From contig NZ_JAUSVO010000003.1 in NCBI RefSeq assembly GCF_030814715.1, positions 558,001 through 622,000 on the forward strand: a stretch of 64,000 nucleotides of DNA, in the 5' to 3' direction. Below the pieces are notes generated by a model. That model was given only the letters and a program-made list of their open reading frames with translations, made no database searches and was not told the DNA's origin. The position numbers and the translations under genes are program-made. Of this stretch, positions 1-64,000 are shown piece by piece. How positions within the stretch are numbered: position 1 is the stretch's first letter; each line of letters begins with the position of its first letter. The DNA is from Kaistia dalseonensis. GTDB lineage: Bacteria > Pseudomonadota > Alphaproteobacteria > Rhizobiales > Kaistiaceae.

Positions 1-888
1 GCCTTGCCCGTGCTCCGGGCCGGCATCGTGCATCCCTGCTCCCCCGAGGCGATCCTGGCCGCCATCGAGGTCCGCGATCAGGGCCTGCTCGACCCGCTGC
101 TGATCGGTCCGGAGGCCAAGATACGAGCTGCCGCCGAAGCAGCCGGCGTGTCGCTTGACGGGATGACGATCGAATCCGTCCCGCATAGCCATGCGGCCGC
201 CGCTCGTGCTGTCGAAATGGCCGTGGCGGGCAAGATCGCCCTGCTCGTCAAGGGCAGCCTGCACACCGACGAATTGCTGGGCGCGGTCGTAGCCCCCGGC
301 TCGGGCCTGCGGACCGAGCGGAGGATCAGCCATGTCTACGCCATGGACGTTCCCGCCTATTCAAAGCCGATCATCGTCACCGACGCGGCCATTAACATCC
401 AGCCGACGCTCGACCAGAAGCGCGACATCTGCCAGAACGCCATCGACATGCTGCACGCGCTCGGCCTCGAAGAGCCACGCGTTGCCATCCTGGCCGCGGT
501 GGAAACGGTGAACGCCAAGATGCCGTCGACACTCGATGCCGCCGCGCTCACGGTCATGGCTGCACGCGGCCAGATCACCGGTGCCAAGGTCGATGGTCCC
601 CTCGCCTTCGACAACGCCATCAATGCCGAAGCGGCGAAGACCAAGGGCATCGTCTCTCCGGTCGCAGGCCAGGCCGACATTCTGCTTGTCCCCGACCTCG
701 AGGCTGGCAACATTCTGGCCAAGCAGCTGATCTATTTCGCCGGAGCGACTGCGGCCGGGCTCGTGCTCGGCGCACGCGTGCCGATCGTCCTGACCAGCCG
801 GTCCGACCCGCTCACCGCGCGCATCGCCTCGGCTGCGCTCGCCAAGCTCGTCGCGCATGTGCGCATGCCCGGAGTGCCGGAGTCATGA
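1..888 (+). CDS. pta: Phosphate acetyltransferase (left-partial)
   Basis: Interconverts acetyl-CoA and acetyl phosphate. The reading frame is open to the window edge, so the N-terminus is probably missing. About 294 residues are visible, roughly one PTA_PTB domain. Many alphaproteobacterial homologues carry an N-terminal MaoC-like hydratase domain, and one could lie upstream of the window. Family hallmarks are the opening GIVHPCSPEA segment, the LVKGSLHTDELL loop, and the late LVPDLEAGNILAKQL and GARVPIVLTSRSD motifs. Its TGA overlaps the acetate kinase ATG (ATGA). With ackA and phosphoketolase downstream, its likely job is to handle acetyl phosphate made by phosphoketolase. A phosphotransbutyrylase specificity is possible but fits the context less well. 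Confidence 0.88.
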   Translation, partial: ALPVLRAGIVHPCSPEAILAAIEVRDQGLLDPLLIGPEAKIRAAAEAAGVSLDGMTIESVPHSHAAAARAVEMAVAGKIALLVKGSLHTDELLGAVVAPGSGLRTERRISHVYAMDVPAYSKPIIVTDAAINIQPTLDQKRDICQNAIDMLHALGLEEPRVAILAAVETVNAKMPSTLDAAALTVMAARGQITGAKVDGPLAFDNAINAEAAKTKGIVSPVAGQADILLVPDLEAGNILAKQLIYFAGATAAGLVLGARVPIVLTSRSDPLTARIASAALAKLVAHVRMPGVPES

Positions 889-2102
889 CCGCCGATCTGA
901 TGATGACATTCAATGCCGGCTCATCGACGGTGAAGGTCGGCCTCTTCGAGATGGAGACGGGCGGTGCGACCCGGGTCGCGCGCGGCGTGATCGATTTTCG
1001 CGCGAAGCCGCTCAGCTTTCGCGTCACCGAAGGGCCTGTAACCTTTGCGGTTGATCTTGAGGCCGAGGCGGCGGACGACCTCACCGAGGTCCTGGCCGAG
1101 ACGCTCGGCTGGCTCACCCATCATTTCGACATGGACCGCATCGCCGTGATCGGCCATCGCATCGTGCATGGCGGCGATATCTTCGATGCGCCGGTGGTGC
1201 TCGACGATCGCACGATCCAGGCGATCGACGACCTGACGCCGCTGGCGCCGCTGCACCAGCCACAGAGCCTGCGGCTCATTCGCGCCATCCGCAAATTGCG
1301 GCCCGATATCGAGCAGGTGGCCTCGTTCGACACGGCCTTTCACCGGACCAACGCGCCGGTCGTCCGGCGCTTCGCCATTCCGCGTGCGCTGCATGATGAA
1401 GGCATCAAGCGCTACGGCTTCCATGGATTGTCCTATAAATTCATAGCCGGAGAGCTGAAGCGCTGCGCTCCCGAGGTTGCGAGCCGCAAGGTCATCGCGG
1501 CTCATCTCGGCAGCGGCGCCAGCCTTTGCGGTTTCGACGAGGGCGCCAGTCGGGACGTCAGCATGAGTTTTTCGACGCTGGACGGCATTCCGATGGCGAC
1601 GCGCTGCGGCGCGCTCGACCCCGGCGTGATGCTGCACCTTTTAGGCCAGAAGCATCTTTCGCCCGCCGAAATCGAGGACATGCTCTACCACCGCTCGGGC
1701 CTTCTGGGCGTTTCGGGGATCAGCGCCGACAGCCGCGACCTGATTGCAAGCGATCGCCCCGAGGCGAAGGAAGCACTGGACCTCTTCACCTTCCGCATTG
1801 CGGGAGAGATCGGCAGGATCGCGATGAGCCTCGGAGGGCTCGACGCGATCGTCTTCACGGCCGGCATAGGGGAGCACCAGCCCGAAATCCGCAGCGCAGT
1901 CTGCGCGCGGCTCGGCTGGCTCGGCGCGGTGCTGGACCCGGCAGCGAACGAAGCCAACGTCCTTCGCATCGCCGATACAAGCAGTCGTATCCAGATCTTC
2001 GTCATTCCGACGGATGAAGAGCAGGTCATCGCCGATGAGGCGGTCGCTATCATCCAAACACAGCGCCAGACAATCGCGGAGAAGTCGAATGGACGCCCAT
2101 GA
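885..2102 (+). CDS. ackA: Acetate kinase
   Basis: Transfers phosphate between acetyl phosphate and ADP (acetate/ATP) in the cytoplasm. It is 405 residues, the usual family length, with the ASKHA phosphate loop (FNAGSSTVK near residues 8-16), the DTAFHRT substrate motif near 148 and [11 protein letters not shown] followed by the [15 protein letters not shown] segment. The ATG overlaps the pta stop as ATGA and the 3' end overlaps phosphoketolase by 14 nt, so all three are probably translationally coupled. Butyrate or propionate kinase is a less likely alternative, because the neighbour is phosphoketolase. Confidence 0.93.
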
Positions 2103-4461
2103 ACGCACGCTGATCGACCGGTATTGGCGCGCCGCCAACTATCTCTCCGTTGGCCAGATATACCTGCTGGATAATCCGCTCCTGAAGGAGCCGCTGCGTC
2201 CCGAACACGTCAAGCCGCGCCTGCTGGGCCATTGGGGAACGACGCCGGGCCTCAATTTCATCTATGCCCACCTCAACCGCATCATCAAGGCGCGCGACGC
2301 CGACATCATCTACATCTGCGGCCCTGGCCATGGCGGCCCCGGCATGGTGGCCAACACCTATCTCGAAGGCACCTATAGCGAGATCTACCCGGCGATCGCT
2401 CGCGACGAGGCGGGGATCAAGAAGCTCTTCCACCAGTTTTCCTTCCCCGGCGGCATACCGAGCCATGCCGCGCCCGAGACGCCCGGCTCCATCCATGAGG
2501 GCGGCGAGCTCGGCTATGCGCTCGTCCATGCCTACGGCGCGGCCTTCGATAATCCGGAGCTCGTCGTCGCCTGCGTCATCGGCGACGGCGAAGCCGAGAC
2601 CGGGCCGCTCGCCACCTCGTGGCATTCCAACAAATTCCTGAACCCCGCCCGTGACGGCGTGGTCCTGCCGATCCTCCATCTGAACGGCTACAAGATCGCC
2701 AACCCGACCGTGCTCGCGCGGCTGGGTGACGAAGAACTGGTCCATCTCTTCACCGGCTATGGTTATGAGCCATTCTTCGTCGAGGGCAGCGACCCGACGC
2801 TGATGCACGACAAGATGGCGGAGACGCTGGACACCATCTTCGACCGGATTGCGGCGATCAAGCTTGCGGCCGAGGCCGAGCCCGGCGAACGGCCGCGCTG
2901 GCCGATGATCGTCCTGCGCAGTCCGAAGGGATGGACCGGGCCGAAAGTCGTCGACGGCAAGATCGTCGAGGGGTCGTGGCGCTCGCATCAGGTTCCGGTG
3001 GCCAATTGCCGCCAGGACGAAGGGCACCGCAAGATCCTGGAAGACTGGATGCGAAGCTATGACCCGGCCGATCTGTTCGATGAAACCGGCGACCTGAAGC
3101 CGGAACTGAAGGCGCTTGCTCCGGAAGGCACGCGGCGCATGGGCGCCAACCCGCACGCCAATGGCGGCTTGCTGCGACATGAACTGAAGCGGCCGGACTT
3201 TCGCGATTATGCCGTGACGGTCGCTACTCCCGGCGGCGCCGAGGAGCAATCAACCAAGATCCTTGGTGATTACCTGCGCGATATCATCCGCCTTGACGCG
3301 ACGGCGCGCAGCTTCCGCATCTTCGGGCCGGACGAGACCAACTCCAACCGCCTCAACAGCGTCTTCGAGGCGACCGATCGCGTCTGGATGGCCGAGACGA
3401 TACCGGGCGATGATCATCTCTCACCGGATGGCCGCGTCATGGAGGTGCTGAGCGAGCATCTCTGCCAGGGCTGGCTGGAGGGCTATCTCCTGACCGGACG
3501 GCATGGCTTCTTCTCGTGCTATGAAGCCTTCATCCACATCGTCGATTCCATGTTCAACCAGCACGCCAAATGGCTGAAATCATCGCGTGACCTGGCTTGG
3601 CGCAAGCCTATCTCGTCGCTGAACTACCTGCTGACCTCCCATGTCTGGCGGCAGGATCACAATGGCTTCAGCCATCAGGATCCGGGTTTCGTAGACCTCG
3701 TCGCCAACAAGACGGCCGATGTCGTGCGGGTCTATTTCCCGCCGGATGCCAATACGCTGCTCTGGGTCGGCGACCATTGCCTCGCCACATGGAACCGCAT
3801 CAACGTCATCGTGGCCGGCAAGCAGCCCGCACCGCAATGGCTCGGCATGGACGAGGCCATCCGGCATTGCGAGGCTGGCCTGGGCATATGGGACTGGGCC
3901 GGGACCGAAGAGGATGGGCTTGAGCCAGACCTCGTGATGGCCTGCGCCGGCGACGTGCCGACGCTCGAAACGCTGGCGGCCGTCGAACTCCTGCGCGAAG
4001 CCTTCCCGCAGCTTCGCATCCGGGTGGTCAATGTCGTCGACCTGATGGCGCTGCAATCGCCGGGTCAGCATCCGCACGGCATATCGGACCCGCTTTTCGA
4101 CAGCCTCTTCAGCACCGATCGGCCGGTGATCTTCGCCTATCACGGTTATCCGTATCTGATCCATCGCCTGGTCTATAAGCGCAGGAACCACCCGAATTTC
4201 CACGTCCGCGGCTTCATCGAGCAGGGCACGACCACGACTCCCTTCGACATGACCGTCATGAACCAGCTTGACCGCTACCACCTCGCCATCGAGGCGGTGT
4301 CACGCCTGCCGCGCCTTCATGCCAAGGCTGGTCCGTTCATCAAGCGGCTGGAGGCCAAGCTGGACGAGCACCACCATTATGTCCGCGAGCATGGCGAGGA
4401 CATGCCGGAAATCAGCCAGTGGAAATTCTCCCCAGCGGCTCGCCCGTCAGCCCCGGTGTGA
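2089..4461 (+). CDS. xfp: Phosphoketolase (xylulose-5-P/fructose-6-P)
   Basis: TPP-dependent enzyme that splits xylulose-5-P or fructose-6-P with phosphate into acetyl-P plus glyceraldehyde-3-P or erythrose-4-P. It has 790 residues from the ATG at 2089. That start is preferred over an in-frame upstream codon at 2014 because GGAGAAG lies just before it and the protein then opens in the family-typical way ([19 protein letters not shown]). The GPGHGGPG motif and the TPP/Mg motif GDGEAETGP (near residue 165) are intact. It overlaps ackA by 14 nt. Together with pta and ackA it completes a carbon-conserving sugar-phosphate to acetyl-CoA route. Substrate preference (X5P only or dual) cannot be read from sequence. 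Confidence 0.93.
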
Positions 4462-4509
4462 CCTGAGACGCAGACAATACGCGCCGCACGGCGTCATCAT
4501 TCGAAGTTC

Positions 4510-4533
4510 GTCGCGAGGGTCCGGACTCGCGAC
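4510..4533 (+). terminator. Hairpin after the phosphoketolase operon
   Basis: An 8-bp perfect inverted repeat (GTCGCGAG / CTCGCGAC) with an 8-nt loop, 49 nt after the phosphoketolase stop. No T-run follows, so it may be a Rho-assisted end or simply an mRNA 3' stabiliser. Confidence 0.4.
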
Positions 4534-4666
4534 CCGATCAAAAGTCGCCTATTGAGTTCGCTGGCCCCTCGGACGGCTCGGAAATTGACTTTCCGGGCTT
4601 CCGGCACCAGACAGGGCGACCTTTGATTCAACCTCGAGTTAGGCGCAGAGACGACGTAAGGCGGCG

Positions 4667-7600
4667 ATGACGCAGAATCAGTACACTTTTCCACAACCGT
4701 CGAAGCAACTCGAGTTCGATGGAGAGCGTCACGTTTCTGGCATTGCCGGCACTATTCGGCACGAACAGCATCAGATGTATCTCTTTGCCCTCGAGCTGTG
4801 TCGCGGCAAGACCGTTCTCGATATTGCCTGCGGTGAGGGCTACGGCAGCAGTTTGATCGGACAGGTCGCCGGGAATGTCGTTGGTATCGATCCAGACGAA
4901 GCCGCCATCGCCGTCGCCCGCTCGACCTACGCCACAGCCAACGTTCAATTCATAGTTTCTGACACAGACCCGATCCTGCTGGACGACAATGCCGTCGATG
5001 TCGTCATCTGCTTCGGGTTGATCGGACGCCTCGAAGGCCAAGGGGCGTTTCTTCAGGAAATAGCCCGCGTTCTGCGGCCTGAAGGCACCTTGATAATCTC
5101 GGCGCCGAACCTTCAGAATCGGGATCAGTTCCGCAAGGCTCTGGCCGAGCTTTTCGCGAATGTCCGTCTTTATGATCAGCGCCCGATATCCGGCTCCGCC
5201 ATCATTGCCGATGGAACCTCGATCGAGATCGAGAGCTTCGAGAGTGCCAGTGGATTGACTCAGTCCGATGGCAGCGACGCGCCTTCCATCCGCAATTTCG
5301 TGGCGATCGCGTCCGATGGCGCTTTGCCTGCCGTCGCCAGCAACCTGCTGTATGATGACAACTATGTCGCCAATCTGCGGGGCACGATGACGACCGAAGC
5401 CAGCCAGTCGCGTTCGCTTGCGCGGGCTCTTGCCGAGGCCAACGAGAAGAATGCCCACCTCCGCAATTTTGTGGAGCGCGAGACTGCGCGAGCGAACCAC
5501 GTAGAGGATGTATCGCTCCAGCTCACGGACAAGATTGCATCGTTGAAGTCGTCTTTGAGCTGGCGGCTTACGGCACCAGTTCGCGAGATCGGCCGGATGA
5601 TCCTGCGTCTTGCTCAGTCGGAACAAATCCTTCGGATCAGGGCCGCTTGGCGGCACCCGACCAACCCGGCGAAGCGCAAGCGATTTCGTGCGGCCCAGAT
5701 CGCAGCACGCAACACACCCACACGGCCGGCCAGGGATGCGGGTGAAGGCGGGACCATCGATTCTGTCCTCTTCCGACGCTACGTCCGTAATGCAGTCGGC
5801 AATCCCCTGTTGCGGGACTTTGTCGAATTGTCGGCCGAAGAGACGCCGGCAGCAGCCTGCGACGTCAAGCTGATCGCCTATTACCTGCCGCAGTTTCATC
5901 CGATTCCGGAAAACGACAAATGGTGGGGCAAGGGCTTCACCGAATGGCGCAATGTGACGCGCGCTTTCCCGGTCTTCGCCGACCACTACCAGCCCCGCGT
6001 GCCCGGTGAACTCGGCTATTACGACCTCCGCGTGATCGACACGATGAGGCGCCAGGTCGAACTCGCCAAGCAGCACGGCATCACGGCGTTCTGCTTCCAC
6101 TTCTACTGGTTCGCGGGCAAGCGGCTCCTTGAACTGCCGATCGAGTCGTTCCTCAACAACAAGGACCTCGATCTGCAGTTCGCGCTCTCCTGGGCCAATG
6201 AAAACTGGTCCAAGCGTTGGGACGGCGGCAACAACGAGCTTCTGATCGCCCAGAACCACTCGCGCGAAGACGATATTGCCTTCATTCGCTATATTGATCG
6301 CTATTTCAAAGATGATCGATATATGAAGGTCGATGGAAAGCCGGTTCTCTCTGTATATCGGCCGGCGATTATCGATCACATGAAGGATACGATCGCCGTA
6401 TGGCGGCAGCAGGCGCTGGAGCTTGGCTATCCCGGCATCTATCTCATCGCCACGAGCTCCTTCAACTTCAAGGAATTCGCCGAGTACGGCTTTGACGCTC
6501 TCTCGGAATTTCCGCCCCATTCAATTCAGGCGGAGCAGCTTCAGGACAAGCTCGAACTGGCGTCCGTCAGGACGGGCGGCCCGATCTACAGCTATGAATC
6601 ACTCGTCGATATCGTGACGTCGAGGCCCCCGGTGGCTCCCGGGATGATCCATCCCGGCGCCATTCCGAGCTGGGACAATTCCGCGCGCCGGCCGTTCGAC
6701 GGCCATATCTTCCATGGCGCTTCGCCGGCGCTGTTTGCCCGCTGGCTTCGCCATTGCTTCAAGGTCGCCCGCGGCCACCGTCCGGAAGAGCGCTTCGTCT
6801 TCATCAACGCCTGGAACGAGTGGGCCGAGGGCGCCTATCTCGAGCCTGACCAGCGCTATGGCTATGCCTATCTCGCTGCCTGCGCCGAGGTGGTCAGGGA
6901 GAACTCGACGCCTGATCCGACCGGCAAGCGCATATCAGCGATCGTCCCGAACTATAATCACGCGCCCTTTCTCGAGGAGCGGCTGAACTCGATACTGGGT
7001 CAGACCCAGAGCGTGGCCGAGATCATCATTCTGGATGATGCCTCGACGGATGACAGCCGCGCCGTGATTGCTCGCGCCATAGAGGGTGCGACAATCCCGG
7101 TTCGGGTTATCGTCAATGAGCAGAATTCTGGCAGTATCTTCGGCCAATGGGCCAAAGGGATCGAACTAGCCCAGGGTGACCTGATCTGGATCTGTGAGAG
7201 CGACGATAGCTGCGACCCGGATTTCCTGATGACGCTGTCGCCCCATCTTGACGATCCCAGTGTTCTGCTCGCATTCGGCAAGGTGAACTACATCGATCGG
7301 GACGGCAATCCGTCGCCCGATCTCGATGCTTACCGCGAAGGCATCAGGCCTGGTTACTGGGACGCGCCCCATATCGAGAGCGCACAGACCTGGTTTGACG
7401 GCGCATTCGGCATCGCCAATGTTATCCCCAATGTTGGCGGTTGCCTGTTCCGCAAGCAGCGGATCGACCCTCAACTGCTGCAGGAACTGCTCTCCTACAA
7501 GGTCTGCGGCGACTGGTATCTCTACAGCCGTTTCGCGCATGGCGGACGCATAGCCTATGAACCCAAGGCTCTCGCATATTTCCGTCGGCACGGCGCCAAC

Positions 7601-8938
7601 ACATCCGTGCTGAGCTATCGGGGCGATGCGTTCTACGAGGAGCATGTGGCTCTGGCGAAGGCCCTGCGCCGGCACCACCGCGTCAGCATCGAGACAACAC
7701 GCAAGATGCTCGATCGCGTCCAGGATCATTATCGCTCGACATTCGGCGAGAGCGCCGCAAGCCAGTTCATCGAGCGCTTTCCATTCCGTGACATTGTCTC
7801 GGAGCCGCGCACGATCCAGCATATCGTCATCGCGCTCTACGGACTGCAGACGGGTGGCGGCGAGATATTTCCGATCCATCTGGCCAACGAATTGTCGCGG
7901 CGCGGTCACGACGTATCCTTGCTCATTGCGACGACCGAAAACAGCAATGCACGTGTGCGCCGTCTCGTGGCGCCGGGCATTCCGATCTTCACGCAAGATT
8001 TCGTCGAGAGCATCGGGCTGGAACGGTTCCTCCGCGACTATGGCGTCGACCTGATCCACACGCACAACATCGTTTCCGACATGTGGCTTCACCAGAAGCT
8101 CGCATCGGTCGACATACCCTATGTCGTGACGCATCACGGCTCGTATGAGGCGGTGCCGCTCGACCCGTCCCTGGTCAACTGGCTGCTGCGTAACGTCGAT
8201 CAGTGGGTCTATATTTCCGACAAGAACCTGAACTACACGAAGGGTCTCCGCGTCGAGCGCGATCGGTTCACGCAGCTTCCCAACGCAATGCCGTCGAGCA
8301 CGGGAGCTTTTGCCTTCACGCGCGCTGAACTCGGCATCGAGCCGGACGCGTTCGTCTTCGGTCTCGCATCGCGCGCCGTCTATTCGAAGGGATGGGATGT
8401 CGCCATTCGTGCCCTTGTCGCGCTTCGCAAGGAGACCGATCGGCCGGTCCACTTGCTGCTCTGCGGCGACGGCGATGATCTCGTCGCGCTCAAGAGAAAC
8501 TATGGCCAGGTTCCCGGTGTCCATTTTCTGGGGTATCAGGACAACATCCAGTCGTTCTATGGCCTCTGCGACTGCTGCATCCTTCCGACCCGCTATGTCG
8601 GGGAATCTTACCCCCTGACCCTGGTCGAAGCGCTTCAGGCGGGCACACCCGTCATTGCCACCGATATCGGCGAGATCTCCAAGATCCTCCAGATCCAGGA
8701 TCGCCCGCTCGGCCTGACATTCCCGATGATCGAGGACGATGCCGCATTCGAAGCGAACGTGCGGCAGGCCATGAAGCGGATGCTCGACGCTGACTATTAT
8801 GCGGTCATCGCATCCAATCTCGCGGATGGGCGAGCGCTGCTGTCGATGGAGAAGCTCGTCGTCTCGTATGAGGAAATCTACACCCGCGCTTCCGGATCCG
8901 GCCAGCCATTGGCTGCGGAGGGCAACCGGCGGTCCTGA
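4667..8938 (+). CDS. Four-module glycan biosynthesis protein (methyltransferase / GH99-WbsX-like / GT2 / GT4)
   Basis: 1423 residues with at least four enzyme-like modules in order. A class I SAM methyltransferase has motif I VLDIACGEGYG at 50-60. A helical linker at about 230-310 contains a KSSLSWRLTAPVRE signature common between modules of polysaccharide enzymes. A WbsX/GH99-like domain at about 400-740 contains AYYLPQFHPIPEND, GFTEWRNV, FALSWANENW and NAWNEWAEGAYLEPD. A GT2 domain starts near 758 (AIVPNYNHAPFLEERL, ILDDASTDDS). A C-terminal GT4 domain at about 1050-1410 has GLQTGGGE and an E-x7-E segment in ESYPLTLVEALQAG. No signal peptide or membrane helix is evident, so it probably acts in the cytoplasm on a lipid-linked or nucleotide-activated glycan. 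The rhamnose operon 6 kb away could supply donor sugar. The donor, acceptor and activity of each module are unknown. Confidence 0.85.
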   Translation: MTQNQYTFPQPSKQLEFDGERHVSGIAGTIRHEQHQMYLFALELCRGKTVLDIACGEGYGSSLIGQVAGNVVGIDPDEAAIAVARSTYATANVQFIVSDTDPILLDDNAVDVVICFGLIGRLEGQGAFLQEIARVLRPEGTLIISAPNLQNRDQFRKALAELFANVRLYDQRPISGSAIIADGTSIEIESFESASGLTQSDGSDAPSIRNFVAIASDGALPAVASNLLYDDNYVANLRGTMTTEASQSRSLARALAEANEKNAHLRNFVERETARANHVEDVSLQLTDKIASLKSSLSWRLTAPVREIGRMILRLAQSEQILRIRAAWRHPTNPAKRKRFRAAQIAARNTPTRPARDAGEGGTIDSVLFRRYVRNAVGNPLLRDFVELSAEETPAAACDVKLIAYYLPQFHPIPENDKWWGKGFTEWRNVTRAFPVFADHYQPRVPGELGYYDLRVIDTMRRQVELAKQHGITAFCFHFYWFAGKRLLELPIESFLNNKDLDLQFALSWANENWSKRWDGGNNELLIAQNHSREDDIAFIRYIDRYFKDDRYMKVDGKPVLSVYRPAIIDHMKDTIAVWRQQALELGYPGIYLIATSSFNFKEFAEYGFDALSEFPPHSIQAEQLQDKLELASVRTGGPIYSYESLVDIVTSRPPVAPGMIHPGAIPSWDNSARRPFDGHIFHGASPALFARWLRHCFKVARGHRPEERFVFINAWNEWAEGAYLEPDQRYGYAYLAACAEVVRENSTPDPTGKRISAIVPNYNHAPFLEERLNSILGQTQSVAEIIILDDASTDDSRAVIARAIEGATIPVRVIVNEQNSGSIFGQWAKGIELAQGDLIWICESDDSCDPDFLMTLSPHLDDPSVLLAFGKVNYIDRDGNPSPDLDAYREGIRPGYWDAPHIESAQTWFDGAFGIANVIPNVGGCLFRKQRIDPQLLQELLSYKVCGDWYLYSRFAHGGRIAYEPKALAYFRRHGANTSVLSYRGDAFYEEHVALAKALRRHHRVSIETTRKMLDRVQDHYRSTFGESAASQFIERFPFRDIVSEPRTIQHIVIALYGLQTGGGEIFPIHLANELSRRGHDVSLLIATTENSNARVRRLVAPGIPIFTQDFVESIGLERFLRDYGVDLIHTHNIVSDMWLHQKLASVDIPYVVTHHGSYEAVPLDPSLVNWLLRNVDQWVYISDKNLNYTKGLRVERDRFTQLPNAMPSSTGAFAFTRAELGIEPDAFVFGLASRAVYSKGWDVAIRALVALRKETDRPVHLLLCGDGDDLVALKRNYGQVPGVHFLGYQDNIQSFYGLCDCCILPTRYVGESYPLTLVEALQAGTPVIATDIGEISKILQIQDRPLGLTFPMIEDDAAFEANVRQAMKRMLDADYYAVIASNLADGRALLSMEKLVVSYEEIYTRASGSGQPLAAEGNRRS

Positions 8939-9110
8939 TATGCCGCCGATTGTCGGGTAGCGGACGCTGTTCCGGCTTGGGTCGGGCGCGAGGCGGGTCG
9001 GCGCTATTGCCTGCCGGCACGGGCTGATTGCCTTACCGACCAGGGGAAATGGCGCAGGGACAGATTGCGGCTGCCCAATGCGGCGTCCGAGACCTGCCCA
9101 ATTCGCGGGC

Positions 9111-9139
9111 TTGACAAAATCTTGGACAAATTGTCGAAT
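9111..9139 (+). promoter_or_regulatory. Candidate promoter/operator of the BMP-type transport operon
   Basis: TTGACA (9111-9116) is followed after 17 nt by TCGAAT (9134-9139), a plausible though weak -10. Between them, at 9125-9135, lies the perfect palindrome GACAAATTGTC. GACAAA also recurs at 9113 and 9151. The position suggests repression by an unidentified regulator. It lies 75 nt before the binding-protein start. Confidence 0.45.
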
Positions 9140-9213
9140 TTGACCGGATAGACAAAAGCTCGGCAAAGTCGGGCGGGCGCTGAAAAGTGGCTTCCAGAGG
9201 GGAACAGTTCGAC

Positions 9214-10194
9214 ATGTCGCATCAGATTTCGCGCCGCACGTTCATGATGACCGCAGCTGCCGGCAGCCTGATCCTGGCGGCGCCACGCGCCTTTGCCCAG
9301 GAAAAGCTGAAGGTGGCCGGCATCCACGCCTCGCCGGTTGAGAACGCCTGGAATTCTCGCCTTCACGAGGCGCTGCTCGCCGCCGCCAAGGATGGCGTGA
9401 TCGAATATGTCTTCTCCGAAGGCGTTTCCGGCACGGATTACCCGCGCGCGATGCGCGAATACGCAGAGGCCGGCAACAAGCTCATTGTCGGCGAATCCTA
9501 TGCCGTCGAGACCGAGGCGCGGCAGGTCGCGGCGGATTACCCCGGCACCGCCTTCCTCATGGGTTCGAGCGGAAAGCCCTCGGGCGACAATTTCGGCACC
9601 TTCGGCACCTGGAACCACGAGGCGGCCTATCTCGCCGGCATGCTGGCCGCACCGCTCTCGAAGTCGGGAACGTTCGGTGCCGTCGGCGCGATCCCGATCC
9701 CCGAGGTCAACATCCTGATCAACGCTTTCCGTGCCGGCGTGAAGGAAGTGCGCCCCGATGCCAAGTTCCTGAACGGCTTCATCGGCACCTTCTTCGATCC
9801 GCCCAAGGCGCGCGAAGCCGGCCTCGCCCAGATTGATGCCGGCGCGGACATCCTGTTCGGCGAGCGCATCGGCACGGCCGACGCTGCCAAGGAGAAGGGC
9901 GTGAAGTCTGTCGGTTCGCTGATCGACTATACGCCGCGCTATCCCGAGACCGTCTTTGCCAATGCCATGTGGTATTTCCGCCCGATCCTCGACGGCGCCA
10001 TTGCCGATGTGAAGGCCGGCGTCAAGACGGGCAAGGATTACAGCTCGTTCTCCTTCATGAAGGAGGGCGGCAACGATATCGTCTTCACCGAAAGCATGGT
10101 CGACGCCGCCTCGATCGCCCCGATGGAAGCAAAGCGCGCTGCGATCAAGGCCGGCACGTTCACGGTTCCGGTCGATCCGGCTGAGCCGACCTGA
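9214..10194 (+). CDS. BMP-family ABC transporter substrate-binding protein (Tat signal)
   Basis: Periplasmic binding component of a BMP/PnrA-type importer, a family known to bind nucleosides or related heterocycles. It has 326 residues. The N-terminus carries a twin-arginine motif (SRRTFM, residues 6-11), a hydrophobic stretch and AFA before mature QEKLKVAG, so export is probably via Tat. The ATG at 9214 is chosen over an in-frame GTG at 9187 because it starts the signal peptide and follows AGAGGGG. The mature part shows the family pattern of a GIHASP start, GVSGTDYPRAMREYA, and FLMGSSGKPSGDNFGT. It is followed by a hairpin and then by amidase, ATPase and two permease genes on the same strand. 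Substrate unknown; nucleoside-like is a family-level inference. Confidence 0.88.
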   Translation: MSHQISRRTFMMTAAAGSLILAAPRAFAQEKLKVAGIHASPVENAWNSRLHEALLAAAKDGVIEYVFSEGVSGTDYPRAMREYAEAGNKLIVGESYAVETEARQVAADYPGTAFLMGSSGKPSGDNFGTFGTWNHEAAYLAGMLAAPLSKSGTFGAVGAIPIPEVNILINAFRAGVKEVRPDAKFLNGFIGTFFDPPKAREAGLAQIDAGADILFGERIGTADAAKEKGVKSVGSLIDYTPRYPETVFANAMWYFRPILDGAIADVKAGVKTGKDYSSFSFMKEGGNDIVFTESMVDAASIAPMEAKRAAIKAGTFTVPVDPAEPT

Positions 10195-10205
10195 GGCACG
10201 ACGGC

Positions 10206-10230
10206 GATCGCCGGGCCTCGCCCGGCGATC
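10206..10230 (+). terminator. Intercistronic hairpin after the binding-protein gene
   Basis: A perfect 11-bp stem (GATCGCCGGGC / GCCCGGCGATC) with a 3-nt CTC loop begins 12 nt after the binding-protein stop. There is no U-tract. Such hairpins after a binding-protein gene commonly cap its mRNA and reduce expression of the downstream transporter genes, so partial termination or 3'-end protection is likely. Confidence 0.6.
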
Positions 10231-10397
10231 CAGGCCGGCTGACTGCGCCCGGCCTGCCGCTGCCCGTGAAAGCTGTTACTGCCGGTCGATTCCGGCAGCA
10301 GCGATATTGAATTCGTTCCGGCATCGCTCATCGTATGGCCTTTCCGATCGGCCGAAGACGGGGAACACGCGATGACGATTCCTTCGGGGTCACAATC

Positions 10398-11843
10398 TTG
10401 AGCAATCCTGCTGATCCCGATGATGGCCTTGCGCTTGCCGCAGCCATACGCTCCGGCGCAACGACGGCGGCGAGCGCCATGGAGGCGTCGATTGCCAGGG
10501 CCGACGCGGTCGCTGATCTCGGTGCCATCTCGTTCTTGAATGCCGATCTCGGCCGGACACAGGCTGCCGAGATCGATGCCGGTCTCGCGCGACGGCCGAA
10601 ATTCTACGGCTTGAAGCCGTTCTTGGGCGTTCCGTTCCTTATGAAGGATCTCGGTGCTACAGCTGCCGGCCTGCCGATGATCTGCGGCTCGGCGGCCATC
10701 GAGCGCCCGGCGGAATCGGTCGATGCCGCGCTCACGACCCGCTTCCGCCACGCCGGTCTTCTCCCCTTCGGCCTCACGACGGTTCCCGAATTCGGCCTGG
10801 CACTCTCGAGCGAGCCGGCGATCGGGCCGATTGCCCGCAATCCACTCGACCCGTCGCGTACGCCGGGCGGTTCTTCCGGTGGCGCGGCCGCTGCCGTTGC
10901 CGCCGGGATCGTCGCGGTAGCGCATGCCACCGATGCCGGCGGCTCGACCCGCGTCCCCGCCGCCTGCTGCGGGCTGGTCGGCCTCAAGCCGACGCGCGGC
11001 GCTATGCCGGGCGGCCCGGCATTCGGCAATCACATCGGCGGCATCGCGGCGGAGTTGATCGTCAGCCGCTCGCTGCGTGATACGGCAGCGGCACTGGATC
11101 ATTTCGCCGGCGCTGCCGAAGGCCCGTTCCCCGATCCCGATCTCGACGGGCCGCTGCTGGCGAGCCTCGACCGGGCAACCGAGCCGCTGCGGATCGGGCT
11201 TTGCGTCGATGTGGCCGAAGGCGCGCCCGTCACCAGCGAGCGCCGTGCCGCCATCGAGCACGCCGCGGACATATTGCGTGCGGCCGGCCACACCATCGTG
11301 CCGATCGAGCCGGAGCGCCTCGCGCCGCTGGTTCGTCAGGCGGCGTTGGTGTTCGACCACGTCATCTGCGTCAACCTCGCCCGCTCACTCAGCGATTTCA
11401 GCCGCGTGGAACCATTGACGCGTGCCTGCGCCGAGCGCGGTCTCGGCATCACGGCCCGCGCCCTGCAGGCGGCGGAACTCGGTGGCGTTCATGTCGCGCA
11501 CGCCATGTGGCGTCTGTTCGACGAGGTCGATGTGCTGCTCACCCCCATGCTGAGCGGCCCGCCCCTGCCGATCGGCTCGTTTCCGCTCGACCATGGCGAC
11601 ATAGACCTGCAATGGCGGCGCATGACCGATTTCGCGCCTTATGCGACGCTCGCCAATGTCGCCGGCACGCCGGCGCTCACGATTCCGCATGGGGTCGACG
11701 CCGGCGGCCTGCCGCTCCCCGTCCAGTTGATAGGCCCGATGGCGAGTGACGGCCTCTTGCTGCGCCTCGCACGTGTCCTGCAACGCGCCGCACCCTGGAG
11801 CTTCAGCACGCGGATCGCCGGGCTGCCGGAAGGAACCAATTGA
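10398..11843 (+). CDS. Amidase-signature family hydrolase
   Basis: Serine hydrolase acting on C-N (amide or ureide) bonds. It has 481 residues from a TTG at 10398, which follows GGGG by about 9 nt. An in-frame ATG at 10335 would add 21 poorly conserved residues. The Ser-cisSer-Lys set is visible: Lys in PFLMKDLG, the GGSSGGAAAA glycine/serine loop, and nucleophile Ser in ATDAGGSTRVPA. No signal peptide is seen, so it is cytoplasmic. A 9-codon reading frame (10372-10401, MTIPSGSQS) ends exactly over the TTG as TTGA and could act as a coupling leader. Placement between binding protein and ATPase (stop abutting the ATPase ATG) suggests it processes the imported compound. Substrate unknown. Confidence 0.85.
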   Translation: MSNPADPDDGLALAAAIRSGATTAASAMEASIARADAVADLGAISFLNADLGRTQAAEIDAGLARRPKFYGLKPFLGVPFLMKDLGATAAGLPMICGSAAIERPAESVDAALTTRFRHAGLLPFGLTTVPEFGLALSSEPAIGPIARNPLDPSRTPGGSSGGAAAAVAAGIVAVAHATDAGGSTRVPAACCGLVGLKPTRGAMPGGPAFGNHIGGIAAELIVSRSLRDTAAALDHFAGAAEGPFPDPDLDGPLLASLDRATEPLRIGLCVDVAEGAPVTSERRAAIEHAADILRAAGHTIVPIEPERLAPLVRQAALVFDHVICVNLARSLSDFSRVEPLTRACAERGLGITARALQAAELGGVHVAHAMWRLFDEVDVLLTPMLSGPPLPIGSFPLDHGDIDLQWRRMTDFAPYATLANVAGTPALTIPHGVDAGGLPLPVQLIGPMASDGLLLRLARVLQRAAPWSFSTRIAGLPEGTN

Positions 11844-13358
11844 ATGAGCGAACCCGTCCTGCGTCTCGAAGGCATCACCAAGCGCTTCGGCACGCTGACG
11901 GCCAATGACGATGTCACGCTGGAGCTGCGCCAGGGCGAACTGCTGGCGCTGCTCGGCGAGAATGGCGCCGGCAAGACGACGCTCATGAACATTCTCTTCG
12001 GTCACTACACGCCCGACGCCGGACGGGTCGTCGCCTTCGGTCACGAACTGCCGCCCGGCAAGCCGCGCGCGGCGATCGAAGCCCGCATCGGTATGGTGCA
12101 CCAGCATTTCGCGCTCGCCGCCAATCTGACGGTGATCGAAAACGTCATTGCGGGAACGGAGAGGCTATTCTCCTTTGGTCTCGACAAGTCGAGCGCCCGC
12201 GCCAAACTCAAGGAGCTCTCGGCCCGGTTCGGCCTCGCGGTCGATCCCGATGCGCGCGTGGGGGACCTGTCGGTCGGTGAACGCCAACGCGTCGAGATCC
12301 TGAAATCGCTCTATCGCGACGCTCGGATCCTGATCCTTGACGAGCCGACCGCTGTCCTGACCCATCAGGAAGCGGAGAAGCTCTACGCCACGCTGCGCGG
12401 CATGGCGGAGAAGGGCCTGTCGCTGATCTTCATCTCCCACAAGCTGCACGAAGTGCTGGCGGCGGCCGATCGCGTCGTCGTATTGCGCGGCGGCAAGGTC
12501 GTGGCCGAGCGGCGCGCGGCGGAGACGAGCAAGGACGAACTGGCCGAGCTCATGGTAGGGCGCCGGGTCGCTCGCCCGCAGCGCGATGTTCAGGCTCCCG
12601 GCGCCGTGTTGATGCGTGCGACCTCGGTCGATGTCATGTCGTCTGGCACCAAGCTTCTCTCGGAGGTCAGCTTCGAGGTGCGCGCCGGCGAGACGCTGGG
12701 CATTATCGGCGTCTCGGGCAATGGCCAGTCCGCCCTCGGCCAACTTGTCTCCGGTCTGGCAAAGCCCACCGAAGGCCGGCTCGAAATGCTGGGCAAGGAA
12801 ATCCAGGCGCCCTCCCCGCGCAGCTTCGTCGCCGCCGGCGTCGGGCGCATCCCCGAGGACCGCAACGCCGATGGCGTCGTCGGCGACATGCTGATCTGGG
12901 AAAACGCCGTGCTCGAACGTGTGCGCGGTTCGGAGTTTTCGGCCGCCGGCTTCGTCAGACGCACGCCGAGCCGGGCCTTTGCCCAAACGGTGATCGAGCG
13001 TTTCGATGTGCGGGGCGGCACGCCGGACAGCCCGATCCGCCTTCTTTCCGGCGGCAACATGCAGAAGCTGATCCTCGGCCGCAATCTCGCAACCTCGCCG
13101 CGGATCCTGATTGCGGCACAGCCGACGCGCGGCCTCGACGAAGGCGCCGTTGCCGCCGTGCATGCGGAGATATTGGCGGCGCGCCGGGCGGGCACAGCCA
13201 TCCTGCTGATCTCGGAAGATCTGGATGAAATCCTGCAACTCGCCGACCGCGTGCAGGCAATCGTCCGGGGCCGCCTCTCGCCAGCCATCCCGATCGGAGC
13301 TGCCGATCCACGCCGCCTCGGCCTGATGATGGCCGGCGTCTGGGATGAGGCCGCCTGA
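11844..13358 (+). CDS. BMP-type ABC transporter ATP-binding protein (tandem domains)
   Basis: Energises the importer. The 504 residues hold two nucleotide-binding domains. The first has Walker A GENGAGKTT near 38-46, signature LSVGERQRVE and Walker B LILDEPT. The second has a degenerate Walker A (GVSGNGQSALG), signature LLSGGNMQKL and IAAQPTRGLDEGA. Tandem architecture with an atypical second half is the norm in RbsA/NupO-like proteins. The gene starts directly after the amidase stop and overlaps the first permease by one base (TGATG). Confidence 0.93.
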   Translation: MSEPVLRLEGITKRFGTLTANDDVTLELRQGELLALLGENGAGKTTLMNILFGHYTPDAGRVVAFGHELPPGKPRAAIEARIGMVHQHFALAANLTVIENVIAGTERLFSFGLDKSSARAKLKELSARFGLAVDPDARVGDLSVGERQRVEILKSLYRDARILILDEPTAVLTHQEAEKLYATLRGMAEKGLSLIFISHKLHEVLAAADRVVVLRGGKVVAERRAAETSKDELAELMVGRRVARPQRDVQAPGAVLMRATSVDVMSSGTKLLSEVSFEVRAGETLGIIGVSGNGQSALGQLVSGLAKPTEGRLEMLGKEIQAPSPRSFVAAGVGRIPEDRNADGVVGDMLIWENAVLERVRGSEFSAAGFVRRTPSRAFAQTVIERFDVRGGTPDSPIRLLSGGNMQKLILGRNLATSPRILIAAQPTRGLDEGAVAAVHAEILAARRAGTAILLISEDLDEILQLADRVQAIVRGRLSPAIPIGAADPRRLGLMMAGVWDEAA

Positions 13359-14407
13359 TGCGCCTCGAACGCCGCGCCAACATTCCGCTCTCCCTCGCCA
13401 TCGCTGCACCGATCGGCGCCGTCATCGCTGCACTGCTTCTCGCCGGCATCCTGATCGCGATCGCCGGAGCCCCCGTTCTGGAGGCCTATCAGCGCATGCT
13501 GATCGGCGCCTTCGGCTCGCGCCTTTCGATCACGGAAACGCTGACTCGGACGACGCCGCTGATTCTGACGGGACTTGCTGCCGCGGTCGCCTTCCGTGCC
13601 CGGCTCTGGAACATCGGCGCAGAAGGACAATTCTATGTCGGGGCATTGGCCGCGGCAGCGCTTGGCTCGGAGCATGGGCTGCATCTCCCCTCCTACGCCC
13701 TGATTCCGGCCCTCATGGTCGCCGGAGCGGTCGCCGGGGCGATCCTGCTGCTGGTGCCGCTGGCGCTGCGCCTGCGCTTCGGCGTCGACGAAGTCGTCAC
13801 CACGCTGCTGCTCAACTTCGTTGCCGTCCTCTTCGTCTCGATGATGATCGAGGGCGTGCTCAAGGATCCGCTGGCATTTGGCTGGCCTCAATCCGTGCCG
13901 ATCGTCGGCGATGCGAGCCTGCCGAAATTGATCGCGCGCTCGCGGCTTCATATCGGCCTTCTCATTGCTGTCGGCCTTGCACTGTTGATCTGGCTGATCC
14001 AGTCGCGAACCCTTTTCGGACTGGAGAGCCGTGCCGCCGGCCTTAACCCGTCCGCGGCGCGCTTCGCCGGCGTCTCGCTCACCGGAGTACTGGTCAAGGT
14101 CGCCTGTCTCTCGGGCGGCCTCGCGGGCCTTGCCGGCGCGATCGAGGTCATGGGCGTGAAAGGCTATGTGACGACCGATCTTTCGCCCGGCTTTGGCTAT
14201 ACCGGCATCGTCGTCGCCATGCTGGCCGGCCTGCATCCGCTCGGCGTGGTCGTCGCCGCGCTCTTCGTCGCCACCATGTTCGTCGGCGCGGACGGCATGA
14301 GCCGCGCGCTGGGTGTGCCGAGCTTCATCGCCGACGTCATCGTGTCGCTCTCGCTCTTGACCATGCTGGTCGGTCTGTTCCTGACCAGCTACCGGATTCG
14401 CCGCTGA
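13358..14407 (+). CDS. BMP-type ABC transporter permease 1
   Basis: Inner-membrane permease of the BPD_transp_2 class, 349 residues with about eight to ten hydrophobic segments. The family cue is ARLWNIGAEGQFYVGALAAAALG near residues 80-105, the conserved cytoplasmic loop RFGVDEVVTTLLLNFVA, and the later coupling-helix region GLNPSAARFAGVS. The first helix is preceded by basic residues (RLERR), consistent with N-in. It overlaps the ATPase and the next permease by one or a few bases, so it is one operon. Confidence 0.92.
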   Translation: MRLERRANIPLSLAIAAPIGAVIAALLLAGILIAIAGAPVLEAYQRMLIGAFGSRLSITETLTRTTPLILTGLAAAVAFRARLWNIGAEGQFYVGALAAAALGSEHGLHLPSYALIPALMVAGAVAGAILLLVPLALRLRFGVDEVVTTLLLNFVAVLFVSMMIEGVLKDPLAFGWPQSVPIVGDASLPKLIARSRLHIGLLIAVGLALLIWLIQSRTLFGLESRAAGLNPSAARFAGVSLTGVLVKVACLSGGLAGLAGAIEVMGVKGYVTTDLSPGFGYTGIVVAMLAGLHPLGVVVAALFVATMFVGADGMSRALGVPSFIADVIVSLSLLTMLVGLFLTSYRIRR

Positions 14408-15348
14408 TGGACGCGCTCGATATCTTCGCCTCGGCCGGTCTCTGGGCAGCCGTGCTCCGCATTGCCACGCCGCTGATCTTCGGCACGCTCGGTGCGCTGA
14501 TCTGCGAACGGGCCGGCGTGCTCAATCTCGGCATTGAAGGCATCATGACCTTCGGCGCCATGATCGGCTGGATGACGGTCTACCAGGGCGGGGACCTCTG
14601 GCTCGGACTGCTCGCCGCGGCATTGGGTGGCGCGGCCTTCGGGCTGTTGCATGCGCTTCTGACCGTGACGCTCGGCCTTTCGCAGCATGTGACAGGCCTC
14701 GGCATCACGCTCTTCGCTTCGAGCCTGACCTATTTCATCTTTCGCCTCTCCGTCCCGGTCTCCGGGACGCCGCCGACCATCGTGCCGTTCCAGGTCATCC
14801 ATATCCCGGTGCTCTCGGACCTTCCCTTCCTCGGCGAGGCCGTCTTCGCCCAGACCGCACCGACCTATCTGGCCGTCGCGCTGGCGATTGTCATTGCCTG
14901 GGGGCTCGCGCGGACGCCGCTCGGCCTGGCGGTCCGCATTGTGGGCGAGAATCCGCACGCCGCCGAGGCGCAGGGCATCGATCCGATCCGGCTCCGCATC
15001 GGCGCCGTGGTCTTCGGCAGCGCGCTGATGGGCATGGGCGGCGCTTTCCTGACGCTCGCCGCCTTCAACTCGTTTTTCCCGACGATGGTGCAGGGACGAG
15101 GCTGGGTCTGCATTGCGCTGGTCGTGTTCGCCTCGTGGCGACCCGAGCGGGCGTTGCTCGGCGCCCTGCTCTTCGCGCTTTTCGATGCCTATCAGCTGCG
15201 CCTGCAGCACATTGTCGGCAAGGCGGTGCCTTACCAGCTCTTCCTGATGATCCCGTATCTGATGTCGATCGTCGCACTGCTCGTCATGGCACGGCGGGCG
15301 CGCGTGCCGCAGGCGCTGATGCAGCCCTTCCGTCGCGGCGAACGATGA
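14407..15348 (+). CDS. BMP-type ABC transporter permease 2
   Basis: Second permease, 313 residues, pairing with the preceding one to form the channel. It shows GALICERAGVLNLGIEGIMTFGA near residues 30-55, the short-form family hallmark, then GLSQHVTGLGITLFASSL and the GENPHAAEAQGIDPIRLR loop that contacts the ATPase. It ends 18 bases before the convergent RgpF-like gene and no strong terminator hairpin is evident between them. Confidence 0.92.
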   Translation: MDALDIFASAGLWAAVLRIATPLIFGTLGALICERAGVLNLGIEGIMTFGAMIGWMTVYQGGDLWLGLLAAALGGAAFGLLHALLTVTLGLSQHVTGLGITLFASSLTYFIFRLSVPVSGTPPTIVPFQVIHIPVLSDLPFLGEAVFAQTAPTYLAVALAIVIAWGLARTPLGLAVRIVGENPHAAEAQGIDPIRLRIGAVVFGSALMGMGGAFLTLAAFNSFFPTMVQGRGWVCIALVVFASWRPERALLGALLFALFDAYQLRLQHIVGKAVPYQLFLMIPYLMSIVALLVMARRARVPQALMQPFRRGER

Positions 15349-15366
15349 AGGCGGTCAGCGCGCCGC

Positions 15367-16644
15367 TCAGCGCCCCTCGGGCTGGTTCTCGTCCGGATCG
15401 TCGCTGACATCGTCGATCCGCATGCCGGCGGCCGCGACGGCAATCCCGAACAGGCGCTCAAGCGCATGCTCCAATGCGCCATCGACGAGACCGCTTTCCG
15501 CAGCGAAATCGTCCATCGAGAGATCGAGCGTCTTCAGGACATCCAGCACGGGGCTGCGGATCCAGAACATCGTGCCGGCAAAGAAATCGAGCTTCACCGC
15601 CTCGCGGGCAAGTCCGAGCCGCGCGGCAAGTTCGTAGACATTCGCCTCGTTCTCGCCCCACGCGCCCTTATTGCCCAAATGCTTGTTGGGCAGGCGAAAA
15701 CGTCGTGCGCCGATCATGCCGATCGACGGATCGTCGGCGAAACGATCGATGATCTCCTGCACGACACCGGTCGAGCCCAGAAGCTCCCGGATCAGCGTCC
15801 AGCGCCAGACCGTGCCCAGCACGGCCCGCAAGCCGCGCCGGGCCGAGCGCTTGCCATGAAGCTTGCAGATGATGTCGAAGCCCTCGAGGCGCCCTTCATG
15901 CAGCAATTGCAGGAACGGCCCGACATCGCGGCCCTTGTTCGGATAGACCACCACCGTCGACCGCGGGAATTTCGCCGCCACCCGATCGGCAAACGCCTGG
16001 TCCGGCGCCACGATGGTGATGATGAGATCGAACGGCTGCTCGATCGCCGCCAACGCCGTCTCGAATTCGGGCCACAGGTCGACATAGTAGAGGTGCAGGA
16101 CGATCGCGATCCGCAAGCCACGGGTGCTGACGACATGACTGTCCGTGCGAGCCGGCGCCTGAAAGCGCCGCCTGACGGCATATTCCAGCGACGACGATTG
16201 CAGCCCGAACCCCCACCCCCGCAAATTGCGCACCGTGCGCATCAGTTCGCGGCCTTCCGGCCCGATTCCCTTCAGGAGCGGGTGCAGTGTCAGGCCATGG
16301 CCAATCGGCAGCAGATAACGGTCGCGGCGGCGGAGGTTCCGCCACACCAGCCAGTCGGACATACGCAAAGGCCGGACGTCAAAGTGCGTCGCACCCGGCA
16401 TGGCGAGCGACAGCCCGCCCGACTCCGCCTTGAGGTAATATTGGACGGCCGGCAAAGCCGGGACCTCCATCGACCGCATATCGCCGGAGCGACCGAAACG
16501 CAGCGTCGAAAACGGCAGGTCGGCAGGCGGAAATTGCGCCGATAGAATATAGCGCCCAGGCTTTGGCAGCGTCACCGACCCCGGTTCAGGCGCACCCGGC
16601 TCGTGCGAGGCCGAGCCGGCTGGGGCCTCGAAAGCCTCAGCCAT
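15367..16644 (-). CDS. RgpF-like rhamnan synthesis protein
   Basis: 425 residues. The C-terminal two thirds match the RgpF (rhamnan synthesis protein F) domain: IAIVLHLYYVDLWPEF near residue 180, then VYPNKGRDVGPFLQLL, ICKLHGKRS, and GTMFWIRSPVL near 370. This domain is found in enzymes adding or extending rhamnose-containing glycans. The N-terminal 150 residues are not recognised, and no signal or clear membrane segment is seen. It is the last gene of the rhamnose operon and overlaps the rfbD stop by 8 nt. The acceptor glycan is unknown. Confidence 0.8.
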   Translation of the reverse strand: MAEAFEAPAGSASHEPGAPEPGSVTLPKPGRYILSAQFPPADLPFSTLRFGRSGDMRSMEVPALPAVQYYLKAESGGLSLAMPGATHFDVRPLRMSDWLVWRNLRRRDRYLLPIGHGLTLHPLLKGIGPEGRELMRTVRNLRGWGFGLQSSSLEYAVRRRFQAPARTDSHVVSTRGLRIAIVLHLYYVDLWPEFETALAAIEQPFDLIITIVAPDQAFADRVAAKFPRSTVVVYPNKGRDVGPFLQLLHEGRLEGFDIICKLHGKRSARRGLRAVLGTVWRWTLIRELLGSTGVVQEIIDRFADDPSIGMIGARRFRLPNKHLGNKGAWGENEANVYELAARLGLAREAVKLDFFAGTMFWIRSPVLDVLKTLDLSMDDFAAESGLVDGALEHALERLFGIAVAAAGMRIDDVSDDPDENQPEGR

Positions 16645-17554
16645 TCACGCTCTCTGCCTTTGGCGTCACAGCGGCGATCTCGTCCATGCAGATCGCGAGG
16701 CCAACACGCCAGTCGGGCATGGCGAGGCCGTAGTCGCGCTGCAGCCGCTCGGTCGACAATCGCGAGTTCTTTGGCCGTACCGCCGGCGTCGGGTAGTCGA
16801 CGGTCGCGATCGGCAGCACTTCGGCCGAAGGCAGACCTCGCGCGGCCGCCTCGGCGAAGATCGCCTTGGCAAAGCCGTTCCAGCTCGTCTCGCCCGATGC
16901 GACGAGATGATAGAGGCCGGTTCGATCTTGGAAGCCGTTCCGGACGACGTTGTCCGCTATATCAAGCAAGGTCTCCGCAATGAGGCGCGCCGGCGTCGGC
17001 GCCCCGAACTGATCGTCCACCACTTTCAGCGACGGCCGATCGGCCGCGAGGCGCAGCATGGTTCGCAGGAAGTTCTTGCCTTCAGAATCATAGACCCATG
17101 AGGTGCGGAAGATCGCCGAACCATCGCCATGGGCAGCCATGACCGCTTCTTCGCCACTGCGCTTCGAGCGGCCATAGACAGAGAGCGGGTTGGTCGCGTC
17201 CGTCTCGACATAAGCACCAACCTTGGCGCCATCGAAAACGTAATCCGTCGAAATATGCAGGAACGGTATCCCGTTCAGCGCAGCGCCCTCCGCCATATGG
17301 CGCGGTGCATCGGCGTTGATCGCCATCGCGGCATCAGGCTCGCTCTCTGCGAAGTCGACAGCCGTATGGGCAGCGGCATTGATGATGACCGCTGGCTTCA
17401 GCCTCTCGATCGCATCGGCAATGCTCGCCCCGTCCGCGATATCGATCTCCGGCCGCCCCAAGGCTACGAGCGGAATTGACCGCTCGGCGGCTGTCGCGAT
17501 CAGTCGCCGGGCTACCTGCCCGCTCCGGCCAAAGACGAGGATCGGCGCAGGCAT
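16637..17554 (-). CDS. rfbD: dTDP-4-dehydrorhamnose reductase
   Basis: Last step of dTDP-L-rhamnose synthesis: NAD(P)H reduction of dTDP-4-keto-L-rhamnose. 305 residues, the usual length. Rossmann glycine motif FGRSGQVARRL near residues 8-18, TDYVFDGAKVGAYVE near 105, and the catalytic tyrosine-lysine pair in YGRSKRSGEEAV near 128. It starts on the last base of rfbB and overlaps the RgpF-like gene, so it is within the rml operon. Confidence 0.93.
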   Translation of the reverse strand: MPAPILVFGRSGQVARRLIATAAERSIPLVALGRPEIDIADGASIADAIERLKPAVIINAAAHTAVDFAESEPDAAMAINADAPRHMAEGAALNGIPFLHISTDYVFDGAKVGAYVETDATNPLSVYGRSKRSGEEAVMAAHGDGSAIFRTSWVYDSEGKNFLRTMLRLAADRPSLKVVDDQFGAPTPARLIAETLLDIADNVVRNGFQDRTGLYHLVASGETSWNGFAKAIFAEAAARGLPSAEVLPIATVDYPTPAVRPKNSRLSTERLQRDYGLAMPDWRVGLAICMDEIAAVTPKAESVNG

Positions 17555-18624
17555 CAGCCCTTGACCTGCCTCAAGCCGAGGCGCTCGCCGCTATAGACGC
17601 CCTGGCGCAACGGCTCCCACCAGTCGCGGCGGTCGAGGTACCAGCGCACCGTCTGCTCAAGGCCCGTCACGAAGGTTTCGCGCGGCCTCCAGCCGAGTTC
17701 CGACTCGATCAGCGAGGCGTCGATGGCGTAGCGATGGTCGTGTCCCGGCCGGTCGGTGACGAAGCGGATCAGTTCTCGGCGCGACGAGCCGCCATTCGCG
17801 CCGGCATGGCGATCGACCAGATCGCAGATCGTCTCGACGACCGAAAGATTGGTCGCCTCCGCATTGCCGCCGACATTGTATTTTCCACCCGGCCGCCCGC
17901 CTTCGAGCACGGCGATCAGGGCTCGCGCATGGTCTTCCACATAGAGCCAGTCGCGAATGTTCGATCCGTCGCCATAGACCGGCAGCGACCGGTACTCGAG
18001 CGCATTCAGGATCATCAGCGGAATGAGTTTTTCCGGGAAGTGATAAGGCCCGTAATTGTTCGAGCAGTTGGTCATCAGTGTCGGCAGGCCGAACGTCCTG
18101 AACCAGGCCGAGACCAGATGATCGGCGCCCGCCTTGGAGGCTGAATAGGGCGAGCTCGGATCATAAGGCGTGGTCTCGGTGAACTTGCCCTCGGGTCCGA
18201 GCGAGCCATAGACCTCGTCGGTCGAGATATGCAGGAAGCGGAACGCATCCCGCTCGCTGGACGGCAACTGATCGCGATGGGCCGTCGCCGCTTCGAGCAG
18301 CACGGCCGTCCCGAGCACATTGGTGCGCACGAAGGCGCTCGGATCGCTGATCGAACGATCCACATGGCTCTCGGCGGCGAGGTGCATCACCGCATCGGGC
18401 CGGTGGCGGCGAAAGACGTCCTCGACAAAGGCGCGGTCCGCAATGTCACCCTGGACAAAAGAATAGCGCGCGTCGCTTGCGATTGGATCGAGCGAGCGCA
18501 GATTGGCCGCATAGGTCAGCTTGTCGAGATTGACGACTTCATGGTCGGTGTCCTCGATCAGCTGGCGGCAGACCGCCGAACCGATGAAACCCGCGCCACC
18601 TGTGACCAATATCTTCATCGTCAT
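17554..18624 (-). CDS. rfbB: dTDP-glucose 4,6-dehydratase
   Basis: Converts dTDP-glucose to dTDP-4-keto-6-deoxyglucose. 356 residues, family length. NAD-binding [14 protein letters not shown] at 8-21, the [10 protein letters not shown] active-site segment (Asp-Glu pair), and [12 protein letters not shown] with the catalytic Tyr-Lys. The start overlaps the rfbC stop by 4 nt (ATGA). Its product feeds both the rhamnose branch here and, potentially, the RffA-like aminotransferase at 30.8-32.0 kb. Confidence 0.95.
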
Positions 18625-19199
18625 GCCTCCACGGCCGAGCCGTCATAGACAAAGGGCGTCTCGAAGCTGTCGAGCCCGCCATAGAGCTTGTCCTTCGCCG
18701 AGAGCACGGCGGTCTCGGCCGAGACAGGCCATGCAATACCGATCGCCGGATCATTCCACGCGATACCACCCTCGCATTCGGGGCTGTAACCGTCCGAAAC
18801 CTTGTAGAGAACCTCGGTATTGGGCGCGAGCGTGCAGAAGCCATGCGCGAATCCGACAGGCACCAGCAGTTGCAGGAAATTCTCGGCCGAAAGCTCGACT
18901 GCCACATGCCGGCCATAGGTCGGCGAGCCGCGACGGATGTCGACGGCAACGTCGAGGATCGCCCCCTTCAACACACGCACCAGCTTGGCTTGAGCATGGG
19001 GAGGAGCCTGGAAATGCAACCCGCGCACAACGCCCGGTTCGACGGAGAGCGACTGGTTATCCTGCATGAAGTCGATGTCGATGCCGAAATCAGCGAATGC
19101 CGGGCGCTTATAGACTTCGGAAAAGAAGCCGCGATTGTCGCCATGCCGCTTCGGCTCCACGAGGATCAAGTCGGGAATGTCCAAACGCGTCAGCTTCAT
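18621..19199 (-). CDS. rfbC: dTDP-4-dehydrorhamnose 3,5-epimerase
   Basis: Epimerises dTDP-4-keto-6-deoxyglucose to the L-rhamno ketosugar. 192 residues with the cupin-fold signature: [13 protein letters not shown] near residue 23, [19 protein letters not shown] near 46-65 containing the catalytic His, and [14 protein letters not shown] near 88. It lies 42 nt after the GT2 gene and overlaps rfbB. Confidence 0.95.
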
Positions 19200-19241
19200 T
19201 TCGTCCTGTCCGCTGCTGTCGATAAAGGCCGGCCGCCATGC

Positions 19242-20084
19242 TTATCGCTTTGTGATGTGGCTGAAAACACCGACCAGACGCCCCAGCGCGCCCGCGAGCC
19301 GCATTCGGTCCAGTGTCACGGCATAAACCACAACCTTGAGGAGATGATTCACAAAATCTACCGAAGAACTATAGCGTATATTATACTTACGCTTGTAATA
19401 AATCTCAGATATCTTCTTATGCTTATTACGATTAAAGTTGTAATTAACGCTATTGGGAACCGATTTACCAATGGCATGACTCGAATTTGCATTCGCGACT
19501 ACAATAATGGGCGCTTTTTTGGCCTGAAGGCGCCGCGAAAAATCATCATCCTCGTAATAGAGGAATATATTTTCGTCGAAACCGCCGATCTCCAGAAAAA
19601 GGGAGCGTCGGATCATGAACACGCTGCCATCCAGGAACTGGGTGCAGAAATCCCCAGCTATCTGGTCGGCATCGTCGCGACCCTTGCGCTGAAGACGAAG
19701 CCCGGCTGCGCTGTTGCGCAACCAGAGCGTACCGTCGGGACGCCGGGTCAGTGGCAGGAACACGCCACAATCGGGATAGCGCTTGGCTGCATCGAGCAGG
19801 GCCGAGAGCGTGTCTTTTTCGAAGACGACGTCCGGATTGATGAAGAGGACAAACTCACCGGAAGCCGCCGCCAATCCCTGATTGCAGGCACGGCCAAAGC
19901 CGACATTGACCGGATTGTTGATCCGGCGAACGTTCAGCCCCTCCAGCGCCGTATCGAGATCGTCCGAACTCGCATTGTCGACGCAGATGACTTCCACATC
20001 AGGCGAGAATGCAGAAAGCGCAGTGCGCACAATATGCGCACTGTTGAACGTGACGGTGACGACGCTGACCGACCCTTGGCCCAT
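19242..20084 (-). CDS. GT2 family glycosyltransferase (rhamnosyltransferase-like)
   Basis: 280 residues with a GT-A fold pattern: VSVVTVTFNSAHIVRTAL at the N-terminus, VDNASSDDLD near 38, INPDVVF (DXD-like) near 81 and YYEDDDFSRRLQAK near 185. The location within the rml operon suggests rhamnosyl transfer from dTDP-L-rhamnose, an inference from context. Its ATG overlaps the rfbA stop (ATGA). The part coding for about residues 195-250 (19340-19490) is strikingly AT-rich (many ATA, TAT and AAT codons), unlike the rest of the gene and operon. This may reflect recombination or replacement of the 3' end. Confidence 0.85.
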   Translation of the reverse strand: MGQGSVSVVTVTFNSAHIVRTALSAFSPDVEVICVDNASSDDLDTALEGLNVRRINNPVNVGFGRACNQGLAAASGEFVLFINPDVVFEKDTLSALLDAAKRYPDCGVFLPLTRRPDGTLWLRNSAAGLRLQRKGRDDADQIAGDFCTQFLDGSVFMIRRSLFLEIGGFDENIFLYYEDDDFSRRLQAKKAPIIVVANANSSHAIGKSVPNSVNYNFNRNKHKKISEIYYKRKYNIRYSSSVDFVNHLLKVVVYAVTLDRMRLAGALGRLVGVFSHITKR

Positions 20085-20992
20085 CAGTGATCGGGCCGCG
20101 ATTTGCGCAGCGGGAAAGCTTCGTTGGCCCCACCCTCTGCCAATCGGCTCAAATAGCGGCCGTAATCATTCTTGTAGCGGCGCGCGAGGGCAGCCAAGGC
20201 CTCGGTTTCAATGAAACCAAGCCGCCAGGCGATCTCTTCGGGCGAAGCGATCTTGTGGCCCTGGCGCTTCTCGATCACCTGCACAAACTGGCTCGCCGCG
20301 ATCAAGCCGTCGAATGTTCCGGTATCGAGCCAGGCGGTGCCTCGGGAAAGCGGCACGACGTCGAGCTTGCCAGCGGCCAGATAATGCTGGTTGATCGACG
20401 TGATCTCGAGTTCGCCGCGAGCCGACGGGCGAACCGATTTGGCGATCGAAACCACTTCCTGATCATAGAAATAAAGGCCCGTCACCGCCCAGTTGCTCTT
20501 CGGCTCCGGCGGCTTTTCTTCGATCGACACCGCCCGGCCTTCTGAATCAAAGGCAACGACGCCATAGTCGCTCGGCTTGTCGACCTCATAGGCGAAGACA
20601 ACTCCACCCTCGGTGAAGGTCGACGCCTCCTGCAATTGAGCCGTCAAGCCAGCGCCGTGGAACATGTTGTCGCCGAGCGCAAGGCCTACACGGTCGCCTG
20701 CAATGAACTCCTCGCCAATGATGAAGGCCTCGGCCAGACCGCGCGGCTTGTCCTGCTCGGCGTAGGAAAAGCGCACCCCCCAATCCTCGCCCGTCCCGAG
20801 CAGACGCTCGAACATCGGCAACGCCTCGGGCGTCGAGATGATCAAAATCTCGCGGATCCCGGCAAGCATCAAAGTGGTGATCGGATAATAGACAAGCGGC
20901 TTGTCGTAGATGGGCAAGAGCTGCTTGGAAACTGCGAACGTGGCCGGATAAAGCCGGGTCCCACTCCCACCCGCAAGAATAATACCCTTCAT
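20084..20992 (-). CDS. rfbA: Glucose-1-phosphate thymidylyltransferase
   Basis: Makes dTDP-glucose from glucose-1-P and dTTP, the first committed step to dTDP-L-rhamnose. 302 residues from the ATG at 20992. An in-frame upstream extension of 25 residues is rejected because homologues start at [11 protein letters not shown]. Hallmarks are [33 protein letters not shown] and [19 protein letters not shown]. It is the first gene of the six-gene - strand operon, so the operon promoter should lie just above 20992. Confidence 0.95.
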
Positions 20993-21245
20993 AGAGAAGA
21001 CCTTAGCTCCCGAGAGGCGCCCCAGTTGATCGCAGAAAATCAACCCGAGCAGACGCCCCCAACGCAAAAGGATGAGCTTAAGGAGGCTTTCGTGCCCTCA
21101 CTAACATCAGGCAACTGCCGACGCAAAGGGATATGCCAGAATACCGGTCAAGACCCCGGCCGGCATCAAGCTGGGCGCTCGAGCCATCGCATCTAATCGC
21201 TCGCGAATTCAGCCGAGAACATCTCCCGCCTATTCCGGTGAGACC

Positions 21246-21392
21246 ATGCGAGCCTCACGGTCAACAGAGGAAGAGATCGCAAGAATTCTGAAGGAGCAGG
21301 AAGCAAGCGCGGCGACCGCTGGCGTCCGTCGCGAAAACGGCAGCTGTCAGTCGACCTTCCAGAAGCTCGAGCCAAAGTCATGGCCTCGTTGA
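21246..21392 (+). pseudogene. IS3-family OrfA (helix-turn-helix) remnant
   Basis: A 48-codon frame opening MRASRSTEEEIARILKEQEA and continuing AATAGVRRENG, the start of an IS3-family OrfA HTH protein. It degenerates after QSTFQKLEPK and stops. The rest of OrfA, OrfB and recognisable ends are absent. The flanks 20993-21245 and 21393-21523 hold no other gene that can be supported. Confidence 0.75.
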
Positions 21393-21523
21393 ACCAGCCC
21401 GGCGCGCGCAGGATCGATGACCGGGGCGTGATGAGCGACATCGTCCACGTAACCTTGGGCTCGATTGAACTCATAGCTCCCAGTCTCAGACTGCTAGCAA
21501 GGCGCCAATCGGCACTCTATGGT

Positions 21524-23659
21524 TTATAGTTCAACTCCTGTGAATGCCCCCAACGGACTGATGCGATATATATAGGCGCCCGGCGTCTTGTAGGCCGCGA
21601 ACCTCGTATCCGGATCAAAGGACGGGACACCTTTCGTCAAGACCACATACCAATCCAACCCAATCGCATGCAGAGCCGCGGCAACCGAAGGTGCATCTCG
21701 GAACCCCTCGATAGCCTTCAACTGTCCAAGGCGCGCGAATACCACATGCTGGCGCTCGGCCCCTTCTCCCATGAGCGCGGCAGGCGATCCGACGTAGGTT
21801 GGGACATTCGACAGGCTGGCTATAACTGTGCCGAGATCCACGAATAGGGCATTCGGGTCAACTGGGGACACAGCAAACGTATCTCCGGGGCGCGCATTCT
21901 TCTTGAGCACTGCCGCCACGCTCACCGTATTCGGGTCTACCGGCACATCATAGTTGAACTTTGCCCAGCTGACCTTCGGTTTCGATGGATCAAATTGACT
22001 AATTCTCATCGCGGCCACGAAAACCGCAGCCATAACCAGCGGCGCGAGTACCAGAATCCGACTCCGCTCCAATCTAGCCTTGAATAACCACCCTCCCAAA
22101 AATGATGATGTAAATATCGCAACAAAATAATAAACAAACGGAAACGACCGATGAGAGTATTCGGATGAATCCCCATTCGCCGCCATCGGCGAAACTAAAA
22201 CAACAGCAATATAAGAGACAATTACGTAAAACGGAAATAATTCAACAATCGGCGGCCACCCCCCCCTTTCCTTTGCCCCTTTCATCCTCATCACAAGCGC
22301 AATCGGAAGAACCAGACAAAACGCCCCAAGGATAGCGGGCAGCAATAAGATGATCCCGACAGATCCGCCCAATATGGGCCCAAGACTCGACACGACACTG
22401 GCATAGAAACCGTCATAAGCCGTCGGCACGCCAAAAACTCCGTGCGCATCCCGAAGAAACGGCCCAACCGAAAATAGATGATCAAAAACCAGAACGCGAT
22501 CCGGCGCAATCAAGCCAAAAACAAGAAAAGCACCGATTCCGGCAATGACAATTGACGCGAACCAGCCCCAATTGCGCCGGACAAACGGAAATCTCGACAG
22601 CCAAGTTAGGGCGGCTGCTGGAACGACAATAAGCAATCCATGAAATCTAAAATTAAACAGCGCCACGAGAAGAACTAGACATAGCCACAGAGTCGAATCG
22701 CCATAACGAAGATGTCGTGTTACTAGCAGAACAAAGATTGACGCTATCGCCATTCCGTAGCCTGCCCCGGGCACGATCAAGGTGAGCCAGTCGAAACTAA
22801 AGAAGCTGTTCCGAAGTCCATAGCTTCCCGCATCCGGAATAAGGCAGAAAGCTGCAATTGCCAGCAGGCCCGCCGAGCGCCCCCCCAGTTCGGATGCAAG
22901 GGCGAAAGCCGCAACCAGCGCAAGCACCAGGCCAATCGGCAGAAGAAGCGCCGTTGCAGCCACGAGGCCCGGCAGATCGAAGGCCTGCGCGATGACACCG
23001 ATGAGGAGGAACGGCGCGTAGTGGTAAACAGAGATATGCTGATCGGAAAGGATCGGATTGCCGCGCCCCAACATCATCGGGCTACTGAATTCAGCGATCG
23101 TTGTTCCGTGTATGAAATAGTCACCCCACAAGGGGTACCGCCCCGTCTCGGCGAACATATGCGTGGAGTTGGCATAATCCACACACAAATATCCGACAAT
23201 GACGCAAACGGATACAATTATCGCAACGTCCGCAATATTGTTGAAATCGAGCAAGACCGAATGATCAATCTTGTCCGACGACAATTCTATCCACATTCCC
23301 GCGGGAATCGCAAATATTAGCCAAAGCAGAAACGCTGCCCCTGGTGACAGGTTCAGTACAAATACTCCAAAAACGAGAGCGAGACCCGTCACCGCAACGC
23401 CAATGACCATTCCCGCAAATAGACGCTCCTCAAAAGGAGTAGGCGCAACAACGAGCGTGACGATGCCCGTCCAGATGATCACGGCGACACCCGATATGAC
23501 CGCAAGCAGGTCAACAGGGTCTGTGGCGCGACCGGCGAGCCCAAGCATTGTGATGATGAACACGCCGAGGACAACTGACGCCGGGGCGATCAGGACGAGG
23601 CGACGGGTCAGCGCGGCCACGAACCGACGCCGGGCAAGAACCAATTCAAACGCCATCAA
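21524..23659 (-). CDS. Large polytopic membrane protein, possible GT-C glycosyltransferase
   Basis: 711 residues with roughly 15 hydrophobic segments filling residues 20-560, then a soluble C-terminal domain of about 140 residues. No close family is recognised by eye. The loop YPLWGDYFIHGTTIAEFSSP near residue 177, between early helices, and the overall plan (many helices then a periplasmic tail with short motifs such as VPTYVGSPAAL) resemble GT-C-type enzymes that use polyprenyl-phosphate sugars. This is an inference. It sits with other membrane and GT genes between IS scars, and is AT-richer than the flanks. Start may be the first or second Met (23659 or 23656). Confidence 0.7.
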   Translation of the reverse strand: MMAFELVLARRRFVAALTRRLVLIAPASVVLGVFIITMLGLAGRATDPVDLLAVISGVAVIIWTGIVTLVVAPTPFEERLFAGMVIGVAVTGLALVFGVFVLNLSPGAAFLLWLIFAIPAGMWIELSSDKIDHSVLLDFNNIADVAIIVSVCVIVGYLCVDYANSTHMFAETGRYPLWGDYFIHGTTIAEFSSPMMLGRGNPILSDQHISVYHYAPFLLIGVIAQAFDLPGLVAATALLLPIGLVLALVAAFALASELGGRSAGLLAIAAFCLIPDAGSYGLRNSFFSFDWLTLIVPGAGYGMAIASIFVLLVTRHLRYGDSTLWLCLVLLVALFNFRFHGLLIVVPAAALTWLSRFPFVRRNWGWFASIVIAGIGAFLVFGLIAPDRVLVFDHLFSVGPFLRDAHGVFGVPTAYDGFYASVVSSLGPILGGSVGIILLLPAILGAFCLVLPIALVMRMKGAKERGGWPPIVELFPFYVIVSYIAVVLVSPMAANGDSSEYSHRSFPFVYYFVAIFTSSFLGGWLFKARLERSRILVLAPLVMAAVFVAAMRISQFDPSKPKVSWAKFNYDVPVDPNTVSVAAVLKKNARPGDTFAVSPVDPNALFVDLGTVIASLSNVPTYVGSPAALMGEGAERQHVVFARLGQLKAIEGFRDAPSVAAALHAIGLDWYVVLTKGVPSFDPDTRFAAYKTPGAYIYRISPLGAFTGVEL

Positions 23660-23759
23660 TTTCTGTCCAGTCCTCTAGGCCCGACGGGCCCATGGGTCGC
23701 CCATCCCTGGAAGCAACGCTACCGGTCAAAAACCGGCCTGCGGAGCCCATTAGGTCGCC

Positions 23760-25355
23760 CTACAAGCAGGAGACGCGGGAGTAACGGGCGGCACCTATCG
23801 GCATATTAGCGATCTGTCGTAAACTCCCGTTCCAGTGCTGGCGGCAATAAACACCGAGCATGGACAGGAGTTCATCATTGGCAATGATCCCAAGCCCGGC
23901 GGAAGAACGCAATCTGGCTAGTATCTTGCTACCATCGATATTTCTTCCGACATAGGAGTGTGGGGCCAGTTGGTCATCTCCCAGACTGAACAGATTGAGA
24001 ACAGGGTAAGGCCGTCCCTTAATCGGGAAGGCGGGATATAATTGTTCGTATGGCAGATTACCGGCCCATTCGAGCACCAGTTCTCCCTGCGGCAATCGGC
24101 TGACGTCTTCCAGAGCCTGCTCATTCAAGATAGACGACGCATCTGCTCGACTTACGTAATAGCGAACTGTCAGAGCGCCAAGGACGAGGCTCGTGATGAT
24201 CAACGCGCCCCCCGCCCAACGCCCGAGCGGCCGCCTCGTCAACAGCAACATACAAATGCAGACCAGCCCCGAATACGTCACCCTGGTAACGTTGAGACGC
24301 CCCAATAGAGTGAACACGATCGTCACAACCAGAAACAATATGATCGACATGCAAATCGGCGCACCAAGATACCTGCCAACGAGGACAATGGTGAGCGCTG
24401 CAATCGCTGTAGCCGTTATGACATCGCGAAGAACAAACTGGGAAAGCCAACTCCCTAGTGAACTCAGATCCGGAGAGAACGTTCTGGTTGCTCCCAATTG
24501 CTGAACAACAGAGCGGACCTTATCGGGAGAATAGACATCAGGATCGAAGAACCACCAATGACTGATCATCGCCAAGTCATTGGCAGACCAACCTGCACTC
24601 GCAAGTGCACTCGGATTTTTGTCCAGGGCGAGATCCAAGCGAAAGTCCGTGAACCAGAACCGTAGCAGATTCATGGCGTTATAAGCATGCCACTCCGGGC
24701 TCTCATAAGACAACCAATTATACCACCAGACAGCAGCTACAGCTATCAGACTAAGAGCGATCGCGGCGCCTGAGCTCCATGATCGGATCGATGACGACGC
24801 CACAAGTACGGGCAGCGCAATGATTACGATGAAAGCGGCGGCATCGGGACGCATCGAGAACCCGAGAACCAATAGAATCCCCGCCAAGACGAACTCCCCA
24901 GCGGATTTGAAACGAGCAGCGCACATCAAGGTCAGCAGTGCAGCAACAATTAGCATCGAGGCGATGATCGTGAACTGCGGCGCGAATATCGGCCGTATCC
25001 AAAGCGCAGAGACCACCGCAAGGTTGCCGAGGAAATTCCCGCTCAACCGGGTTAGATCGACAATGATTAGGGCGCCACTTAATACAAGGCAAATGAACAG
25101 ATATACAGAATATCCAGAATTACCAACAAACCATGACGTTATGTGTATAAATTCGCCCTGTAAACGACTCGAATACAGAAGAAGACTCGTGGGAACAGAA
25201 GTTAACCCATAGCCGTGAGCCAGCATCATCATGCCGACATCATCGTTTGTCTCAAAAAATATTCCGAATCTGAAGATAACAAGTAGGACCGCAGCTGAAA
25301 GCCACGTCAACGCTATCGAAAATGCCAACTTGGGCGAGATGTTGTCGATCGTCAT
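23760..25355 (-). CDS. Polytopic membrane protein, GT-C/GtrII-like candidate
   Basis: 531 residues, about 11-12 hydrophobic helices over residues 10-390 and a soluble tail of about 135 residues. The first loop contains FFETNDDVGMMMLAHG near residue 33. A paired-acidic first extracytoplasmic loop is typical of GT-C glycosyltransferases. Function unproven. The ATG overlaps the stop of a short upstream frame (ATGA at 25352-25355), indicating it once followed another coding sequence in an operon. It lies 100 nt upstream of the 711-residue membrane gene on the same strand. Confidence 0.72.
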   Translation of the reverse strand: MTIDNISPKLAFSIALTWLSAAVLLVIFRFGIFFETNDDVGMMMLAHGYGLTSVPTSLLLYSSRLQGEFIHITSWFVGNSGYSVYLFICLVLSGALIIVDLTRLSGNFLGNLAVVSALWIRPIFAPQFTIIASMLIVAALLTLMCAARFKSAGEFVLAGILLVLGFSMRPDAAAFIVIIALPVLVASSSIRSWSSGAAIALSLIAVAAVWWYNWLSYESPEWHAYNAMNLLRFWFTDFRLDLALDKNPSALASAGWSANDLAMISHWWFFDPDVYSPDKVRSVVQQLGATRTFSPDLSSLGSWLSQFVLRDVITATAIAALTIVLVGRYLGAPICMSIILFLVVTIVFTLLGRLNVTRVTYSGLVCICMLLLTRRPLGRWAGGALIITSLVLGALTVRYYVSRADASSILNEQALEDVSRLPQGELVLEWAGNLPYEQLYPAFPIKGRPYPVLNLFSLGDDQLAPHSYVGRNIDGSKILARLRSSAGLGIIANDELLSMLGVYCRQHWNGSLRQIANMPIGAARYSRVSCL

Positions 25356-25540
25356 GTTATGGAATGATCACGAGATTGCCGAAGGTCGCCAGCCCGAATG
25401 CAACGCACGAGCAAGTCCTCTAGATCGTGTGGCAAAATTGCATTGAGGTATTCCTTCCCCCATCGAGCACCGCGATGTGTGCTGGGTGGGCGAGCAACGC
25501 AGTGAGAGCCCCACGCGGCAAACCCTGAGCGGAACCGCAA
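25352..25540 (-). pseudogene. 3' remnant of an unidentified gene coupled to the membrane-protein gene
   Basis: A 62-residue frame (starting TTG) whose C-terminal half reads like real protein (WGKEYLNAILPHDLEDLLVRC). It ends as ATGA over the start of the downstream membrane protein gene, the usual coupling arrangement. The region before it breaks into frames carrying an IS481-like remnant, so this looks like the surviving end of a gene truncated by insertion or deletion. Parent family not recognised. Confidence 0.45.
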
Positions 25541-25634
25541 AGGCGGCTCCCAGCCCCCTCTCCCGGATCGATCGTTTCACTGCATTTCTGGATCGGCCGA
25601 GATTCCCAATCGGTTGAAGCTCCGACCGAAGGAC

Positions 25635-25775
25635 CGATGGCCAAACGCGAATATCGACGACACCTGAGCTTTCGAATGCAGCGCGCCAACTGCGGGATCG
25701 TCGCCTGCAAGGCATAGAGGCAGTCGTCGAGCGGCAGCAAGTATGCCGGCGGAAGGCGATGATGCGGCGCCCATA
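25635..25775 (-). pseudogene. IS481-family transposase fragment
   Basis: In three shifted frames the - strand reads IAFRRHT, then LLPLDDCLYALQATIPQLAR, then LRCRRYSRLA. Together these match, in order, a contiguous stretch of IS481-type transposases (AFRRHTLLPLDDCLYALQPTIPHLTRS followed by LQRHGISRLP). At least two indels separate the pieces. No other part of the element is present. Confidence 0.65.
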
Positions 25776-26220
25776 GTCAAATGACCCGAGTCCCGAACGT
25801 TAGTTTCTCAAGTTGGCATTGCACGCTACGACTCCCGGGACGTTAACGGGGCCGCCTACGCCTGCCTGTGAGCACGACAAACCCGCAGCCACCTTTCGCT
25901 TGATGTCCCAGCGGGGTCATCGGCACTGGCAACCACTCTGTCGCCAATGCCAAGCGTCACACCCAAGGCGTCGTCGACTTCGATCCCGAAAGGAGCATCA
26001 ACCCCTCATCCGCTGCTGCCGCGGCCAATAGAGCCCAGCGCCGAGTTGGGCCGCTTGCTCACCATCTTCGCTGCACCGCGGGCTCTGCCGATACGTAGTT
26101 TCGGCCGTCGGTGTAGCCGGTCCACCCTTCACCGTCAAAGGACGGACTGCCATCATGTCACCCGGCCAATTGCCACAAGCGATCGAGTTGCTCGTGGATG
26201 GAGGCGACCACGGGGGGCGG
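25776..26220. other. Intergenic stretch, no gene recognised
   Basis: About 445 bases between the two IS481 remnants. Short frames exist on both strands but none shows a recognisable motif, a convincing ribosome-binding site or consistent codon use. It is probably residual sequence from rearrangement. Confidence 0.4.
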
Positions 26221-26829
26221 CTAGGTGTCGTTTTCAAGAAGGTGTTCAGAGTTGGAATGGCGGGATACCTTTGAGAGCTGAGCGGCGTCTTCGGATGTTG
26301 CAGGCGTCGACCAGCGGGGCATGGCTTCTGTTCGTTCGGTTGAGGATCGGTAGGTTGCGGCGTAAGCCCATTCGCGCAAGCTGGTCTGGATGAAGCGATC
26401 GGCCTTGCCGTTGGTACGCAGCGTGTAGGGCCGGGTGCGGATGTGGCGGATGCTGGGGCCGGCGAGAAGCCTGTGGAAGGCATGGCTCTTGTAGGCGATC
26501 CGTTGTCGGACATCACGCGGTCGACGGTGACGCCGTATCGTTTGGACCAAGCGATGGCGCGGGCCGCTCATGCGCCGGTGGCGAAGCGCCTCGACGGCCT
26601 CGATCGTCACGGCTGGGGTCGCATGCGGTGTCAGGCACGGCGCCGAGTTCCTGTCATGAAGCATCCGCTCGCCGCCCGCCCGGAACCGCTCCAGCCATTT
26701 GCAGGCCGTGCGGGCCGACACGCCGGCATCCTCGGCAGCGGCTGCAACCTGCCAGCCGCTTTCAACGATCCGCTTCACCAGAAGGGCTCGACCGTGAAAG
26801 GTGGTCCGCGCATTCTTACGGACGCCCAT
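26221..26829 (-). pseudogene. IS481-family transposase, internally deleted and frameshifted
   Basis: The N-terminus is intact (MGVRKNARTTFHGRALLVKRIVES..., HTH segment AEDAGVSARTACKWLERF) up to RHRRMSGP. The frame then changes and the other frame reads AIAWSKRYGVTVDRVMSDNG, which belongs well downstream in the intact protein, so the central core with the first catalytic Asp is deleted. A 1-nt loss near 26497 then restores the frame at AYKSHAF. The C-terminus reads RTRPYTLRTNGKADRFIQT, where the usual catalytic Glu of NGKAERF is Asp. The enzyme should be dead. Confidence 0.85.
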
Positions 26830-27051
26830 TCGGGCACTTCGGTCAGGGTTGCCTGGCCTCGCAACCCCAACCTCACATCCTGGTCCCGGATGAACCACCT
26901 CCTCAGATTCGCTTCTTAGGGCGACAACTCGACCATCATTGCGGTGGCCGCATCTTCTTCAGCCTCAGTTGGACATTTGAGACGCTCCGCGTATTTACAG
27001 ATGCCTGCGGCCGACAGGCTAGCAAGCAGCGAGCGTCCTGGTGAGGGATCC

Positions 27052-28074
27052 ATGTCGAGACCGAAAATATCCGTCGTAGCAACAGCATATAATTCCGAGC
27101 GCTATATCGAGGCATTCGCGAAAGAAATGCGCGAAACACTTGATCTTATATCGGATAGATCAGAAATCATTATCGTAGACGACGGAAGCACCGACGACAC
27201 GATTGTCGCATGCAAGCGGGCAATCTCACGTGATGCTGACATGAGGCTTGTGGAGCTGTCACGGAATTTTGGTCAAGAACCCGCTATTCTGGCAGGATTA
27301 AGATATGCACAGGGCGAATTCATATTCCTGATCGATTCAGACCTAGAGGAGCCTCCATCCGCCCTCATCGATATGATAGAGGTTATGCGCAGGGAAGTGC
27401 CAGCCGTCGACGTGGTCTATGGCGTACAACTTCAAAGAAACGGCACGTTGCAGCATACCTTCTTCGGCGGATTGTTCTACAAGGTATATAACGCCCTCTC
27501 TGACGTCAATATACCTGACAATATATTGACTATAAGATTGATGACTAGGCGGTATGTTGACTCTATATTAATGTACGAAGAGCGAACAATTGCTCTGGCC
27601 GGAATATTTTCATTGACCGGATTTCGGCAGGTTCCGATCGTAATACACAAAAAGTATAAGGGTTATTCTGGGTACTCCGCAATTCAAAGAGCCAAAATAT
27701 TCATAAGATACTTGATAATATTTGGATCAAAGCCGGCCCTTCTCATCACGTTGACTGGCCTCGCAACTGCCGGCTTGGCACTAATATATTCTATATATGT
27801 TATTATCGGATATATTGTCGTAGATACGGAAACGCCAGGATGGACATCTCTGGCGCTGCTGACTACTTTCTTCAATGGGCTGCTTCTCATAAGTATCGGG
27901 GTGTGCGCAGCCTATCTGGCGTTCATATTCGAAGAGGTGAAGAAGCGGCCTGTTTCGATCGTGCGCACCGTCGTCGATTCGAATGGATCGGACATCGCCA
28001 CACCGGAATTGCCTGTGACGAGACATGCGGACATGCAAATTCCGGTTGAAGTCGAAGCTGACACCCCGCAATAG
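27052..28074 (+). CDS. GT2 family glycosyltransferase (DPM1/bactoprenol-glucosyltransferase-like)
   Basis: 340 residues from the ATG at 27052 (GTGAGGGATCC just upstream). An in-frame frame open from 26944 adds 36 unlikely residues. The catalytic domain has ISVVATAYNSERYIE, IIVDDGSTDDTIVA near residue 40, FLIDSDLEEPP (DXD) near 92, and a C-terminal pair of membrane helices near 225-300. This matches enzymes that transfer a sugar to polyprenyl phosphate on the cytoplasmic face. The gene is AT-rich (frequent ATA, AGA and TAT), unlike the chromosome, and begins just after a dead IS481 copy, consistent with transfer. It could load the lipid-linked sugar used by the nearby GT-C-like proteins. Confidence 0.85.
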   Translation: MSRPKISVVATAYNSERYIEAFAKEMRETLDLISDRSEIIIVDDGSTDDTIVACKRAISRDADMRLVELSRNFGQEPAILAGLRYAQGEFIFLIDSDLEEPPSALIDMIEVMRREVPAVDVVYGVQLQRNGTLQHTFFGGLFYKVYNALSDVNIPDNILTIRLMTRRYVDSILMYEERTIALAGIFSLTGFRQVPIVIHKKYKGYSGYSAIQRAKIFIRYLIIFGSKPALLITLTGLATAGLALIYSIYVIIGYIVVDTETPGWTSLALLTTFFNGLLLISIGVCAAYLAFIFEEVKKRPVSIVRTVVDSNGSDIATPELPVTRHADMQIPVEVEADTPQ

Positions 28075-28110
28075 GGTCAGCTAGAGTTGGGATCCAGGGA
28101 AGCCAGAAGA

Positions 28111-28767
28111 ATGTCCGCGACGTCTGTGAATGAAGGTGTACTGCAAACCTATCAATCTCTCTATTCCCAACACGGCGACGATCCCGCGTCGCTTGGCGTG
28201 CGGGCGACGTCGCAGCCGGTGCGGTTCCAAGCGGTTACGGCGGCACTTGGCTCCCAATGGCCGGACACGATAGTGGATCTCGGCTGTGGCTTCGGTGATC
28301 TCCTGTCGCATTTGCGGGGGGTTGGCTGGAAAGGCCATTATACGGGCGTGGACTTCATGACTGAATTCGTCGATATCGCCCGTCAACGCTTCGAAGAAGA
28401 CCCGGCTGCCGATTTTCTGGTTGGCGACGCAACGCTGATTGAACTCCCTCCGAAATCGTTCGACGTATGTATTTCGTTAGGCCTCTGCAATCATCAGCGG
28501 GGCGCCGGAACGATCTCCTTCATCGAGGCACTTATCGGGCATGCCGCGTCACTTGTACGACAATCGATCTTCGTCGATTTCCTGAGCGCCACCTCAAATC
28601 GCCGACGCGATGATCTGTATTTTATGGACGCAGGCAAAGCGATCCAAATCGGGTTGCAGCATAGCAACAGGGTCAAGCTCGATCATACATATATGCCGTT
28701 TGAGTTCCTCCTTACCATACGGCTTGATGATCAGATCCAACCTGGCCTTCCGTTCTTCTCCGACTAG
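28111..28767 (+). CDS. SAM-dependent methyltransferase
   Basis: 218 residues from the ATG at 28111 (AGGGA upstream); a TTG at 28087 would add eight residues. Class I methyltransferase with motif I DTIVDLGCGFGDLLSHL near residue 55, an acidic strand-2 end in GVDFMTEFVD, and VGDATLIELPPKSFDVCISLG. No substrate cue. It lies 36 nt after the GT2 gene on the same strand, so glycan or lipid methylation is plausible. It is followed by an IS3 remnant on the opposite strand. Confidence 0.82.
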   Translation: MSATSVNEGVLQTYQSLYSQHGDDPASLGVRATSQPVRFQAVTAALGSQWPDTIVDLGCGFGDLLSHLRGVGWKGHYTGVDFMTEFVDIARQRFEEDPAADFLVGDATLIELPPKSFDVCISLGLCNHQRGAGTISFIEALIGHAASLVRQSIFVDFLSATSNRRRDDLYFMDAGKAIQIGLQHSNRVKLDHTYMPFEFLLTIRLDDQIQPGLPFFSD

Positions 28768-28848
28768 AGCATGACGCGGTCTGGTTGACTCGGAATTCCC
28801 AAATCGTCGGGGAAGCGAGCCGCGCTGGGTTTGGCCATTTGGTTTATG

Positions 28849-29272
28849 TCACGCCGCCATTCGCGCCTCATCGAGCAGAGGGCAATCGTGTTCCTCGGCT
28901 TCGGCTGGTGGGATGTTGCCGATAGGCTCCAGCAGCCGGCGATGGTTGAACCAGTCGACCCAAATGAGTGTCGCGAACTCTACAGCCTCGAAGAATCTCC
29001 AAGGGCCTCGGCGATGGATGAGTTCGGCCTCGTAGAGGCCATTGATCGTCTCGGCCAGGGCGTTGTCGGACACATCCGTCGTCACGCCGGCCCGCTTGCC
29101 GACATTGACCTCGGCCTTCTTGACCACTCGTTCGGCGCGCGCGTCGAACAGCCGATCTTCGCCGCAATCGAGACAATCCCTGCCGGCGCGACGGATGCTC
29201 GGCCTCCTGGTCCAGCACCATCCGCGCCCCCCGCACCACCGGCGAGAACGTGTTCGTCGTCTTGCTCGTAAC
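28849..29272 (-). pseudogene. IS3-family transposase, OrfA-OrfB deletion fusion
   Basis: Reading from 29272, one frame gives VTSKTTNTFSPVV (OrfA start), another gives GIVSIAAKIGCSTRAPNEW (OrfA HTH), and a third gives VVKKAEVNVGKRAGVTTDV (OrfA) running directly into SDNALAETINGLYEAELIHR and LEPIGNIPPAEAEE (OrfB C-terminus). So most of OrfB is deleted and OrfA is frameshifted at least twice. No transposition activity is expected. Confidence 0.85.
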
Positions 29273-29498
29273 AGCCCCGACCTCTCTGGATCTGGGCCTC
29301 TGACAAACCCGTCGCGGTTCAACAACAATCGCGCTGGAAACCCAGACGGCTTGAGGTAACAAATCCTCTTGCGGACTCAGTCCTGATGCTGAGGCGAAGG
29401 GCACTCAGATCAATCTGTCAGAAGAGTCTACACCTCAAACTAAGCTCCCGACGGCGGCATGGCGATCTTGTTGACGAAGGGATCTACCCAGGCATTGT

Positions 29499-30224
29499 TC
29501 ATCGATGGGGCTTTGGCCCGATGTAATCAGTTGCTTCCGCGCCCACAGAGAACAGAAGGTCGATCGTCGAGACGTTAGGCAAAAATTCGCCCCAGAGTTG
29601 CGGGTAGGCGCTATATCCTGAATAGTCCATCCACTCGACTGCGATACCCGCCTTCGCCATGGCGGCCTCATCGAGATAGACACGAGCCGCCGGCCCGGAG
29701 AGGTAGTGGGTTGCGCCTGCTGCCTTGCAGATAGCGATGATACGGTCGGTGCGGTCTGAGTTGCCCCACTCTTCGTCGTCGATATAGCGAGACGTTCGCG
29801 AAAATGACGTCCCGATTTGCAGGAAGGAGCAAAACTCGCGAAGCAGCCGTTCGTTAATGACGGTCAGCCGTTCTTCCCGGCCGACTTCCTCATAGAGGGG
29901 CTCGAGCCATTGCATGATTGACTCGAAATGCGGAGCCTTTCGATATGCATGGCGGAAACTCTTCAAATGCGCTCCTGCCCACCGGCCATCCACCACGTTA
30001 ACCCTGTCGATCCGCAGCGCCTCCGCCAACCGCCCCGAACTATGGACGGGGATGATCAGCCAAGCGAGACCCTCACGTGTCTTGATCTGATTACGGTTCC
30101 GCCAGTCCTTATGGGTGTATTGTACGCCATCACCTATTACATATTCGTCGCAACGACTTATAAGATCGAAAAAGCCCCGCCAAGGAATGTAGTTGGATTG
30201 GTTGATACAAATTCTTTTCGTCAT
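29499..30224 (-). CDS. WbqC-like family protein
   Basis: 241 residues matching the WbqC-like family (common in O-antigen and capsule loci; biochemical role not established). Hallmarks are the start CINQSNYIPWRGFFDLISRCDEYVIGD, then THKDWRNRNQIKT near residue 38 and the late THYLSGPAARVYLDEA. No signal or membrane segment. It lies within the glycan island. Its promoter region, 30225-30361, is shared with the divergent small transporter gene. Confidence 0.85.
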   Translation of the reverse strand: MTKRICINQSNYIPWRGFFDLISRCDEYVIGDGVQYTHKDWRNRNQIKTREGLAWLIIPVHSSGRLAEALRIDRVNVVDGRWAGAHLKSFRHAYRKAPHFESIMQWLEPLYEEVGREERLTVINERLLREFCSFLQIGTSFSRTSRYIDDEEWGNSDRTDRIIAICKAAGATHYLSGPAARVYLDEAAMAKAGIAVEWMDYSGYSAYPQLWGEFLPNVSTIDLLFSVGAEATDYIGPKPHR

Positions 30225-30361
30225 TCAGATCCCGTTCTTGACGATGCCCCGCCTATGATATCCCAATCCGCCGCAGGCGACTATCGCTCCGACAGGACTC
30301 ATAGTCGCCATTCGCTCAGCTGAACGCACCTCTATAACGCTACCGCTTATCTGGATGCTGG

Positions 30362-30739
30362 ATGACAAACACCACTGGATACATCTATCTCGCCGCCAAC
30401 CTGTTCTTTTCGCTCTTGGGAACCCTAGCCATGAAGTGGCGAGCGACTTCCCATTCGGCGACGGCGACAGAACATGGGCGCCTCGCCTATCTTGTATCCA
30501 TGCTACTTGATCCCTGGGTCATTCTTTCCCTTGCATCGGCAGCATTGGCCATGATCGCATGGATCTACGCGCTGGAGCGCGTCGAGCTTTCCCGGGCGTT
30601 TGCGTTCACGGCTCTGATCTACGTGTTGATACCGCTATTCTCGTGGCTCTTCCTGAAGGAACATGTGTCGATACAGCAAATAGTCGGAGCACTATTGATC
30701 ATCGGAGGCGTCGTGCTCGCGGAGCTAGGGCGACACTAG
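30362..30739 (+). CDS. EamA/SMR-like small membrane transporter (flippase candidate)
   Basis: 125 residues with four predicted helices (about 5-25, 50-70, 75-95, 102-120), like one EamA repeat and like ArnE/ArnF subunits. Characteristic segments are LFFSLLGTLAMKWRA, IAWIYALERVELSRAFAFTAL and a LFLKEHVSIQQIVGALLIIGG end, the usual drug/metabolite transporter ending. In a glycan locus it may flip a polyprenyl-linked sugar, working as a homodimer, since no partner gene is adjacent. Function inferred from context. Confidence 0.78.
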   Translation: MTNTTGYIYLAANLFFSLLGTLAMKWRATSHSATATEHGRLAYLVSMLLDPWVILSLASAALAMIAWIYALERVELSRAFAFTALIYVLIPLFSWLFLKEHVSIQQIVGALLIIGGVVLAELGRH

Positions 30740-30811
30740 ACCCGGAGGTAAACCACCCGGCTATTATGGGCGCCGAAGTGGCCACCAATGCAGCACCGTG
30801 ATGATTGGGAA

Positions 30812-31960
30812 CTAGGGCAGTGCGATCGCCGACTGACCAACCAGTTCCTCGATCATCCTGAGCACGATATCAACCTCCTCGTCGCTCAGACGCGCGTGCA
30901 TTGGCAGCCGAATAAGCCGATCGAACGTGTCGTCTGTGATCGACATGCTGCCCCGCGTGATACCAAAGCGACGGCCTGCAGGTGCACTGTGCAGCGGAAC
31001 GTAGTGACTGACAGCACCAACATCTGCAACGCTGAACACCTTCAGCCAACGTTCCTTGGTCTGTCTGTCGGGCGCCAGAATGAAGTATATGTGCCCATTC
31101 CCTTCGCAGTCTATTGGCACGCTCGGCCGCATCAGCAAGCCCTGGCGTTCCAACGCAGCTAGCCCGGCGTGATAGCGATCCCAAATCGCCCGCCGGCGTG
31201 ACGTTATTGCTGGCGCCCCTTCCAGCTGCGCATAGAGAAAAGCGGCTGTAATCTCGTTGGGCAAGAATGATGATCCAACGTCAACCCACTCATATTTGCT
31301 GACTACACCGCGCTTGAATTTAAGGCGATCGGTACCCTTTTCCCATATGATCTCCGCTCGATCGATCAATGACTCGTCATTGACTATGAGTGCGCCACCT
31401 TCCCCAGAGATCACGTTCTTTGTCTCATGAAAGCTGAGACAGCCAAGGGTACCAAATGTGCCGAGTGGCCTGCCCTTGTAGCTGGATCCAAAGGCTTGCG
31501 CGGCATCCTCGATGACGGGCAGAGAATACCTGTCGGCAAGCGACAAGATCGAATCCATATTGCAGGCAACACCCGCATAATGAACAACAATAATCGCCTT
31601 GGTCTTCGGCGTAATCGCAGCCTCGATGAGCCGCTCGTCGATATTCAACGTGTCAGGTCGGATATCGACAAAGACCGGCACGGCATTGCGAAGAACGACT
31701 GCGTTGGCCGTGCTGGAGAACGTGAATGACGGCAAAATAACTTCGTCACCCGGACCCACGCCCGTCAGTATCGTAGCCATTTCGAGCGCCGACGTGCATG
31801 ACGTCGTCAGCAAAACGCGCGGAACGCCGAGTGATTTCTGAAGATGATCTTGGCAACGATTGGTAAAAACGCCATTGCCACTGGTCCCGCCGGCCAAAGC
31901 CTCTGCGATCAGATCGCGCTCGGAACCGAGTATAAACGGCTCATTCAAAGAAATAGACAC
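30812..31960 (-). CDS. DegT/DnrJ aminotransferase, RffA/WecE-like
   Basis: PLP aminotransferase, 382 residues, family length. The PLP lysine lies in SFHETKNVISGEGGAL near 180. VIEDAAQAFGSSYKGRPLG carries the cofactor-contacting Asp. WEKGTDRLKFKRGVVSKYEWVDVGSSFLP is nearly diagnostic of dTDP-4-amino-4,6-dideoxygalactose transaminases (RffA/WecE). Likely reaction: dTDP-4-keto-6-deoxyglucose plus glutamate to dTDP-Fuc4N. The ketosugar could come from rfbA/rfbB 10-14 kb away. No adjacent N-acyltransferase gene is seen. Confidence 0.87.
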   Translation of the reverse strand: MSISLNEPFILGSERDLIAEALAGGTSGNGVFTNRCQDHLQKSLGVPRVLLTTSCTSALEMATILTGVGPGDEVILPSFTFSSTANAVVLRNAVPVFVDIRPDTLNIDERLIEAAITPKTKAIIVVHYAGVACNMDSILSLADRYSLPVIEDAAQAFGSSYKGRPLGTFGTLGCLSFHETKNVISGEGGALIVNDESLIDRAEIIWEKGTDRLKFKRGVVSKYEWVDVGSSFLPNEITAAFLYAQLEGAPAITSRRRAIWDRYHAGLAALERQGLLMRPSVPIDCEGNGHIYFILAPDRQTKERWLKVFSVADVGAVSHYVPLHSAPAGRRFGITRGSMSITDDTFDRLIRLPMHARLSDEEVDIVLRMIEELVGQSAIALP

Positions 31961-32289
31961 GATTATCGTTCCATAGACTTAGTTCCACATCGTGCTGGCT
32001 CTGGCCATCACGATGTGGATGGGCGCGTCGCAACAAGCCGAGCAGTAAGGTCTCAAATGGGTGCAGCCGTCAATCATCTGCACGCCGGATCTGCAACCCG
32101 ATAGCGGCAGATGTACCAGACGAATCCGCCGCCAGTTTGTGGTGACGGGCCTGTGCGATACCAGTCGAATTGTTGAGCACAAGGATATCAGGCTCGGAAG
32201 GCGTCAACGAGCAGCGATTGATGCGGCAGAACAATGCGGACACGCGCGCAACTGTCGACGGAAAAATGGACTCCGTCAGGACCTGTTGG
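31961..32289. other. Intergenic stretch, no gene recognised
   Basis: About 330 bases upstream of the aminotransferase. A 67-codon - strand frame (31979-32182) contains a cysteine-rich stretch but no known motif, and its third-position composition is not gene-like. The aminotransferase promoter should lie here but no clear -35/-10 was found. Confidence 0.4.
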
Positions 32290-33402
32290 TCAGCGCACCA
32301 TCCCCTGCATCCGCCGGGCGACGAAGTGGGCGACAGAGGGGCCGACGAGGACGATCACGAAGAATCGGACCGTCTGGAGGGCCATGACGAAGCCGATATC
32401 GACCGGCGTTGCCGCCGCGATGATGGCGACCGAATCCATGCCGCCGGGGCTCGTTGCGAGATAGGCTGTCAGCGGATCGACGCCGAGCAGGCGGACGAGC
32501 ACGAACGCCATGCAGCCGCAAAAGGCGATCAGAAGCAGGATCGAGGCGACAATGTGCGGCAGGACACGTGCCGCATGATGCAGGACGGCGCTCGTGAAGC
32601 CGAGCCCGATGCGCCAGCCGATCAGCGCATAGCTTGCCGAGAGCACCCATTCCGGCAGGGTGATGGTGATCCAGCCGCCTGAATTCAACACCGCCCCTGC
32701 CACCATCGGCACCAGCATCGCGCCGGAGGGAATGCGCGAATAATAGCCGACGACCGTCCCGATTCCGGCCACGGCCATCGTCTCGATCAGCGGCAGCCAA
32801 TCGAGCGGGGGAAACCAGATCACCACCGGACGCGGCACGCCGCTCGTATCGACCCAGATGCTGGCGATCAGCGAGGCCGCCGTCGCAACCATGACGACGC
32901 GCATATATTGCATCAGCGCCACGAGCCGCGCATCCGCGCCGAACGCCTCCGCCATCAACACCATGGCCGAGGCGGCGCCGGGCGAGGTGCCCCAGACAGC
33001 CGTCGTGCCGGGCAGGAGGCGGCGGCGGCTCATCGCCCAGCCCAGCGCGCTGCTGGCAACGATCGTTGCGATCACGATGCCGAGGAAGAGCGGCCAGTCC
33101 GACAGAAAGGCCGCGACGGTACGCGGCGTGATCGACTGCGCAATCAGCATGGAGACGACCGCCTGGGCACCGAAGGCAAGTCCTCGTGGAACGCGGATGG
33201 TCGCCCCACTGACGCCGAGTGCGATCGCGGCGATCATCGGGCCGAGCAGCAGGGCAGCCGGCACGCCGCTCGTAAGCAGAATGGCGCCGAGCGCGAGCGA
33301 CAGCCCGATCAGCAGCGGCCATTGTCCGGCAGGCGACATCAGCCCGACATTGAACGAACGGAAAGACGGCAGATGCATCGCCTCGAGGTCCAGAAAGGGC
33401 AT
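32290..33402 (-). CDS. AbrB-family (PF05145-type) membrane protein
   Basis: 370 residues with about ten hydrophobic helices in two repeats. Each repeat ends in a similar sequence, such as GTSPGAASAMVLMAEAFGAD near residue 140 and TSPGGMDSVAIIAAATPVDIGFVMALQ near 325. The family is often labelled AbrB or ammonia monooxygenase. It is a membrane protein of unclear role and is not the DNA-binding AbrB. Single gene, divergent from the LysE-like exporter, with 33403-33633 as the shared control region. Confidence 0.82.
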   Translation of the reverse strand: MPFLDLEAMHLPSFRSFNVGLMSPAGQWPLLIGLSLALGAILLTSGVPAALLLGPMIAAIALGVSGATIRVPRGLAFGAQAVVSMLIAQSITPRTVAAFLSDWPLFLGIVIATIVASSALGWAMSRRRLLPGTTAVWGTSPGAASAMVLMAEAFGADARLVALMQYMRVVMVATAASLIASIWVDTSGVPRPVVIWFPPLDWLPLIETMAVAGIGTVVGYYSRIPSGAMLVPMVAGAVLNSGGWITITLPEWVLSASYALIGWRIGLGFTSAVLHHAARVLPHIVASILLLIAFCGCMAFVLVRLLGVDPLTAYLATSPGGMDSVAIIAAATPVDIGFVMALQTVRFFVIVLVGPSVAHFVARRMQGMVR

Positions 33403-33633
33403 GTCGGATCACGGCCTTGCCAAGGACGCCGTGCCCGCGACATGGCGGGACCAGATGGCAGCAGCATGACAGAAGGCCAGAAACAACGTCGACTTCAGGA
33501 TAGCAGGAAGGACGGCAGCCAAACGAGCGCGCTTGCAACGTGCGGCCAGCAGGTGAACCCTTGGAACGCTTTTGCTGTCTCCGTGTCAGGGCGTCATGCT
33601 ATAGCCCCGGACGCTGAACCGGAGCCGACCCTC

Positions 33634-34275
33634 ATGCTCGCCTTTGTGCCCGAGACGTCCATATTGCTGGCCTATATGGCGGCGGTCATCGCGCTGACCT
33701 TGACGCCGGGGCCAGATATGACGCTGTTCGTCGGCAAGGCGATCGGGCAATCGCGGCTTGCGGGCCTGGCCGCGTTCTGTGGCACCTCGACCGGGCTGAT
33801 CATCCACACGGTGCTGGTGGCGGTGGGCCTCTCGGCGCTGCTGGCAGCATCGGCCACCGCATTCCTGATCCTGAAGATCGTCGGCGCCTTCTATCTGGTC
33901 TATCTCGCGGCCCAGGCGCTTCGCCACGGATCCGCGCTCTCGGTCGGCGGCAAGCAGGCGGCCGATCCGATCGGCAAGGTCTATCTGAAGGGGCTTGCGA
34001 TCAACCTGCTGAACCCGAAGGTGATCATCTTCTTCCTGACGTTCCTGCCGCAATTCGTCTCGCCGGCCGATCCGCATGCTGCCGGAAAGCTCATGTTCCT
34101 CGGCGTCTTCTTCGTGATCGTGGCGACCCCGATCAGCCTCGTCATGATCTGGTTCGCGGGCTCGATCGCGCATTTCCTGAAAGGCTCGCCGCGAGCGACC
34201 CGCGCGGTCGACTGGCTCTTCGCCAGCGTGATGGGCGCATTCGCCGTGCGCCTTATTCTGGCACACGGGAAATAG
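33634..34275 (+). CDS. LysE/RhtB-family amino-acid exporter
   Basis: 213 residues, six predicted helices. The start ATG at 33634 is preceded by GGAGCC, whereas the much longer open frame from 32908 is antisense to another gene. Family signature: ALTLTPGPDMTLFVGKAIGQSRLAGL near residues 20-46 and KGLAINLLNPKVIIFFLTFLPQF near 118-141. Exports amino acids or homoserine-lactone-like compounds; substrate unknown. It overlaps the convergent small membrane gene by 23 nt. Confidence 0.9.
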   Translation: MLAFVPETSILLAYMAAVIALTLTPGPDMTLFVGKAIGQSRLAGLAAFCGTSTGLIIHTVLVAVGLSALLAASATAFLILKIVGAFYLVYLAAQALRHGSALSVGGKQAADPIGKVYLKGLAINLLNPKVIIFFLTFLPQFVSPADPHAAGKLMFLGVFFVIVATPISLVMIWFAGSIAHFLKGSPRATRAVDWLFASVMGAFAVRLILAHGK

Positions 34276-34678
34276 CGCCCCGGAGCGATCCGGCGCCACG
34301 ACCGGCGATCAGCCAATAAGCGAAACCGGCGGCAAAGCCTGCCGCCAGCGGCGGAAGCAGCGCATAGTTGCCGGGAAATCCGAAGAGGTGCAGGCCGAGC
34401 CCGAGGGCGCCACCGAAGAGCATCCAGAGGATCAGCGAACGGATCGCCAACACTTCCGAAAGAAAGATCGCGGCCAGAAACGGCAGCGGCGCGTAGCGCG
34501 CGATATTGGCGAGCAGGATCACCACCGGCCCCATGATGACCGGCACGGCATTCTCCGGCCCGCCCCAGAGGTCGGTACCACCGAACCCGAAGGCGGCAAG
34601 ATAGACGACCACTGCCGTCACGATCGCGGCGATAAGCCCGATCGGGATCAGGAACACGATCCGCAGAAAAGCGGCCAT
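34253..34678 (-). CDS. Small conserved membrane protein, function unknown
   Basis: 141 residues from the ATG at 34678, four predicted helices (about 6-30, 47-66, 78-96, 105-125) and an arginine-rich tail. No family recognised. It begins 5 nt after the rlmN stop on the same strand, so the two are probably co-transcribed. The longer open frame that runs back into rlmN is out of phase with that gene and not supported. Confidence 0.7.
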   Translation of the reverse strand: MAAFLRIVFLIPIGLIAAIVTAVVVYLAAFGFGGTDLWGGPENAVPVIMGPVVILLANIARYAPLPFLAAIFLSEVLAIRSLILWMLFGGALGLGLHLFGFPGNYALLPPLAAGFAAGFAYWLIAGRGAGSLRGAISRVPE

Positions 34679-34683
34679 GCGAC

Positions 34684-35880
34684 TCAGTCCGCCGTGTCCG
34701 GGAACATGGAGGTGAGCGCCATGCGCTCGCGTACGCGCATCCGCTCGCTCTCGCTCTTCAGCTGGCCGCAGGCGGCGAGGATATCGCGGCCGCGCGGCGT
34801 ACGGATCGGCGAGGCATAGCCGGCGCGGTTGACGATGTCGGCGAAGGTCTCGATCGTCTCCCAGTCCGAGCACTGATAGTTGGTGCCGGGCCAGGGATTG
34901 AACGGGATCAGGTTGATCTTGGCCGGAATGCCGCGCAGCAGGCGAACCAGTTCGCGCGCATCGGCGGGGCTGTCATTGACGTCTTTCAGCATCACATATT
35001 CGAAGGTGATGCGGCGCGCATTCGAGAGCCCCGGATAATTGCGGCAGGCCTCGAGCAGTTCGGCGATCGGGTGCTTCTTGTTGAGCGGCACCAGCATGTC
35101 GCGCAGATCATCGCGAACAGCATGCAGCGAGATCGCCAGCATGGAGCCGATCTCGGCGCCGGCGCGCGGAATCATAGGAACCACGCCCGACGTCGAGAGC
35201 GTGATGCGGCGCTTGGAGAGCGAGAGACCTTCGCCATCCGAAGCAATGAGCAGCGCATCCTTCACGTTCTCGAAATTATAGAGCGGCTCGCCCATGCCCA
35301 TCATGACGACATTGGAGACGAGCCGGCCCTCGGACGGAACGGCAGCCCCGACCGGGGTCGACTTGTCGGGGAAATCGCCCAGCCGATCGCGCGCGAGCAG
35401 GACCTGGCCGACGATCTCTTCCGCCGTCAGGTTGCGCACCATCTTCTGCGTGCCGGTATGACAGAAGGAGCATGTCAGCGTGCAGCCGACCTGGCTCGAT
35501 ACGCAGAGCGTGCCGCGGCCGACTTCCGGAATATAGACGGTCTCGATTTCGACCGGACGACCCGCGCCCCGCGCGGGAAAGCGCAATAGCCATTTGCGCG
35601 TACCGTCCTCGGAGACCTGTTCGGTCACAATCTCCGGCCGCTTCAGCGTGAACGCATCGGAAAGCGTGGTGCGCATATCCTTCGAGACATTGAGCATGTC
35701 CGAAAAATCGGTCACGCCGCGGGCATAGATCCAGTTCCAGATCTGCGCCGTGCGCATGCGAATATGCTTGCGATCGATGCCGATGCCGGCGAGTTGCTCG
35801 CCAATGCCTTCGCGCGAGAGACCGACGAGCGAAGGCTTTTCTTTGGTCGCGGCCGGAGCCACGGCAAGGGGTGCTGCCAT
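34684..35880 (-). CDS. rlmN: 23S rRNA (adenine2503-C2)/tRNA methyltransferase
   Basis: Radical-SAM enzyme methylating C2 of A2503 in 23S rRNA (and tRNA A37). 398 residues, typical length. The radical-SAM cluster is CTLTCSFC (CxxxCxxC) near 132. The two methyl-carrier and catalytic cysteines are in [11 protein letters not shown] and near the C-terminus in [10 protein letters not shown]. Also present are [12 protein letters not shown] and [17 protein letters not shown]. An inverted repeat lies about 46 nt upstream of the start. Confidence 0.96.
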
Positions 35881-35925
35881 TCTTGAAATCCAACAGAGCG
35901 GCGACGCGCAAAGGCGCGATCAGAA

Positions 35926-35946
35926 CCGACCAGACATGTTGGTCGG
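35926..35946 (-). promoter_or_regulatory. Inverted repeat upstream of rlmN
   Basis: CCGACCA and TGGTCGG separated by 7 nt, a perfect 7-7-7 repeat. It could be a repressor site of the TetR style or a 5'-leader hairpin. No regulator gene is adjacent. Confidence 0.4.
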
Positions 35947-36090
35947 CTCATAGCACAAAGATCGGCTGAAATCAGGCGAAATAGAACGGCCCGCCCCGCG
36001 CGGGCCGCATGAGGCAACCAACCGTGGCGCATGCCAGCGCCTCGACCCCGCACCGGAGTGCGGTTCGGGATCGCCGGCACGATGGGCCAA

Positions 36091-36591
36091 TCAGGCGACG
36101 ACCTCGCCGTCATAGGCCGCCTGCAGGCCCGCCACGTCGAGCTTGATCATTTCCATCATCGCCTTCATGACGCGCTCGGCCTTGACCTTGTCGGGGTCAC
36201 CGAGCAAGCGAGGCAGCGCGGACGGGACGACCTGCCAGGAAACGCCGAAGCGGTCGGTGATCCAGCCGCATTGAACCTCGGAACCGCCGCCGGCCAGTAT
36301 CCTGTCCCAGACCTGATCGACCTCGGCCTGATCGGCACAGTCGATCGAGAACGAGATCGCCTGGTTGAACGCGATCCGCGTACCGGCGTTCAGCGCCAGG
36401 AAGGTCTGGCCGCCAAGCGTGAAATCGACCACGAGGACCGTGCCGTCCTTGCCGGCCGGCGTATCGCCGACATTCTTCTGGACGTGATCGATGTGGGAAC
36501 CGGGAAGCAGCGAAACATAGAAGCTGGCCGCCTCCTCGGCCTCGGTGGCGAACCAGAGGCAGGGCGAGATCTTGGACTTGATGCTGGGCAT
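36091..36591 (-). CDS. VOC-superfamily (PhnB-like) protein
   Basis: 166 residues, a single vicinal-oxygen-chelate unit. Typical PhnB/3-demethylubiquinone-methyltransferase-like pattern: ISPCLWFATEAEEAASFYVSLLP at the start, VDFTLGGQTFLALNAG, and VQCGWITDRFGVSWQVVPSAL near 105. Such proteins often lack known enzymatic activity. It lies 62 nt downstream of another VOC gene on the same strand. Confidence 0.85.
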   Translation of the reverse strand: MPSIKSKISPCLWFATEAEEAASFYVSLLPGSHIDHVQKNVGDTPAGKDGTVLVVDFTLGGQTFLALNAGTRIAFNQAISFSIDCADQAEVDQVWDRILAGGGSEVQCGWITDRFGVSWQVVPSALPRLLGDPDKVKAERVMKAMMEMIKLDVAGLQAAYDGEVVA

Positions 36592-36653
36592 GTCGTTTCC
36601 TCCGTATCGACGAGAATGGCGCGGCGTGCTTCAAGCTTGCGCCGGCCGATGGT

Positions 36654-37085
36654 TCAGGCCTCGGCCTTTTCGGGCTGCGATGCCGTCGCGGCGGCGACAT
36701 CCATCCACATCACCTCCCAGATATGGCCATCCAGGTCCTCGAAGCTGCGGCCATACATGAAGCCGAAATCCTGCTTCGGCCCCGGATCCGCGCGACCGCC
36801 TGCCGAGCCGGCCTTGTCCAACGTCAGGTCGACATCGGCGCGACTATCGGCCGAAATGCAGATCAGCACTTCGCTCGTCGCCTTCGCATCGGCGATGGCC
36901 TTTGGCGTGAACTGGCTGAACTTCTCATGCGTGAGCAGCATGACGTAGATCGTCTCGGAGAGGACCATGCAGGATGCGGTCGCATCGCTGAATTGCGGGT
37001 TCTTCTGCGCGCCGACCGCCTCATAGAAGGCCGTCGCCCGTGTCAGATCGGCAACCGGCAGATTGATGAAAACCAGCTTGGACAT
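36654..37085 (-). CDS. VOC-family (glyoxalase-like) protein
   Basis: 143 residues from the ATG at 37085, chosen because the family starts KLVFINLPVADLTRATAFYEAVG and AGAGGGAGC lies upstream. The C-terminal FGFMYGRSFEDLDGHIWEVMWMD holds the conserved Glu metal-ligand position. Function unknown. It probably shares a transcript with the next VOC gene. Confidence 0.85.
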   Translation of the reverse strand: MSKLVFINLPVADLTRATAFYEAVGAQKNPQFSDATASCMVLSETIYVMLLTHEKFSQFTPKAIADAKATSEVLICISADSRADVDLTLDKAGSAGGRADPGPKQDFGFMYGRSFEDLDGHIWEVMWMDVAAATASQPEKAEA

Positions 37086-37230
37086 TGAGAGCTCCCTCTG
37101 TTCAACGGCCGAAGGACGAATGGCGAGAAGCCGATCCGACATCGTCCTTCCCATTTCTCCGTTTCGTTACTCGACCTGATCCAACGGCACCGCCCGTTCG
37201 TTTCACGAATAACTGTTGCGGAGCCCTGCC

Positions 37231-37650
37231 ATGATCAATGCCCTCGCCTATGTCGTGACGCTCGTCCTGTTCGCTGCCATCGATACGGTCTGGCTCGGGA
37301 CAATGGCCGCGCGCATCTATCGACCGCTCCTCGGCGATATCCTGCTTACCGGCTTTCGCGCCGCCCCGGCGGTGGTGTTCTATCTCTTCTATGCCGTGGG
37401 CCTGCTGATCTTCGCGGTGCTGCCGGCGCTGAAAGGTGGCAGCGTCGGGACGGCATTGCTCTGGGGCGCGCTGTTCGGCCTCTTTGCCTATGGCACCTAT
37501 GATCTCACCAATTACGCCACACTGCGTAACTGGGGTGCGACGATCACCATGATCGACATGGCCTGGGGCACCTTCCTCAGCGGCACTGCGGCGGCCCTGT
37601 CCTTCCTCGTGACGACATGGCTTGCACGCCTTATCGGGCTCACGACCTAG
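37231..37650 (+). CDS. DUF2177 family membrane protein
   Basis: 139 residues with four hydrophobic helices. Family hallmarks are FAAIDTVWLGTMAARIYRPLLG near residue 14 and GLFAYGTYDLTNYATLRNW near 88. Start ATG at 37231 after GGAG. DUF2177 genes frequently occur near CFA-type and DUF1295 lipid genes, so a membrane-lipid role is plausible. It converges on and overlaps the DUF1295 gene by 4 nt. Confidence 0.88.
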   Translation: MINALAYVVTLVLFAAIDTVWLGTMAARIYRPLLGDILLTGFRAAPAVVFYLFYAVGLLIFAVLPALKGGSVGTALLWGALFGLFAYGTYDLTNYATLRNWGATITMIDMAWGTFLSGTAAALSFLVTTWLARLIGLTT

Positions 37651-38465
37651 CGCTGGCCCCGCTCCCGGGACGGGCGCGGGAAAAAGGCGCTGACGCGGGC
37701 CTGATAGGCACGGAAGGCTTGCGGCCGCGAGCGCAGCATATGCGCCTCCAGCGGCGGGATGCCGGAGACGTGGACCAAGAGCCAGTACATGAAGAGCGGT
37801 CCGCTCAGCGACAGCAGGCCGAAGCCATGGCCGCCCGTCAGATCGATCGTGAACAGCGGATAGGCGCACCAGCCGAGCCATTCGAAGAAATAGTTTGGAT
37901 GCCGCGACCAGCCCCAGAGGCCGACGTCGCAGACGCGACCATGATTGGCCGGATCGCGCTTGAAGGCCTGCAATTGCCGATCCGCCACGCCTTCGCCGAT
38001 AACGGATATTGCGAGCACGATCGCTGCCAGCCAGTCCTGCAGGCGGAAGGCTGGAACGGGATTTTGTGCGGCGAGCAGGACCGAGAGCACCAGGAACGTG
38101 CCGGCTGCGGCCTGTATCATCAGGAAGAGAAACAGGCGGCGCTCGTAATCCGCACCCCAGTCCTGTCGGAACCGGGCATAGCGGGCATCCTCCGGCCCGT
38201 CCGCGACGCGAGCAGCAATGTGGACGCCGAGCCGGATCGCCCAGAGCCCGATCAGCGCCGCGACTACGAGTTGCCGCGTGGTCGGCTCGGCGGCATCCGC
38301 GATCGGAAGAAGCGCCAGCGCAACACCGGCCGCGCCGACCCCAAATGACCAGAACGCGTCCGACCAGCCCGCATTGCCCGTGAAGCGCTGCGCGACCCAG
38401 GCGCCCGTCATCACAAGGGTGAGAAAGATGGCCGCAAGGACAAATCCAATCACCGGCACAGTCAT
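37647..38465 (-). CDS. DUF1295 (steroid 5-alpha-reductase-like) membrane protein
   Basis: 272 residues, about six or seven helices. The C-terminal ICMT/steroid-reductase-like segment reads LWGWSRHPNYFFEWLGWCAYPLF near 180, followed by EAHMLRSRPQAFRAYQARVSAFFPR. A lipid-modifying reductase is the likely class. Its ATG overlaps the upstream hydrolase stop (ATGA), placing it as the last gene of the ECF-sigma operon. Confidence 0.87.
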   Translation of the reverse strand: MTVPVIGFVLAAIFLTLVMTGAWVAQRFTGNAGWSDAFWSFGVGAAGVALALLPIADAAEPTTRQLVVAALIGLWAIRLGVHIAARVADGPEDARYARFRQDWGADYERRLFLFLMIQAAAGTFLVLSVLLAAQNPVPAFRLQDWLAAIVLAISVIGEGVADRQLQAFKRDPANHGRVCDVGLWGWSRHPNYFFEWLGWCAYPLFTIDLTGGHGFGLLSLSGPLFMYWLLVHVSGIPPLEAHMLRSRPQAFRAYQARVSAFFPRPSRERGQR

Positions 38466-39343
38466 CGCTGGCCTCCCTGCATCGGCTGGGCATGAATGAA
38501 GACGGCGACGTCGTCGACGACCGGAGCCAGGGAACGAAGCGGCCCAATGAAGGGCAGGATCAGGCCGAAATGGCCGCGTCCCGCATAGACGACCTCGGTC
38601 GCCGGCCGCCCGTGACCGCGCAGGCGCCTTGCGAGGCTAGCCGTATTGCGCGGCGAGACGATGGTGTCTTCGTCGCCCGTCGCCAGCAGCGCCGGCGCCG
38701 CCCCGGCATTCGCAAAATGAACCGGCTGCGTCTCGGGGCGCTCGGCCCCGCCGAATATTTCGATATAGGTTGGCCCGGTCAGCGGCAGGAAGTCATAGGG
38801 GCCGGACAGTCCCACCAGCGCCGCTATATCCTCGGCCGGGTCCAGCCCTTCGGCTCGAAGCCACGTCCCGTCGAGGGCGAGCATGGCCGCGATATAGGCT
38901 CCGGCCGAATGCCCCATCAGCACGATTCGCGACGGGTCGCCGCCAAAGCGGGCGATATTGTCCTTGGCCCAGCGCGTCGCGCCAGCGCCATCGCGCAGGA
39001 ATTCGGGAAATCCAACGTCAGGATAGACCCTGTAGTCCGGCAGGACGGCGACGATCCCGCGCGCGGCGAGCGCATTGCCGACAAAACCATAGAGCTCCTT
39101 GCGCCCCATCTGCCAGCTGCCGCCATAAAAGAAGACGACGACCGGCGCGCCCTCGGCGTTCCTGGGGACATAGACGTCGAGCGTGCGGCGCGGCCCATCG
39201 CCATAAGCGATCGCCCGCGAGAGGCTCGCCCCGCCATCCGGCGTCACAGCGCGGAGAAGCGAATCCCGGAAGACATAGGCGCCGCCGACAAAGGCTCCGA
39301 GCCCGAGAAGGCCAAAGATGGCAAGCGGCAGCGCGGGGATCAA
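38462..39343 (-). CDS. Alpha/beta-hydrolase (carboxylesterase/lipase type)
   Basis: 293 residues from a TTG at 39343, whose TTGA overlaps the anti-sigma stop. No ATG is available nearby in frame, since the longer frame runs inside the anti-sigma gene. An N-terminal hydrophobic helix (residues 4-22) suggests membrane anchoring. Catalytic features are the oxyanion motif VVFFYGGSWQMG, nucleophile GHSAGA near 150, and a late GRGHFGLIL with the His. Placed between the anti-sigma and DUF1295 genes, it may act on lipids in the sigma-factor response. The substrate is not known. Confidence 0.85.
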   Translation of the reverse strand: MIPALPLAIFGLLGLGAFVGGAYVFRDSLLRAVTPDGGASLSRAIAYGDGPRRTLDVYVPRNAEGAPVVVFFYGGSWQMGRKELYGFVGNALAARGIVAVLPDYRVYPDVGFPEFLRDGAGATRWAKDNIARFGGDPSRIVLMGHSAGAYIAAMLALDGTWLRAEGLDPAEDIAALVGLSGPYDFLPLTGPTYIEIFGGAERPETQPVHFANAGAAPALLATGDEDTIVSPRNTASLARRLRGHGRPATEVVYAGRGHFGLILPFIGPLRSLAPVVDDVAVFIHAQPMQGGQR

Positions 39344-39978
39344 AGGCGGGCTAGGGGCTGCAGCAGGCGGCCGAGCACGCCTTGCAGGCGGATCTGGCCG
39401 TCGAGCGCCACGACACAGATGCACGGCACGTCCGAGTCGACGATCGGACGATGATTGGTCTCTTCATCGGCCTCCTCGAAATCGCCGGGACCGAAGCGTC
39501 CGGCCTCGTCCGAATAGGACCCGCTGACAACGCAGGTCAGCTCGACACCGGCATGGCTGTGCTGCGGCATCTTGCGGCCGGGATCGATCTTGAACAGGAT
39601 CACGCGACAATCCCCGTCCCGCGGCACGCCGACCGAGCGCACGCGTGTGCCGCGACCGAGCCAGCGCCAGGGGCCGAGCGGGTAGCGCCGCAGCGGCTCG
39701 GGCAATTCCAGCATGTCATTGAGGGGCGCCGGCATCACGGCCTCACCACCATCGGCGTCGATGCGCGCCATGACGCGTTGCAGGGCATCCGGGCTCATCG
39801 CCGATGTCGGCAATTCGTCGAGCAGCTGCCCCCCGACGCGCTGCAGTGTCCGCACCCAGTCCCGCCCGCTCCTGCTGAAGGCGAGATGGGTCGCGACGAC
39901 AGCCGCTTCCGGCGCCCGCAAGGTGCCGGCTGCATAAGCGAGAAGCGTCTCTTCGCTGGGTTTGTGGCGGATGGTCAT
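39340..39978 (-). CDS. chrR: ChrR-like cupin anti-sigma factor with altered zinc motif
   Basis: 212 residues. The N-terminal anti-sigma domain (about 1-90) has His5 and His31, but the usual HxxxCxxC reads HLAFSRSG, so both zinc cysteines are replaced. The C-terminal cupin (about 95-195) keeps the metal ligands: HSHAGVELT (two His and Glu) and ETNHRP. ChrR in Rhodobacter holds the ECF sigma RpoE until singlet oxygen or peroxides trigger release. Here it follows the sigma gene with an ATGA-type overlap, so the partnership is clear. Whether the N-terminal domain still needs zinc is doubtful. Confidence 0.85.
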   Translation of the reverse strand: MTIRHKPSEETLLAYAAGTLRAPEAAVVATHLAFSRSGRDWVRTLQRVGGQLLDELPTSAMSPDALQRVMARIDADGGEAVMPAPLNDMLELPEPLRRYPLGPWRWLGRGTRVRSVGVPRDGDCRVILFKIDPGRKMPQHSHAGVELTCVVSGSYSDEAGRFGPGDFEEADEETNHRPIVDSDVPCICVVALDGQIRLQGVLGRLLQPLARL

Positions 39979-40583
39979 CAGCGTTCGCTCAACAGGTCGC
40001 GCAGCTTGATCATGGCCAGCCGCAGACGGGATTTAACGGTACCAAGCGGCAGGCCGAGCTCTTGTGCGATCTCGGCATGGGCTTTGTCGTGGAAAAAGGA
40101 AAGCCGGACGACACGCGCCTGATCGGCCGAAAGGGCCTCGAGCGCAGCGCGGATCCGCGCTTCATCATCGATCCCGCTCAGGATCTGATCAGGCTGGGCC
40201 GGATCGTTCGGCAACTCGCTCAGATCGAGTTCGCGCAGCGCCTTGCCATCGCGGCGCGCCGCATCGATGCGCAGATTTCGGGCGATGGTGAAGACCCAGG
40301 TCGATGCTCCGGCCCGCTCGCGATCGAATAAGGCGGCCTTGCGCCAAACCGTCATCATGGCTTCCTGCGCAAAGTCCTCCGCCGTGCCGGCCGCAGCCCC
40401 AGTCCGGATCAGGTAGCTTTTCAGCCGCGGGGCGAAATAGGCGAACAGTTCGGCAAAGGCCTGGCGGTCGCGATGCTGCGCAACCGCCTCGATCAGGCGT
40501 CCGAAATCCGGACGGCCGCTCGGCTGCGCCAGCATCAGGGCACCATCGGCGTCAGGAGAGGAGGATTGGATCCGGCCATTCAT
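39978..40583 (-). CDS. rpoE: ECF RNA polymerase sigma factor (RpoE/ECF11-like)
   Basis: 201 residues from ATG 40583. Region 2 has TAEDFAQEAMMTVWRKAALFD near 75 and WVFTIARNLRIDAAR. Region 4 has ALSADQARVVRLSFFHDKAHAEIAQELGLPLGTVKSRLRLAM at the end. Partner of the ChrR-like protein it overlaps. A TGATCC-N18-TAGAA promoter ends 7 nt above this ATG, so the mRNA may be leaderless; otherwise the start is Met at 40535, which lacks a good Shine-Dalgarno. The match of promoter and operon suggests autoregulation. Confidence 0.9.
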   Translation of the reverse strand: MNGRIQSSSPDADGALMLAQPSGRPDFGRLIEAVAQHRDRQAFAELFAYFAPRLKSYLIRTGAAAGTAEDFAQEAMMTVWRKAALFDRERAGASTWVFTIARNLRIDAARRDGKALRELDLSELPNDPAQPDQILSGIDDEARIRAALEALSADQARVVRLSFFHDKAHAEIAQELGLPLGTVKSRLRLAMIKLRDLLSER

Positions 40584-40589
40584 GGAACT

Positions 40590-40618
40590 TTCTACGGCAC
40601 CGTCGCGAATTTGGATCA
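40590..40618 (-). promoter_or_regulatory. ECF-type promoter of the sigma/anti-sigma operon
   Basis: TGATCC (40618-40613), 18-nt spacer, TAGAA (40594-40590) on the - strand. This resembles the RpoE-dependent promoter type of Rhodobacter sphaeroides (TGATCC about 18 nt from a TA-starting -10). The predicted start of transcription falls at about the sigma gene ATG. Confidence 0.62.
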
Positions 40619-40625
40619 CGAGACG

Positions 40626-40654
40626 TCATCCAAATCTGCCTGCGGCACGTATCC
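40626..40654 (+). promoter_or_regulatory. ECF-type promoter of the lipid-modification operon
   Basis: TCATCC (40626-40631), 18-nt spacer, TATCC (40650-40654). It mirrors the - strand promoter: both read ATCCAAAT at the -35, and the two -35 boxes are 7 bp apart back to back. It would give a leader of about 60 nt to the ATG at 40722. Confidence 0.58.
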
Positions 40655-40721
40655 AGTCTAGATGAGCGCAACCGCGTCCACCACAGGATGGTCGCGCCGA
40701 ACCGGGCAGGAAGCGAACGGC

Positions 40722-42068
40722 ATGGTCGAGGGCGACAATCATAACGGCAAGCGTCTTCGGATCGCTGTCATCGGATCGGGTATTTCGGGTCTCTCCTGCG
40801 CCTGGCTGCTCGGCCAGCGCCATGACGTCACGCTCTATGAGCGCAATGACCGTCTCGGCGGCCACTCCAACACGGTGACGGCGCGCACGGACGAGGGCGC
40901 CGTGCCCGTCGATACCGGCTTCATCGTCTATAATGAGAGCGCATATCCCAACCTGACCGCCCTTTTCGCGACGCTTGGTGTTGCGACCAAGGCTTCGGAC
41001 ATGTCGTTCGCCGTTTCCCTGCGGGGCGGGACGACGGAATATTCCGGCACCGGTCTTGCCGGCCTCTTCGCGCAGTGGCGCAACCTGCTTCGCCCGCGCT
41101 TCTGGTCAATGCTCAGCGATCTGATGCGCTTCTACCGCGAAGCGCCGTCGGCGATAACGCAGGCGGATGATCCGAGCCTGACGCTGGGCAGTTATCTGGA
41201 ACGGAACGGTTATGGCGCGGCACTGAGGGACGATCACCTCCTGCCGATGGCGGCGGCGATCTGGTCGTCACCAACACGCGATCTGCTCGACTATCCGGCC
41301 GCGAGCTTCATCCGCTTCTGCGCCAATCATGGGCTGCTGCAGGTGCGCGACCGTCCTGTCTGGCGAACAGTCGAGGGTGGCAGCCGGAGCTATGTCGAGC
41401 GCTTCGCCGCACTCATGGGTGGCACCGCGCGGATCGGCAACGGCGTTGCCGAAGTGTTGCGATTACCTGATCGCGTTCTGGTTCAGGACAGGGCCGGCGC
41501 CATCGAACAGTTCGACCATGTCGTCATCGCGACCCATGCCGACCAGGCCCTCGCCATGCTGGTCGAGCCCGACCCGGAGGAGAGACGCCTGCTCGGCGCC
41601 TTCCGCTATAGCCGCAACCACGCGGTGCTCCACTCCGACGAGACGCTGATGCCGAAGCGCAGATCCGTCTGGTCGAGCTGGAACTATATCGAGACGGAGG
41701 GCGCGCTCTGCGTCTCCTACTGGATGAACCGCCTGCAGGGCCTGCAGGGCCGCAATCTCTTCGTGACGCTCAATCCGCCCCGCGCGCCACGCGCCGGCAC
41801 GCTGCTCTATAGCGAACTCTACGAGCACCCCGTGCTCGATACGGCTGCCGTAGAAGCCCAGCGTTCGCTCTGGTCGCTCCAGGGCGTGCGGCGGACATGG
41901 TTCTGCGGTGCCCATTTCGGCGCGGGGTTCCACGAGGACGGGCTGCAGTCGGGCCTTGCCGTCGCCGAACAGCTCGGCGGCGTCACGCGGCCTTGGCGGG
42001 TGGCCAATGAGAGCGGCCGCATCCACGTCCAGCCGCTCGATGCGGACAGGGTGGAGGCTACGCAATGA
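40722..42068 (+). CDS. FAD-dependent amine-oxidase-type oxidoreductase
   Basis: 448 residues from ATG 40722, which has AGGAAG upstream and lies after the predicted promoter start; an ATG at 40662 would sit at or on the transcription start. The FAD-binding dinucleotide motif is VIGSGISGLSCAWLLG, followed by LGGHSNTV, VDTGFIVYNE, and a C-terminal FCGAHFGAGFHEDGLQSG loop. This family, followed by DUF1365 and a CFA-like gene, is a conserved trio. In R. sphaeroides and R. palustris, related genes make furan fatty acids, with a UfaD-type enzyme desaturating a methylated acyl chain. Membership here is by synteny. Confidence 0.88.
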   Translation: MVEGDNHNGKRLRIAVIGSGISGLSCAWLLGQRHDVTLYERNDRLGGHSNTVTARTDEGAVPVDTGFIVYNESAYPNLTALFATLGVATKASDMSFAVSLRGGTTEYSGTGLAGLFAQWRNLLRPRFWSMLSDLMRFYREAPSAITQADDPSLTLGSYLERNGYGAALRDDHLLPMAAAIWSSPTRDLLDYPAASFIRFCANHGLLQVRDRPVWRTVEGGSRSYVERFAALMGGTARIGNGVAEVLRLPDRVLVQDRAGAIEQFDHVVIATHADQALAMLVEPDPEERRLLGAFRYSRNHAVLHSDETLMPKRRSVWSSWNYIETEGALCVSYWMNRLQGLQGRNLFVTLNPPRAPRAGTLLYSELYEHPVLDTAAVEAQRSLWSLQGVRRTWFCGAHFGAGFHEDGLQSGLAVAEQLGGVTRPWRVANESGRIHVQPLDADRVEATQ

Positions 42069-42856
42069 GCACGGCGTCGGCGCTCTATAGTGGCAGTGTC
42101 ATTCATCGGCGGATGCGACCTCGCCCGCACAAGCTTCGCTATCGCGTCTTCTGGACGGTGTTGGATCTCGACGAAATCGCCGCGCTCGACGCTTCACTGC
42201 GCCTCTTCGCGCATAACCGCTTCGGCCTGATCTCCTTTCATGATCGCGATCACGGCGCCGGAACCGACGAGCCGCTGCGCGCCCAGGTCGAGCGCCAGCT
42301 GGAGCGGGCCGGGATCGATATAGAGGGCGGTCCCATCCGCATTCTCTGCATGCCGCGCATGCTCGGCTATGTCTTCAATCCGATCAGCGTCTATTTCTGC
42401 CACCATCGATCCGGCGCCCTGTCGGCGATGCTCTACGAAGTGACCAACACCTTCGGACAGCGCCATTCCTACCTGATCCCGGTCGATCCGGACCAGGCGT
42501 CGCCCGGTGCATCGATCCGGCAGAGCTGTCGCAAGGCGCTCTATGTTTCGCCCTTCATCGACATGGACATCACCTATGATTTCCGCGTCACGGCGCCGAC
42601 GGACCGCGTCGCGCTCGCCATAACCGGCTCCGACGCCGAGGGCATACTGATTGCGACCGCAATGACCGCCCGCCGCTCGGAACTGACCGATGGGGCCATC
42701 ATTCGGGCGACGCTGACCCACCCGCTCCTGACGCTCAAGGTGATCGGCGGCATCCATTGGGAGGCGCTGAAGCTCTGGCTGAAGGGCGTGAAGCTCACGA
42801 AGCGTCCTGCCGCGCCGGACTGGCCGGTCACGATTGTCGACAGAAAGGCCGTGTGA
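42065..42856 (+). CDS. DUF1365 family protein
   Basis: 263 residues of the DUF1365 family, whose members accompany FAD oxidoreductase and CFA-like genes. Conserved opening YSGSVIHRRMRPRPHKLRYRVF, then LCMPRMLGYVFNPISVYFC near 95, and KALYVSPFIDMDITYDFRV near 158. No signal peptide. Overlaps the upstream gene (ATGA) and is 6 nt before the methyltransferase. A role in oxidative modification of membrane acyl chains is inferred from the conserved trio. Confidence 0.9.
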   Translation: MSTASALYSGSVIHRRMRPRPHKLRYRVFWTVLDLDEIAALDASLRLFAHNRFGLISFHDRDHGAGTDEPLRAQVERQLERAGIDIEGGPIRILCMPRMLGYVFNPISVYFCHHRSGALSAMLYEVTNTFGQRHSYLIPVDPDQASPGASIRQSCRKALYVSPFIDMDITYDFRVTAPTDRVALAITGSDAEGILIATAMTARRSELTDGAIIRATLTHPLLTLKVIGGIHWEALKLWLKGVKLTKRPAAPDWPVTIVDRKAV

Positions 42857-42862
42857 TCGCCC

Positions 42863-44086
42863 ATGTCAGTTCGCGAACAGAATTCGATTTTCAAGGGCGT
42901 CAGCACCAGTCGACCCTTGTTTGATCTATCGGGCCGCTTCATCGCCAGGCTGCTGGACCGGCTGCGTCATGGCCGACTGATCATCGAGACGCCCGCCGGC
43001 CAGCGCATCGAGGGGCGGACCGCCCTCCCCGGCCCGGAAGCCATTCTCGTGCTCCACGACTGGCGCGCCGTTCGCCGTGTGGTGACCGGCGGCGCGATGG
43101 GGTTTGCCGAGGGCCATATGGCCGGCGAATGGTCCAGTCCCGACCTGCCGACGTTGATCGAACTGCTCGCAGTGAACCTCGACAATCTGCAGCCGGCGCG
43201 GTCCGGCGTCGGGCTGTCACGCTTCATGGCGCGCCTCTGGCACGGGGCAAACGAAAACAGCCGCCGCGGAAGCCGGCGCAACATCAGTTTCCACTATGAT
43301 CTCGGCAATGCTTTCTACGAAGCCTGGCTCGACCGCAGCATGCAGTATTCCTCGGCGATCTATGCCGATGGCGACGATCTCGAAAGCGCACAGCTTCGCA
43401 AGCTCGACCGCATCGTCGAACTGATGGCGATCCAGGGCGGCGAGAGCGTGCTCGAGATCGGCTTTGGCTGGGGCGCCGTCGCCGAACGGCTGGCCGCGCG
43501 CCATGGCTGCGCCGTGACCGGACTGTCGCTCTCCGAACGACAGCTCGAATATGCCAATGATCGGCTGGCCGCCGCGGGCCTGAATGCCGATCTCCGCCTG
43601 CAGGACTATCGCGACTGCGACGGCCAGTTCGACCGGATCGTCTCGATCGAGATGATCGAGGCTGTCGGCGAAAAATACTGGCGGCAATATTTCGACGTGC
43701 TGCGCGCGCGCCTCGCTCCGGGTGGCCATGCCGTGATCCAGGCCATCACCATCGCGCCAGCGCGCTTCGAGCGTTATCGCAGCAATCCCGACTTCATACA
43801 GCGGCACATCTTCCCGGGCGGCATGCTGCCGACCGTCGACATCATGCGGCGCGAGGCCGAGGCGGCGGGCCTGTCGCTTGGCCATGCAGAGAGCTTCGGC
43901 GCCAGCTACGCGCGGACGCTGGCGGATTGGCGCGTGCGCTTCCATGCGGCATGGCACGAGATCGAGCATCTCGGCTTCGACGCCCGATTCCGCCGGATGT
44001 GGGATTACTATCTCGCCTATTGCGAAGGCGGCTTCCGCGCCGGCTCCATCGATGTCGGCCTCTTCACGCTCGAACGGCGGCAGTAG
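42863..44086 (+). CDS. Cyclopropane-fatty-acyl-phospholipid synthase family methyltransferase
   Basis: SAM-dependent methyltransferase acting on unsaturated acyl chains of membrane phospholipids. 407 residues. The N-terminal lipid-binding half leads to RRNISFHYDLGNAFYEAWLD near 132. SAM motif VLEIGFGWGAVAERLA near 195, then SIEMIEAVGEKYW with the conserved Glu, and YLAYCEGGFRAGSIDVG at the end. Operon with the FAD and DUF1365 genes suggests a methylating (UfaM-like) rather than classical cyclopropane role, but sequence cannot separate these. Confidence 0.9.
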   Translation: MSVREQNSIFKGVSTSRPLFDLSGRFIARLLDRLRHGRLIIETPAGQRIEGRTALPGPEAILVLHDWRAVRRVVTGGAMGFAEGHMAGEWSSPDLPTLIELLAVNLDNLQPARSGVGLSRFMARLWHGANENSRRGSRRNISFHYDLGNAFYEAWLDRSMQYSSAIYADGDDLESAQLRKLDRIVELMAIQGGESVLEIGFGWGAVAERLAARHGCAVTGLSLSERQLEYANDRLAAAGLNADLRLQDYRDCDGQFDRIVSIEMIEAVGEKYWRQYFDVLRARLAPGGHAVIQAITIAPARFERYRSNPDFIQRHIFPGGMLPTVDIMRREAEAAGLSLGHAESFGASYARTLADWRVRFHAAWHEIEHLGFDARFRRMWDYYLAYCEGGFRAGSIDVGLFTLERRQ

Positions 44087-44113
44087 CGATCGCCGCCGTT
44101 CGTCGCTGCCGCC

Positions 44114-45265
44114 CTACCAGTTCGTCACCGAGCCATCATTGCGCTTCAGATGCGGGGCTTCCCAGAACTTGAAGCTCTGCTTCTTGATCAGGTCCTCGTT
44201 CACTTCAACGCCGAGGCCGGGCGAATCCGGCACCGGATAATGGGCGTTCTCGATCCGGGGCTGGACGGGGAAGAATTCGGAATTGTCGAAGCCGAGTTGT
44301 TCAGCCGTCGACGTGCGCGTCTCGAGCCAGGAGAAGTTCGCGACGGCAGCCGCAAAATGAACCGTTGCGGCCGTGCAAATGGGCCCGAGCGGATTATGCG
44401 GCATCATGTCGACATAATGCGCCTCGCTCCAGCCGGCGACCTTCATGGACTCGGTCAGGCCGCCGACATTGCAGACGTCGATGCGATTGAACTGGTGAAT
44501 ATCCCGCTCGATATAGGGCAGGAACTGCCATTTCGAGGCGAATTCCTCGCCGATCGCAAAGGGAACATCGACCATCCGGCGGAGCGCCTCATAGGCTTCC
44601 GGCGTCTCGTCGCGGATCGGCTCCTCGATGAAGTCGAGCGTGCCCGACGGCATCTTCTGACAGAAGCTGGCGGCCTCCGCGACGGAGAGGCGGTGATGAT
44701 AGTCGATGCCGAGCACGACATCCTCACCCAGTTCCTCTCGCGCCTTCACACACCATTTCGCCGAACTCGCTATATGCTCGCGCGGCTCATAGTTTGTCGG
44801 ATGACCATGGCCCGACGGCGATAGTCGCATCGCCGTCCAGCCTGCCGCGATCAGTTCCTTGGCTTGCTCGATCATCTCTGGCCCGGGCGGCGCCGAGGTG
44901 GTGGCAAAAGTCGGGATCCGGTCACGCTGCTTGCCGCCGAGAAGCTGGTAGACCGGCACGCCGAGCGCCTTGCCGAGGATGTCGTAGAGCGCGATGTCGA
45001 TGGCGGAGATGGCGGCCTGCAGGACGCGGCCGCCCTCGAAATACTGGCTGCGATACATCTCCTGCCACAGCGCGCCGATCCGCCGCGGGTCGCGACCGAT
45101 CAGGAATTCGCGGTAATGATCGATCGCACCCACGACGGCCTTCTCGCGGCCCGAGAGGCCGCTTTCGCCCCATCCGAAAATGCCCTCGTCGGTTTCGACC
45201 TTCACGATCAGCTGGTTGCGCGTGCCGACCCAGACCGGATAGGCGACGATGGCGGAGATTTTCAT
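44114..45265 (-). CDS. Enolase-superfamily sugar-acid dehydratase (DgoD-like)
   Basis: 383 residues, the length of D-galactonate dehydratase. Start ATG 45265. Metal and catalytic residues: Asp and His in LGIDYHHRLSV, Glu in DFIEEPIRDE, Glu in AIGEEFAS, and the second catalytic His in MMPHNPLGPI, a DgoD hallmark. The ending NDGSVTNW also matches DgoD. The acid is undefined: galactonate is a family inference, and the neighbours point to other uronates or aldonates. Last gene of the ten-gene operon, 43 nt after the RraA-like gene. Confidence 0.85.
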   Translation of the reverse strand: MKISAIVAYPVWVGTRNQLIVKVETDEGIFGWGESGLSGREKAVVGAIDHYREFLIGRDPRRIGALWQEMYRSQYFEGGRVLQAAISAIDIALYDILGKALGVPVYQLLGGKQRDRIPTFATTSAPPGPEMIEQAKELIAAGWTAMRLSPSGHGHPTNYEPREHIASSAKWCVKAREELGEDVVLGIDYHHRLSVAEAASFCQKMPSGTLDFIEEPIRDETPEAYEALRRMVDVPFAIGEEFASKWQFLPYIERDIHQFNRIDVCNVGGLTESMKVAGWSEAHYVDMMPHNPLGPICTAATVHFAAAVANFSWLETRTSTAEQLGFDNSEFFPVQPRIENAHYPVPDSPGLGVEVNEDLIKKQSFKFWEAPHLKRNDGSVTNW

Positions 45266-45308
45266 GGGCTGATATCCGGATTTCGGGGCGGGCGAAGAAG
45301 AGCGGCGT

Positions 45309-46055
45309 TCAGACAGGCTTGAGCGGATGGGTCTTCCGCCATTCTTCATATTCGGGGCGCGCAGCGTCGGAGAGCGGGTAGTAGCGCTGGAGAGAACCGC
45401 CCTTCAGCAGCATCTCGCGCGAGAAATCCTCCCAGTCGTGATGAGTGCCGGCATGTTCGAGCACCTGATAGCCGAGCGCGGCCGGGACCACGCAGGCGCC
45501 GTCATCGTCCGCGACGATGATGTCGCCCGGCATCACCGTGACGCCGCCGCAGGCGATCGGCGTGTTCACGGCAAAGGGCATCAGCGAGGTCTGGGTGTGG
45601 AAGTTCGGCGTGACGCCGCGCAGCCAATATCCAAGATCGATCTGCTGCGCATGCGGGTAGTCGCGGATGCAGCCATCGATCACGACACCGGCGCCACCGC
45701 GCCCCTTGAAATAGGTCAGCATCATCTCGCCGAAGATGCCGCTCCGCATGTCGCCGCGCGCATCGACGACGACGATGTCGCCGGGTTGGGTGTGGTAGAG
45801 GACGTGGCGGTGGAGCTGCTTTTCCGGCTCGTTATATTCGCCCTCGCCATAGAGGTCCTCGCGCTTCGGCATGAATTGCAGCGTCAGCGCCGGCCCGGCG
45901 ATGGCGCGGCCCTTGGTCCAGGCGACGGGTCCTTCCATGAAGGTGTCGCGCACGCCCATATGGTGCAGCGTGGCGCAGGCCGTGGCGCATCCGAGCGCCT
46001 GAAGTGCCGCCACCAGATCGGCTGGCGGCCGGACGATATCCTTGGTCTCGATCAT
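45309..46055 (-). CDS. RraA/HMG-aldolase-like family protein
   Basis: 248 residues from ATG 46055, with a strong GGGAGGAG site. The active-site region GAGVVIDGCIRDYPHA near 125 carries the Arg-Asp pair seen in 4-hydroxy-4-methyl-2-oxoglutarate/oxaloacetate aldolases. RNase-E inhibitor RraA proteins are shorter (about 160 residues). In a sugar-acid operon, retro-aldol cleavage or decarboxylation of a keto-acid is the likelier job than RNA decay control. It lies between two enolase-superfamily genes. Confidence 0.82.
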   Translation of the reverse strand: MIETKDIVRPPADLVAALQALGCATACATLHHMGVRDTFMEGPVAWTKGRAIAGPALTLQFMPKREDLYGEGEYNEPEKQLHRHVLYHTQPGDIVVVDARGDMRSGIFGEMMLTYFKGRGGAGVVIDGCIRDYPHAQQIDLGYWLRGVTPNFHTQTSLMPFAVNTPIACGGVTVMPGDIIVADDDGACVVPAALGYQVLEHAGTHHDWEDFSREMLLKGGSLQRYYPLSDAARPEYEEWRKTHPLKPV

Positions 46056-46081
46056 GTCTCTTCTCCTCCCGACACGCTGGC

Positions 46082-47293
46082 TCACCAGTGCCAGATCGTA
46101 CCGTCCTCGAGCCGGTTGACCGGCAGATAGGCGCGCTCATAGGGGTACTGGGCTGCCAGCGCCTCATCGATATCGACCCCGTGGCCGGGCGCTTCGCCGG
46201 GATGGAGATAGCCGCCATCCTGCCGCCATGAATGCGGGAAGACCTCGTGCATCAGCGGCGTGTAGCCGGAGAATTCCTGGATGCCGAAATTGGGCACCCA
46301 GAGGTCGATATGGACATTGGCCCCCATCGCCACCGGCGAGACGTCCATCGGGCCGTGGCAGGCCGTGCGCACGTGATAGATCGAGGCGAAGTCGAAGATC
46401 CGCCGGAGGCCCGTCACGCCGCCGGCATGGACCGTCGTGGCGCGGATATAGTCGATCAGTTGTTCCTCGATCAGCAGCTTCGCGTCCCAGATCGTGTTGA
46501 ACACCTCGCCGAGCGCGATCGGCTGCGTCGTGTGTTGGCGGATGAGGCGGTAGCCCTCCTGCAACTCGGCCGGAACGGGATCCTCGAGCCAGAACAGGCG
46601 GAACGGCTCCAGATCCTTGCCGAGACGGGCCGCCTCGATCGGCGTCAGGCGATGATGGGTGTCGTGCAGCAGGTGCAGCTCATCGCCGTAAGTGTCGCGG
46701 AGCCGCGCGAAGAGCTTCGGAATATGGACCATGTATTTCGAGGTCGACCACACCTCTTCATTCGGCAGCGCGTCGACCATGCCGCCCTTGCCCTGGTCGG
46801 AGTTCTTGCCCGTGCCGTAGATCGCCGGCAGGCCGGGAATGCCGACCTGGGCACGGATCGCGACATAGCCCTCCTCGCGCTTGGCGCCGACCGCGTCCAC
46901 GGCTTCTTCGATGCTCATGCCCTGCGCGTGCGAATAGACCATCACCTTCTCGCGCGAAGCGCCGCCGAGAAGCTGGTAGAGCGGCATGTTGGCCGCCTTG
47001 CCCTTGATGTCCCAGAGCGCCATGTCGACGGCCGAGATCGCGGCCATGGTGATCGGCCCGCGCCGCCAATAGGCACCGCGATAGAGATATTGCCAGATAT
47101 CCTCGATCCGGCTCGGGTCACGCCCGATCAAGAGCGGCGCGACATGGTCCTTGAGATAGCTGACGACAGCGAGCTCGCGTCCATTCACCGTGCCGTCGCC
47201 GATGCCATAGAGGCCCTCGTCGGTGATGATCTTGACGGTGACGAAATTGCGTCCGGGCGAGCAGACGATGACTTTGACGTCCGTGATTTTCAT
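46082..47293 (-). CDS. manD: D-mannonate dehydratase, ManD type (enolase superfamily)
   Basis: 403 residues, matching ManD (about 402). Characteristic [27 protein letters not shown], catalytic Asp and His in [11 protein letters not shown], Glu ligands in WLEDPVP and ALGEVF, His in [10 protein letters not shown] and the GANVHIDLW segment. Likely converts D-mannonate (or gluconate) to 2-keto-3-deoxygluconate. ManD-type proteins range from efficient to nearly inactive, so activity is not assured. A UxuA-fold dehydratase two genes upstream could be redundant or act on another epimer. Confidence 0.87.
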
Positions 47294-47338
47294 GGATCTT
47301 GCCTTGAATGATGCGAATGGCGGCGGCGGGCGTTGGCC

Positions 47339-48169
47339 TCAGCTTGGATCGTGACGCCAGCCGAGCATTCGCTCGGCCTTCGCCGAGGAGAAGAAACTCC
47401 GATTGCCGTCGAGATCGCCGCGAATGGGAACATCGGGAAAGAAGCGGGCTGCGAGCTCGCGGCTCGGAACGTCCATCACCGTGTCGGGCGCCACGATGTA
47501 GAACACCTCATGCCCAGTGAAGGGAGCCTCCAGCGCCAGCAGGCAGGCGCGCGAGGCGGCGTCATAAAGCGTGTAGGCCCAGAGATGCTTGGCGAGATCC
47601 TCGCTGGCGCGGCCATAGATCTCGACGGCCTTGGCGCGCTCGTCGGTCACCAGATGAAAGCGCATGCTGGATATGCGTATGCCCTCATAGCGGCGGGCGA
47701 ACATGTCCGCCTGCTGCTCGCAGATCCATTTCGACAGCCCGTAGGGCTCCTCGCTGTAATTGGGGTGCGCCTCGTCGAGCGGCAGATAGTCGAAATGCGC
47801 CGCCCGGCTGAAGGATAGCCCGATCGCGTTGACGCTCGACGCCTGCACGATCCGCATGATGCCGACCTCGACGGCCGCGCGGAGCGCGTTGTAGCTGCCG
47901 ACCACATTGTTGTTGTGAACGATGTGGTCGGGATCGCGCATGGGCGACGGGATCGCCGCCATGTGGATCAAGGCATCGGCGCCGCGAAAAGCTTCGACGA
48001 GGCCTTCATAGTCCCCCATGTCGGCCTGCACGAAACGGAGGTTCTCGCGCGTCTCAGGCTCCGCCGGCGCAACACGGTCGATGGCGATGACACTATGGCC
48101 CTGGCGCAGCGCTTCGGTCGTGATGGCGCCGCCGATCCTGCCGGTGGCTCCGGTAATGGCGATTTTCAT
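47339..48169 (-). CDS. NAD-dependent epimerase/dehydrogenase (uronate-dehydrogenase-like)
   Basis: 276 residues, extended SDR fold. Start ATG 48169 from MKIAITGATGRIGGAITTEAL; a longer open frame reads out of phase inside the next gene. Active site: QASSVNAIGLSF (Ser) and YGLSKWICEQQ (YxxxK). Length and sequence are close to uronate dehydrogenases, which oxidise glucuronate or galacturonate to aldaro-lactones. A ketoreductase role on a hexulosonate is possible. It lies between UxuA-like and ManD-like genes. Confidence 0.78.
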   Translation of the reverse strand: MKIAITGATGRIGGAITTEALRQGHSVIAIDRVAPAEPETRENLRFVQADMGDYEGLVEAFRGADALIHMAAIPSPMRDPDHIVHNNNVVGSYNALRAAVEVGIMRIVQASSVNAIGLSFSRAAHFDYLPLDEAHPNYSEEPYGLSKWICEQQADMFARRYEGIRISSMRFHLVTDERAKAVEIYGRASEDLAKHLWAYTLYDAASRACLLALEAPFTGHEVFYIVAPDTVMDVPSRELAARFFPDVPIRGDLDGNRSFFSSAKAERMLGWRHDPS

Positions 48170-48179
48170 GGCCGGCTTC

Positions 48180-49142
48180 CTATGAGGCGTAGACGGCCTG
48201 GTGCAGGCCGCGAATGTAGCCGATGGCGTAGAGCCGCCCGAAGGCCGAATAGCCGGCCTGATCGTTGCTGTCGCCCTCGACGGTCGGCACATGGTCGGGA
48301 CGCAGCACGCCCTCAAAGCCGATGTCGCGATAGGCCCGCATGCAGGCCAGCATGTCGGTCTTGCCGGCGTCGTGCCATGTCTCCTCGAAGGCTTTCGGCG
48401 TGCCGCGCACATCGCGGAAATGAACGAAGGAGATCTTCTTGCCGAATTTGCGGATCGCGGCCGGCAGATCGTCGGTCATCAGCGTGAAATTGCCCTGGCA
48501 GAGCGTGATCGTGCTCATCGGGCTCGGCACCGTCTCGATGAGGCGCTGGTAATTTTCGATCGAGCGCATGATGCGGCCGACGCCGCGGATCGGCGACAAG
48601 GGCGGATCATCGGGGTGCATCGAAATCTTGACGCTGGCTTTCTCGGCCACCGGCAGCACCTTCTTCAGGAAGTATTCGAGATTGGTCCAGAGCGCCTCTT
48701 CATCGATCGGCGGATTGGCGGTGATGTCGGCCGGGACGTCCTCCAGCTTGAAGCTGGTCACCACCGAGCCGCCGCGCGACGGCGTCGCGAGATTGGTGCG
48801 GACCCAGTTGAAATCGGTCATCCACTCGTAGCACCAGACAGGAACCCCCAGCTTGCCCATATTCTCAATGAGCGTGCAGACCGTCGCGATCTCCTCATCG
48901 CGACCGGGCAGACCACGCTTCGCTTTGTTGAGCGGCGGCCGCGCCTCGATCACGACGAGCTTGAAGCCGTTCTCCTCGTAGCGATCCTTCATGCGCTTGA
49001 GAGGGGCATAGTCCCACGGTGCCTCGCCTTGCAGCAGGTCCTCCGGCGGCAGGCCGCCGACCGCGAGGTCGACGCCCGCCTGCCTGGCGAGCTTCCACAC
49101 CGGCGACGGCGTCGGGCTGATGAATTCGGCAATTTCGAGCAT
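48180..49142 (-). CDS. UxuA-like mannonate dehydratase (TIM-barrel)
   Basis: 320 residues from ATG 49142, which begins MLEIAEFISP; a longer frame to 49184 is less convincing. Xylose-isomerase-like TIM barrel related to UxuA: KISMHPDDPPLSPIRGVGRI near 200, KISFVHFRDVRGT near 250, and RPDHVPT near 285. These keep the His, Cys and Asp metal positions of UxuA. Shorter than E. coli UxuA (about 394), like many alphaproteobacterial homologues. Follows the ATPase by 90 nt. Confidence 0.83.
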   Translation of the reverse strand: MLEIAEFISPTPSPVWKLARQAGVDLAVGGLPPEDLLQGEAPWDYAPLKRMKDRYEENGFKLVVIEARPPLNKAKRGLPGRDEEIATVCTLIENMGKLGVPVWCYEWMTDFNWVRTNLATPSRGGSVVTSFKLEDVPADITANPPIDEEALWTNLEYFLKKVLPVAEKASVKISMHPDDPPLSPIRGVGRIMRSIENYQRLIETVPSPMSTITLCQGNFTLMTDDLPAAIRKFGKKISFVHFRDVRGTPKAFEETWHDAGKTDMLACMRAYRDIGFEGVLRPDHVPTVEGDSNDQAGYSAFGRLYAIGYIRGLHQAVYAS

Positions 49143-49232
49143 GATGGGCAGGTTCCGTATCCAATCCGGCCTTGGGACCGGCATTGATCGACGTGAGAAT
49201 TCGGGAAGATCCGGACGAAGCTTCGAAAGGCC

Positions 49233-50232
49233 TCAGGCAGGAAGCATTTCGGAGAGACGCTCCTTCACGACCTCTGGCTGCTGGTCGTAGAGAAAGCACG
49301 ATGCGGTGTGGCGCCGGCTGATCTCATAGAGCGGCGGCTCGCTGGCGCACTGGTCCATCGCCATCGGACAACGGGAGCGGAAGCGACATCCTTCTCCGCT
49401 GCCACCGCTCGCCTCGCGCGCCTTGATCGGCTGCGCGCCCCAGCGCTGATCGAGGTTCGGCCAGGGGATCGAATCCACGAGCAACTGCGTATAGGGATGG
49501 CGCGGATCCTTGATCACCGCATCGACATCGCCCGCCTCCATCACACCGCCCCGATAGAGCACGATGATCGATTTCGCGATGTGATAGGCCGTGGTCAGGT
49601 CGTGCGTGATGTAGATGATCGAGACGCCATGATCGCGCTGCAGGTTGCGCAGCGTTTCGAGGATCGTCGCCCGAAGCGAGGCATCCACCATCGACACCGG
49701 CTCGTCGGCGATCAGCAGGCGCGGCTTCAGCAACAGCGCGCGCGCGACATTGATGCGCTGGCGCTGCCCGCCGGAGAGCTGATGGGGAAACCGACCCAGA
49801 ATATCCTCCGGCCGCAGACCGACGGCGGTCAGCGCCTCCTCCATCTTGTTGCGGGCATCCGCCCTGGATTTCGCCAGCTTGAAGTGCTTGATCGGCACCG
49901 TCAGAAGATGGTCGACCGTATAGAACGGGTTGAAGACGGCGAACGGATCCTGGAACACCGCCTGCACCTCGCGGCGATAGGCGAGCTTGTCCTCGCCATA
50001 GAGCGTCGAGATGTTGCGGCCGCGATAGATGATGCGGCCGGTCGTGGGCAGGATGAAGCCGAGCAGCAGCATGGCGAGCGTGGTCTTGCCGCTGCCGCTC
50101 TCGCCCGCGACGGTCAGGATGGTCGGCTCGTCCTCCTTGAGCGTCAGCGAGATGTTCCGAAGCGCGATCGTGGCATGGGTGTTGATGAGGCCGCGCGTAT
50201 AGGCCTTGGAGACATTCTCCAGCTGCAAGAGA

Positions 50233-50240
<8 letters not shown>
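49233..50240 (-). CDS. Dpp/Opp-type ABC transporter ATP-binding protein (DppF-like)
   Basis: 335 residues. ATG 50240 is preferred (GGAG 9 nt upstream) to 50258. Walker A GESGSGKTTLA near 45, signature HQLSGGQRQRI, Walker B LLIADEPVSMVD, and a C-terminal oligopeptide-transporter extension with a cysteine cluster (CRFRSRCPMAMDQC), typical of this class and often an iron-sulfur site. Overlaps DppD by 8 nt. The substrate here is more likely an oligosaccharide than a peptide because of the catabolic neighbours. Confidence 0.92.
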
Positions 50241-51276
<1,036 letters not shown>

Positions 51277-51281
51277 TGCCG

Positions 51282-52190
51282 TCACTCCGACCTGCGCACG
51301 CGGGGATTGGCCAGTTCGTCGAGCCCCATATTGATGAGGGCGAGCGAGCCGAGGATCAGGATCATCGCGATCGACGGGATGATCGGCCACCACCACCAGC
51401 CATTAAAGAAGGCGCCCTGGCTCTGGGCAGCCCAGATGATGTTGCCGAGCAGCGGCTCGCGCAGGGGGCCGAGGCCGAGCACGGCGAGATAGAACGAGGC
51501 GAACACGGCGACGAACACCTGGGCCACGAAGGCGGCCGCGATGAACGGCAACAGGCAGGGCAGGATTTCCTTGAAGATGATGCCGAGGTCGCTCACGCCG
51601 GAGAGCTTCGCCACGGCGACGAACTGCCTCTCCTTCATCGTCAGGACCTGCGCGCGGATCACCAGGGTCGGGCCCATCCAGGCCAGCAGCACGACGATCA
51701 GCGCCATGGTGACGATGGTGACGTCGCGCTTGTCGAGCGAGCCCGCAATCACGACCTGGATCAGCAAGACCGGGATCGGCGTCAGGATCTGGCAGATCGT
51801 GCGGATGGAACCGTCGATCCACCGGCCGAAATAGGCCGAGATGAAGCCGAGGAAGACGCCGATCAGTGTCCCGAGCCCACCGGCGAGCACGCCGATAAAG
51901 GCCGTCTGCCACATGCCCACCACCATGGCGGCCAACAGGTCGCGGCCGAAGAAATCCGTGCCGAACGGGTATTTCCAGCTCGGCGGCTTCTTGAGCGCCA
52001 CGGAGAGCGGATAGGCGTTCTTGGTGTTGACCGTGAGCAGGCCGATGACCGTGAAGGCGACCAGCGCGAGAAGGATGATGACGCCGAGCGCGAGGCCCTT
52101 GTTGCGGCGCAGGTAGCGGAGAAAGAGGACCAGGCTGCCCGGCCGTTCGATCGACTTCTCCACGGGGGGTGACAGCGCGACAGTGGACAT
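51282..52190 (-). CDS. Dpp/Opp-type ABC transporter permease (DppC-like)
   Basis: 302 residues with an N-terminal cytoplasmic tail, six helices and the DppC pattern: FGTDFFGRDLLAAMVVGMWQT near 92, then IPVLLIQVVIAGSLDKRD, and the coupling EILPCLLPFIAAAFVAQVF. Located 9 nt after DppB. Confidence 0.92.
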   Translation of the reverse strand: MSTVALSPPVEKSIERPGSLVLFLRYLRRNKGLALGVIILLALVAFTVIGLLTVNTKNAYPLSVALKKPPSWKYPFGTDFFGRDLLAAMVVGMWQTAFIGVLAGGLGTLIGVFLGFISAYFGRWIDGSIRTICQILTPIPVLLIQVVIAGSLDKRDVTIVTMALIVVLLAWMGPTLVIRAQVLTMKERQFVAVAKLSGVSDLGIIFKEILPCLLPFIAAAFVAQVFVAVFASFYLAVLGLGPLREPLLGNIIWAAQSQGAFFNGWWWWPIIPSIAMILILGSLALINMGLDELANPRVRRSE

Positions 52191-52199
52191 GGTGCGCTC

Positions 52200-53198
52200 C
52201 TATGAATGCCGGATTCGAGGGTCGAGCAGCGGCAGGATGAATTCGACGACGGTCATCAGCACGGCGACCGCGATGGTGATGAACAGCACGATCCCGTAGA
52301 TGGTCGGGAAGTCGTTCGAGCGGATCGCGAGATTGAGCATCGTGCCGATGCCCGGCAGGCCGAACAGCCCTTCGACGATGATCGCCGAGGTCACGACTGT
52401 GCCAAGCGCCAGGGCAAAGCCCGTGACCTGCGGCAGCATCGCGTTGCGAACGTAATAGTCGCGGAAGATACGGCCAGCGGTCAGGCCCTTGTGCTCGGCG
52501 AAGTTCACATAGTCCTCGCCCTGGATCGTGATGCCCATGCCGCGCATCGAGAGCACCCAGCCGCCGACCGAGCCGAAGATGAGCGCCAGCGCCGGCAGGA
52601 TCTGATGCCGCATCAGGTCGAAGAAGAAGACCCAGGTCCAGGTCGGCACGACGCCGACCGAATAGGCGCCACCAAGCGGCAGCCATTTGAGGCGGAAGCC
52701 GATGAAGAAGAGCAGCAGGATGCCCATGATCACGGGGGGGACGCCCGTCAGCAGGATGAACGGCGTCGCAAACCCGCGCAGCCATCCCGGCGCGCGCGGC
52801 CAGGCGGAAATGGCGCCGAGCAGATTGCCGATGACGAAGCTCAGGATCGTCGTGACGAGCAGCAGGCCGATCGTCCAGGGCAAAGATTGCGCGATCAGGT
52901 CCGACACGGTCGACGGATAGCGATAGAGCGAATAGCCGAAGTCCAGGCGCACGATATTGCCGAGATAGTGCCAGTATTGCGTCAACAGCGGCTGATCGAG
53001 GCCGAACTGCTGGTTCATGTTGGCAATGATCTTCTCCAGATCTTCGGGCGAGAAACCGCCCGTGCGCGCCAGTTCACCGAACCGCTCGCGCAGTGCGTTG
53101 CGGCTGGACAGGCGTGGAATGAAGAAGACGATTGTCGACGCGGCCCAGATGACGAGGACAAGGAAGACAAGGCGTCGGATGACGAGCTTGAAAGTCAC
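52200..53198 (-). CDS. Dpp/Opp-type ABC transporter permease (DppB-like)
   Basis: 332 residues, six helices. The start FKLVIRRLVFLVLVIWAASTIVFF is the classic DppB first helix. Then LDFGYSLYRYPSTVSDLI near 95, and the EAA-like loop YYVRNAMLPQVTGFALALG near 250 with GLFGLPGIGTMLNLAI. Downstream of the binding-protein gene by 132 nt containing two hairpins. Confidence 0.92.
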   Translation of the reverse strand: MTFKLVIRRLVFLVLVIWAASTIVFFIPRLSSRNALRERFGELARTGGFSPEDLEKIIANMNQQFGLDQPLLTQYWHYLGNIVRLDFGYSLYRYPSTVSDLIAQSLPWTIGLLLVTTILSFVIGNLLGAISAWPRAPGWLRGFATPFILLTGVPPVIMGILLLFFIGFRLKWLPLGGAYSVGVVPTWTWVFFFDLMRHQILPALALIFGSVGGWVLSMRGMGITIQGEDYVNFAEHKGLTAGRIFRDYYVRNAMLPQVTGFALALGTVVTSAIIVEGLFGLPGIGTMLNLAIRSNDFPTIYGIVLFITIAVAVLMTVVEFILPLLDPRIRHS

Positions 53199-53268
53199 GG
53201 CGATGTTCCTGACGTCTCTTGCTGTTTCGGCAAGTCCCGCCGCATGGGCGCGTCTTGCCGTCGGGGAT

Positions 53269-53293
53269 GGTGCGCGCCGATGGAGCGCGCACC
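53269..53293 (-). terminator. Intercistronic hairpin between binding protein and permease
   Basis: GGTGCGCGC / GCGCGCACC, a perfect 9-bp stem with a 7-nt loop, 38 nt after the binding-protein stop. A second stem, CGGCAAG / CTTGCCG (53228-53260, 19-nt loop), follows. No U-tract. This would favour high binding-protein and lower transporter expression. Confidence 0.55.
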
Positions 53294-53330
53294 CTCTCTC
53301 GCAAGCGGATTGCTTGCTTTCGCGGACGGA

Positions 53331-55130
53331 CTATTGAGCGCCCGTCGGCTGCAGCGAGACAATCACCGGCAGGCCGGTATGAGCCCAGAACGCGCCGTTC
53401 GTGCCCGAAGCGACGTTCGTGGAGCTCGGCCAGTTCTTCCAGTAGTGGTTGTTGTAGGGGATGCGGTGCAGCCACTGGATCACCGGAACGTCGATGACGT
53501 CGCGCCAGTAGATGCCCATGGCCTTGGCGGCCCCTTCCTGGAACTTGGGATCGTCCGAACCAAGCGGCGAGATCTCGTCCAGGATCTTGTCGAACTCCTC
53601 GTTCTTGTAGCGCGAGAAGCGGTTGTTGCCGGCGGCGGAGCCGATCGAATTGCTGTACTTGCCGTGGAAGAGGTTCAGCGCCTCGAACGGGTCGTACAGG
53701 CTGGCGCCATGGCCGAACATGTAGAGGCCGGCCTTGCCGTCCACCATGTTCTGATAGGCATCGGTGCCGAAGTTCACATTGGCATCGAAGCCAGCCTGGC
53801 GCAGCATTTCAGCGAGCACCGGGGCGATATCGCCATGGATGTTCTCGAAGGCCTGGATCGTGGCATCGAACGTCTTGCCGTCCTTCTCCCACAGGCCGTC
53901 GCTGTTCTTGGTGAAGCCGGCCTCGGTCATGAGCTTGGCGCTCTCTTCGAGGTCGAACTTGCCCGGCTCGTACTTCGCCGCCTCAGCCTTCACCGCGTCC
54001 GAATCCGCGAACTTCTGCAGGTTCGGATAGAGCGGGAAAGGATAGATGGTGGCGATCTTGGCGCCGTCGTAGAGGACTTCGTCGATCTTGTCCCGGTCGA
54101 TGGCGAGGCTGATCGCCTTGCGCACGCGCACGTCGTTATAGGGCGGGAGCTGATCGTTCATCCAGAGCGAGTTCGGCCACCAGTCGAGATAGCCATAGGG
54201 CGACTCGGTACCGGTCCAGGACTGGATATCCTTGTTCTGCTCAAGGATGTTGCCAATGATCTGGGCGCGCATGTCGACCGACGAGTCGAACTCGTTGTTC
54301 ACGAGCCGCTGGGCAACCGTGTCCATCGGCTGGTTGAGGACATTGACCACCACGACCCGCTTGACCGCGGGCTCGGGCGAGCGTCCAGCCTTCACGCCCC
54401 ACCAGTCGGGGCGCAGATCCATGATCTTCTGGTTGGCGTTCCAGGCGACGATGTCATAGGGGCCGGAATGCGGCATCTGGTCGAGGCCGACGGCCTTGGT
54501 CGGATCGGCCTGGGCCGCTTCCCAATGCTCCGGCACGATCGGCAGGCCGGTATCGAACTTCTCCGTCAGCACCTCGAACTTGAAGCGCGGCGCGGGCTGC
54601 TTGAACTTCACTTCGACCGTCAGGTCGTCCTTCGCGGTGACGCTCTCGACGAACTGCTGGAAATGGGCGTGATAGGGCAGCGTCTCGCGCTGCATCTGCC
54701 CTTCGAACGTATAGACGACGTCCTTGGAGGTGACCGGCTTGCCGTCGCTCCACTTCGCGTCCTTGTTCAGCTTGATCTCGAGCGAGGTGAAATCCGGGCT
54801 CGTATATTCCATGCTGTCGGCGAGCCAGGGAATGTACTCGCCCTTGAAGATGGCGAAATACATCAATGGCTCGAACAGGAGGTTGTTGCCCTCCTGGTGC
54901 GTATAACCCGGCAAAACCCATGGATTGGTCGTGCCCATGGACGTGCCACCGGCAACGCCCCATCCGAGAACGAGTGTCTCGTTGCGCGGGACGACCGGCA
55001 GAGCGCCCTTCGGCGCGATTTCCTGCGCGGCCGGCAGGCCAGCCCCGCCACTTTGCGCGAACGAAGCCACCGGCGTCAGCATGGTCGCAGCGACCAGCAT
55101 CGCGCCTGCAATACTCTTTAGATTGACCAT
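53331..55130 (-). CDS. Family-5 ABC transporter substrate-binding protein
   Basis: 599 residues with a Sec signal peptide (MVNLKSIAGAMLVAAT..., ASFA before QSGG near 25). Family-5 (DppA/OppA class) fold: ATG 55130 after GGGAGGAG; NNLLFEPLMYF near 82, AKWSDGKPVTSKDVVYTFEG near 125, RKAISLAIDRDKIDEVLYDG near 335. It is longer than typical DppA (about 535). Oligosaccharide-binding members of this family also tend to be long. First gene of the ten-gene sugar-acid operon, so the bound ligand is probably a uronate- or aldonate-containing glycoside. Confidence 0.9.
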   Translation of the reverse strand: MVNLKSIAGAMLVAATMLTPVASFAQSGGAGLPAAQEIAPKGALPVVPRNETLVLGWGVAGGTSMGTTNPWVLPGYTHQEGNNLLFEPLMYFAIFKGEYIPWLADSMEYTSPDFTSLEIKLNKDAKWSDGKPVTSKDVVYTFEGQMQRETLPYHAHFQQFVESVTAKDDLTVEVKFKQPAPRFKFEVLTEKFDTGLPIVPEHWEAAQADPTKAVGLDQMPHSGPYDIVAWNANQKIMDLRPDWWGVKAGRSPEPAVKRVVVVNVLNQPMDTVAQRLVNNEFDSSVDMRAQIIGNILEQNKDIQSWTGTESPYGYLDWWPNSLWMNDQLPPYNDVRVRKAISLAIDRDKIDEVLYDGAKIATIYPFPLYPNLQKFADSDAVKAEAAKYEPGKFDLEESAKLMTEAGFTKNSDGLWEKDGKTFDATIQAFENIHGDIAPVLAEMLRQAGFDANVNFGTDAYQNMVDGKAGLYMFGHGASLYDPFEALNLFHGKYSNSIGSAAGNNRFSRYKNEEFDKILDEISPLGSDDPKFQEGAAKAMGIYWRDVIDVPVIQWLHRIPYNNHYWKNWPSSTNVASGTNGAFWAHTGLPVIVSLQPTGAQ

Positions 55131-55413
55131 ATGACAGATCTCCTCCCTTTACTGTCGAATGGAACAAAGTCTTATTCTGACTTCGAATTAGCTCTTCCTG
55201 CTCCTTCTTCGAAAGCTCAACCAGATAACGGTTAATCGCACGAAATCACCGGCCTTGTTTATCTATATTTCCGATGCGTCGCGAAACCGCCCAAACCAGA
55301 GCCCAAGCCCCCCCTAAGCAGACCCGACGCGCCATCGCCGATTCCTCGGTCGACGATGAACGCGTCCCATGCCGTCGCCACCTCCAAGCCCAAGCAACAG
55401 ACACGACAAATCA

Positions 55414-55431
55414 ATCAACACTAACGTTGAT
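55414..55431. promoter_or_regulatory. Inverted repeat (operator candidate)
   Basis: ATCAAC and GTTGAT separated by ACTAAC, a perfect 6-6-6 repeat in the AT-rich control region. The binding protein is unknown. Confidence 0.4.
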
Positions 55432-55506
55432 AATTACCATGATAGCGATTTTCCGATGAATCGACCATAATAGATCGAATTTCATCTGCATCCTCCCGTT
55501 GCGGTA

Positions 55507-55536
55507 TTGCAAATTTCTCAAGCAACCCGCTATTAT
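55507..55536 (+). promoter_or_regulatory. Candidate promoter of the UxuA-like gene
   Basis: TTGCAA (55507-55512), 18-nt spacer, TATTAT (55531-55536). Transcription would begin near 55543, giving a leader of about 220 nt before the ATG at 55763. Confidence 0.42.
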
Positions 55537-55555
55537 ATATTATAACCTTAGCGTT

Positions 55556-55573
55556 AAGTCAGTTTAACGACTT
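55556..55573. promoter_or_regulatory. Inverted repeat just downstream of the promoter
   Basis: AAGTC and GACTT flanking an 8-nt AGTTTAAC centre, which would straddle the early transcribed region. Next to it, TGGTCAACCG (55573-55582) is one base away from the FadR/FCD GntR pattern TNGTNNACNA. Either could be a repressor site. Confidence 0.4.
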
Positions 55574-55762
55574 GGTCAACCGCGAACCCTCCATTTTCGG
55601 GCCGAATTTCGTGTGCCAGATCACTTTTCCGGCGGGTTCGTTTCGGCGAGCGCCGGCGTGGCGAAAGCCAGACAGAATCATCGTTTCCAGGCCCTCGCCC
55701 GACCGCTCAACACGTGTCGGGTCATAGGCCCAACCAATCGCAATCAAGAGGAGGAAGAAGCC

Positions 55763-56809
55763 ATGTCCGAAGCCGCCATGCGGGTCGCCGTGGGCCAGTT
55801 TCACGACCTGACGGACGAGAAGCTCCGTTTCGCCGCGCAGATCGGCGTCACGGGGATCCAGATGAACAATCCGAGCCTGCCCGGCGATACCCATTGGGAA
55901 GAGGCCGATATCCGCAAGCTGGTCGACAAGATCGAGGCGGCCGGCCTCATCTTCGAGGCAATCGAAAACGTCCCCACCCATTTCTACAACAAGGCCATGC
56001 TGGGCCTGCCGGGCCGCGACGAGCAGATCGAGAATTACTGCCGGACCGTGCGCAACATTGGACGGGCGGGCGTGCCGATCCTCGGCCTGCATTTCATGCC
56101 GAATTCGGTCTGGCGCACCGAGCGCCGCGCGCCTGGCCGCGGCGGCGCCGGCAATACACGCTTCGAGATGGCCAAGGTCGAGGGCACGACGAAGGATGAC
56201 TGGCGCCGCTTCATGCCGACCACGCTCGGCCGCCCTGATTCCATGCCGGTCTTCGACGAAGAGGACGACATCATCACCGCCGACATGATGTGGTCGAACT
56301 ACACTTACTTCATGGACGCCGTGCTGCCGGTCGCGGAGGAAGCCGGCGTGAAGATCGCCCTCCATCCCGATGATCCGCCCGTGCCGATGCTGGGCGGCGT
56401 CGCCCGCATCTTCAAGGAGCCGACCGATTTCAAGCGTGCCTATGCGCGCTATGCGAACAGCCCGTCCTGGGGTCTCGACCTCTGCCTTGGCTGCTGCTCG
56501 GAAATGCCGGGCGGCGCCGACAATGTGCGAGACCTGATCACCTTCTTCGCGCCGAAGGGCCGGATCTTCTACATCCATTTCCGCGACGTGCAGGGCACGG
56601 TTCCCGACTTCATCGAATGCTTCATCGGCGAAGGCAATTTCGACCCGGCGGAGGTCATGACGCTGCTGAAGGCGAACGGCTTCTCCGGCTTCCTGCTCGA
56701 CGACCACGTTCCGCACATGGACGACGACACCGACTGGAACCATCGCGGGCGCGCCCATGCGATCGGCTACATGCAAGGCTTGCTGCGCATGGCCGAACGC
56801 GCGGCCTGA
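55763..56809 (+). CDS. UxuA-like mannonate dehydratase (second copy)
   Basis: 348 residues. ATG 55763 follows GAGGAGGAAGAAGCC, a strong site; the longer frame to 55613 is leader sequence. Same TIM-barrel family as the protein at 48.2-49.1 kb: KIALHPDDPPVPMLGGVARIF near 198, FYIHFRDVQGT near 270, and LDDHVPHMDDD near 312. The two copies differ in length and in the metal-site surroundings (CLGCCSEM here, CQGNFTLM there), suggesting different substrates. Monocistronic, converging with the enolase gene 10 nt downstream. Confidence 0.83.
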   Translation: MSEAAMRVAVGQFHDLTDEKLRFAAQIGVTGIQMNNPSLPGDTHWEEADIRKLVDKIEAAGLIFEAIENVPTHFYNKAMLGLPGRDEQIENYCRTVRNIGRAGVPILGLHFMPNSVWRTERRAPGRGGAGNTRFEMAKVEGTTKDDWRRFMPTTLGRPDSMPVFDEEDDIITADMMWSNYTYFMDAVLPVAEEAGVKIALHPDDPPVPMLGGVARIFKEPTDFKRAYARYANSPSWGLDLCLGCCSEMPGGADNVRDLITFFAPKGRIFYIHFRDVQGTVPDFIECFIGEGNFDPAEVMTLLKANGFSGFLLDDHVPHMDDDTDWNHRGRAHAIGYMQGLLRMAERAA

Positions 56810-56819
56810 GGCGCTGCCG

Positions 56820-58019
56820 CTAGCGATCGAAGAAGCCGGCATCGTCTTCTCGCAAATATTGTTTCGCGGCCTCGGCATTGATGTCGAGGCCGAGACCCGG
56901 CGCCTCGAGCAGATCGACCATGCTGTCCTTGACGATCTGCTGGGGAAGCCCTTCCACGATGTCGTACCACCAGGGATCGGAGGCGCTCGGATACTCGAAG
57001 GCGATATAGTTCGCCGGCAAAGTCGCGCACACATTGATCAGCGCGCCGAGGCCGAGCAGGCCATTGGCGGTGCCGTGCGGCGCCATCAGGATCGAGTGCA
57101 TGTGCGCATGCTCCGCAATCCATTTCAGCTCGGCGATGCCGCCGACATCGGCCGGGTCCGGGCCGACGACGTTGATCGCCTGGGTCTCGATCAGTTCCTT
57201 GAAATTGTTGCGGAGATAGATCTGCTCGCCAGTGTGGATCGGCACGGTGGTCGAGGTCGTCAGCTCGCGATAGGCCTGCGGGTTGACCCAGGGCGTGTAG
57301 TCGCCGGTCAGCATGTCCTCGAGCCACATCAGATTGTATTTTTCGACGGCGCGGGCGAAGCGGATCGCATCCGGCAGCATCCAGCCGGGGCCGCAATCGA
57401 GCGCCAGGCTCACCTTGTCGCCGAGCACCTCCTTCATCGCCGCGACGCAGTCGAGCATGTGGTTGAAGCCACGCTCGCTGATCAGCCCGGTATCCATCGC
57501 ACCGTGGAAATGACTGTCCTGCGGAATGCCGTAATGGAAATCGGGAAAATCGCGCTTCATCGACGAGTGGAAGCTGATGCCCTGCTTCACCATGAAGAAC
57601 TGCTCGGGCAGATCCATCATCCACTTGCATTCGGCGGCGTAGTCTTCAGGCCTCGTCCCCGTCATCGGCCGCCTGCGCGAGCCGTTATAGACGCGGACCT
57701 TGTCACGCACCTTGCCGCCGAGGAGCTTATAGACCGGTACATTCGCCGCCTTGCCGGCAATATCCCAGAGCGCATGCTCGATCGCGCTGATCGCCGCGCC
57801 ATAGGGCTTGAAACTGCCCCGCTGGCGGATCTTCAGCATGCAGCGCTCGACGTCGGTCGGGTCTTCGCCGATCAGCGCCTCGCGGAACTGCAGCACGAAG
57901 GGCTTCAGATAGGTCTTGGTGAATTCGACCTCACCCAGCCCGTAAAGGCCCTCATCGGTGGTGATGCGCACAATCGGATGACGCCCGATCACCGCGCACT
58001 TCAAATCCTTGATCTTCAT
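56820..58019 (-). CDS. Enolase-superfamily (mandelate racemase/muconate lactonizing) enzyme, C
   Basis: 399 residues from ATG 58019, starting MKIKDLKCAVIGRHPIVRITTDEGLYGLGEVEF; the upstream extension is antisense-like. Metal ligands are Asp in LALDCGPGWML, Glu in MWLEDMLTGDYTPW, and Glu in IHTGEQIYLR. The general base His is in LMAPHGTANGL. A lysine in FFMVKQG lies at the KxK position. Sugar-acid dehydratase or cycloisomerase likely; substrate unknown. Follows enzyme D by 49 nt. Confidence 0.82.
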   Translation of the reverse strand: MKIKDLKCAVIGRHPIVRITTDEGLYGLGEVEFTKTYLKPFVLQFREALIGEDPTDVERCMLKIRQRGSFKPYGAAISAIEHALWDIAGKAANVPVYKLLGGKVRDKVRVYNGSRRRPMTGTRPEDYAAECKWMMDLPEQFFMVKQGISFHSSMKRDFPDFHYGIPQDSHFHGAMDTGLISERGFNHMLDCVAAMKEVLGDKVSLALDCGPGWMLPDAIRFARAVEKYNLMWLEDMLTGDYTPWVNPQAYRELTTSTTVPIHTGEQIYLRNNFKELIETQAINVVGPDPADVGGIAELKWIAEHAHMHSILMAPHGTANGLLGLGALINVCATLPANYIAFEYPSASDPWWYDIVEGLPQQIVKDSMVDLLEAPGLGLDINAEAAKQYLREDDAGFFDR

Positions 58020-58068
58020 TGGCAATATCCGCGCTGGAGTTTCCGCTTCAAACGAGAGAGGGCGACGT

Positions 58069-59394
58069 TCAGTCGTCCTCATGCCCGCGGAAATCGGCGC
58101 CCACGCGCAGATCGTTCCATTCGTTGGTAGCGGCGAAATAGCTGGCGTTCTTGCGCAGGTTCTCGCGGATGACGTCCTCGTTGAGATCGATTCCGAGGCC
58201 CGGCGCATCCGGCACGCTGACATAGCCGTCGGCCATGTAGTCGGCATCCATCCCGCGCACCAGATCGCGGAAGAATGGCAGGTCGAGACCGTGATGCTCG
58301 ACCGCGACGAGGCTCGCGATCGAGGCACCGAGATGCACATTCGCCATGAAACCGACCGGCGAACAGCAGGCATGCAGCGCCGTCGGAATGCCGAAGCGCT
58401 CGGCATGGTCGGCGATGCGCTTGGTCTCCATCAGCCCACCGGAGGAGAGCATATCGGGATGGATGATATCGAAGGCGCGCGTTTCGATCGCCTCGCGGAA
58501 CCCTTCCCAGAGATAGAGGTCCTCGCCGGCGGCAACCGGCGTCAGCAGCGCATCGGCGACCTTCTTGTGCCCGGCAATGTCGCGCCAGGGCATGACATCC
58601 TCGATCCAGGCGAGATTATAGGGCTCGATCGCCTTGCCGATGCGGATGGCTTCATCGGCCGTGACATAACCCTCGCCAAAATGATCGGTGCAGAGAGAGA
58701 CCTCGTCGCCGACCGCCTCGCGCACCGCGGCACAGATCGAGGCCGCGAGCTCGACGCCCTTCTCGCTGATACGCGGGCCAGCGCCGCGCCCGGGGACATA
58801 CCATTGATTATACTGATGATATTCGTGCTTCGTCGCGCTGCCGACCAGCGCGCCGGGGGTCTTCTCGAAGAGCCGCGCCGGCAGGTCGAACTTGATGAAG
58901 GTGAGGCCGAGCGCGCGACGCCGCATCACGACCTCGACATAGCCCTCGGGCGTCTGGTTGCGCGGCGCCGGCGTATCGCCATAGAGGCGCACCTTGTCGC
59001 GATATTTGCCGCCGAGGAGCTGGTAGCAGGGAATGCCATAGACCTTGCCGACCAGGTCCATCAGCGCGATCTCGATGCCGCAGACGCCGCCCGCCTCGCG
59101 GCTGTCGCCGCCATAGCGCTTGATCGACTTGAACAGATAATCGACGTTGCAGGGATTCTGGCCGACCAGCAGGTGCTTCAGCCGGAGTGCCGTGTCGGGA
59201 TGGGCGCCGTCGCGCACCTCTCCCAGGCCATAGATGCCCTGATTGGTGTCGATCCTGAGGATCGGATAGTAGCCATGCCCGACGATCGTCGCGACGCGGA
59301 CATCGGTTATTCTGAGTTTTGACGGCTCTGATGCAATGCGGATCGCGTTCTCGACGCTTTCAGTCAACTCCAACGGCTCGGCAACAACGGACAC
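58069..59394 (-). CDS. Enolase-superfamily (mandelate racemase/muconate lactonizing) enzyme, D
   Basis: 441 residues from a GTG at 59394, preceded by GGAGG with 7-nt spacing. Metal ligands Asp in LCTDHFGEGY, Glu in AWIEDVMPWRD, Glu in AAGEDLYLW. His in ALHACCSPVGFMANVH. A lysine in LTFIKFD lies at the second-strand position. Related to enzyme C (similar ED-x-M and GE-x-(I/L)YL segments), so a local duplication is possible. It begins 36 nt after the GntR gene on the same strand. Confidence 0.82.
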   Translation of the reverse strand: MSVVAEPLELTESVENAIRIASEPSKLRITDVRVATIVGHGYYPILRIDTNQGIYGLGEVRDGAHPDTALRLKHLLVGQNPCNVDYLFKSIKRYGGDSREAGGVCGIEIALMDLVGKVYGIPCYQLLGGKYRDKVRLYGDTPAPRNQTPEGYVEVVMRRRALGLTFIKFDLPARLFEKTPGALVGSATKHEYHQYNQWYVPGRGAGPRISEKGVELAASICAAVREAVGDEVSLCTDHFGEGYVTADEAIRIGKAIEPYNLAWIEDVMPWRDIAGHKKVADALLTPVAAGEDLYLWEGFREAIETRAFDIIHPDMLSSGGLMETKRIADHAERFGIPTALHACCSPVGFMANVHLGASIASLVAVEHHGLDLPFFRDLVRGMDADYMADGYVSVPDAPGLGIDLNEDVIRENLRKNASYFAATNEWNDLRVGADFRGHEDD

Positions 59395-59430
59395 TTGGTT
59401 TCCTCCGGATTGTCATTTTGTGCATGGTGG

Positions 59431-60135
59431 TTAATCCACCTTGTCTTTGGGCAGCGTGCGGCGGGCAGCGCGCATCTGCTCGATGATGTGACGGCCCGAT
59501 CCTTCGACGTGCCGCGCGATGATCGCGGCGGCCGCCTGTTCGTCATGGGCCTTGATCGCCTCGATCACCTCGCCATGCTCGCGCATCACCGCGGCCTGGC
59601 GCCCGAGCGAGGTGCGGTGGCGGCGACTGATGGCGCGCAGGATCTCGCGGTGCTTCCACCAGAGATCGACCGCGTGGCGATTGTAATGGCGCTCATACAT
59701 GGTGTGGTGAAACTGGGTGTCGAGCACGGTGTGGCGCAGCGGGTCGGAGTAGTTGAGCCGCAGCATCTCGGCATGGAGCGCCTCGAGCGTCTCGATATCG
59801 GCGTCGGTGGCAATACCGACGAACCAGCGCGTCAGGGCCGGCTCGATCAGAACCTCAATCTCGTAGATGTCGCGGATGAAATCCTCGTCGATCGGGCGTA
59901 CCCGAGCGCCGCGGTTCTGCGCCATCGTGACGAATCCCTCGCCGCGGAGCTGCTGCAAGGCTTCGCGGACAGGATTGGTCGAAGTTCCATGCTGCTCGGC
60001 GAGATCGGCGACGATCAGGCGCGCATTGGCCGGCAGGCGACCCGAAATAATGTCCTCGCGGATCGCCTCATAGACCGAGGCTTCGCGGTCAGGCGACTGA
60101 AAAGCAGAGAAATCCAGGCTGGGAGCAATGCTCAT
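59431..60135 (-). CDS. GntR-family regulator, FCD (FadR) subgroup
   Basis: 234 residues from ATG 60135; a longer frame to 60201 is less likely. N-terminal winged HTH: SVYEAIREDIISGRLPANARLIVADLAEQ..., TNPVREALQQLRGEGFV near 50. C-terminal all-helical FCD domain with metal-type histidines (LDTQFHHTMYERH near 145, HGEVIEAIKAHD near 190, ARHVEGSGRH). FCD regulators commonly sense sugar acids. First gene of a transcript with the two enolase genes, so probably an autoregulated local repressor. Confidence 0.9.
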   Translation of the reverse strand: MSIAPSLDFSAFQSPDREASVYEAIREDIISGRLPANARLIVADLAEQHGTSTNPVREALQQLRGEGFVTMAQNRGARVRPIDEDFIRDIYEIEVLIEPALTRWFVGIATDADIETLEALHAEMLRLNYSDPLRHTVLDTQFHHTMYERHYNRHAVDLWWKHREILRAISRRHRTSLGRQAAVMREHGEVIEAIKAHDEQAAAAIIARHVEGSGRHIIEQMRAARRTLPKDKVD

Positions 60136-60207
60136 CGCGGGCTTCTGCGTAACCTGACCGTGCCGCAATACCCGAACTTCAGAGTACCGCACGTGATCCA
60201 TTCAATT

Positions 60208-60217
60208 TCGTGTACGA
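60208..60217 (-). promoter_or_regulatory. Candidate GntR/FadR-type operator
   Basis: TCGTGTACGA, fitting the FadR/FCD half-site pattern TNGTNNACNA, located 73-82 nt upstream of the regulator's ATG. Consistent with autoregulation. Confidence 0.5.
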
Positions 60218-60325
60218 TTTGTGCCGGAACCAACATGGATTGTCCAGCGCGGAATGCAGCCCCGCAATCACCGCGCAAAACCCGGCTTGACGGCGGCACC
60301 GTCCCGGTCCCATAAGGACTAATAT

Positions 60326-60343
60326 GTTATGTTATAACATTAC
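60326..60343 (+). promoter_or_regulatory. Zur box upstream of the metallochaperone gene
   Basis: GTTATGTTATAACATTAC, an 18-bp near-perfect palindrome (16 of 18 positions symmetric) ending 16 nt before the CobW/ZigA-like start. It strongly resembles Zur boxes of alphaproteobacteria. Zinc-repressed expression is expected. Confidence 0.78.
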
Positions 60344-60359
60344 ATAAATGGGACATGAG

Positions 60360-61568
60360 ATGAATCACCGCCGCCTCCCCGTGACCGTGCTCTCCGGCTT
60401 TCTCGGCGCCGGAAAGACCACCCTGCTGAACCATATCCTCGCCAATCGCGAGGGCCGCCGCGTCGCCGTCATCGTCAACGACATGAGCGAGGTGAATATC
60501 GACGCCGAACTCGTTCGCCAGGATGGCGGCCTGTCCCGCACGGAGGAGAAACTGGTCGAGATGACCAATGGCTGCATCTGCTGCACGCTGCGCGACGACC
60601 TCCTGACCGAGGTGCGGCGGCTCGCGGCGGATGGCCGGTTCGACTATCTGGTCATTGAGGGAACGGGCATTGCCGAGCCGCTACCGGTGGCCGCGACCTT
60701 CGACTTCCGCGACGAGAATGGCGCGAGCCTTGCCGATGTCGCGCGTCTCGACTGCATGGTGACGGTGGTCGACGCCGCCAGCCTGATCCACGACTATGGC
60801 AGCCATGATTTCCTGAAGGATCGCGGCGAGACCGCCGGCGAGGGCGACGACCGCACGCTGGTCGATCTGATCGTCGAGCAGATCGAGTTCGCCGACGTCG
60901 TCATTCTCAACAAGGCCGATCTCGCCTCGAGGCACGACATCATGGTCGCGCGCCAGATCGTCATGGCGCTCAATGCCGAAGCGCGCATCATCGAGGCCGA
61001 GCACGGCCGCGTCCCGCTCGCCGCCATCCTCGATACGGGCCTGTTCGATTTCGAGAAGGCGCAGACCCATCCGCTCTGGTTCAAGGAGTTGAACGGCTTC
61101 AGGGATCATGTTCCGGAGACGGAGGAATATGGCATCCGCTCCTTCGTCTATCACCAGCGCCGCCCCTTCGATCCCGCCCGCTTCCACGCCTTCACGCAGG
61201 TGGCATGGCCGGGGGTGATCCGCGCCAAGGGCTTCTTCTGGCTTGCGACGCGCCCCGATCTCGTCGGCGAGATCGCCCAGGCCGGCGCACTGGTGCGCAC
61301 GCTCCGCCGCGGACGCTGGTGGGCCTCGGTGTCGCCACAGCGCTGGCCCGATGATGCGGAATGGCGCGCAGCGATGCGCGGCTATCTCGATCCCGTATGG
61401 GGCGACCGGCGCCAGGAAATCGTCTTCATCGGCATCGACCCGATGGACGAGCAAGCCCTGCGCCAGCAACTCGACGACTGCCTCGTCCCCTCGGTCACGG
61501 CCTTCACGCCAAAGGCATGGGCAAAGCTGCACGACCCCTTCCCGACTTGGGCCGCGAACGTCGCCTGA
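60360..61568 (+). CDS. CobW/COG0523 GTPase, zinc metallochaperone (ZigA/YciC-like)
   Basis: 402 residues; ATG 60360 chosen (a start at 60348 adds four residues). Walker [14 protein letters not shown] near 12, the metal-binding CxCC in [11 protein letters not shown] near 70, guanine motif LNKAD near 185, and a C-terminal CobW domain. Histidines cluster near 237-284 (HPLWFKE, DHVPE, YHQRRPF, RFHAF). A Zur box sits directly upstream, so zinc allocation under starvation is the likely role. Confidence 0.88.
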
Positions 61569-61629
61569 GCACGCAACGGCCACCAGCCGCCGATGAGGCG
61601 GGCGGTGCCGATCGGCGCTGAAGGGCGCA

Positions 61630-61965
61630 GCGACCTTATCAAGGACGAGACGTGATCAACCGTGCGATTGGCAAAATGCAGCATGCAATCGGGAACGATG
61701 TCCATGCAGATGACACCCCCTTCGAACGGTCGCGCGGGATCACGCCGATGCGCGCCCGGTAGCTGTCCTGCCACGTATAGGGAAAGGCACGACCGGATTG
61801 GTGATCGAGCGCGACACTCGGATCGAACCAGACGACATGATTCTCGGTGATCGCGACGTCATGGATCACCGAGGCGTTCGGCCGTCGATCAAATCGCTGT
61901 GCACCTCGGCGCCCTCCGTGCGGTCGGCGGATTTCTCGACCGACCGCGCGGGAAACACTGATCAA
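61630..61965 (-). pseudogene. Carotenoid oxygenase (RPE65/CCD family) fragment
   Basis: From 61965 the - strand reads SVIHDVAITENHVVWFDPSVALD then FPYTWQDSYRARIGVIPRD, matching the middle of carotenoid cleavage oxygenases, including the second iron His (HD.AIT). A frameshift near 61720 follows, after which CMDIVPDCMLHFANR continues the match with the third His. The first third and C-terminal third are absent and an unrelated gene starts immediately, so it is dead. Remaining bases 61569-61629 show nothing. Confidence 0.75.
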
Positions 61966-63200
61966 GACGAGCGTCTGGACGAGTTTTGGTGTGCAAATGC
62001 GAGCCCAAGGGCGACCAGCATCATGGCGCCGGCCAGCAGGAAGGTCAGCCGCGTCCCTGAGGCGATGGCCGGAGCGGTCGCGCGAGCGAACTCTTCCGTC
62101 CCCACGCCGAAGGCGAAGACCGCGCCCATGGCCGAGGCGCCGGCGATGAGACCGATATTGCGTGACAGGCTGAGCAATCCAGAGACCGTGCCGCGTCGCT
62201 CCCTGGAGATGTCGGCCAGCGCGGCCGTGTTATTGGCCGCCTGGAAGAGCTGATATCCGGGCGTCAGCACGATGATGGAAAGCACATAGCCGTAGACACC
62301 GGCCCCGTTTGGCAGCAGCGCCAGCAGAAACGCTCCCGCTGCGAGGAGGACGAGGCCGATGGCCAGCATGCGGTCCGTGCCCCACGCATCGACCAGTCGC
62401 CCGGACGGAATGCCGCTCAAGATCGAGATGACGGGGCCGACCGCCATGACGAAACCGACCTGCGTCGCCGTCAGGCCCAGGCCAATGCCGAGATAGAAGG
62501 GACCGACCACCAGCGTCGTCATCATCACGGCGGCGACCATGACATTCACGAGCAGATTGGGCACCAGTTGCCGATTCATGACCTGCCAGAGGCCAGCGGA
62601 AGGCGCCCTTTCCTTTGACGCGGCGGCCGGGAGCATGAAGATGGCCAGGATCAGGGCCATGACCGCCAGCGGTACCTGGACCCAGAAGATGCCGCGCCAT
62701 CCCGCCACCGGGATCAGCAGGCCGCCCAGCGAGGGGCCAAGCGCTGTTCCCAGCGCCGATACAGTGCCCAGCAGCCCCATGGCTCGCCCGACACGCGCCT
62801 CGTTCGCGGTGTGGCGCATCAGCGCCATGGCGAGCGTCATCAGGAATCCGGCACCAATACCCTGAAGCGCCCGCGCGGCGATCAGCAGGGGGAGGCTCGA
62901 AGCGATGGCGCAGAGCAGCGAGGCGGCAGCGAACACGGCCAGACCGGCGACCAGCATGGGCCTCAACCCGTAGGCATCTCCCAGTCGACCAGCGATCACG
63001 ACCGAGACTGTAAGCGCCGCGAGATAGGCGACGACCACCGCCTGGACCTGCGAAAACGGCGTGGAGAAGGCTTCCGCGAGCGTTGGCAGCGCGATGTTGG
63101 CAATGCTGGTGCCGAGTGAGGCCAGCAGCATCGAGAGCGCCAGTGTGATCGTGATTCCCGTTTGGGCCTTGTTGGATCCATATGATTTTGCCTGTTCCAT
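61962..63200 (-). CDS. MFS transporter (DHA2-like drug exporter)
   Basis: 412 residues from ATG 63200 (GAGGACG upstream); the in-frame extension to 63251 lies in the control region. About 12 helices. MFS motif A between TM2 and TM3 is AGRLGDAYGLRPMLVAG near 70, motif B-like RALQGIGAGFL near 110, and motif C LGTALGPSLGG near 145. Likely exports hydrophobic toxic compounds. Divergent from the MerR gene and probably under its control. Confidence 0.87.
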   Translation of the reverse strand: MEQAKSYGSNKAQTGITITLALSMLLASLGTSIANIALPTLAEAFSTPFSQVQAVVVAYLAALTVSVVIAGRLGDAYGLRPMLVAGLAVFAAASLLCAIASSLPLLIAARALQGIGAGFLMTLAMALMRHTANEARVGRAMGLLGTVSALGTALGPSLGGLLIPVAGWRGIFWVQVPLAVMALILAIFMLPAAASKERAPSAGLWQVMNRQLVPNLLVNVMVAAVMMTTLVVGPFYLGIGLGLTATQVGFVMAVGPVISILSGIPSGRLVDAWGTDRMLAIGLVLLAAGAFLLALLPNGAGVYGYVLSIIVLTPGYQLFQAANNTAALADISRERRGTVSGLLSLSRNIGLIAGASAMGAVFAFGVGTEEFARATAPAIASGTRLTFLLAGAMMLVALGLAFAHQNSSRRSS

Positions 63201-63245
63201 GACTTCGTCCTCTTGATTCAATGTCCACTGGAGAGCAGGCTGCCA

Positions 63246-63263
63246 CTTCAAGCCAACTTGAGG
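63246..63263. promoter_or_regulatory. MerR/SoxR-box-like operator
   Basis: CTTCAAGCCAACTTGAGG lies between the divergent genes and matches 15 of 18 bases of the E. coli SoxR box. Its right edge covers the MerR gene's GAGG ribosome site, fitting autoregulation. A TTGACC on the - strand (63267-63262) could be the exporter's -35, but the expected -10 is weak. Confidence 0.5.
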
Positions 63264-63269
63264 TCAAGC

Positions 63270-63713
63270 ATGAAATTTCTCGACATTGGAGAGGTTGCGG
63301 AAAAGAGCGGAATCAAGCCCTCGGCGCTTCGCTATTACGAGGAGGCGGGGCTGATCACCTCGGTCGCGCGTCACGGACTGCGCCGGCAGTTTCCTCCCGA
63401 GGTGCTGCTGCAGCTCAAGCTGATTGCGATGGGGAAGACGGCTGGATTCTCGCTCGAGGAGATCGCCGGGATGTTCTATCGAGATGGAATGCCCAACCTG
63501 TCGCGCGACAAAATCCACGCGAAAGCGGATGAGATCGACCTCAAGATCCGCGAATTGATGGCGCTGCGCGATACGCTCCGCCATGTCGCCGATTGCCCGG
63601 CACCCTCCCATATGGAGTGCCCGACGTTTCGGCGCCTCGTAGATGTCGCTGGCAAGCGCGTTGTGAAGCGCGCAAAGGAGCCAAAGCCGAAGAGTGGCAA
63701 CCGACCGGCATGA
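63270..63713 (+). CDS. MerR-family transcriptional regulator
   Basis: 147 residues from ATG 63270 (GAGG 7 nt upstream). N-terminal winged HTH: KFLDIGEVAEKSGIKPSALRYYEEAGLI, then a dimerisation helix around 85-110. The C-terminal part has DCPAPSHMEC (two Cys, seven apart), not the four-Cys SoxR cluster, so a redox [2Fe-2S] SoxR role is unlikely. Probably a ligand-responsive activator of the divergent exporter. Confidence 0.88.
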   Translation: MKFLDIGEVAEKSGIKPSALRYYEEAGLITSVARHGLRRQFPPEVLLQLKLIAMGKTAGFSLEEIAGMFYRDGMPNLSRDKIHAKADEIDLKIRELMALRDTLRHVADCPAPSHMECPTFRRLVDVAGKRVVKRAKEPKPKSGNRPA

Positions 63714-64000
63714 CGAAGCACCCCCGCTTGGGGACACGGCTGATCTGCGCAGCAGCCATGCGGATCGTGAACAGGCACCGGGAAGCGGCCCGCCACAATT
63801 GGTCTTCATGGCAACGCGCTCCGGGAACGTCCGCGCGCCATGATGAAGTTGGTCGAGAGCGTGGCCGGCGCGTCCTATACCTAAGTTTATGCTGCTAACG
63901 CCATTCGATACTGCCGCTGCCCATGCGTAGGATATGGCGTCAGAGCGCTCCTCCGTAAGCTCAATCTCATCGGGCAACCCCATAGCCCACGACCAGGATC
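63714..64000. other. Intergenic or edge stretch, no gene recognised
   Basis: 287 bases at the right edge. Short frames on both strands show no motif. A gene extending beyond the window cannot be excluded. Confidence 0.4.

Follow-up and report, generated by a model that had tools for sequence, protein, structure and literature searches.

A candidate sugar-acid catabolic locus with four enolase-superfamily and two UxuA-fold proteins in Kaistia dalseonensis

Which compound would a bacterium degrade with four enolase-superfamily enzymes, two UxuA-fold proteins and an RraA-like protein placed behind a single ABC importer? The question is raised by a locus of Kaistia dalseonensis, a soil-dwelling relative of Rhizobium, that lies in a 64,000-nucleotide stretch of contig NZ_JAUSVO010000003.1, here called the window, from whose first letter all positions are counted.

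Gene content and layout

ORF and profile searches located 14 genes in ~16 kb (44114-60201), and all of the named ones are intact open frames with family matches. The set named in an earlier sequence-only reading (four enolases, two UxuA-fold proteins, an SDR, an RraA-like protein, a Dpp importer and a GntR-FCD regulator) was recovered in full; its span of 44114-60135 contains these genes, but the gntR start lies 66 bases beyond 60135.

60208..60217, no strand: TCGTNNACGA half-palindrome directly ahead of gntR; weak candidate for an operator
59431..60201, minus: GntR-FCD regulator (Pfam GntR and FCD); first gene, ahead of enoD and enoC
58069..59394, minus: EnoD, enolase superfamily (MR_MLE); beta-2 KFD, beta-3 DHFGE; sister of rhizobial EnoY
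56820..58019, minus: EnoC, enolase superfamily (MR_MLE); Lys145/His315, without beta-3 His; nearest solved relative 2qq6
55763..56809, plus: UxuA2, divergent UxuA-fold protein (PF03786, E 1.3e-56); opposite strand to all other genes
53331..55130, minus: periplasmic solute-binding protein (SBP; SBP_bac_5); best solved match 4pfu
52200..53198, minus: Dpp-type permease B (family profile match)
51282..52190, minus: Dpp-type permease C (family profile match)
50233..51276, minus: Dpp-type ATPase D (family profile match)
49233..50258, minus: Dpp-type ATPase F (family profile match)
48180..49184, minus: UxuA1, candidate UxuA-fold dehydratase; passes the NF003027 subfamily cut-off, not TIGR00695
47339..48169, minus: extended SDR, candidate sugar or uronate dehydrogenase (family profile matches)
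46082..47293, minus: ManD (RspA-like), NF043051 match; Arg147, Tyr159, His213, Pro315
45309..46055, minus: RraA-like, candidate 2-keto-3-deoxy acid aldolase; start perhaps 46085; E110, R131, D132
44114..45265, minus: EnoA, candidate DgoD-like dehydratase (MR_MLE); His190/His290

Strand and spacing suggest three transcription units, namely gntR-enoD-enoC, uxuA2 alone, and SBP-dppBCDF-uxuA1-sdr-manD-rraA-enoA. The TCGTNNACGA element upstream of gntR is also conserved in loci L002 and L003, and the window holds 4 matches to it against 1.12 expected, a number reached in 3 of 100 shuffles; it is possibly an operator, though a weak candidate. At the SBP/uxuA2 promoter the operator search showed no shared palindrome.

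Active sites of the dehydratase-fold proteins

Alignment of the four window enolases revealed at least three active-site patterns; all four proteins retain the metal ligands and the beta-7 His. Because of these patterns the four are not copies of one enzyme, and redundancy was rejected as an explanation, since active-site patterns and places in the tree both differ. In the same alignment the third metal ligand of GudD is badly placed, which makes its beta-2 comparison less sure.

The window ManD scores 696.2 bits on the NF043051 equivalog (cut-off 550) and groups with E. coli RspA with support of 100/100. It carries R147, Y159 and H213, corresponding to the Arg147-Tyr159 pair and the beta-3 His, the numbering and meaning of which we assume to follow N. 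aromaticivorans ManD; PDB titles of the A314P and P317A mutants partly echo these presumed roles. The ManD subgroup includes gluconate-acting and weak members besides D-mannonate dehydratases. EnoA, at 286.5 bits, falls below the cut-off of 311 for the DgoD equivalog NF010624, and its H190 and H290 match the two-histidine active site of DgoD, where H185 and H285 presumably have the catalytic roles. EnoD and EnoY form sister groups with support of 100/98.

In EnoC, the Lys and His stand where, as we take it, mandelate racemase-type enzymes carry opposed bases. Its nearest solved relative, Rubrobacter xylanophilus 2qq6, has IDMHGR where EnoC has LDCGPG, and listings of that structure give no function. 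The predicted structure of EnoC (mean pLDDT 88.6) gave fold matches that confirm the superfamily only, not a function, and unlisted families are still possible. Family matches and active-site patterns together point to a unit of sugar-acid type with non-identical putative dehydratases, as had been proposed.

The two UxuA-like proteins, described beforehand as divergent, are so: on the TIGR00695 equivalog (cut-off 199.55) UxuA1 scores 155.5 and UxuA2 119.2, and uxuA2 turns out to lie on the plus strand, a detail absent from the earlier description. On the NF003027 subfamily profile (cut-off 191) UxuA1 passes with 222.1 and UxuA2, with 155.8, does not. UxuA1 keeps H190, C229, H255, D297 and H298, and UxuA2 keeps HPDDPP, C241, H272, D314 and H315. 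The idea that the pair represents the cell's ordinary mannonate dehydratase was rejected, as another contig carries a stronger match to UxuA (E 1.2e-113).

The noted absence of uxaC, uxuB, kdgK and kdgA was upheld, none being among the 14 locus genes, and the locus thus lacks the gene set that would accompany uxuA in the Ashwell hexuronate pathway. A genome-wide search for the UxaC, KDPG-aldolase and Mannitol_dh (uxuB) families found one UxaC-family gene, on another contig, two KDPG-aldolase-family genes, and two Mannitol_dh matches that exceed the cut-off (E 7.9e-16 and 1.6e-11), which stand for uxuB at family level only. The same genome contains 13 enolase and 3 UxuA genes; by arithmetic from this one genome, the chance of a dehydratase gene near a random place is ~4% per 20 kb.

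The RraA-like protein, the SDR and the candidate pathway

The reading that we favour, at a probability of about 58%, is that the locus serves to break down a sugar acid, either imported as such or formed from a sugar or a short acidic saccharide, by a non-phosphorylative route with RraA cleavage. We infer all reactions, their order and the substrate from gene content, linkage, conservation and catalytic residues. In this pathway, the SBP and Dpp importer would take up the substrate, and the SDR would oxidise C1 (or an aldehyde) to give a lactone, whose ring may open by itself or through a lactonase encoded elsewhere. The dehydratases, each suited to a different stereochemistry, would then remove water to form 2-keto-3-deoxy acids. 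Finally, RraA would split these into pyruvate and a short aldehyde, so that no kinase or KDPG aldolase would be needed, and GntR-FCD would respond to an acid intermediate.

The RraA protein scores 287.9 bits on NF006093/PRK08245 (cut-off 208) and 103.5 on the TIGR02798 equivalog of HMG/CHA-type aldolases, below its cut-off of 304.5. The D/E-X20-R-D pattern occurs once, as E110-R131-D132, aligned with 3noj; it is said, from work of Mazurkewich in 2014, to be the signature of HMG/CHA-type class II pyruvate aldolases. The kept E-X20-R-D signature favours the suggestion that the RraA-like enzyme may cleave a keto-acid. RraA proteins of this branch are uncommon: among the 297 genomes of the order, 19 have one, K. 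dalseonensis itself included. At 23 of the 29 places in other genomes, the fetched stretch contains an enolase or UxuA gene (12/12 in EnoC/Dpp-type modules and 11/17 outside such modules), and none was found in the stretches fetched for the other six (L102, L113, L115, L118, L120 and L121), of which L113 ends at a contig end. These 29 places belong to 18 genomes; since several of those genomes also contribute to the 80 EnoC loci described below, the two tests do not count as independent evidence. UxuA-CUT1-RraA sets occur on Martelella and Agrobacterium plasmids, there with IclR, and also in L127 and L128.

Searches by tblastn (E 1e-8) for AldA, GabD, KdgK and one DHDPS found nothing in the window or in the 29 loci L100-L128, with one or two queries each for aldehyde dehydrogenase, kinase and DHDPS, which distant members can escape; this absence fits RraA as the last step. 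It also bears on an alternative that we consider rather unlikely, in which the SDR would yield an aldarate (lactone), the enolases 2-keto-3-deoxyglucarate-type acids, and RraA, acting like Flavobacterium FlDet, alpha-ketoglutarate semialdehyde. Some enolase relatives do act on aldarates. FlDet is the only RraA-family enzyme with a sugar-acid role met in print, and is described in the accessible text of PMC8563752 as a ~27 kDa dehydratase/decarboxylase of an alginate pathway, forming that semialdehyde from a 2-keto-3-deoxy sugar acid. The window RraA (248 aa) is likened to it by family and description, not by sequence, and differs in its proposed role as an aldolase. The same text pairs FlDet with a KGSA dehydrogenase, whereas no aldehyde dehydrogenase was found by tblastn near RraA in the 29 loci or the window.

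The SDR had been called uronate-dehydrogenase-like. It does match 3ay3 (E 1e-10, ranking fourth) and 3rft (E 1.4e-8), which we take to be solved uronate dehydrogenases, but these are among many other extended SDRs of like score. An SMP-30-type lactonase lies beside the unit in 5/5 Dpp-type relatives whose end was read (L100, L103, L104 and L106 by Pfam, L101 by tblastn at 28%). Family scans of the locus genes and tblastn found none in the window, which counts against the favoured reading, and the best match in the own genome, 48% identical, is on another contig.

The favoured reading follows the outline of non-phosphorylative oxidative sugar pathways. Such a route for pentoses, including dehydratases, is given in the accessible part of PMC9795676; the locus resembles it in its SDR and enolase-type dehydratases and in the lactonase of Dpp-type relatives, and differs in having an RraA-like protein in the place of the aldolase, several dehydratases, and no lactonase in the window. 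A UxuA gene near an RraA-family gene is reported for Paenibacillus sp. B2 and Agrobacterium sp. B1 in the accessible part of PMC12673573, but that pair was proposed, from expression and annotation, as a hydratase and an aldolase for a lignin dimer fragment. The open-licence literature yielded no paper pairing RraA with the enolase superfamily, or RraA with a sugar acid and aldolase. The accessible parts of PMC5342196, PMC7950203, PMC5789663 and PMC5788505 bear only loosely on the locus.

Importer, conservation and rhizobial relatives

The best solved match of the SBP is 4pfu, a mannoside-type SBP (E 3.6e-37, residues 46-595), and this nearness to the mannoside/cellobiose class favours an oligomer-type importer, as had been predicted. 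A structure model of the SBP, built from three sequences, was discarded as evidence (mean pLDDT 29.5). The SBP match, together with six dehydratase-fold proteins within one unit, would suit the import of a uronate- or aldonate-containing disaccharide, each half of which goes to different dehydratases; at the distant EnoC locus L146, a hypothetical glycosyl hydrolase (GHL6), an SDR and Dpp genes adjoin EnoC. But the 14 genes of the locus include no glycosidase or lyase, nor was one identified among the neighbouring frames that were scanned in the Dpp-type relatives, and distant SBP relatives in Sulfitobacter and Shinella have sugar-oxidation genes and no annotated glycosidase as neighbours. With the rhizobial sister locus annotated with a CUT1 importer and no SDR in its unit, the two-sugar disaccharide put forward previously is possible but was not borne out, and we judge it unlikely.

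Conservation was assessed in the 80 EnoC loci that were kept, with genes counted under length limits (whole-length). EnoC is accompanied by EnoD or EnoY in 80/80, at most ~550 bases apart in 79 and ~6 kb apart in L011. EnoC, EnoY, EnoX, EnoA, RraA, GntR and the CUT1 SBP are all whole-length in 47 loci, and 23 more are complete save RraA, most of them with a truncated RraA where the locus ends. GntR has a whole-length relative in 74 loci and a piece in one more. That the set is conserved together with a single importer and a single regulator suggests that it is dedicated to one class of substrate. This speaks against broad-range scavenging, in which the dehydratases would serve several sugar acids in parallel and form no single pathway. 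The distinct enolase active sites would agree with that arrangement, as would the parallel non-phosphorylative pathways that the accessible part of PMC10444878 proposes for SAR202 bacteria, which have many enolase paralogues, yet we hold it to be very improbable.

In Rhizobium and Mesorhizobium, the EnoC pair is accompanied by GntR, EnoA, RraA and a CUT1 importer. The K. dalseonensis locus contains EnoC with EnoD, GntR, EnoA, RraA and one ABC importer, and is a Dpp-importer variant of this module. The R. leguminosarum 3841 locus L005 shares EnoA (76%), EnoC (86%), RraA (66%) and GntR (61%) with the window, as well as an enolase in the EnoD/EnoY slot and one ABC importer. It differs in that CUT1 replaces Dpp and EnoX is additional, and the SDR, UxuA1, UxuA2 and ManD of the window were not found there. 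Further away the set loosens: RraA was found in the fetched stretch of none of six more distant EnoC places (59-68%, L143-L148), among which only L145 has an EnoD-like gene (35%). RraA lies ~11 kb from EnoC in G223, and L106, a Dpp-type unit outside the genus, belongs to a genome in which EnoC was not found at E 1e-120. Neither the surroundings of UxuA2 relatives (L149, L151-L154) nor those of further own-genome enolase sites (L130-L135) gave anything of use.

From gene order and strain, we infer that L005 corresponds to RL3858-RL3866 (CUT1 RL3860-2 with RL3858 and RL3864-66). The accessible part of PMC3333776 (2011) describes the R. leguminosarum 3841 CUT1 system RL3860-2 as rhizosphere-induced, with solute unknown and four mandelate-racemase-family genes around it; on pea, the rhizosphere competitiveness index of the transporter mutant was 0.58, and the authors tied the surrounding enzymes to lignin breakdown. 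The locus had been put forward as the window's best candidate for an undescribed system. This is true only in part, as its rhizobial sister had been noted in print in 2011. No paper giving this gene set a substrate was found in the accessible text of the open-licence literature.

The constant pairing of EnoC and EnoD in near relatives would also suit a more speculative scheme, which we regard as quite improbable, in which the two would not dehydrate free acids. Their first substrate would be an acidic disaccharide, oxidised or not, on which they would carry out, for example, a C2 epimerisation, for which the Lys and His of EnoC might serve, or the elimination of a glycosyl substituent adjacent to the acid. 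The saccharide would thus be opened without a glycosidase, with the RraA-like protein as a new terminal aldolase for the 2-keto-3-deoxy acid. If true, rhizobia and Kaistia-like bacteria would share a way of using acidic saccharides of plants or roots that needs no hydrolase. Under the favoured reading of a sugar-acid catabolic unit, the conserved rhizobial set gains an enzyme list and a testable chemistry, in which sugar acids are probably dehydrated and then cleaved by RraA, as opposed to a breakdown of lignin. Knowing the substrate would reveal which compound of plant roots or soil these bacteria compete for.

Gene layout and enolase active sites

The locus occupies positions 44114–60201 of the window, in a genome of 5.18 Mb on 11 contigs. 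Its 14 genes, assigned from open frames, starts and family matches, lie in the following order.

Genes of the candidate sugar-acid locus
Minus strand: GntR-FCD regulator; EnoD and EnoC (enolase superfamily)
Plus strand, between EnoC and SBP: UxuA2 (UxuA fold)
Minus strand: SBP (solute-binding protein); DppB, DppC, DppD and DppF; UxuA1 (UxuA fold); SDR; ManD (RspA-like enolase); RraA (RraA-like candidate aldolase); EnoA (DgoD-like enolase)

Family matches identified genes of the amine-oxidase, DUF1365 and cyclopropane synthase families on one flank, the last lying 27 bases from the end of EnoA, and the other flank holds an MFS carrier and CobW; both flanks look unrelated to the locus. Elsewhere in the window, G+C drops to 55–56% at ~20–32 kb, and surface-polysaccharide-type genes (nucleotidyl transferase, two GT2, WbqC, DegT aminotransferase, methyltransferase) occupy 19242–33402, with an IS481-type fragment among them (26221–26898). 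The large frames 21524–23659 and 23760–25355 gave no Pfam match.

To compare the enolases, 365 sequences were aligned alongside DgoD, RspA, GudD and RhmD of E. coli; identical rows and hits whose aligned length did not exceed 300 residues had been removed. All four window proteins keep the three metal ligands and the β7 histidine. The β3 histidine of DgoD and RspA is present in EnoA and ManD, and the Asp at DgoD position 258 is kept in EnoA but not in ManD or RspA. EnoC has no β3 histidine, its β2 lysine takes the position of the second lysine of GudD, and its pattern (FMVKQG or FMIKQG; ALDCGPG; MAPHG) is the same in 82/82 harvested EnoC rows. EnoD carries KFD on β2 and DHFGE on β3. The window enolases thus display at least three active-site patterns, which rules out redundant copies. 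In a 62-row tree, ManD groups with RspA (support 100/100), and EnoC, EnoD and the rhizobial enolase EnoY fall on a common branch (97/85) from which DgoD and ManD are absent; EnoD and EnoY are sisters (100/98), a join that is among those flagged by the program as uniting long branches. The predicted EnoC model (pLDDT 88.6, good) matches the enolase superfamily, with the best match to 2qq6, whose listing gives no function.

Conservation of the module and its importers

Of 202 confirmed relatives of EnoC, the best 80 were used to assess conservation; this set is ~85% or more identical to window EnoC and says little on distant relatives. Module counts were made with length limits. Within the set, the nearest relatives of the locus are L003 (Kaistia soli) and L002 (labelled Mesorhizobium sp. 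BR1-1-16). All 80 loci pair EnoC with EnoD or EnoY, separated by at most ~550 bases in 79 and by ~6 kb in L011. EnoC, EnoY, the extra rhizobial enolase EnoX, EnoA, RraA, GntR and a CUT1-type SBP are all whole in 47 loci, and a further 23 have the set except for a whole RraA; RraA is present only as a piece in 22 of the 80 (for example, where the ends of loci L006 and L011 cut the gene). A Dpp-type SBP was found in two loci, L002 and L003. The locus is real, above chance, and is a Dpp-importer variant of a conserved, putative sugar-acid module.

At six more distant EnoC places (59–68% identity), RraA was found in none of the fetched stretches; in genome G223 it lies ~11 kb from the distant EnoC. 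Of these places, L145 combines an enolase resembling EnoD (35%) with an importer of the CUT1 type; at L146 (2073–10600), the neighbours of EnoC (62%) include Dpp genes, an SDR and a gene for a hypothetical glycosyl hydrolase (GHL6). Among 297 genomes of the order, own included, EnoC was detected in 17 (E 1e-120), RraA in 19 (E 1e-60) and UxuA2 in 19 (E 1e-40), the last at 86% identity or more in the own genus only.

By sequence, SBP comes closest to binding proteins for mannosides and related sugars of the T. maritima type (4pfu, 4pft, 2o7i), some of which are assigned to cellobiose. This similarity favours a saccharide over a peptide as the probable ligand; an oligomer is not thereby proven. 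Two distant SBP relatives (31–35%) have neighbouring SDRs and an enolase, plus lactonases or a rhamnose mutarotase, and no annotated glycosidase beside them. At E 1e-60, SBP relatives occur in 2/385 genomes of the class, the window's own and one at 30%, in a sample that missed the near relatives, where SBP is 87–89% identical.

RraA and a lactonase linked in relatives

RraA neighbourhoods were sampled at 29 non-own places in 18 genomes (stretches of 10–20 kb). An enolase or UxuA gene lies near RraA at 23 of these, 12/12 in EnoC-type or Dpp-type modules versus 11/17 elsewhere, a linkage that is not an independent test since several of the genomes also contributed to the set of 80 EnoC loci. The stretches of L102, L113, L115, L118, L120 and L121 contain no enolase or UxuA, and in L117, L119 and L122 the dehydratase gene is 6–7 kb away on the opposite strand. 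In two same-genus genomes (L120, 14476–18500; L121, 1–3300), a few kb separate another RraA gene (63%) from a CUT1 importer that is 81–93% identical to the rhizobial one.

Window RraA retains E-X20-R-D, aligned with the HMG/CHA-type aldolase 3noj. When AldA, GabD and KdgK of E. coli were used as tblastn queries together with a DHDPS-family protein from Sulfitobacter, neither the 29 loci nor the window gave a match at E 1e-8. For both reasons we prefer a pyruvate-forming aldolase as the predicted function. RraA may instead be a dehydratase/decarboxylase for 2-keto-3-deoxyglucarate, as PMC8563752 describes an RraA-family enzyme with this activity. The own genome has a second RraA-family gene, 32% identical (L129, G000:C2:196174–196623), in a stretch with SMP-30, SDR and GntR-like matches and no enolase match.

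In 5/5 Dpp-type relatives with a readable end, EnoA or RraA has an SMP-30-type lactonase as its neighbour; Pfam detected it in L100, L103, L104 and L106, and tblastn (28% identity) in L101. Four of these relatives belong to the own genus; L106, from another family, additionally carries a glucose/sorbosone-dehydrogenase family protein, and its genome gave no EnoC match at E 1e-120. The lactonase directly follows EnoA in L100 (11204–14440) and L101 (near 11566); in L100, one more enolase of DgoD type and an SDR come after it. This recurrence points to a probable order of oxidation, lactone, then acid in the Dpp variant. In the window no lactonase is linked to EnoA, and the closest relative of the L100 enzyme in the genome (48%) is on another contig; perhaps the linked gene was lost in this strain.

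The rhizobial counterpart and proposed sugar-acid catabolism

In the R. johnstonii 3841 counterpart (L005), the order is RraA with EnoA, CUT1 importer, GntR, EnoX, EnoY and EnoC. A genome-wide search placed four MR_MLE genes at 4074519, 4081536, 4083054 and 4084280, and a fifth 6 kb further (4068146). This layout agrees with the description of RL3858–RL3866 in PMC3333776, the tags being matched by gene order and strain. There, the CUT1 genes RL3860-2, flanked by RL3858 and RL3864-66, are induced in all rhizospheres, their solute not being known to the authors, and the mutant has an RCI of 0.58. Only two of the four surrounding enzyme genes were induced, and slightly; the authors tied these enzymes to lignin breakdown. 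PMC12673573 proposes lignin-dimer breakdown for neighbouring UxuA and RraA genes of Paenibacillus and Agrobacterium sp. B1. Compact sets of IclR, UxuA1-like, CUT1 and RraA genes occur on Martelella and Agrobacterium plasmids (L084, 11121–18160; L085, 11118–17998), and may instead be sugar-acid operons. For the rhizobial module, the active sites and the association with UxuA and RraA lead us to argue that the enzymes would act on sugar acids rather than in lignin breakdown.

Because the full module is found in 47/80 loci and L106 has a Dpp unit without EnoC, we slightly lowered the probability of the best reading of the locus, to roughly 0.58, and slightly raised that of two rivals, which stay well below it. 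In this non-phosphorylative route, oxidation and stereospecific dehydrations would be followed by RraA cleavage to pyruvate and an aldehyde.
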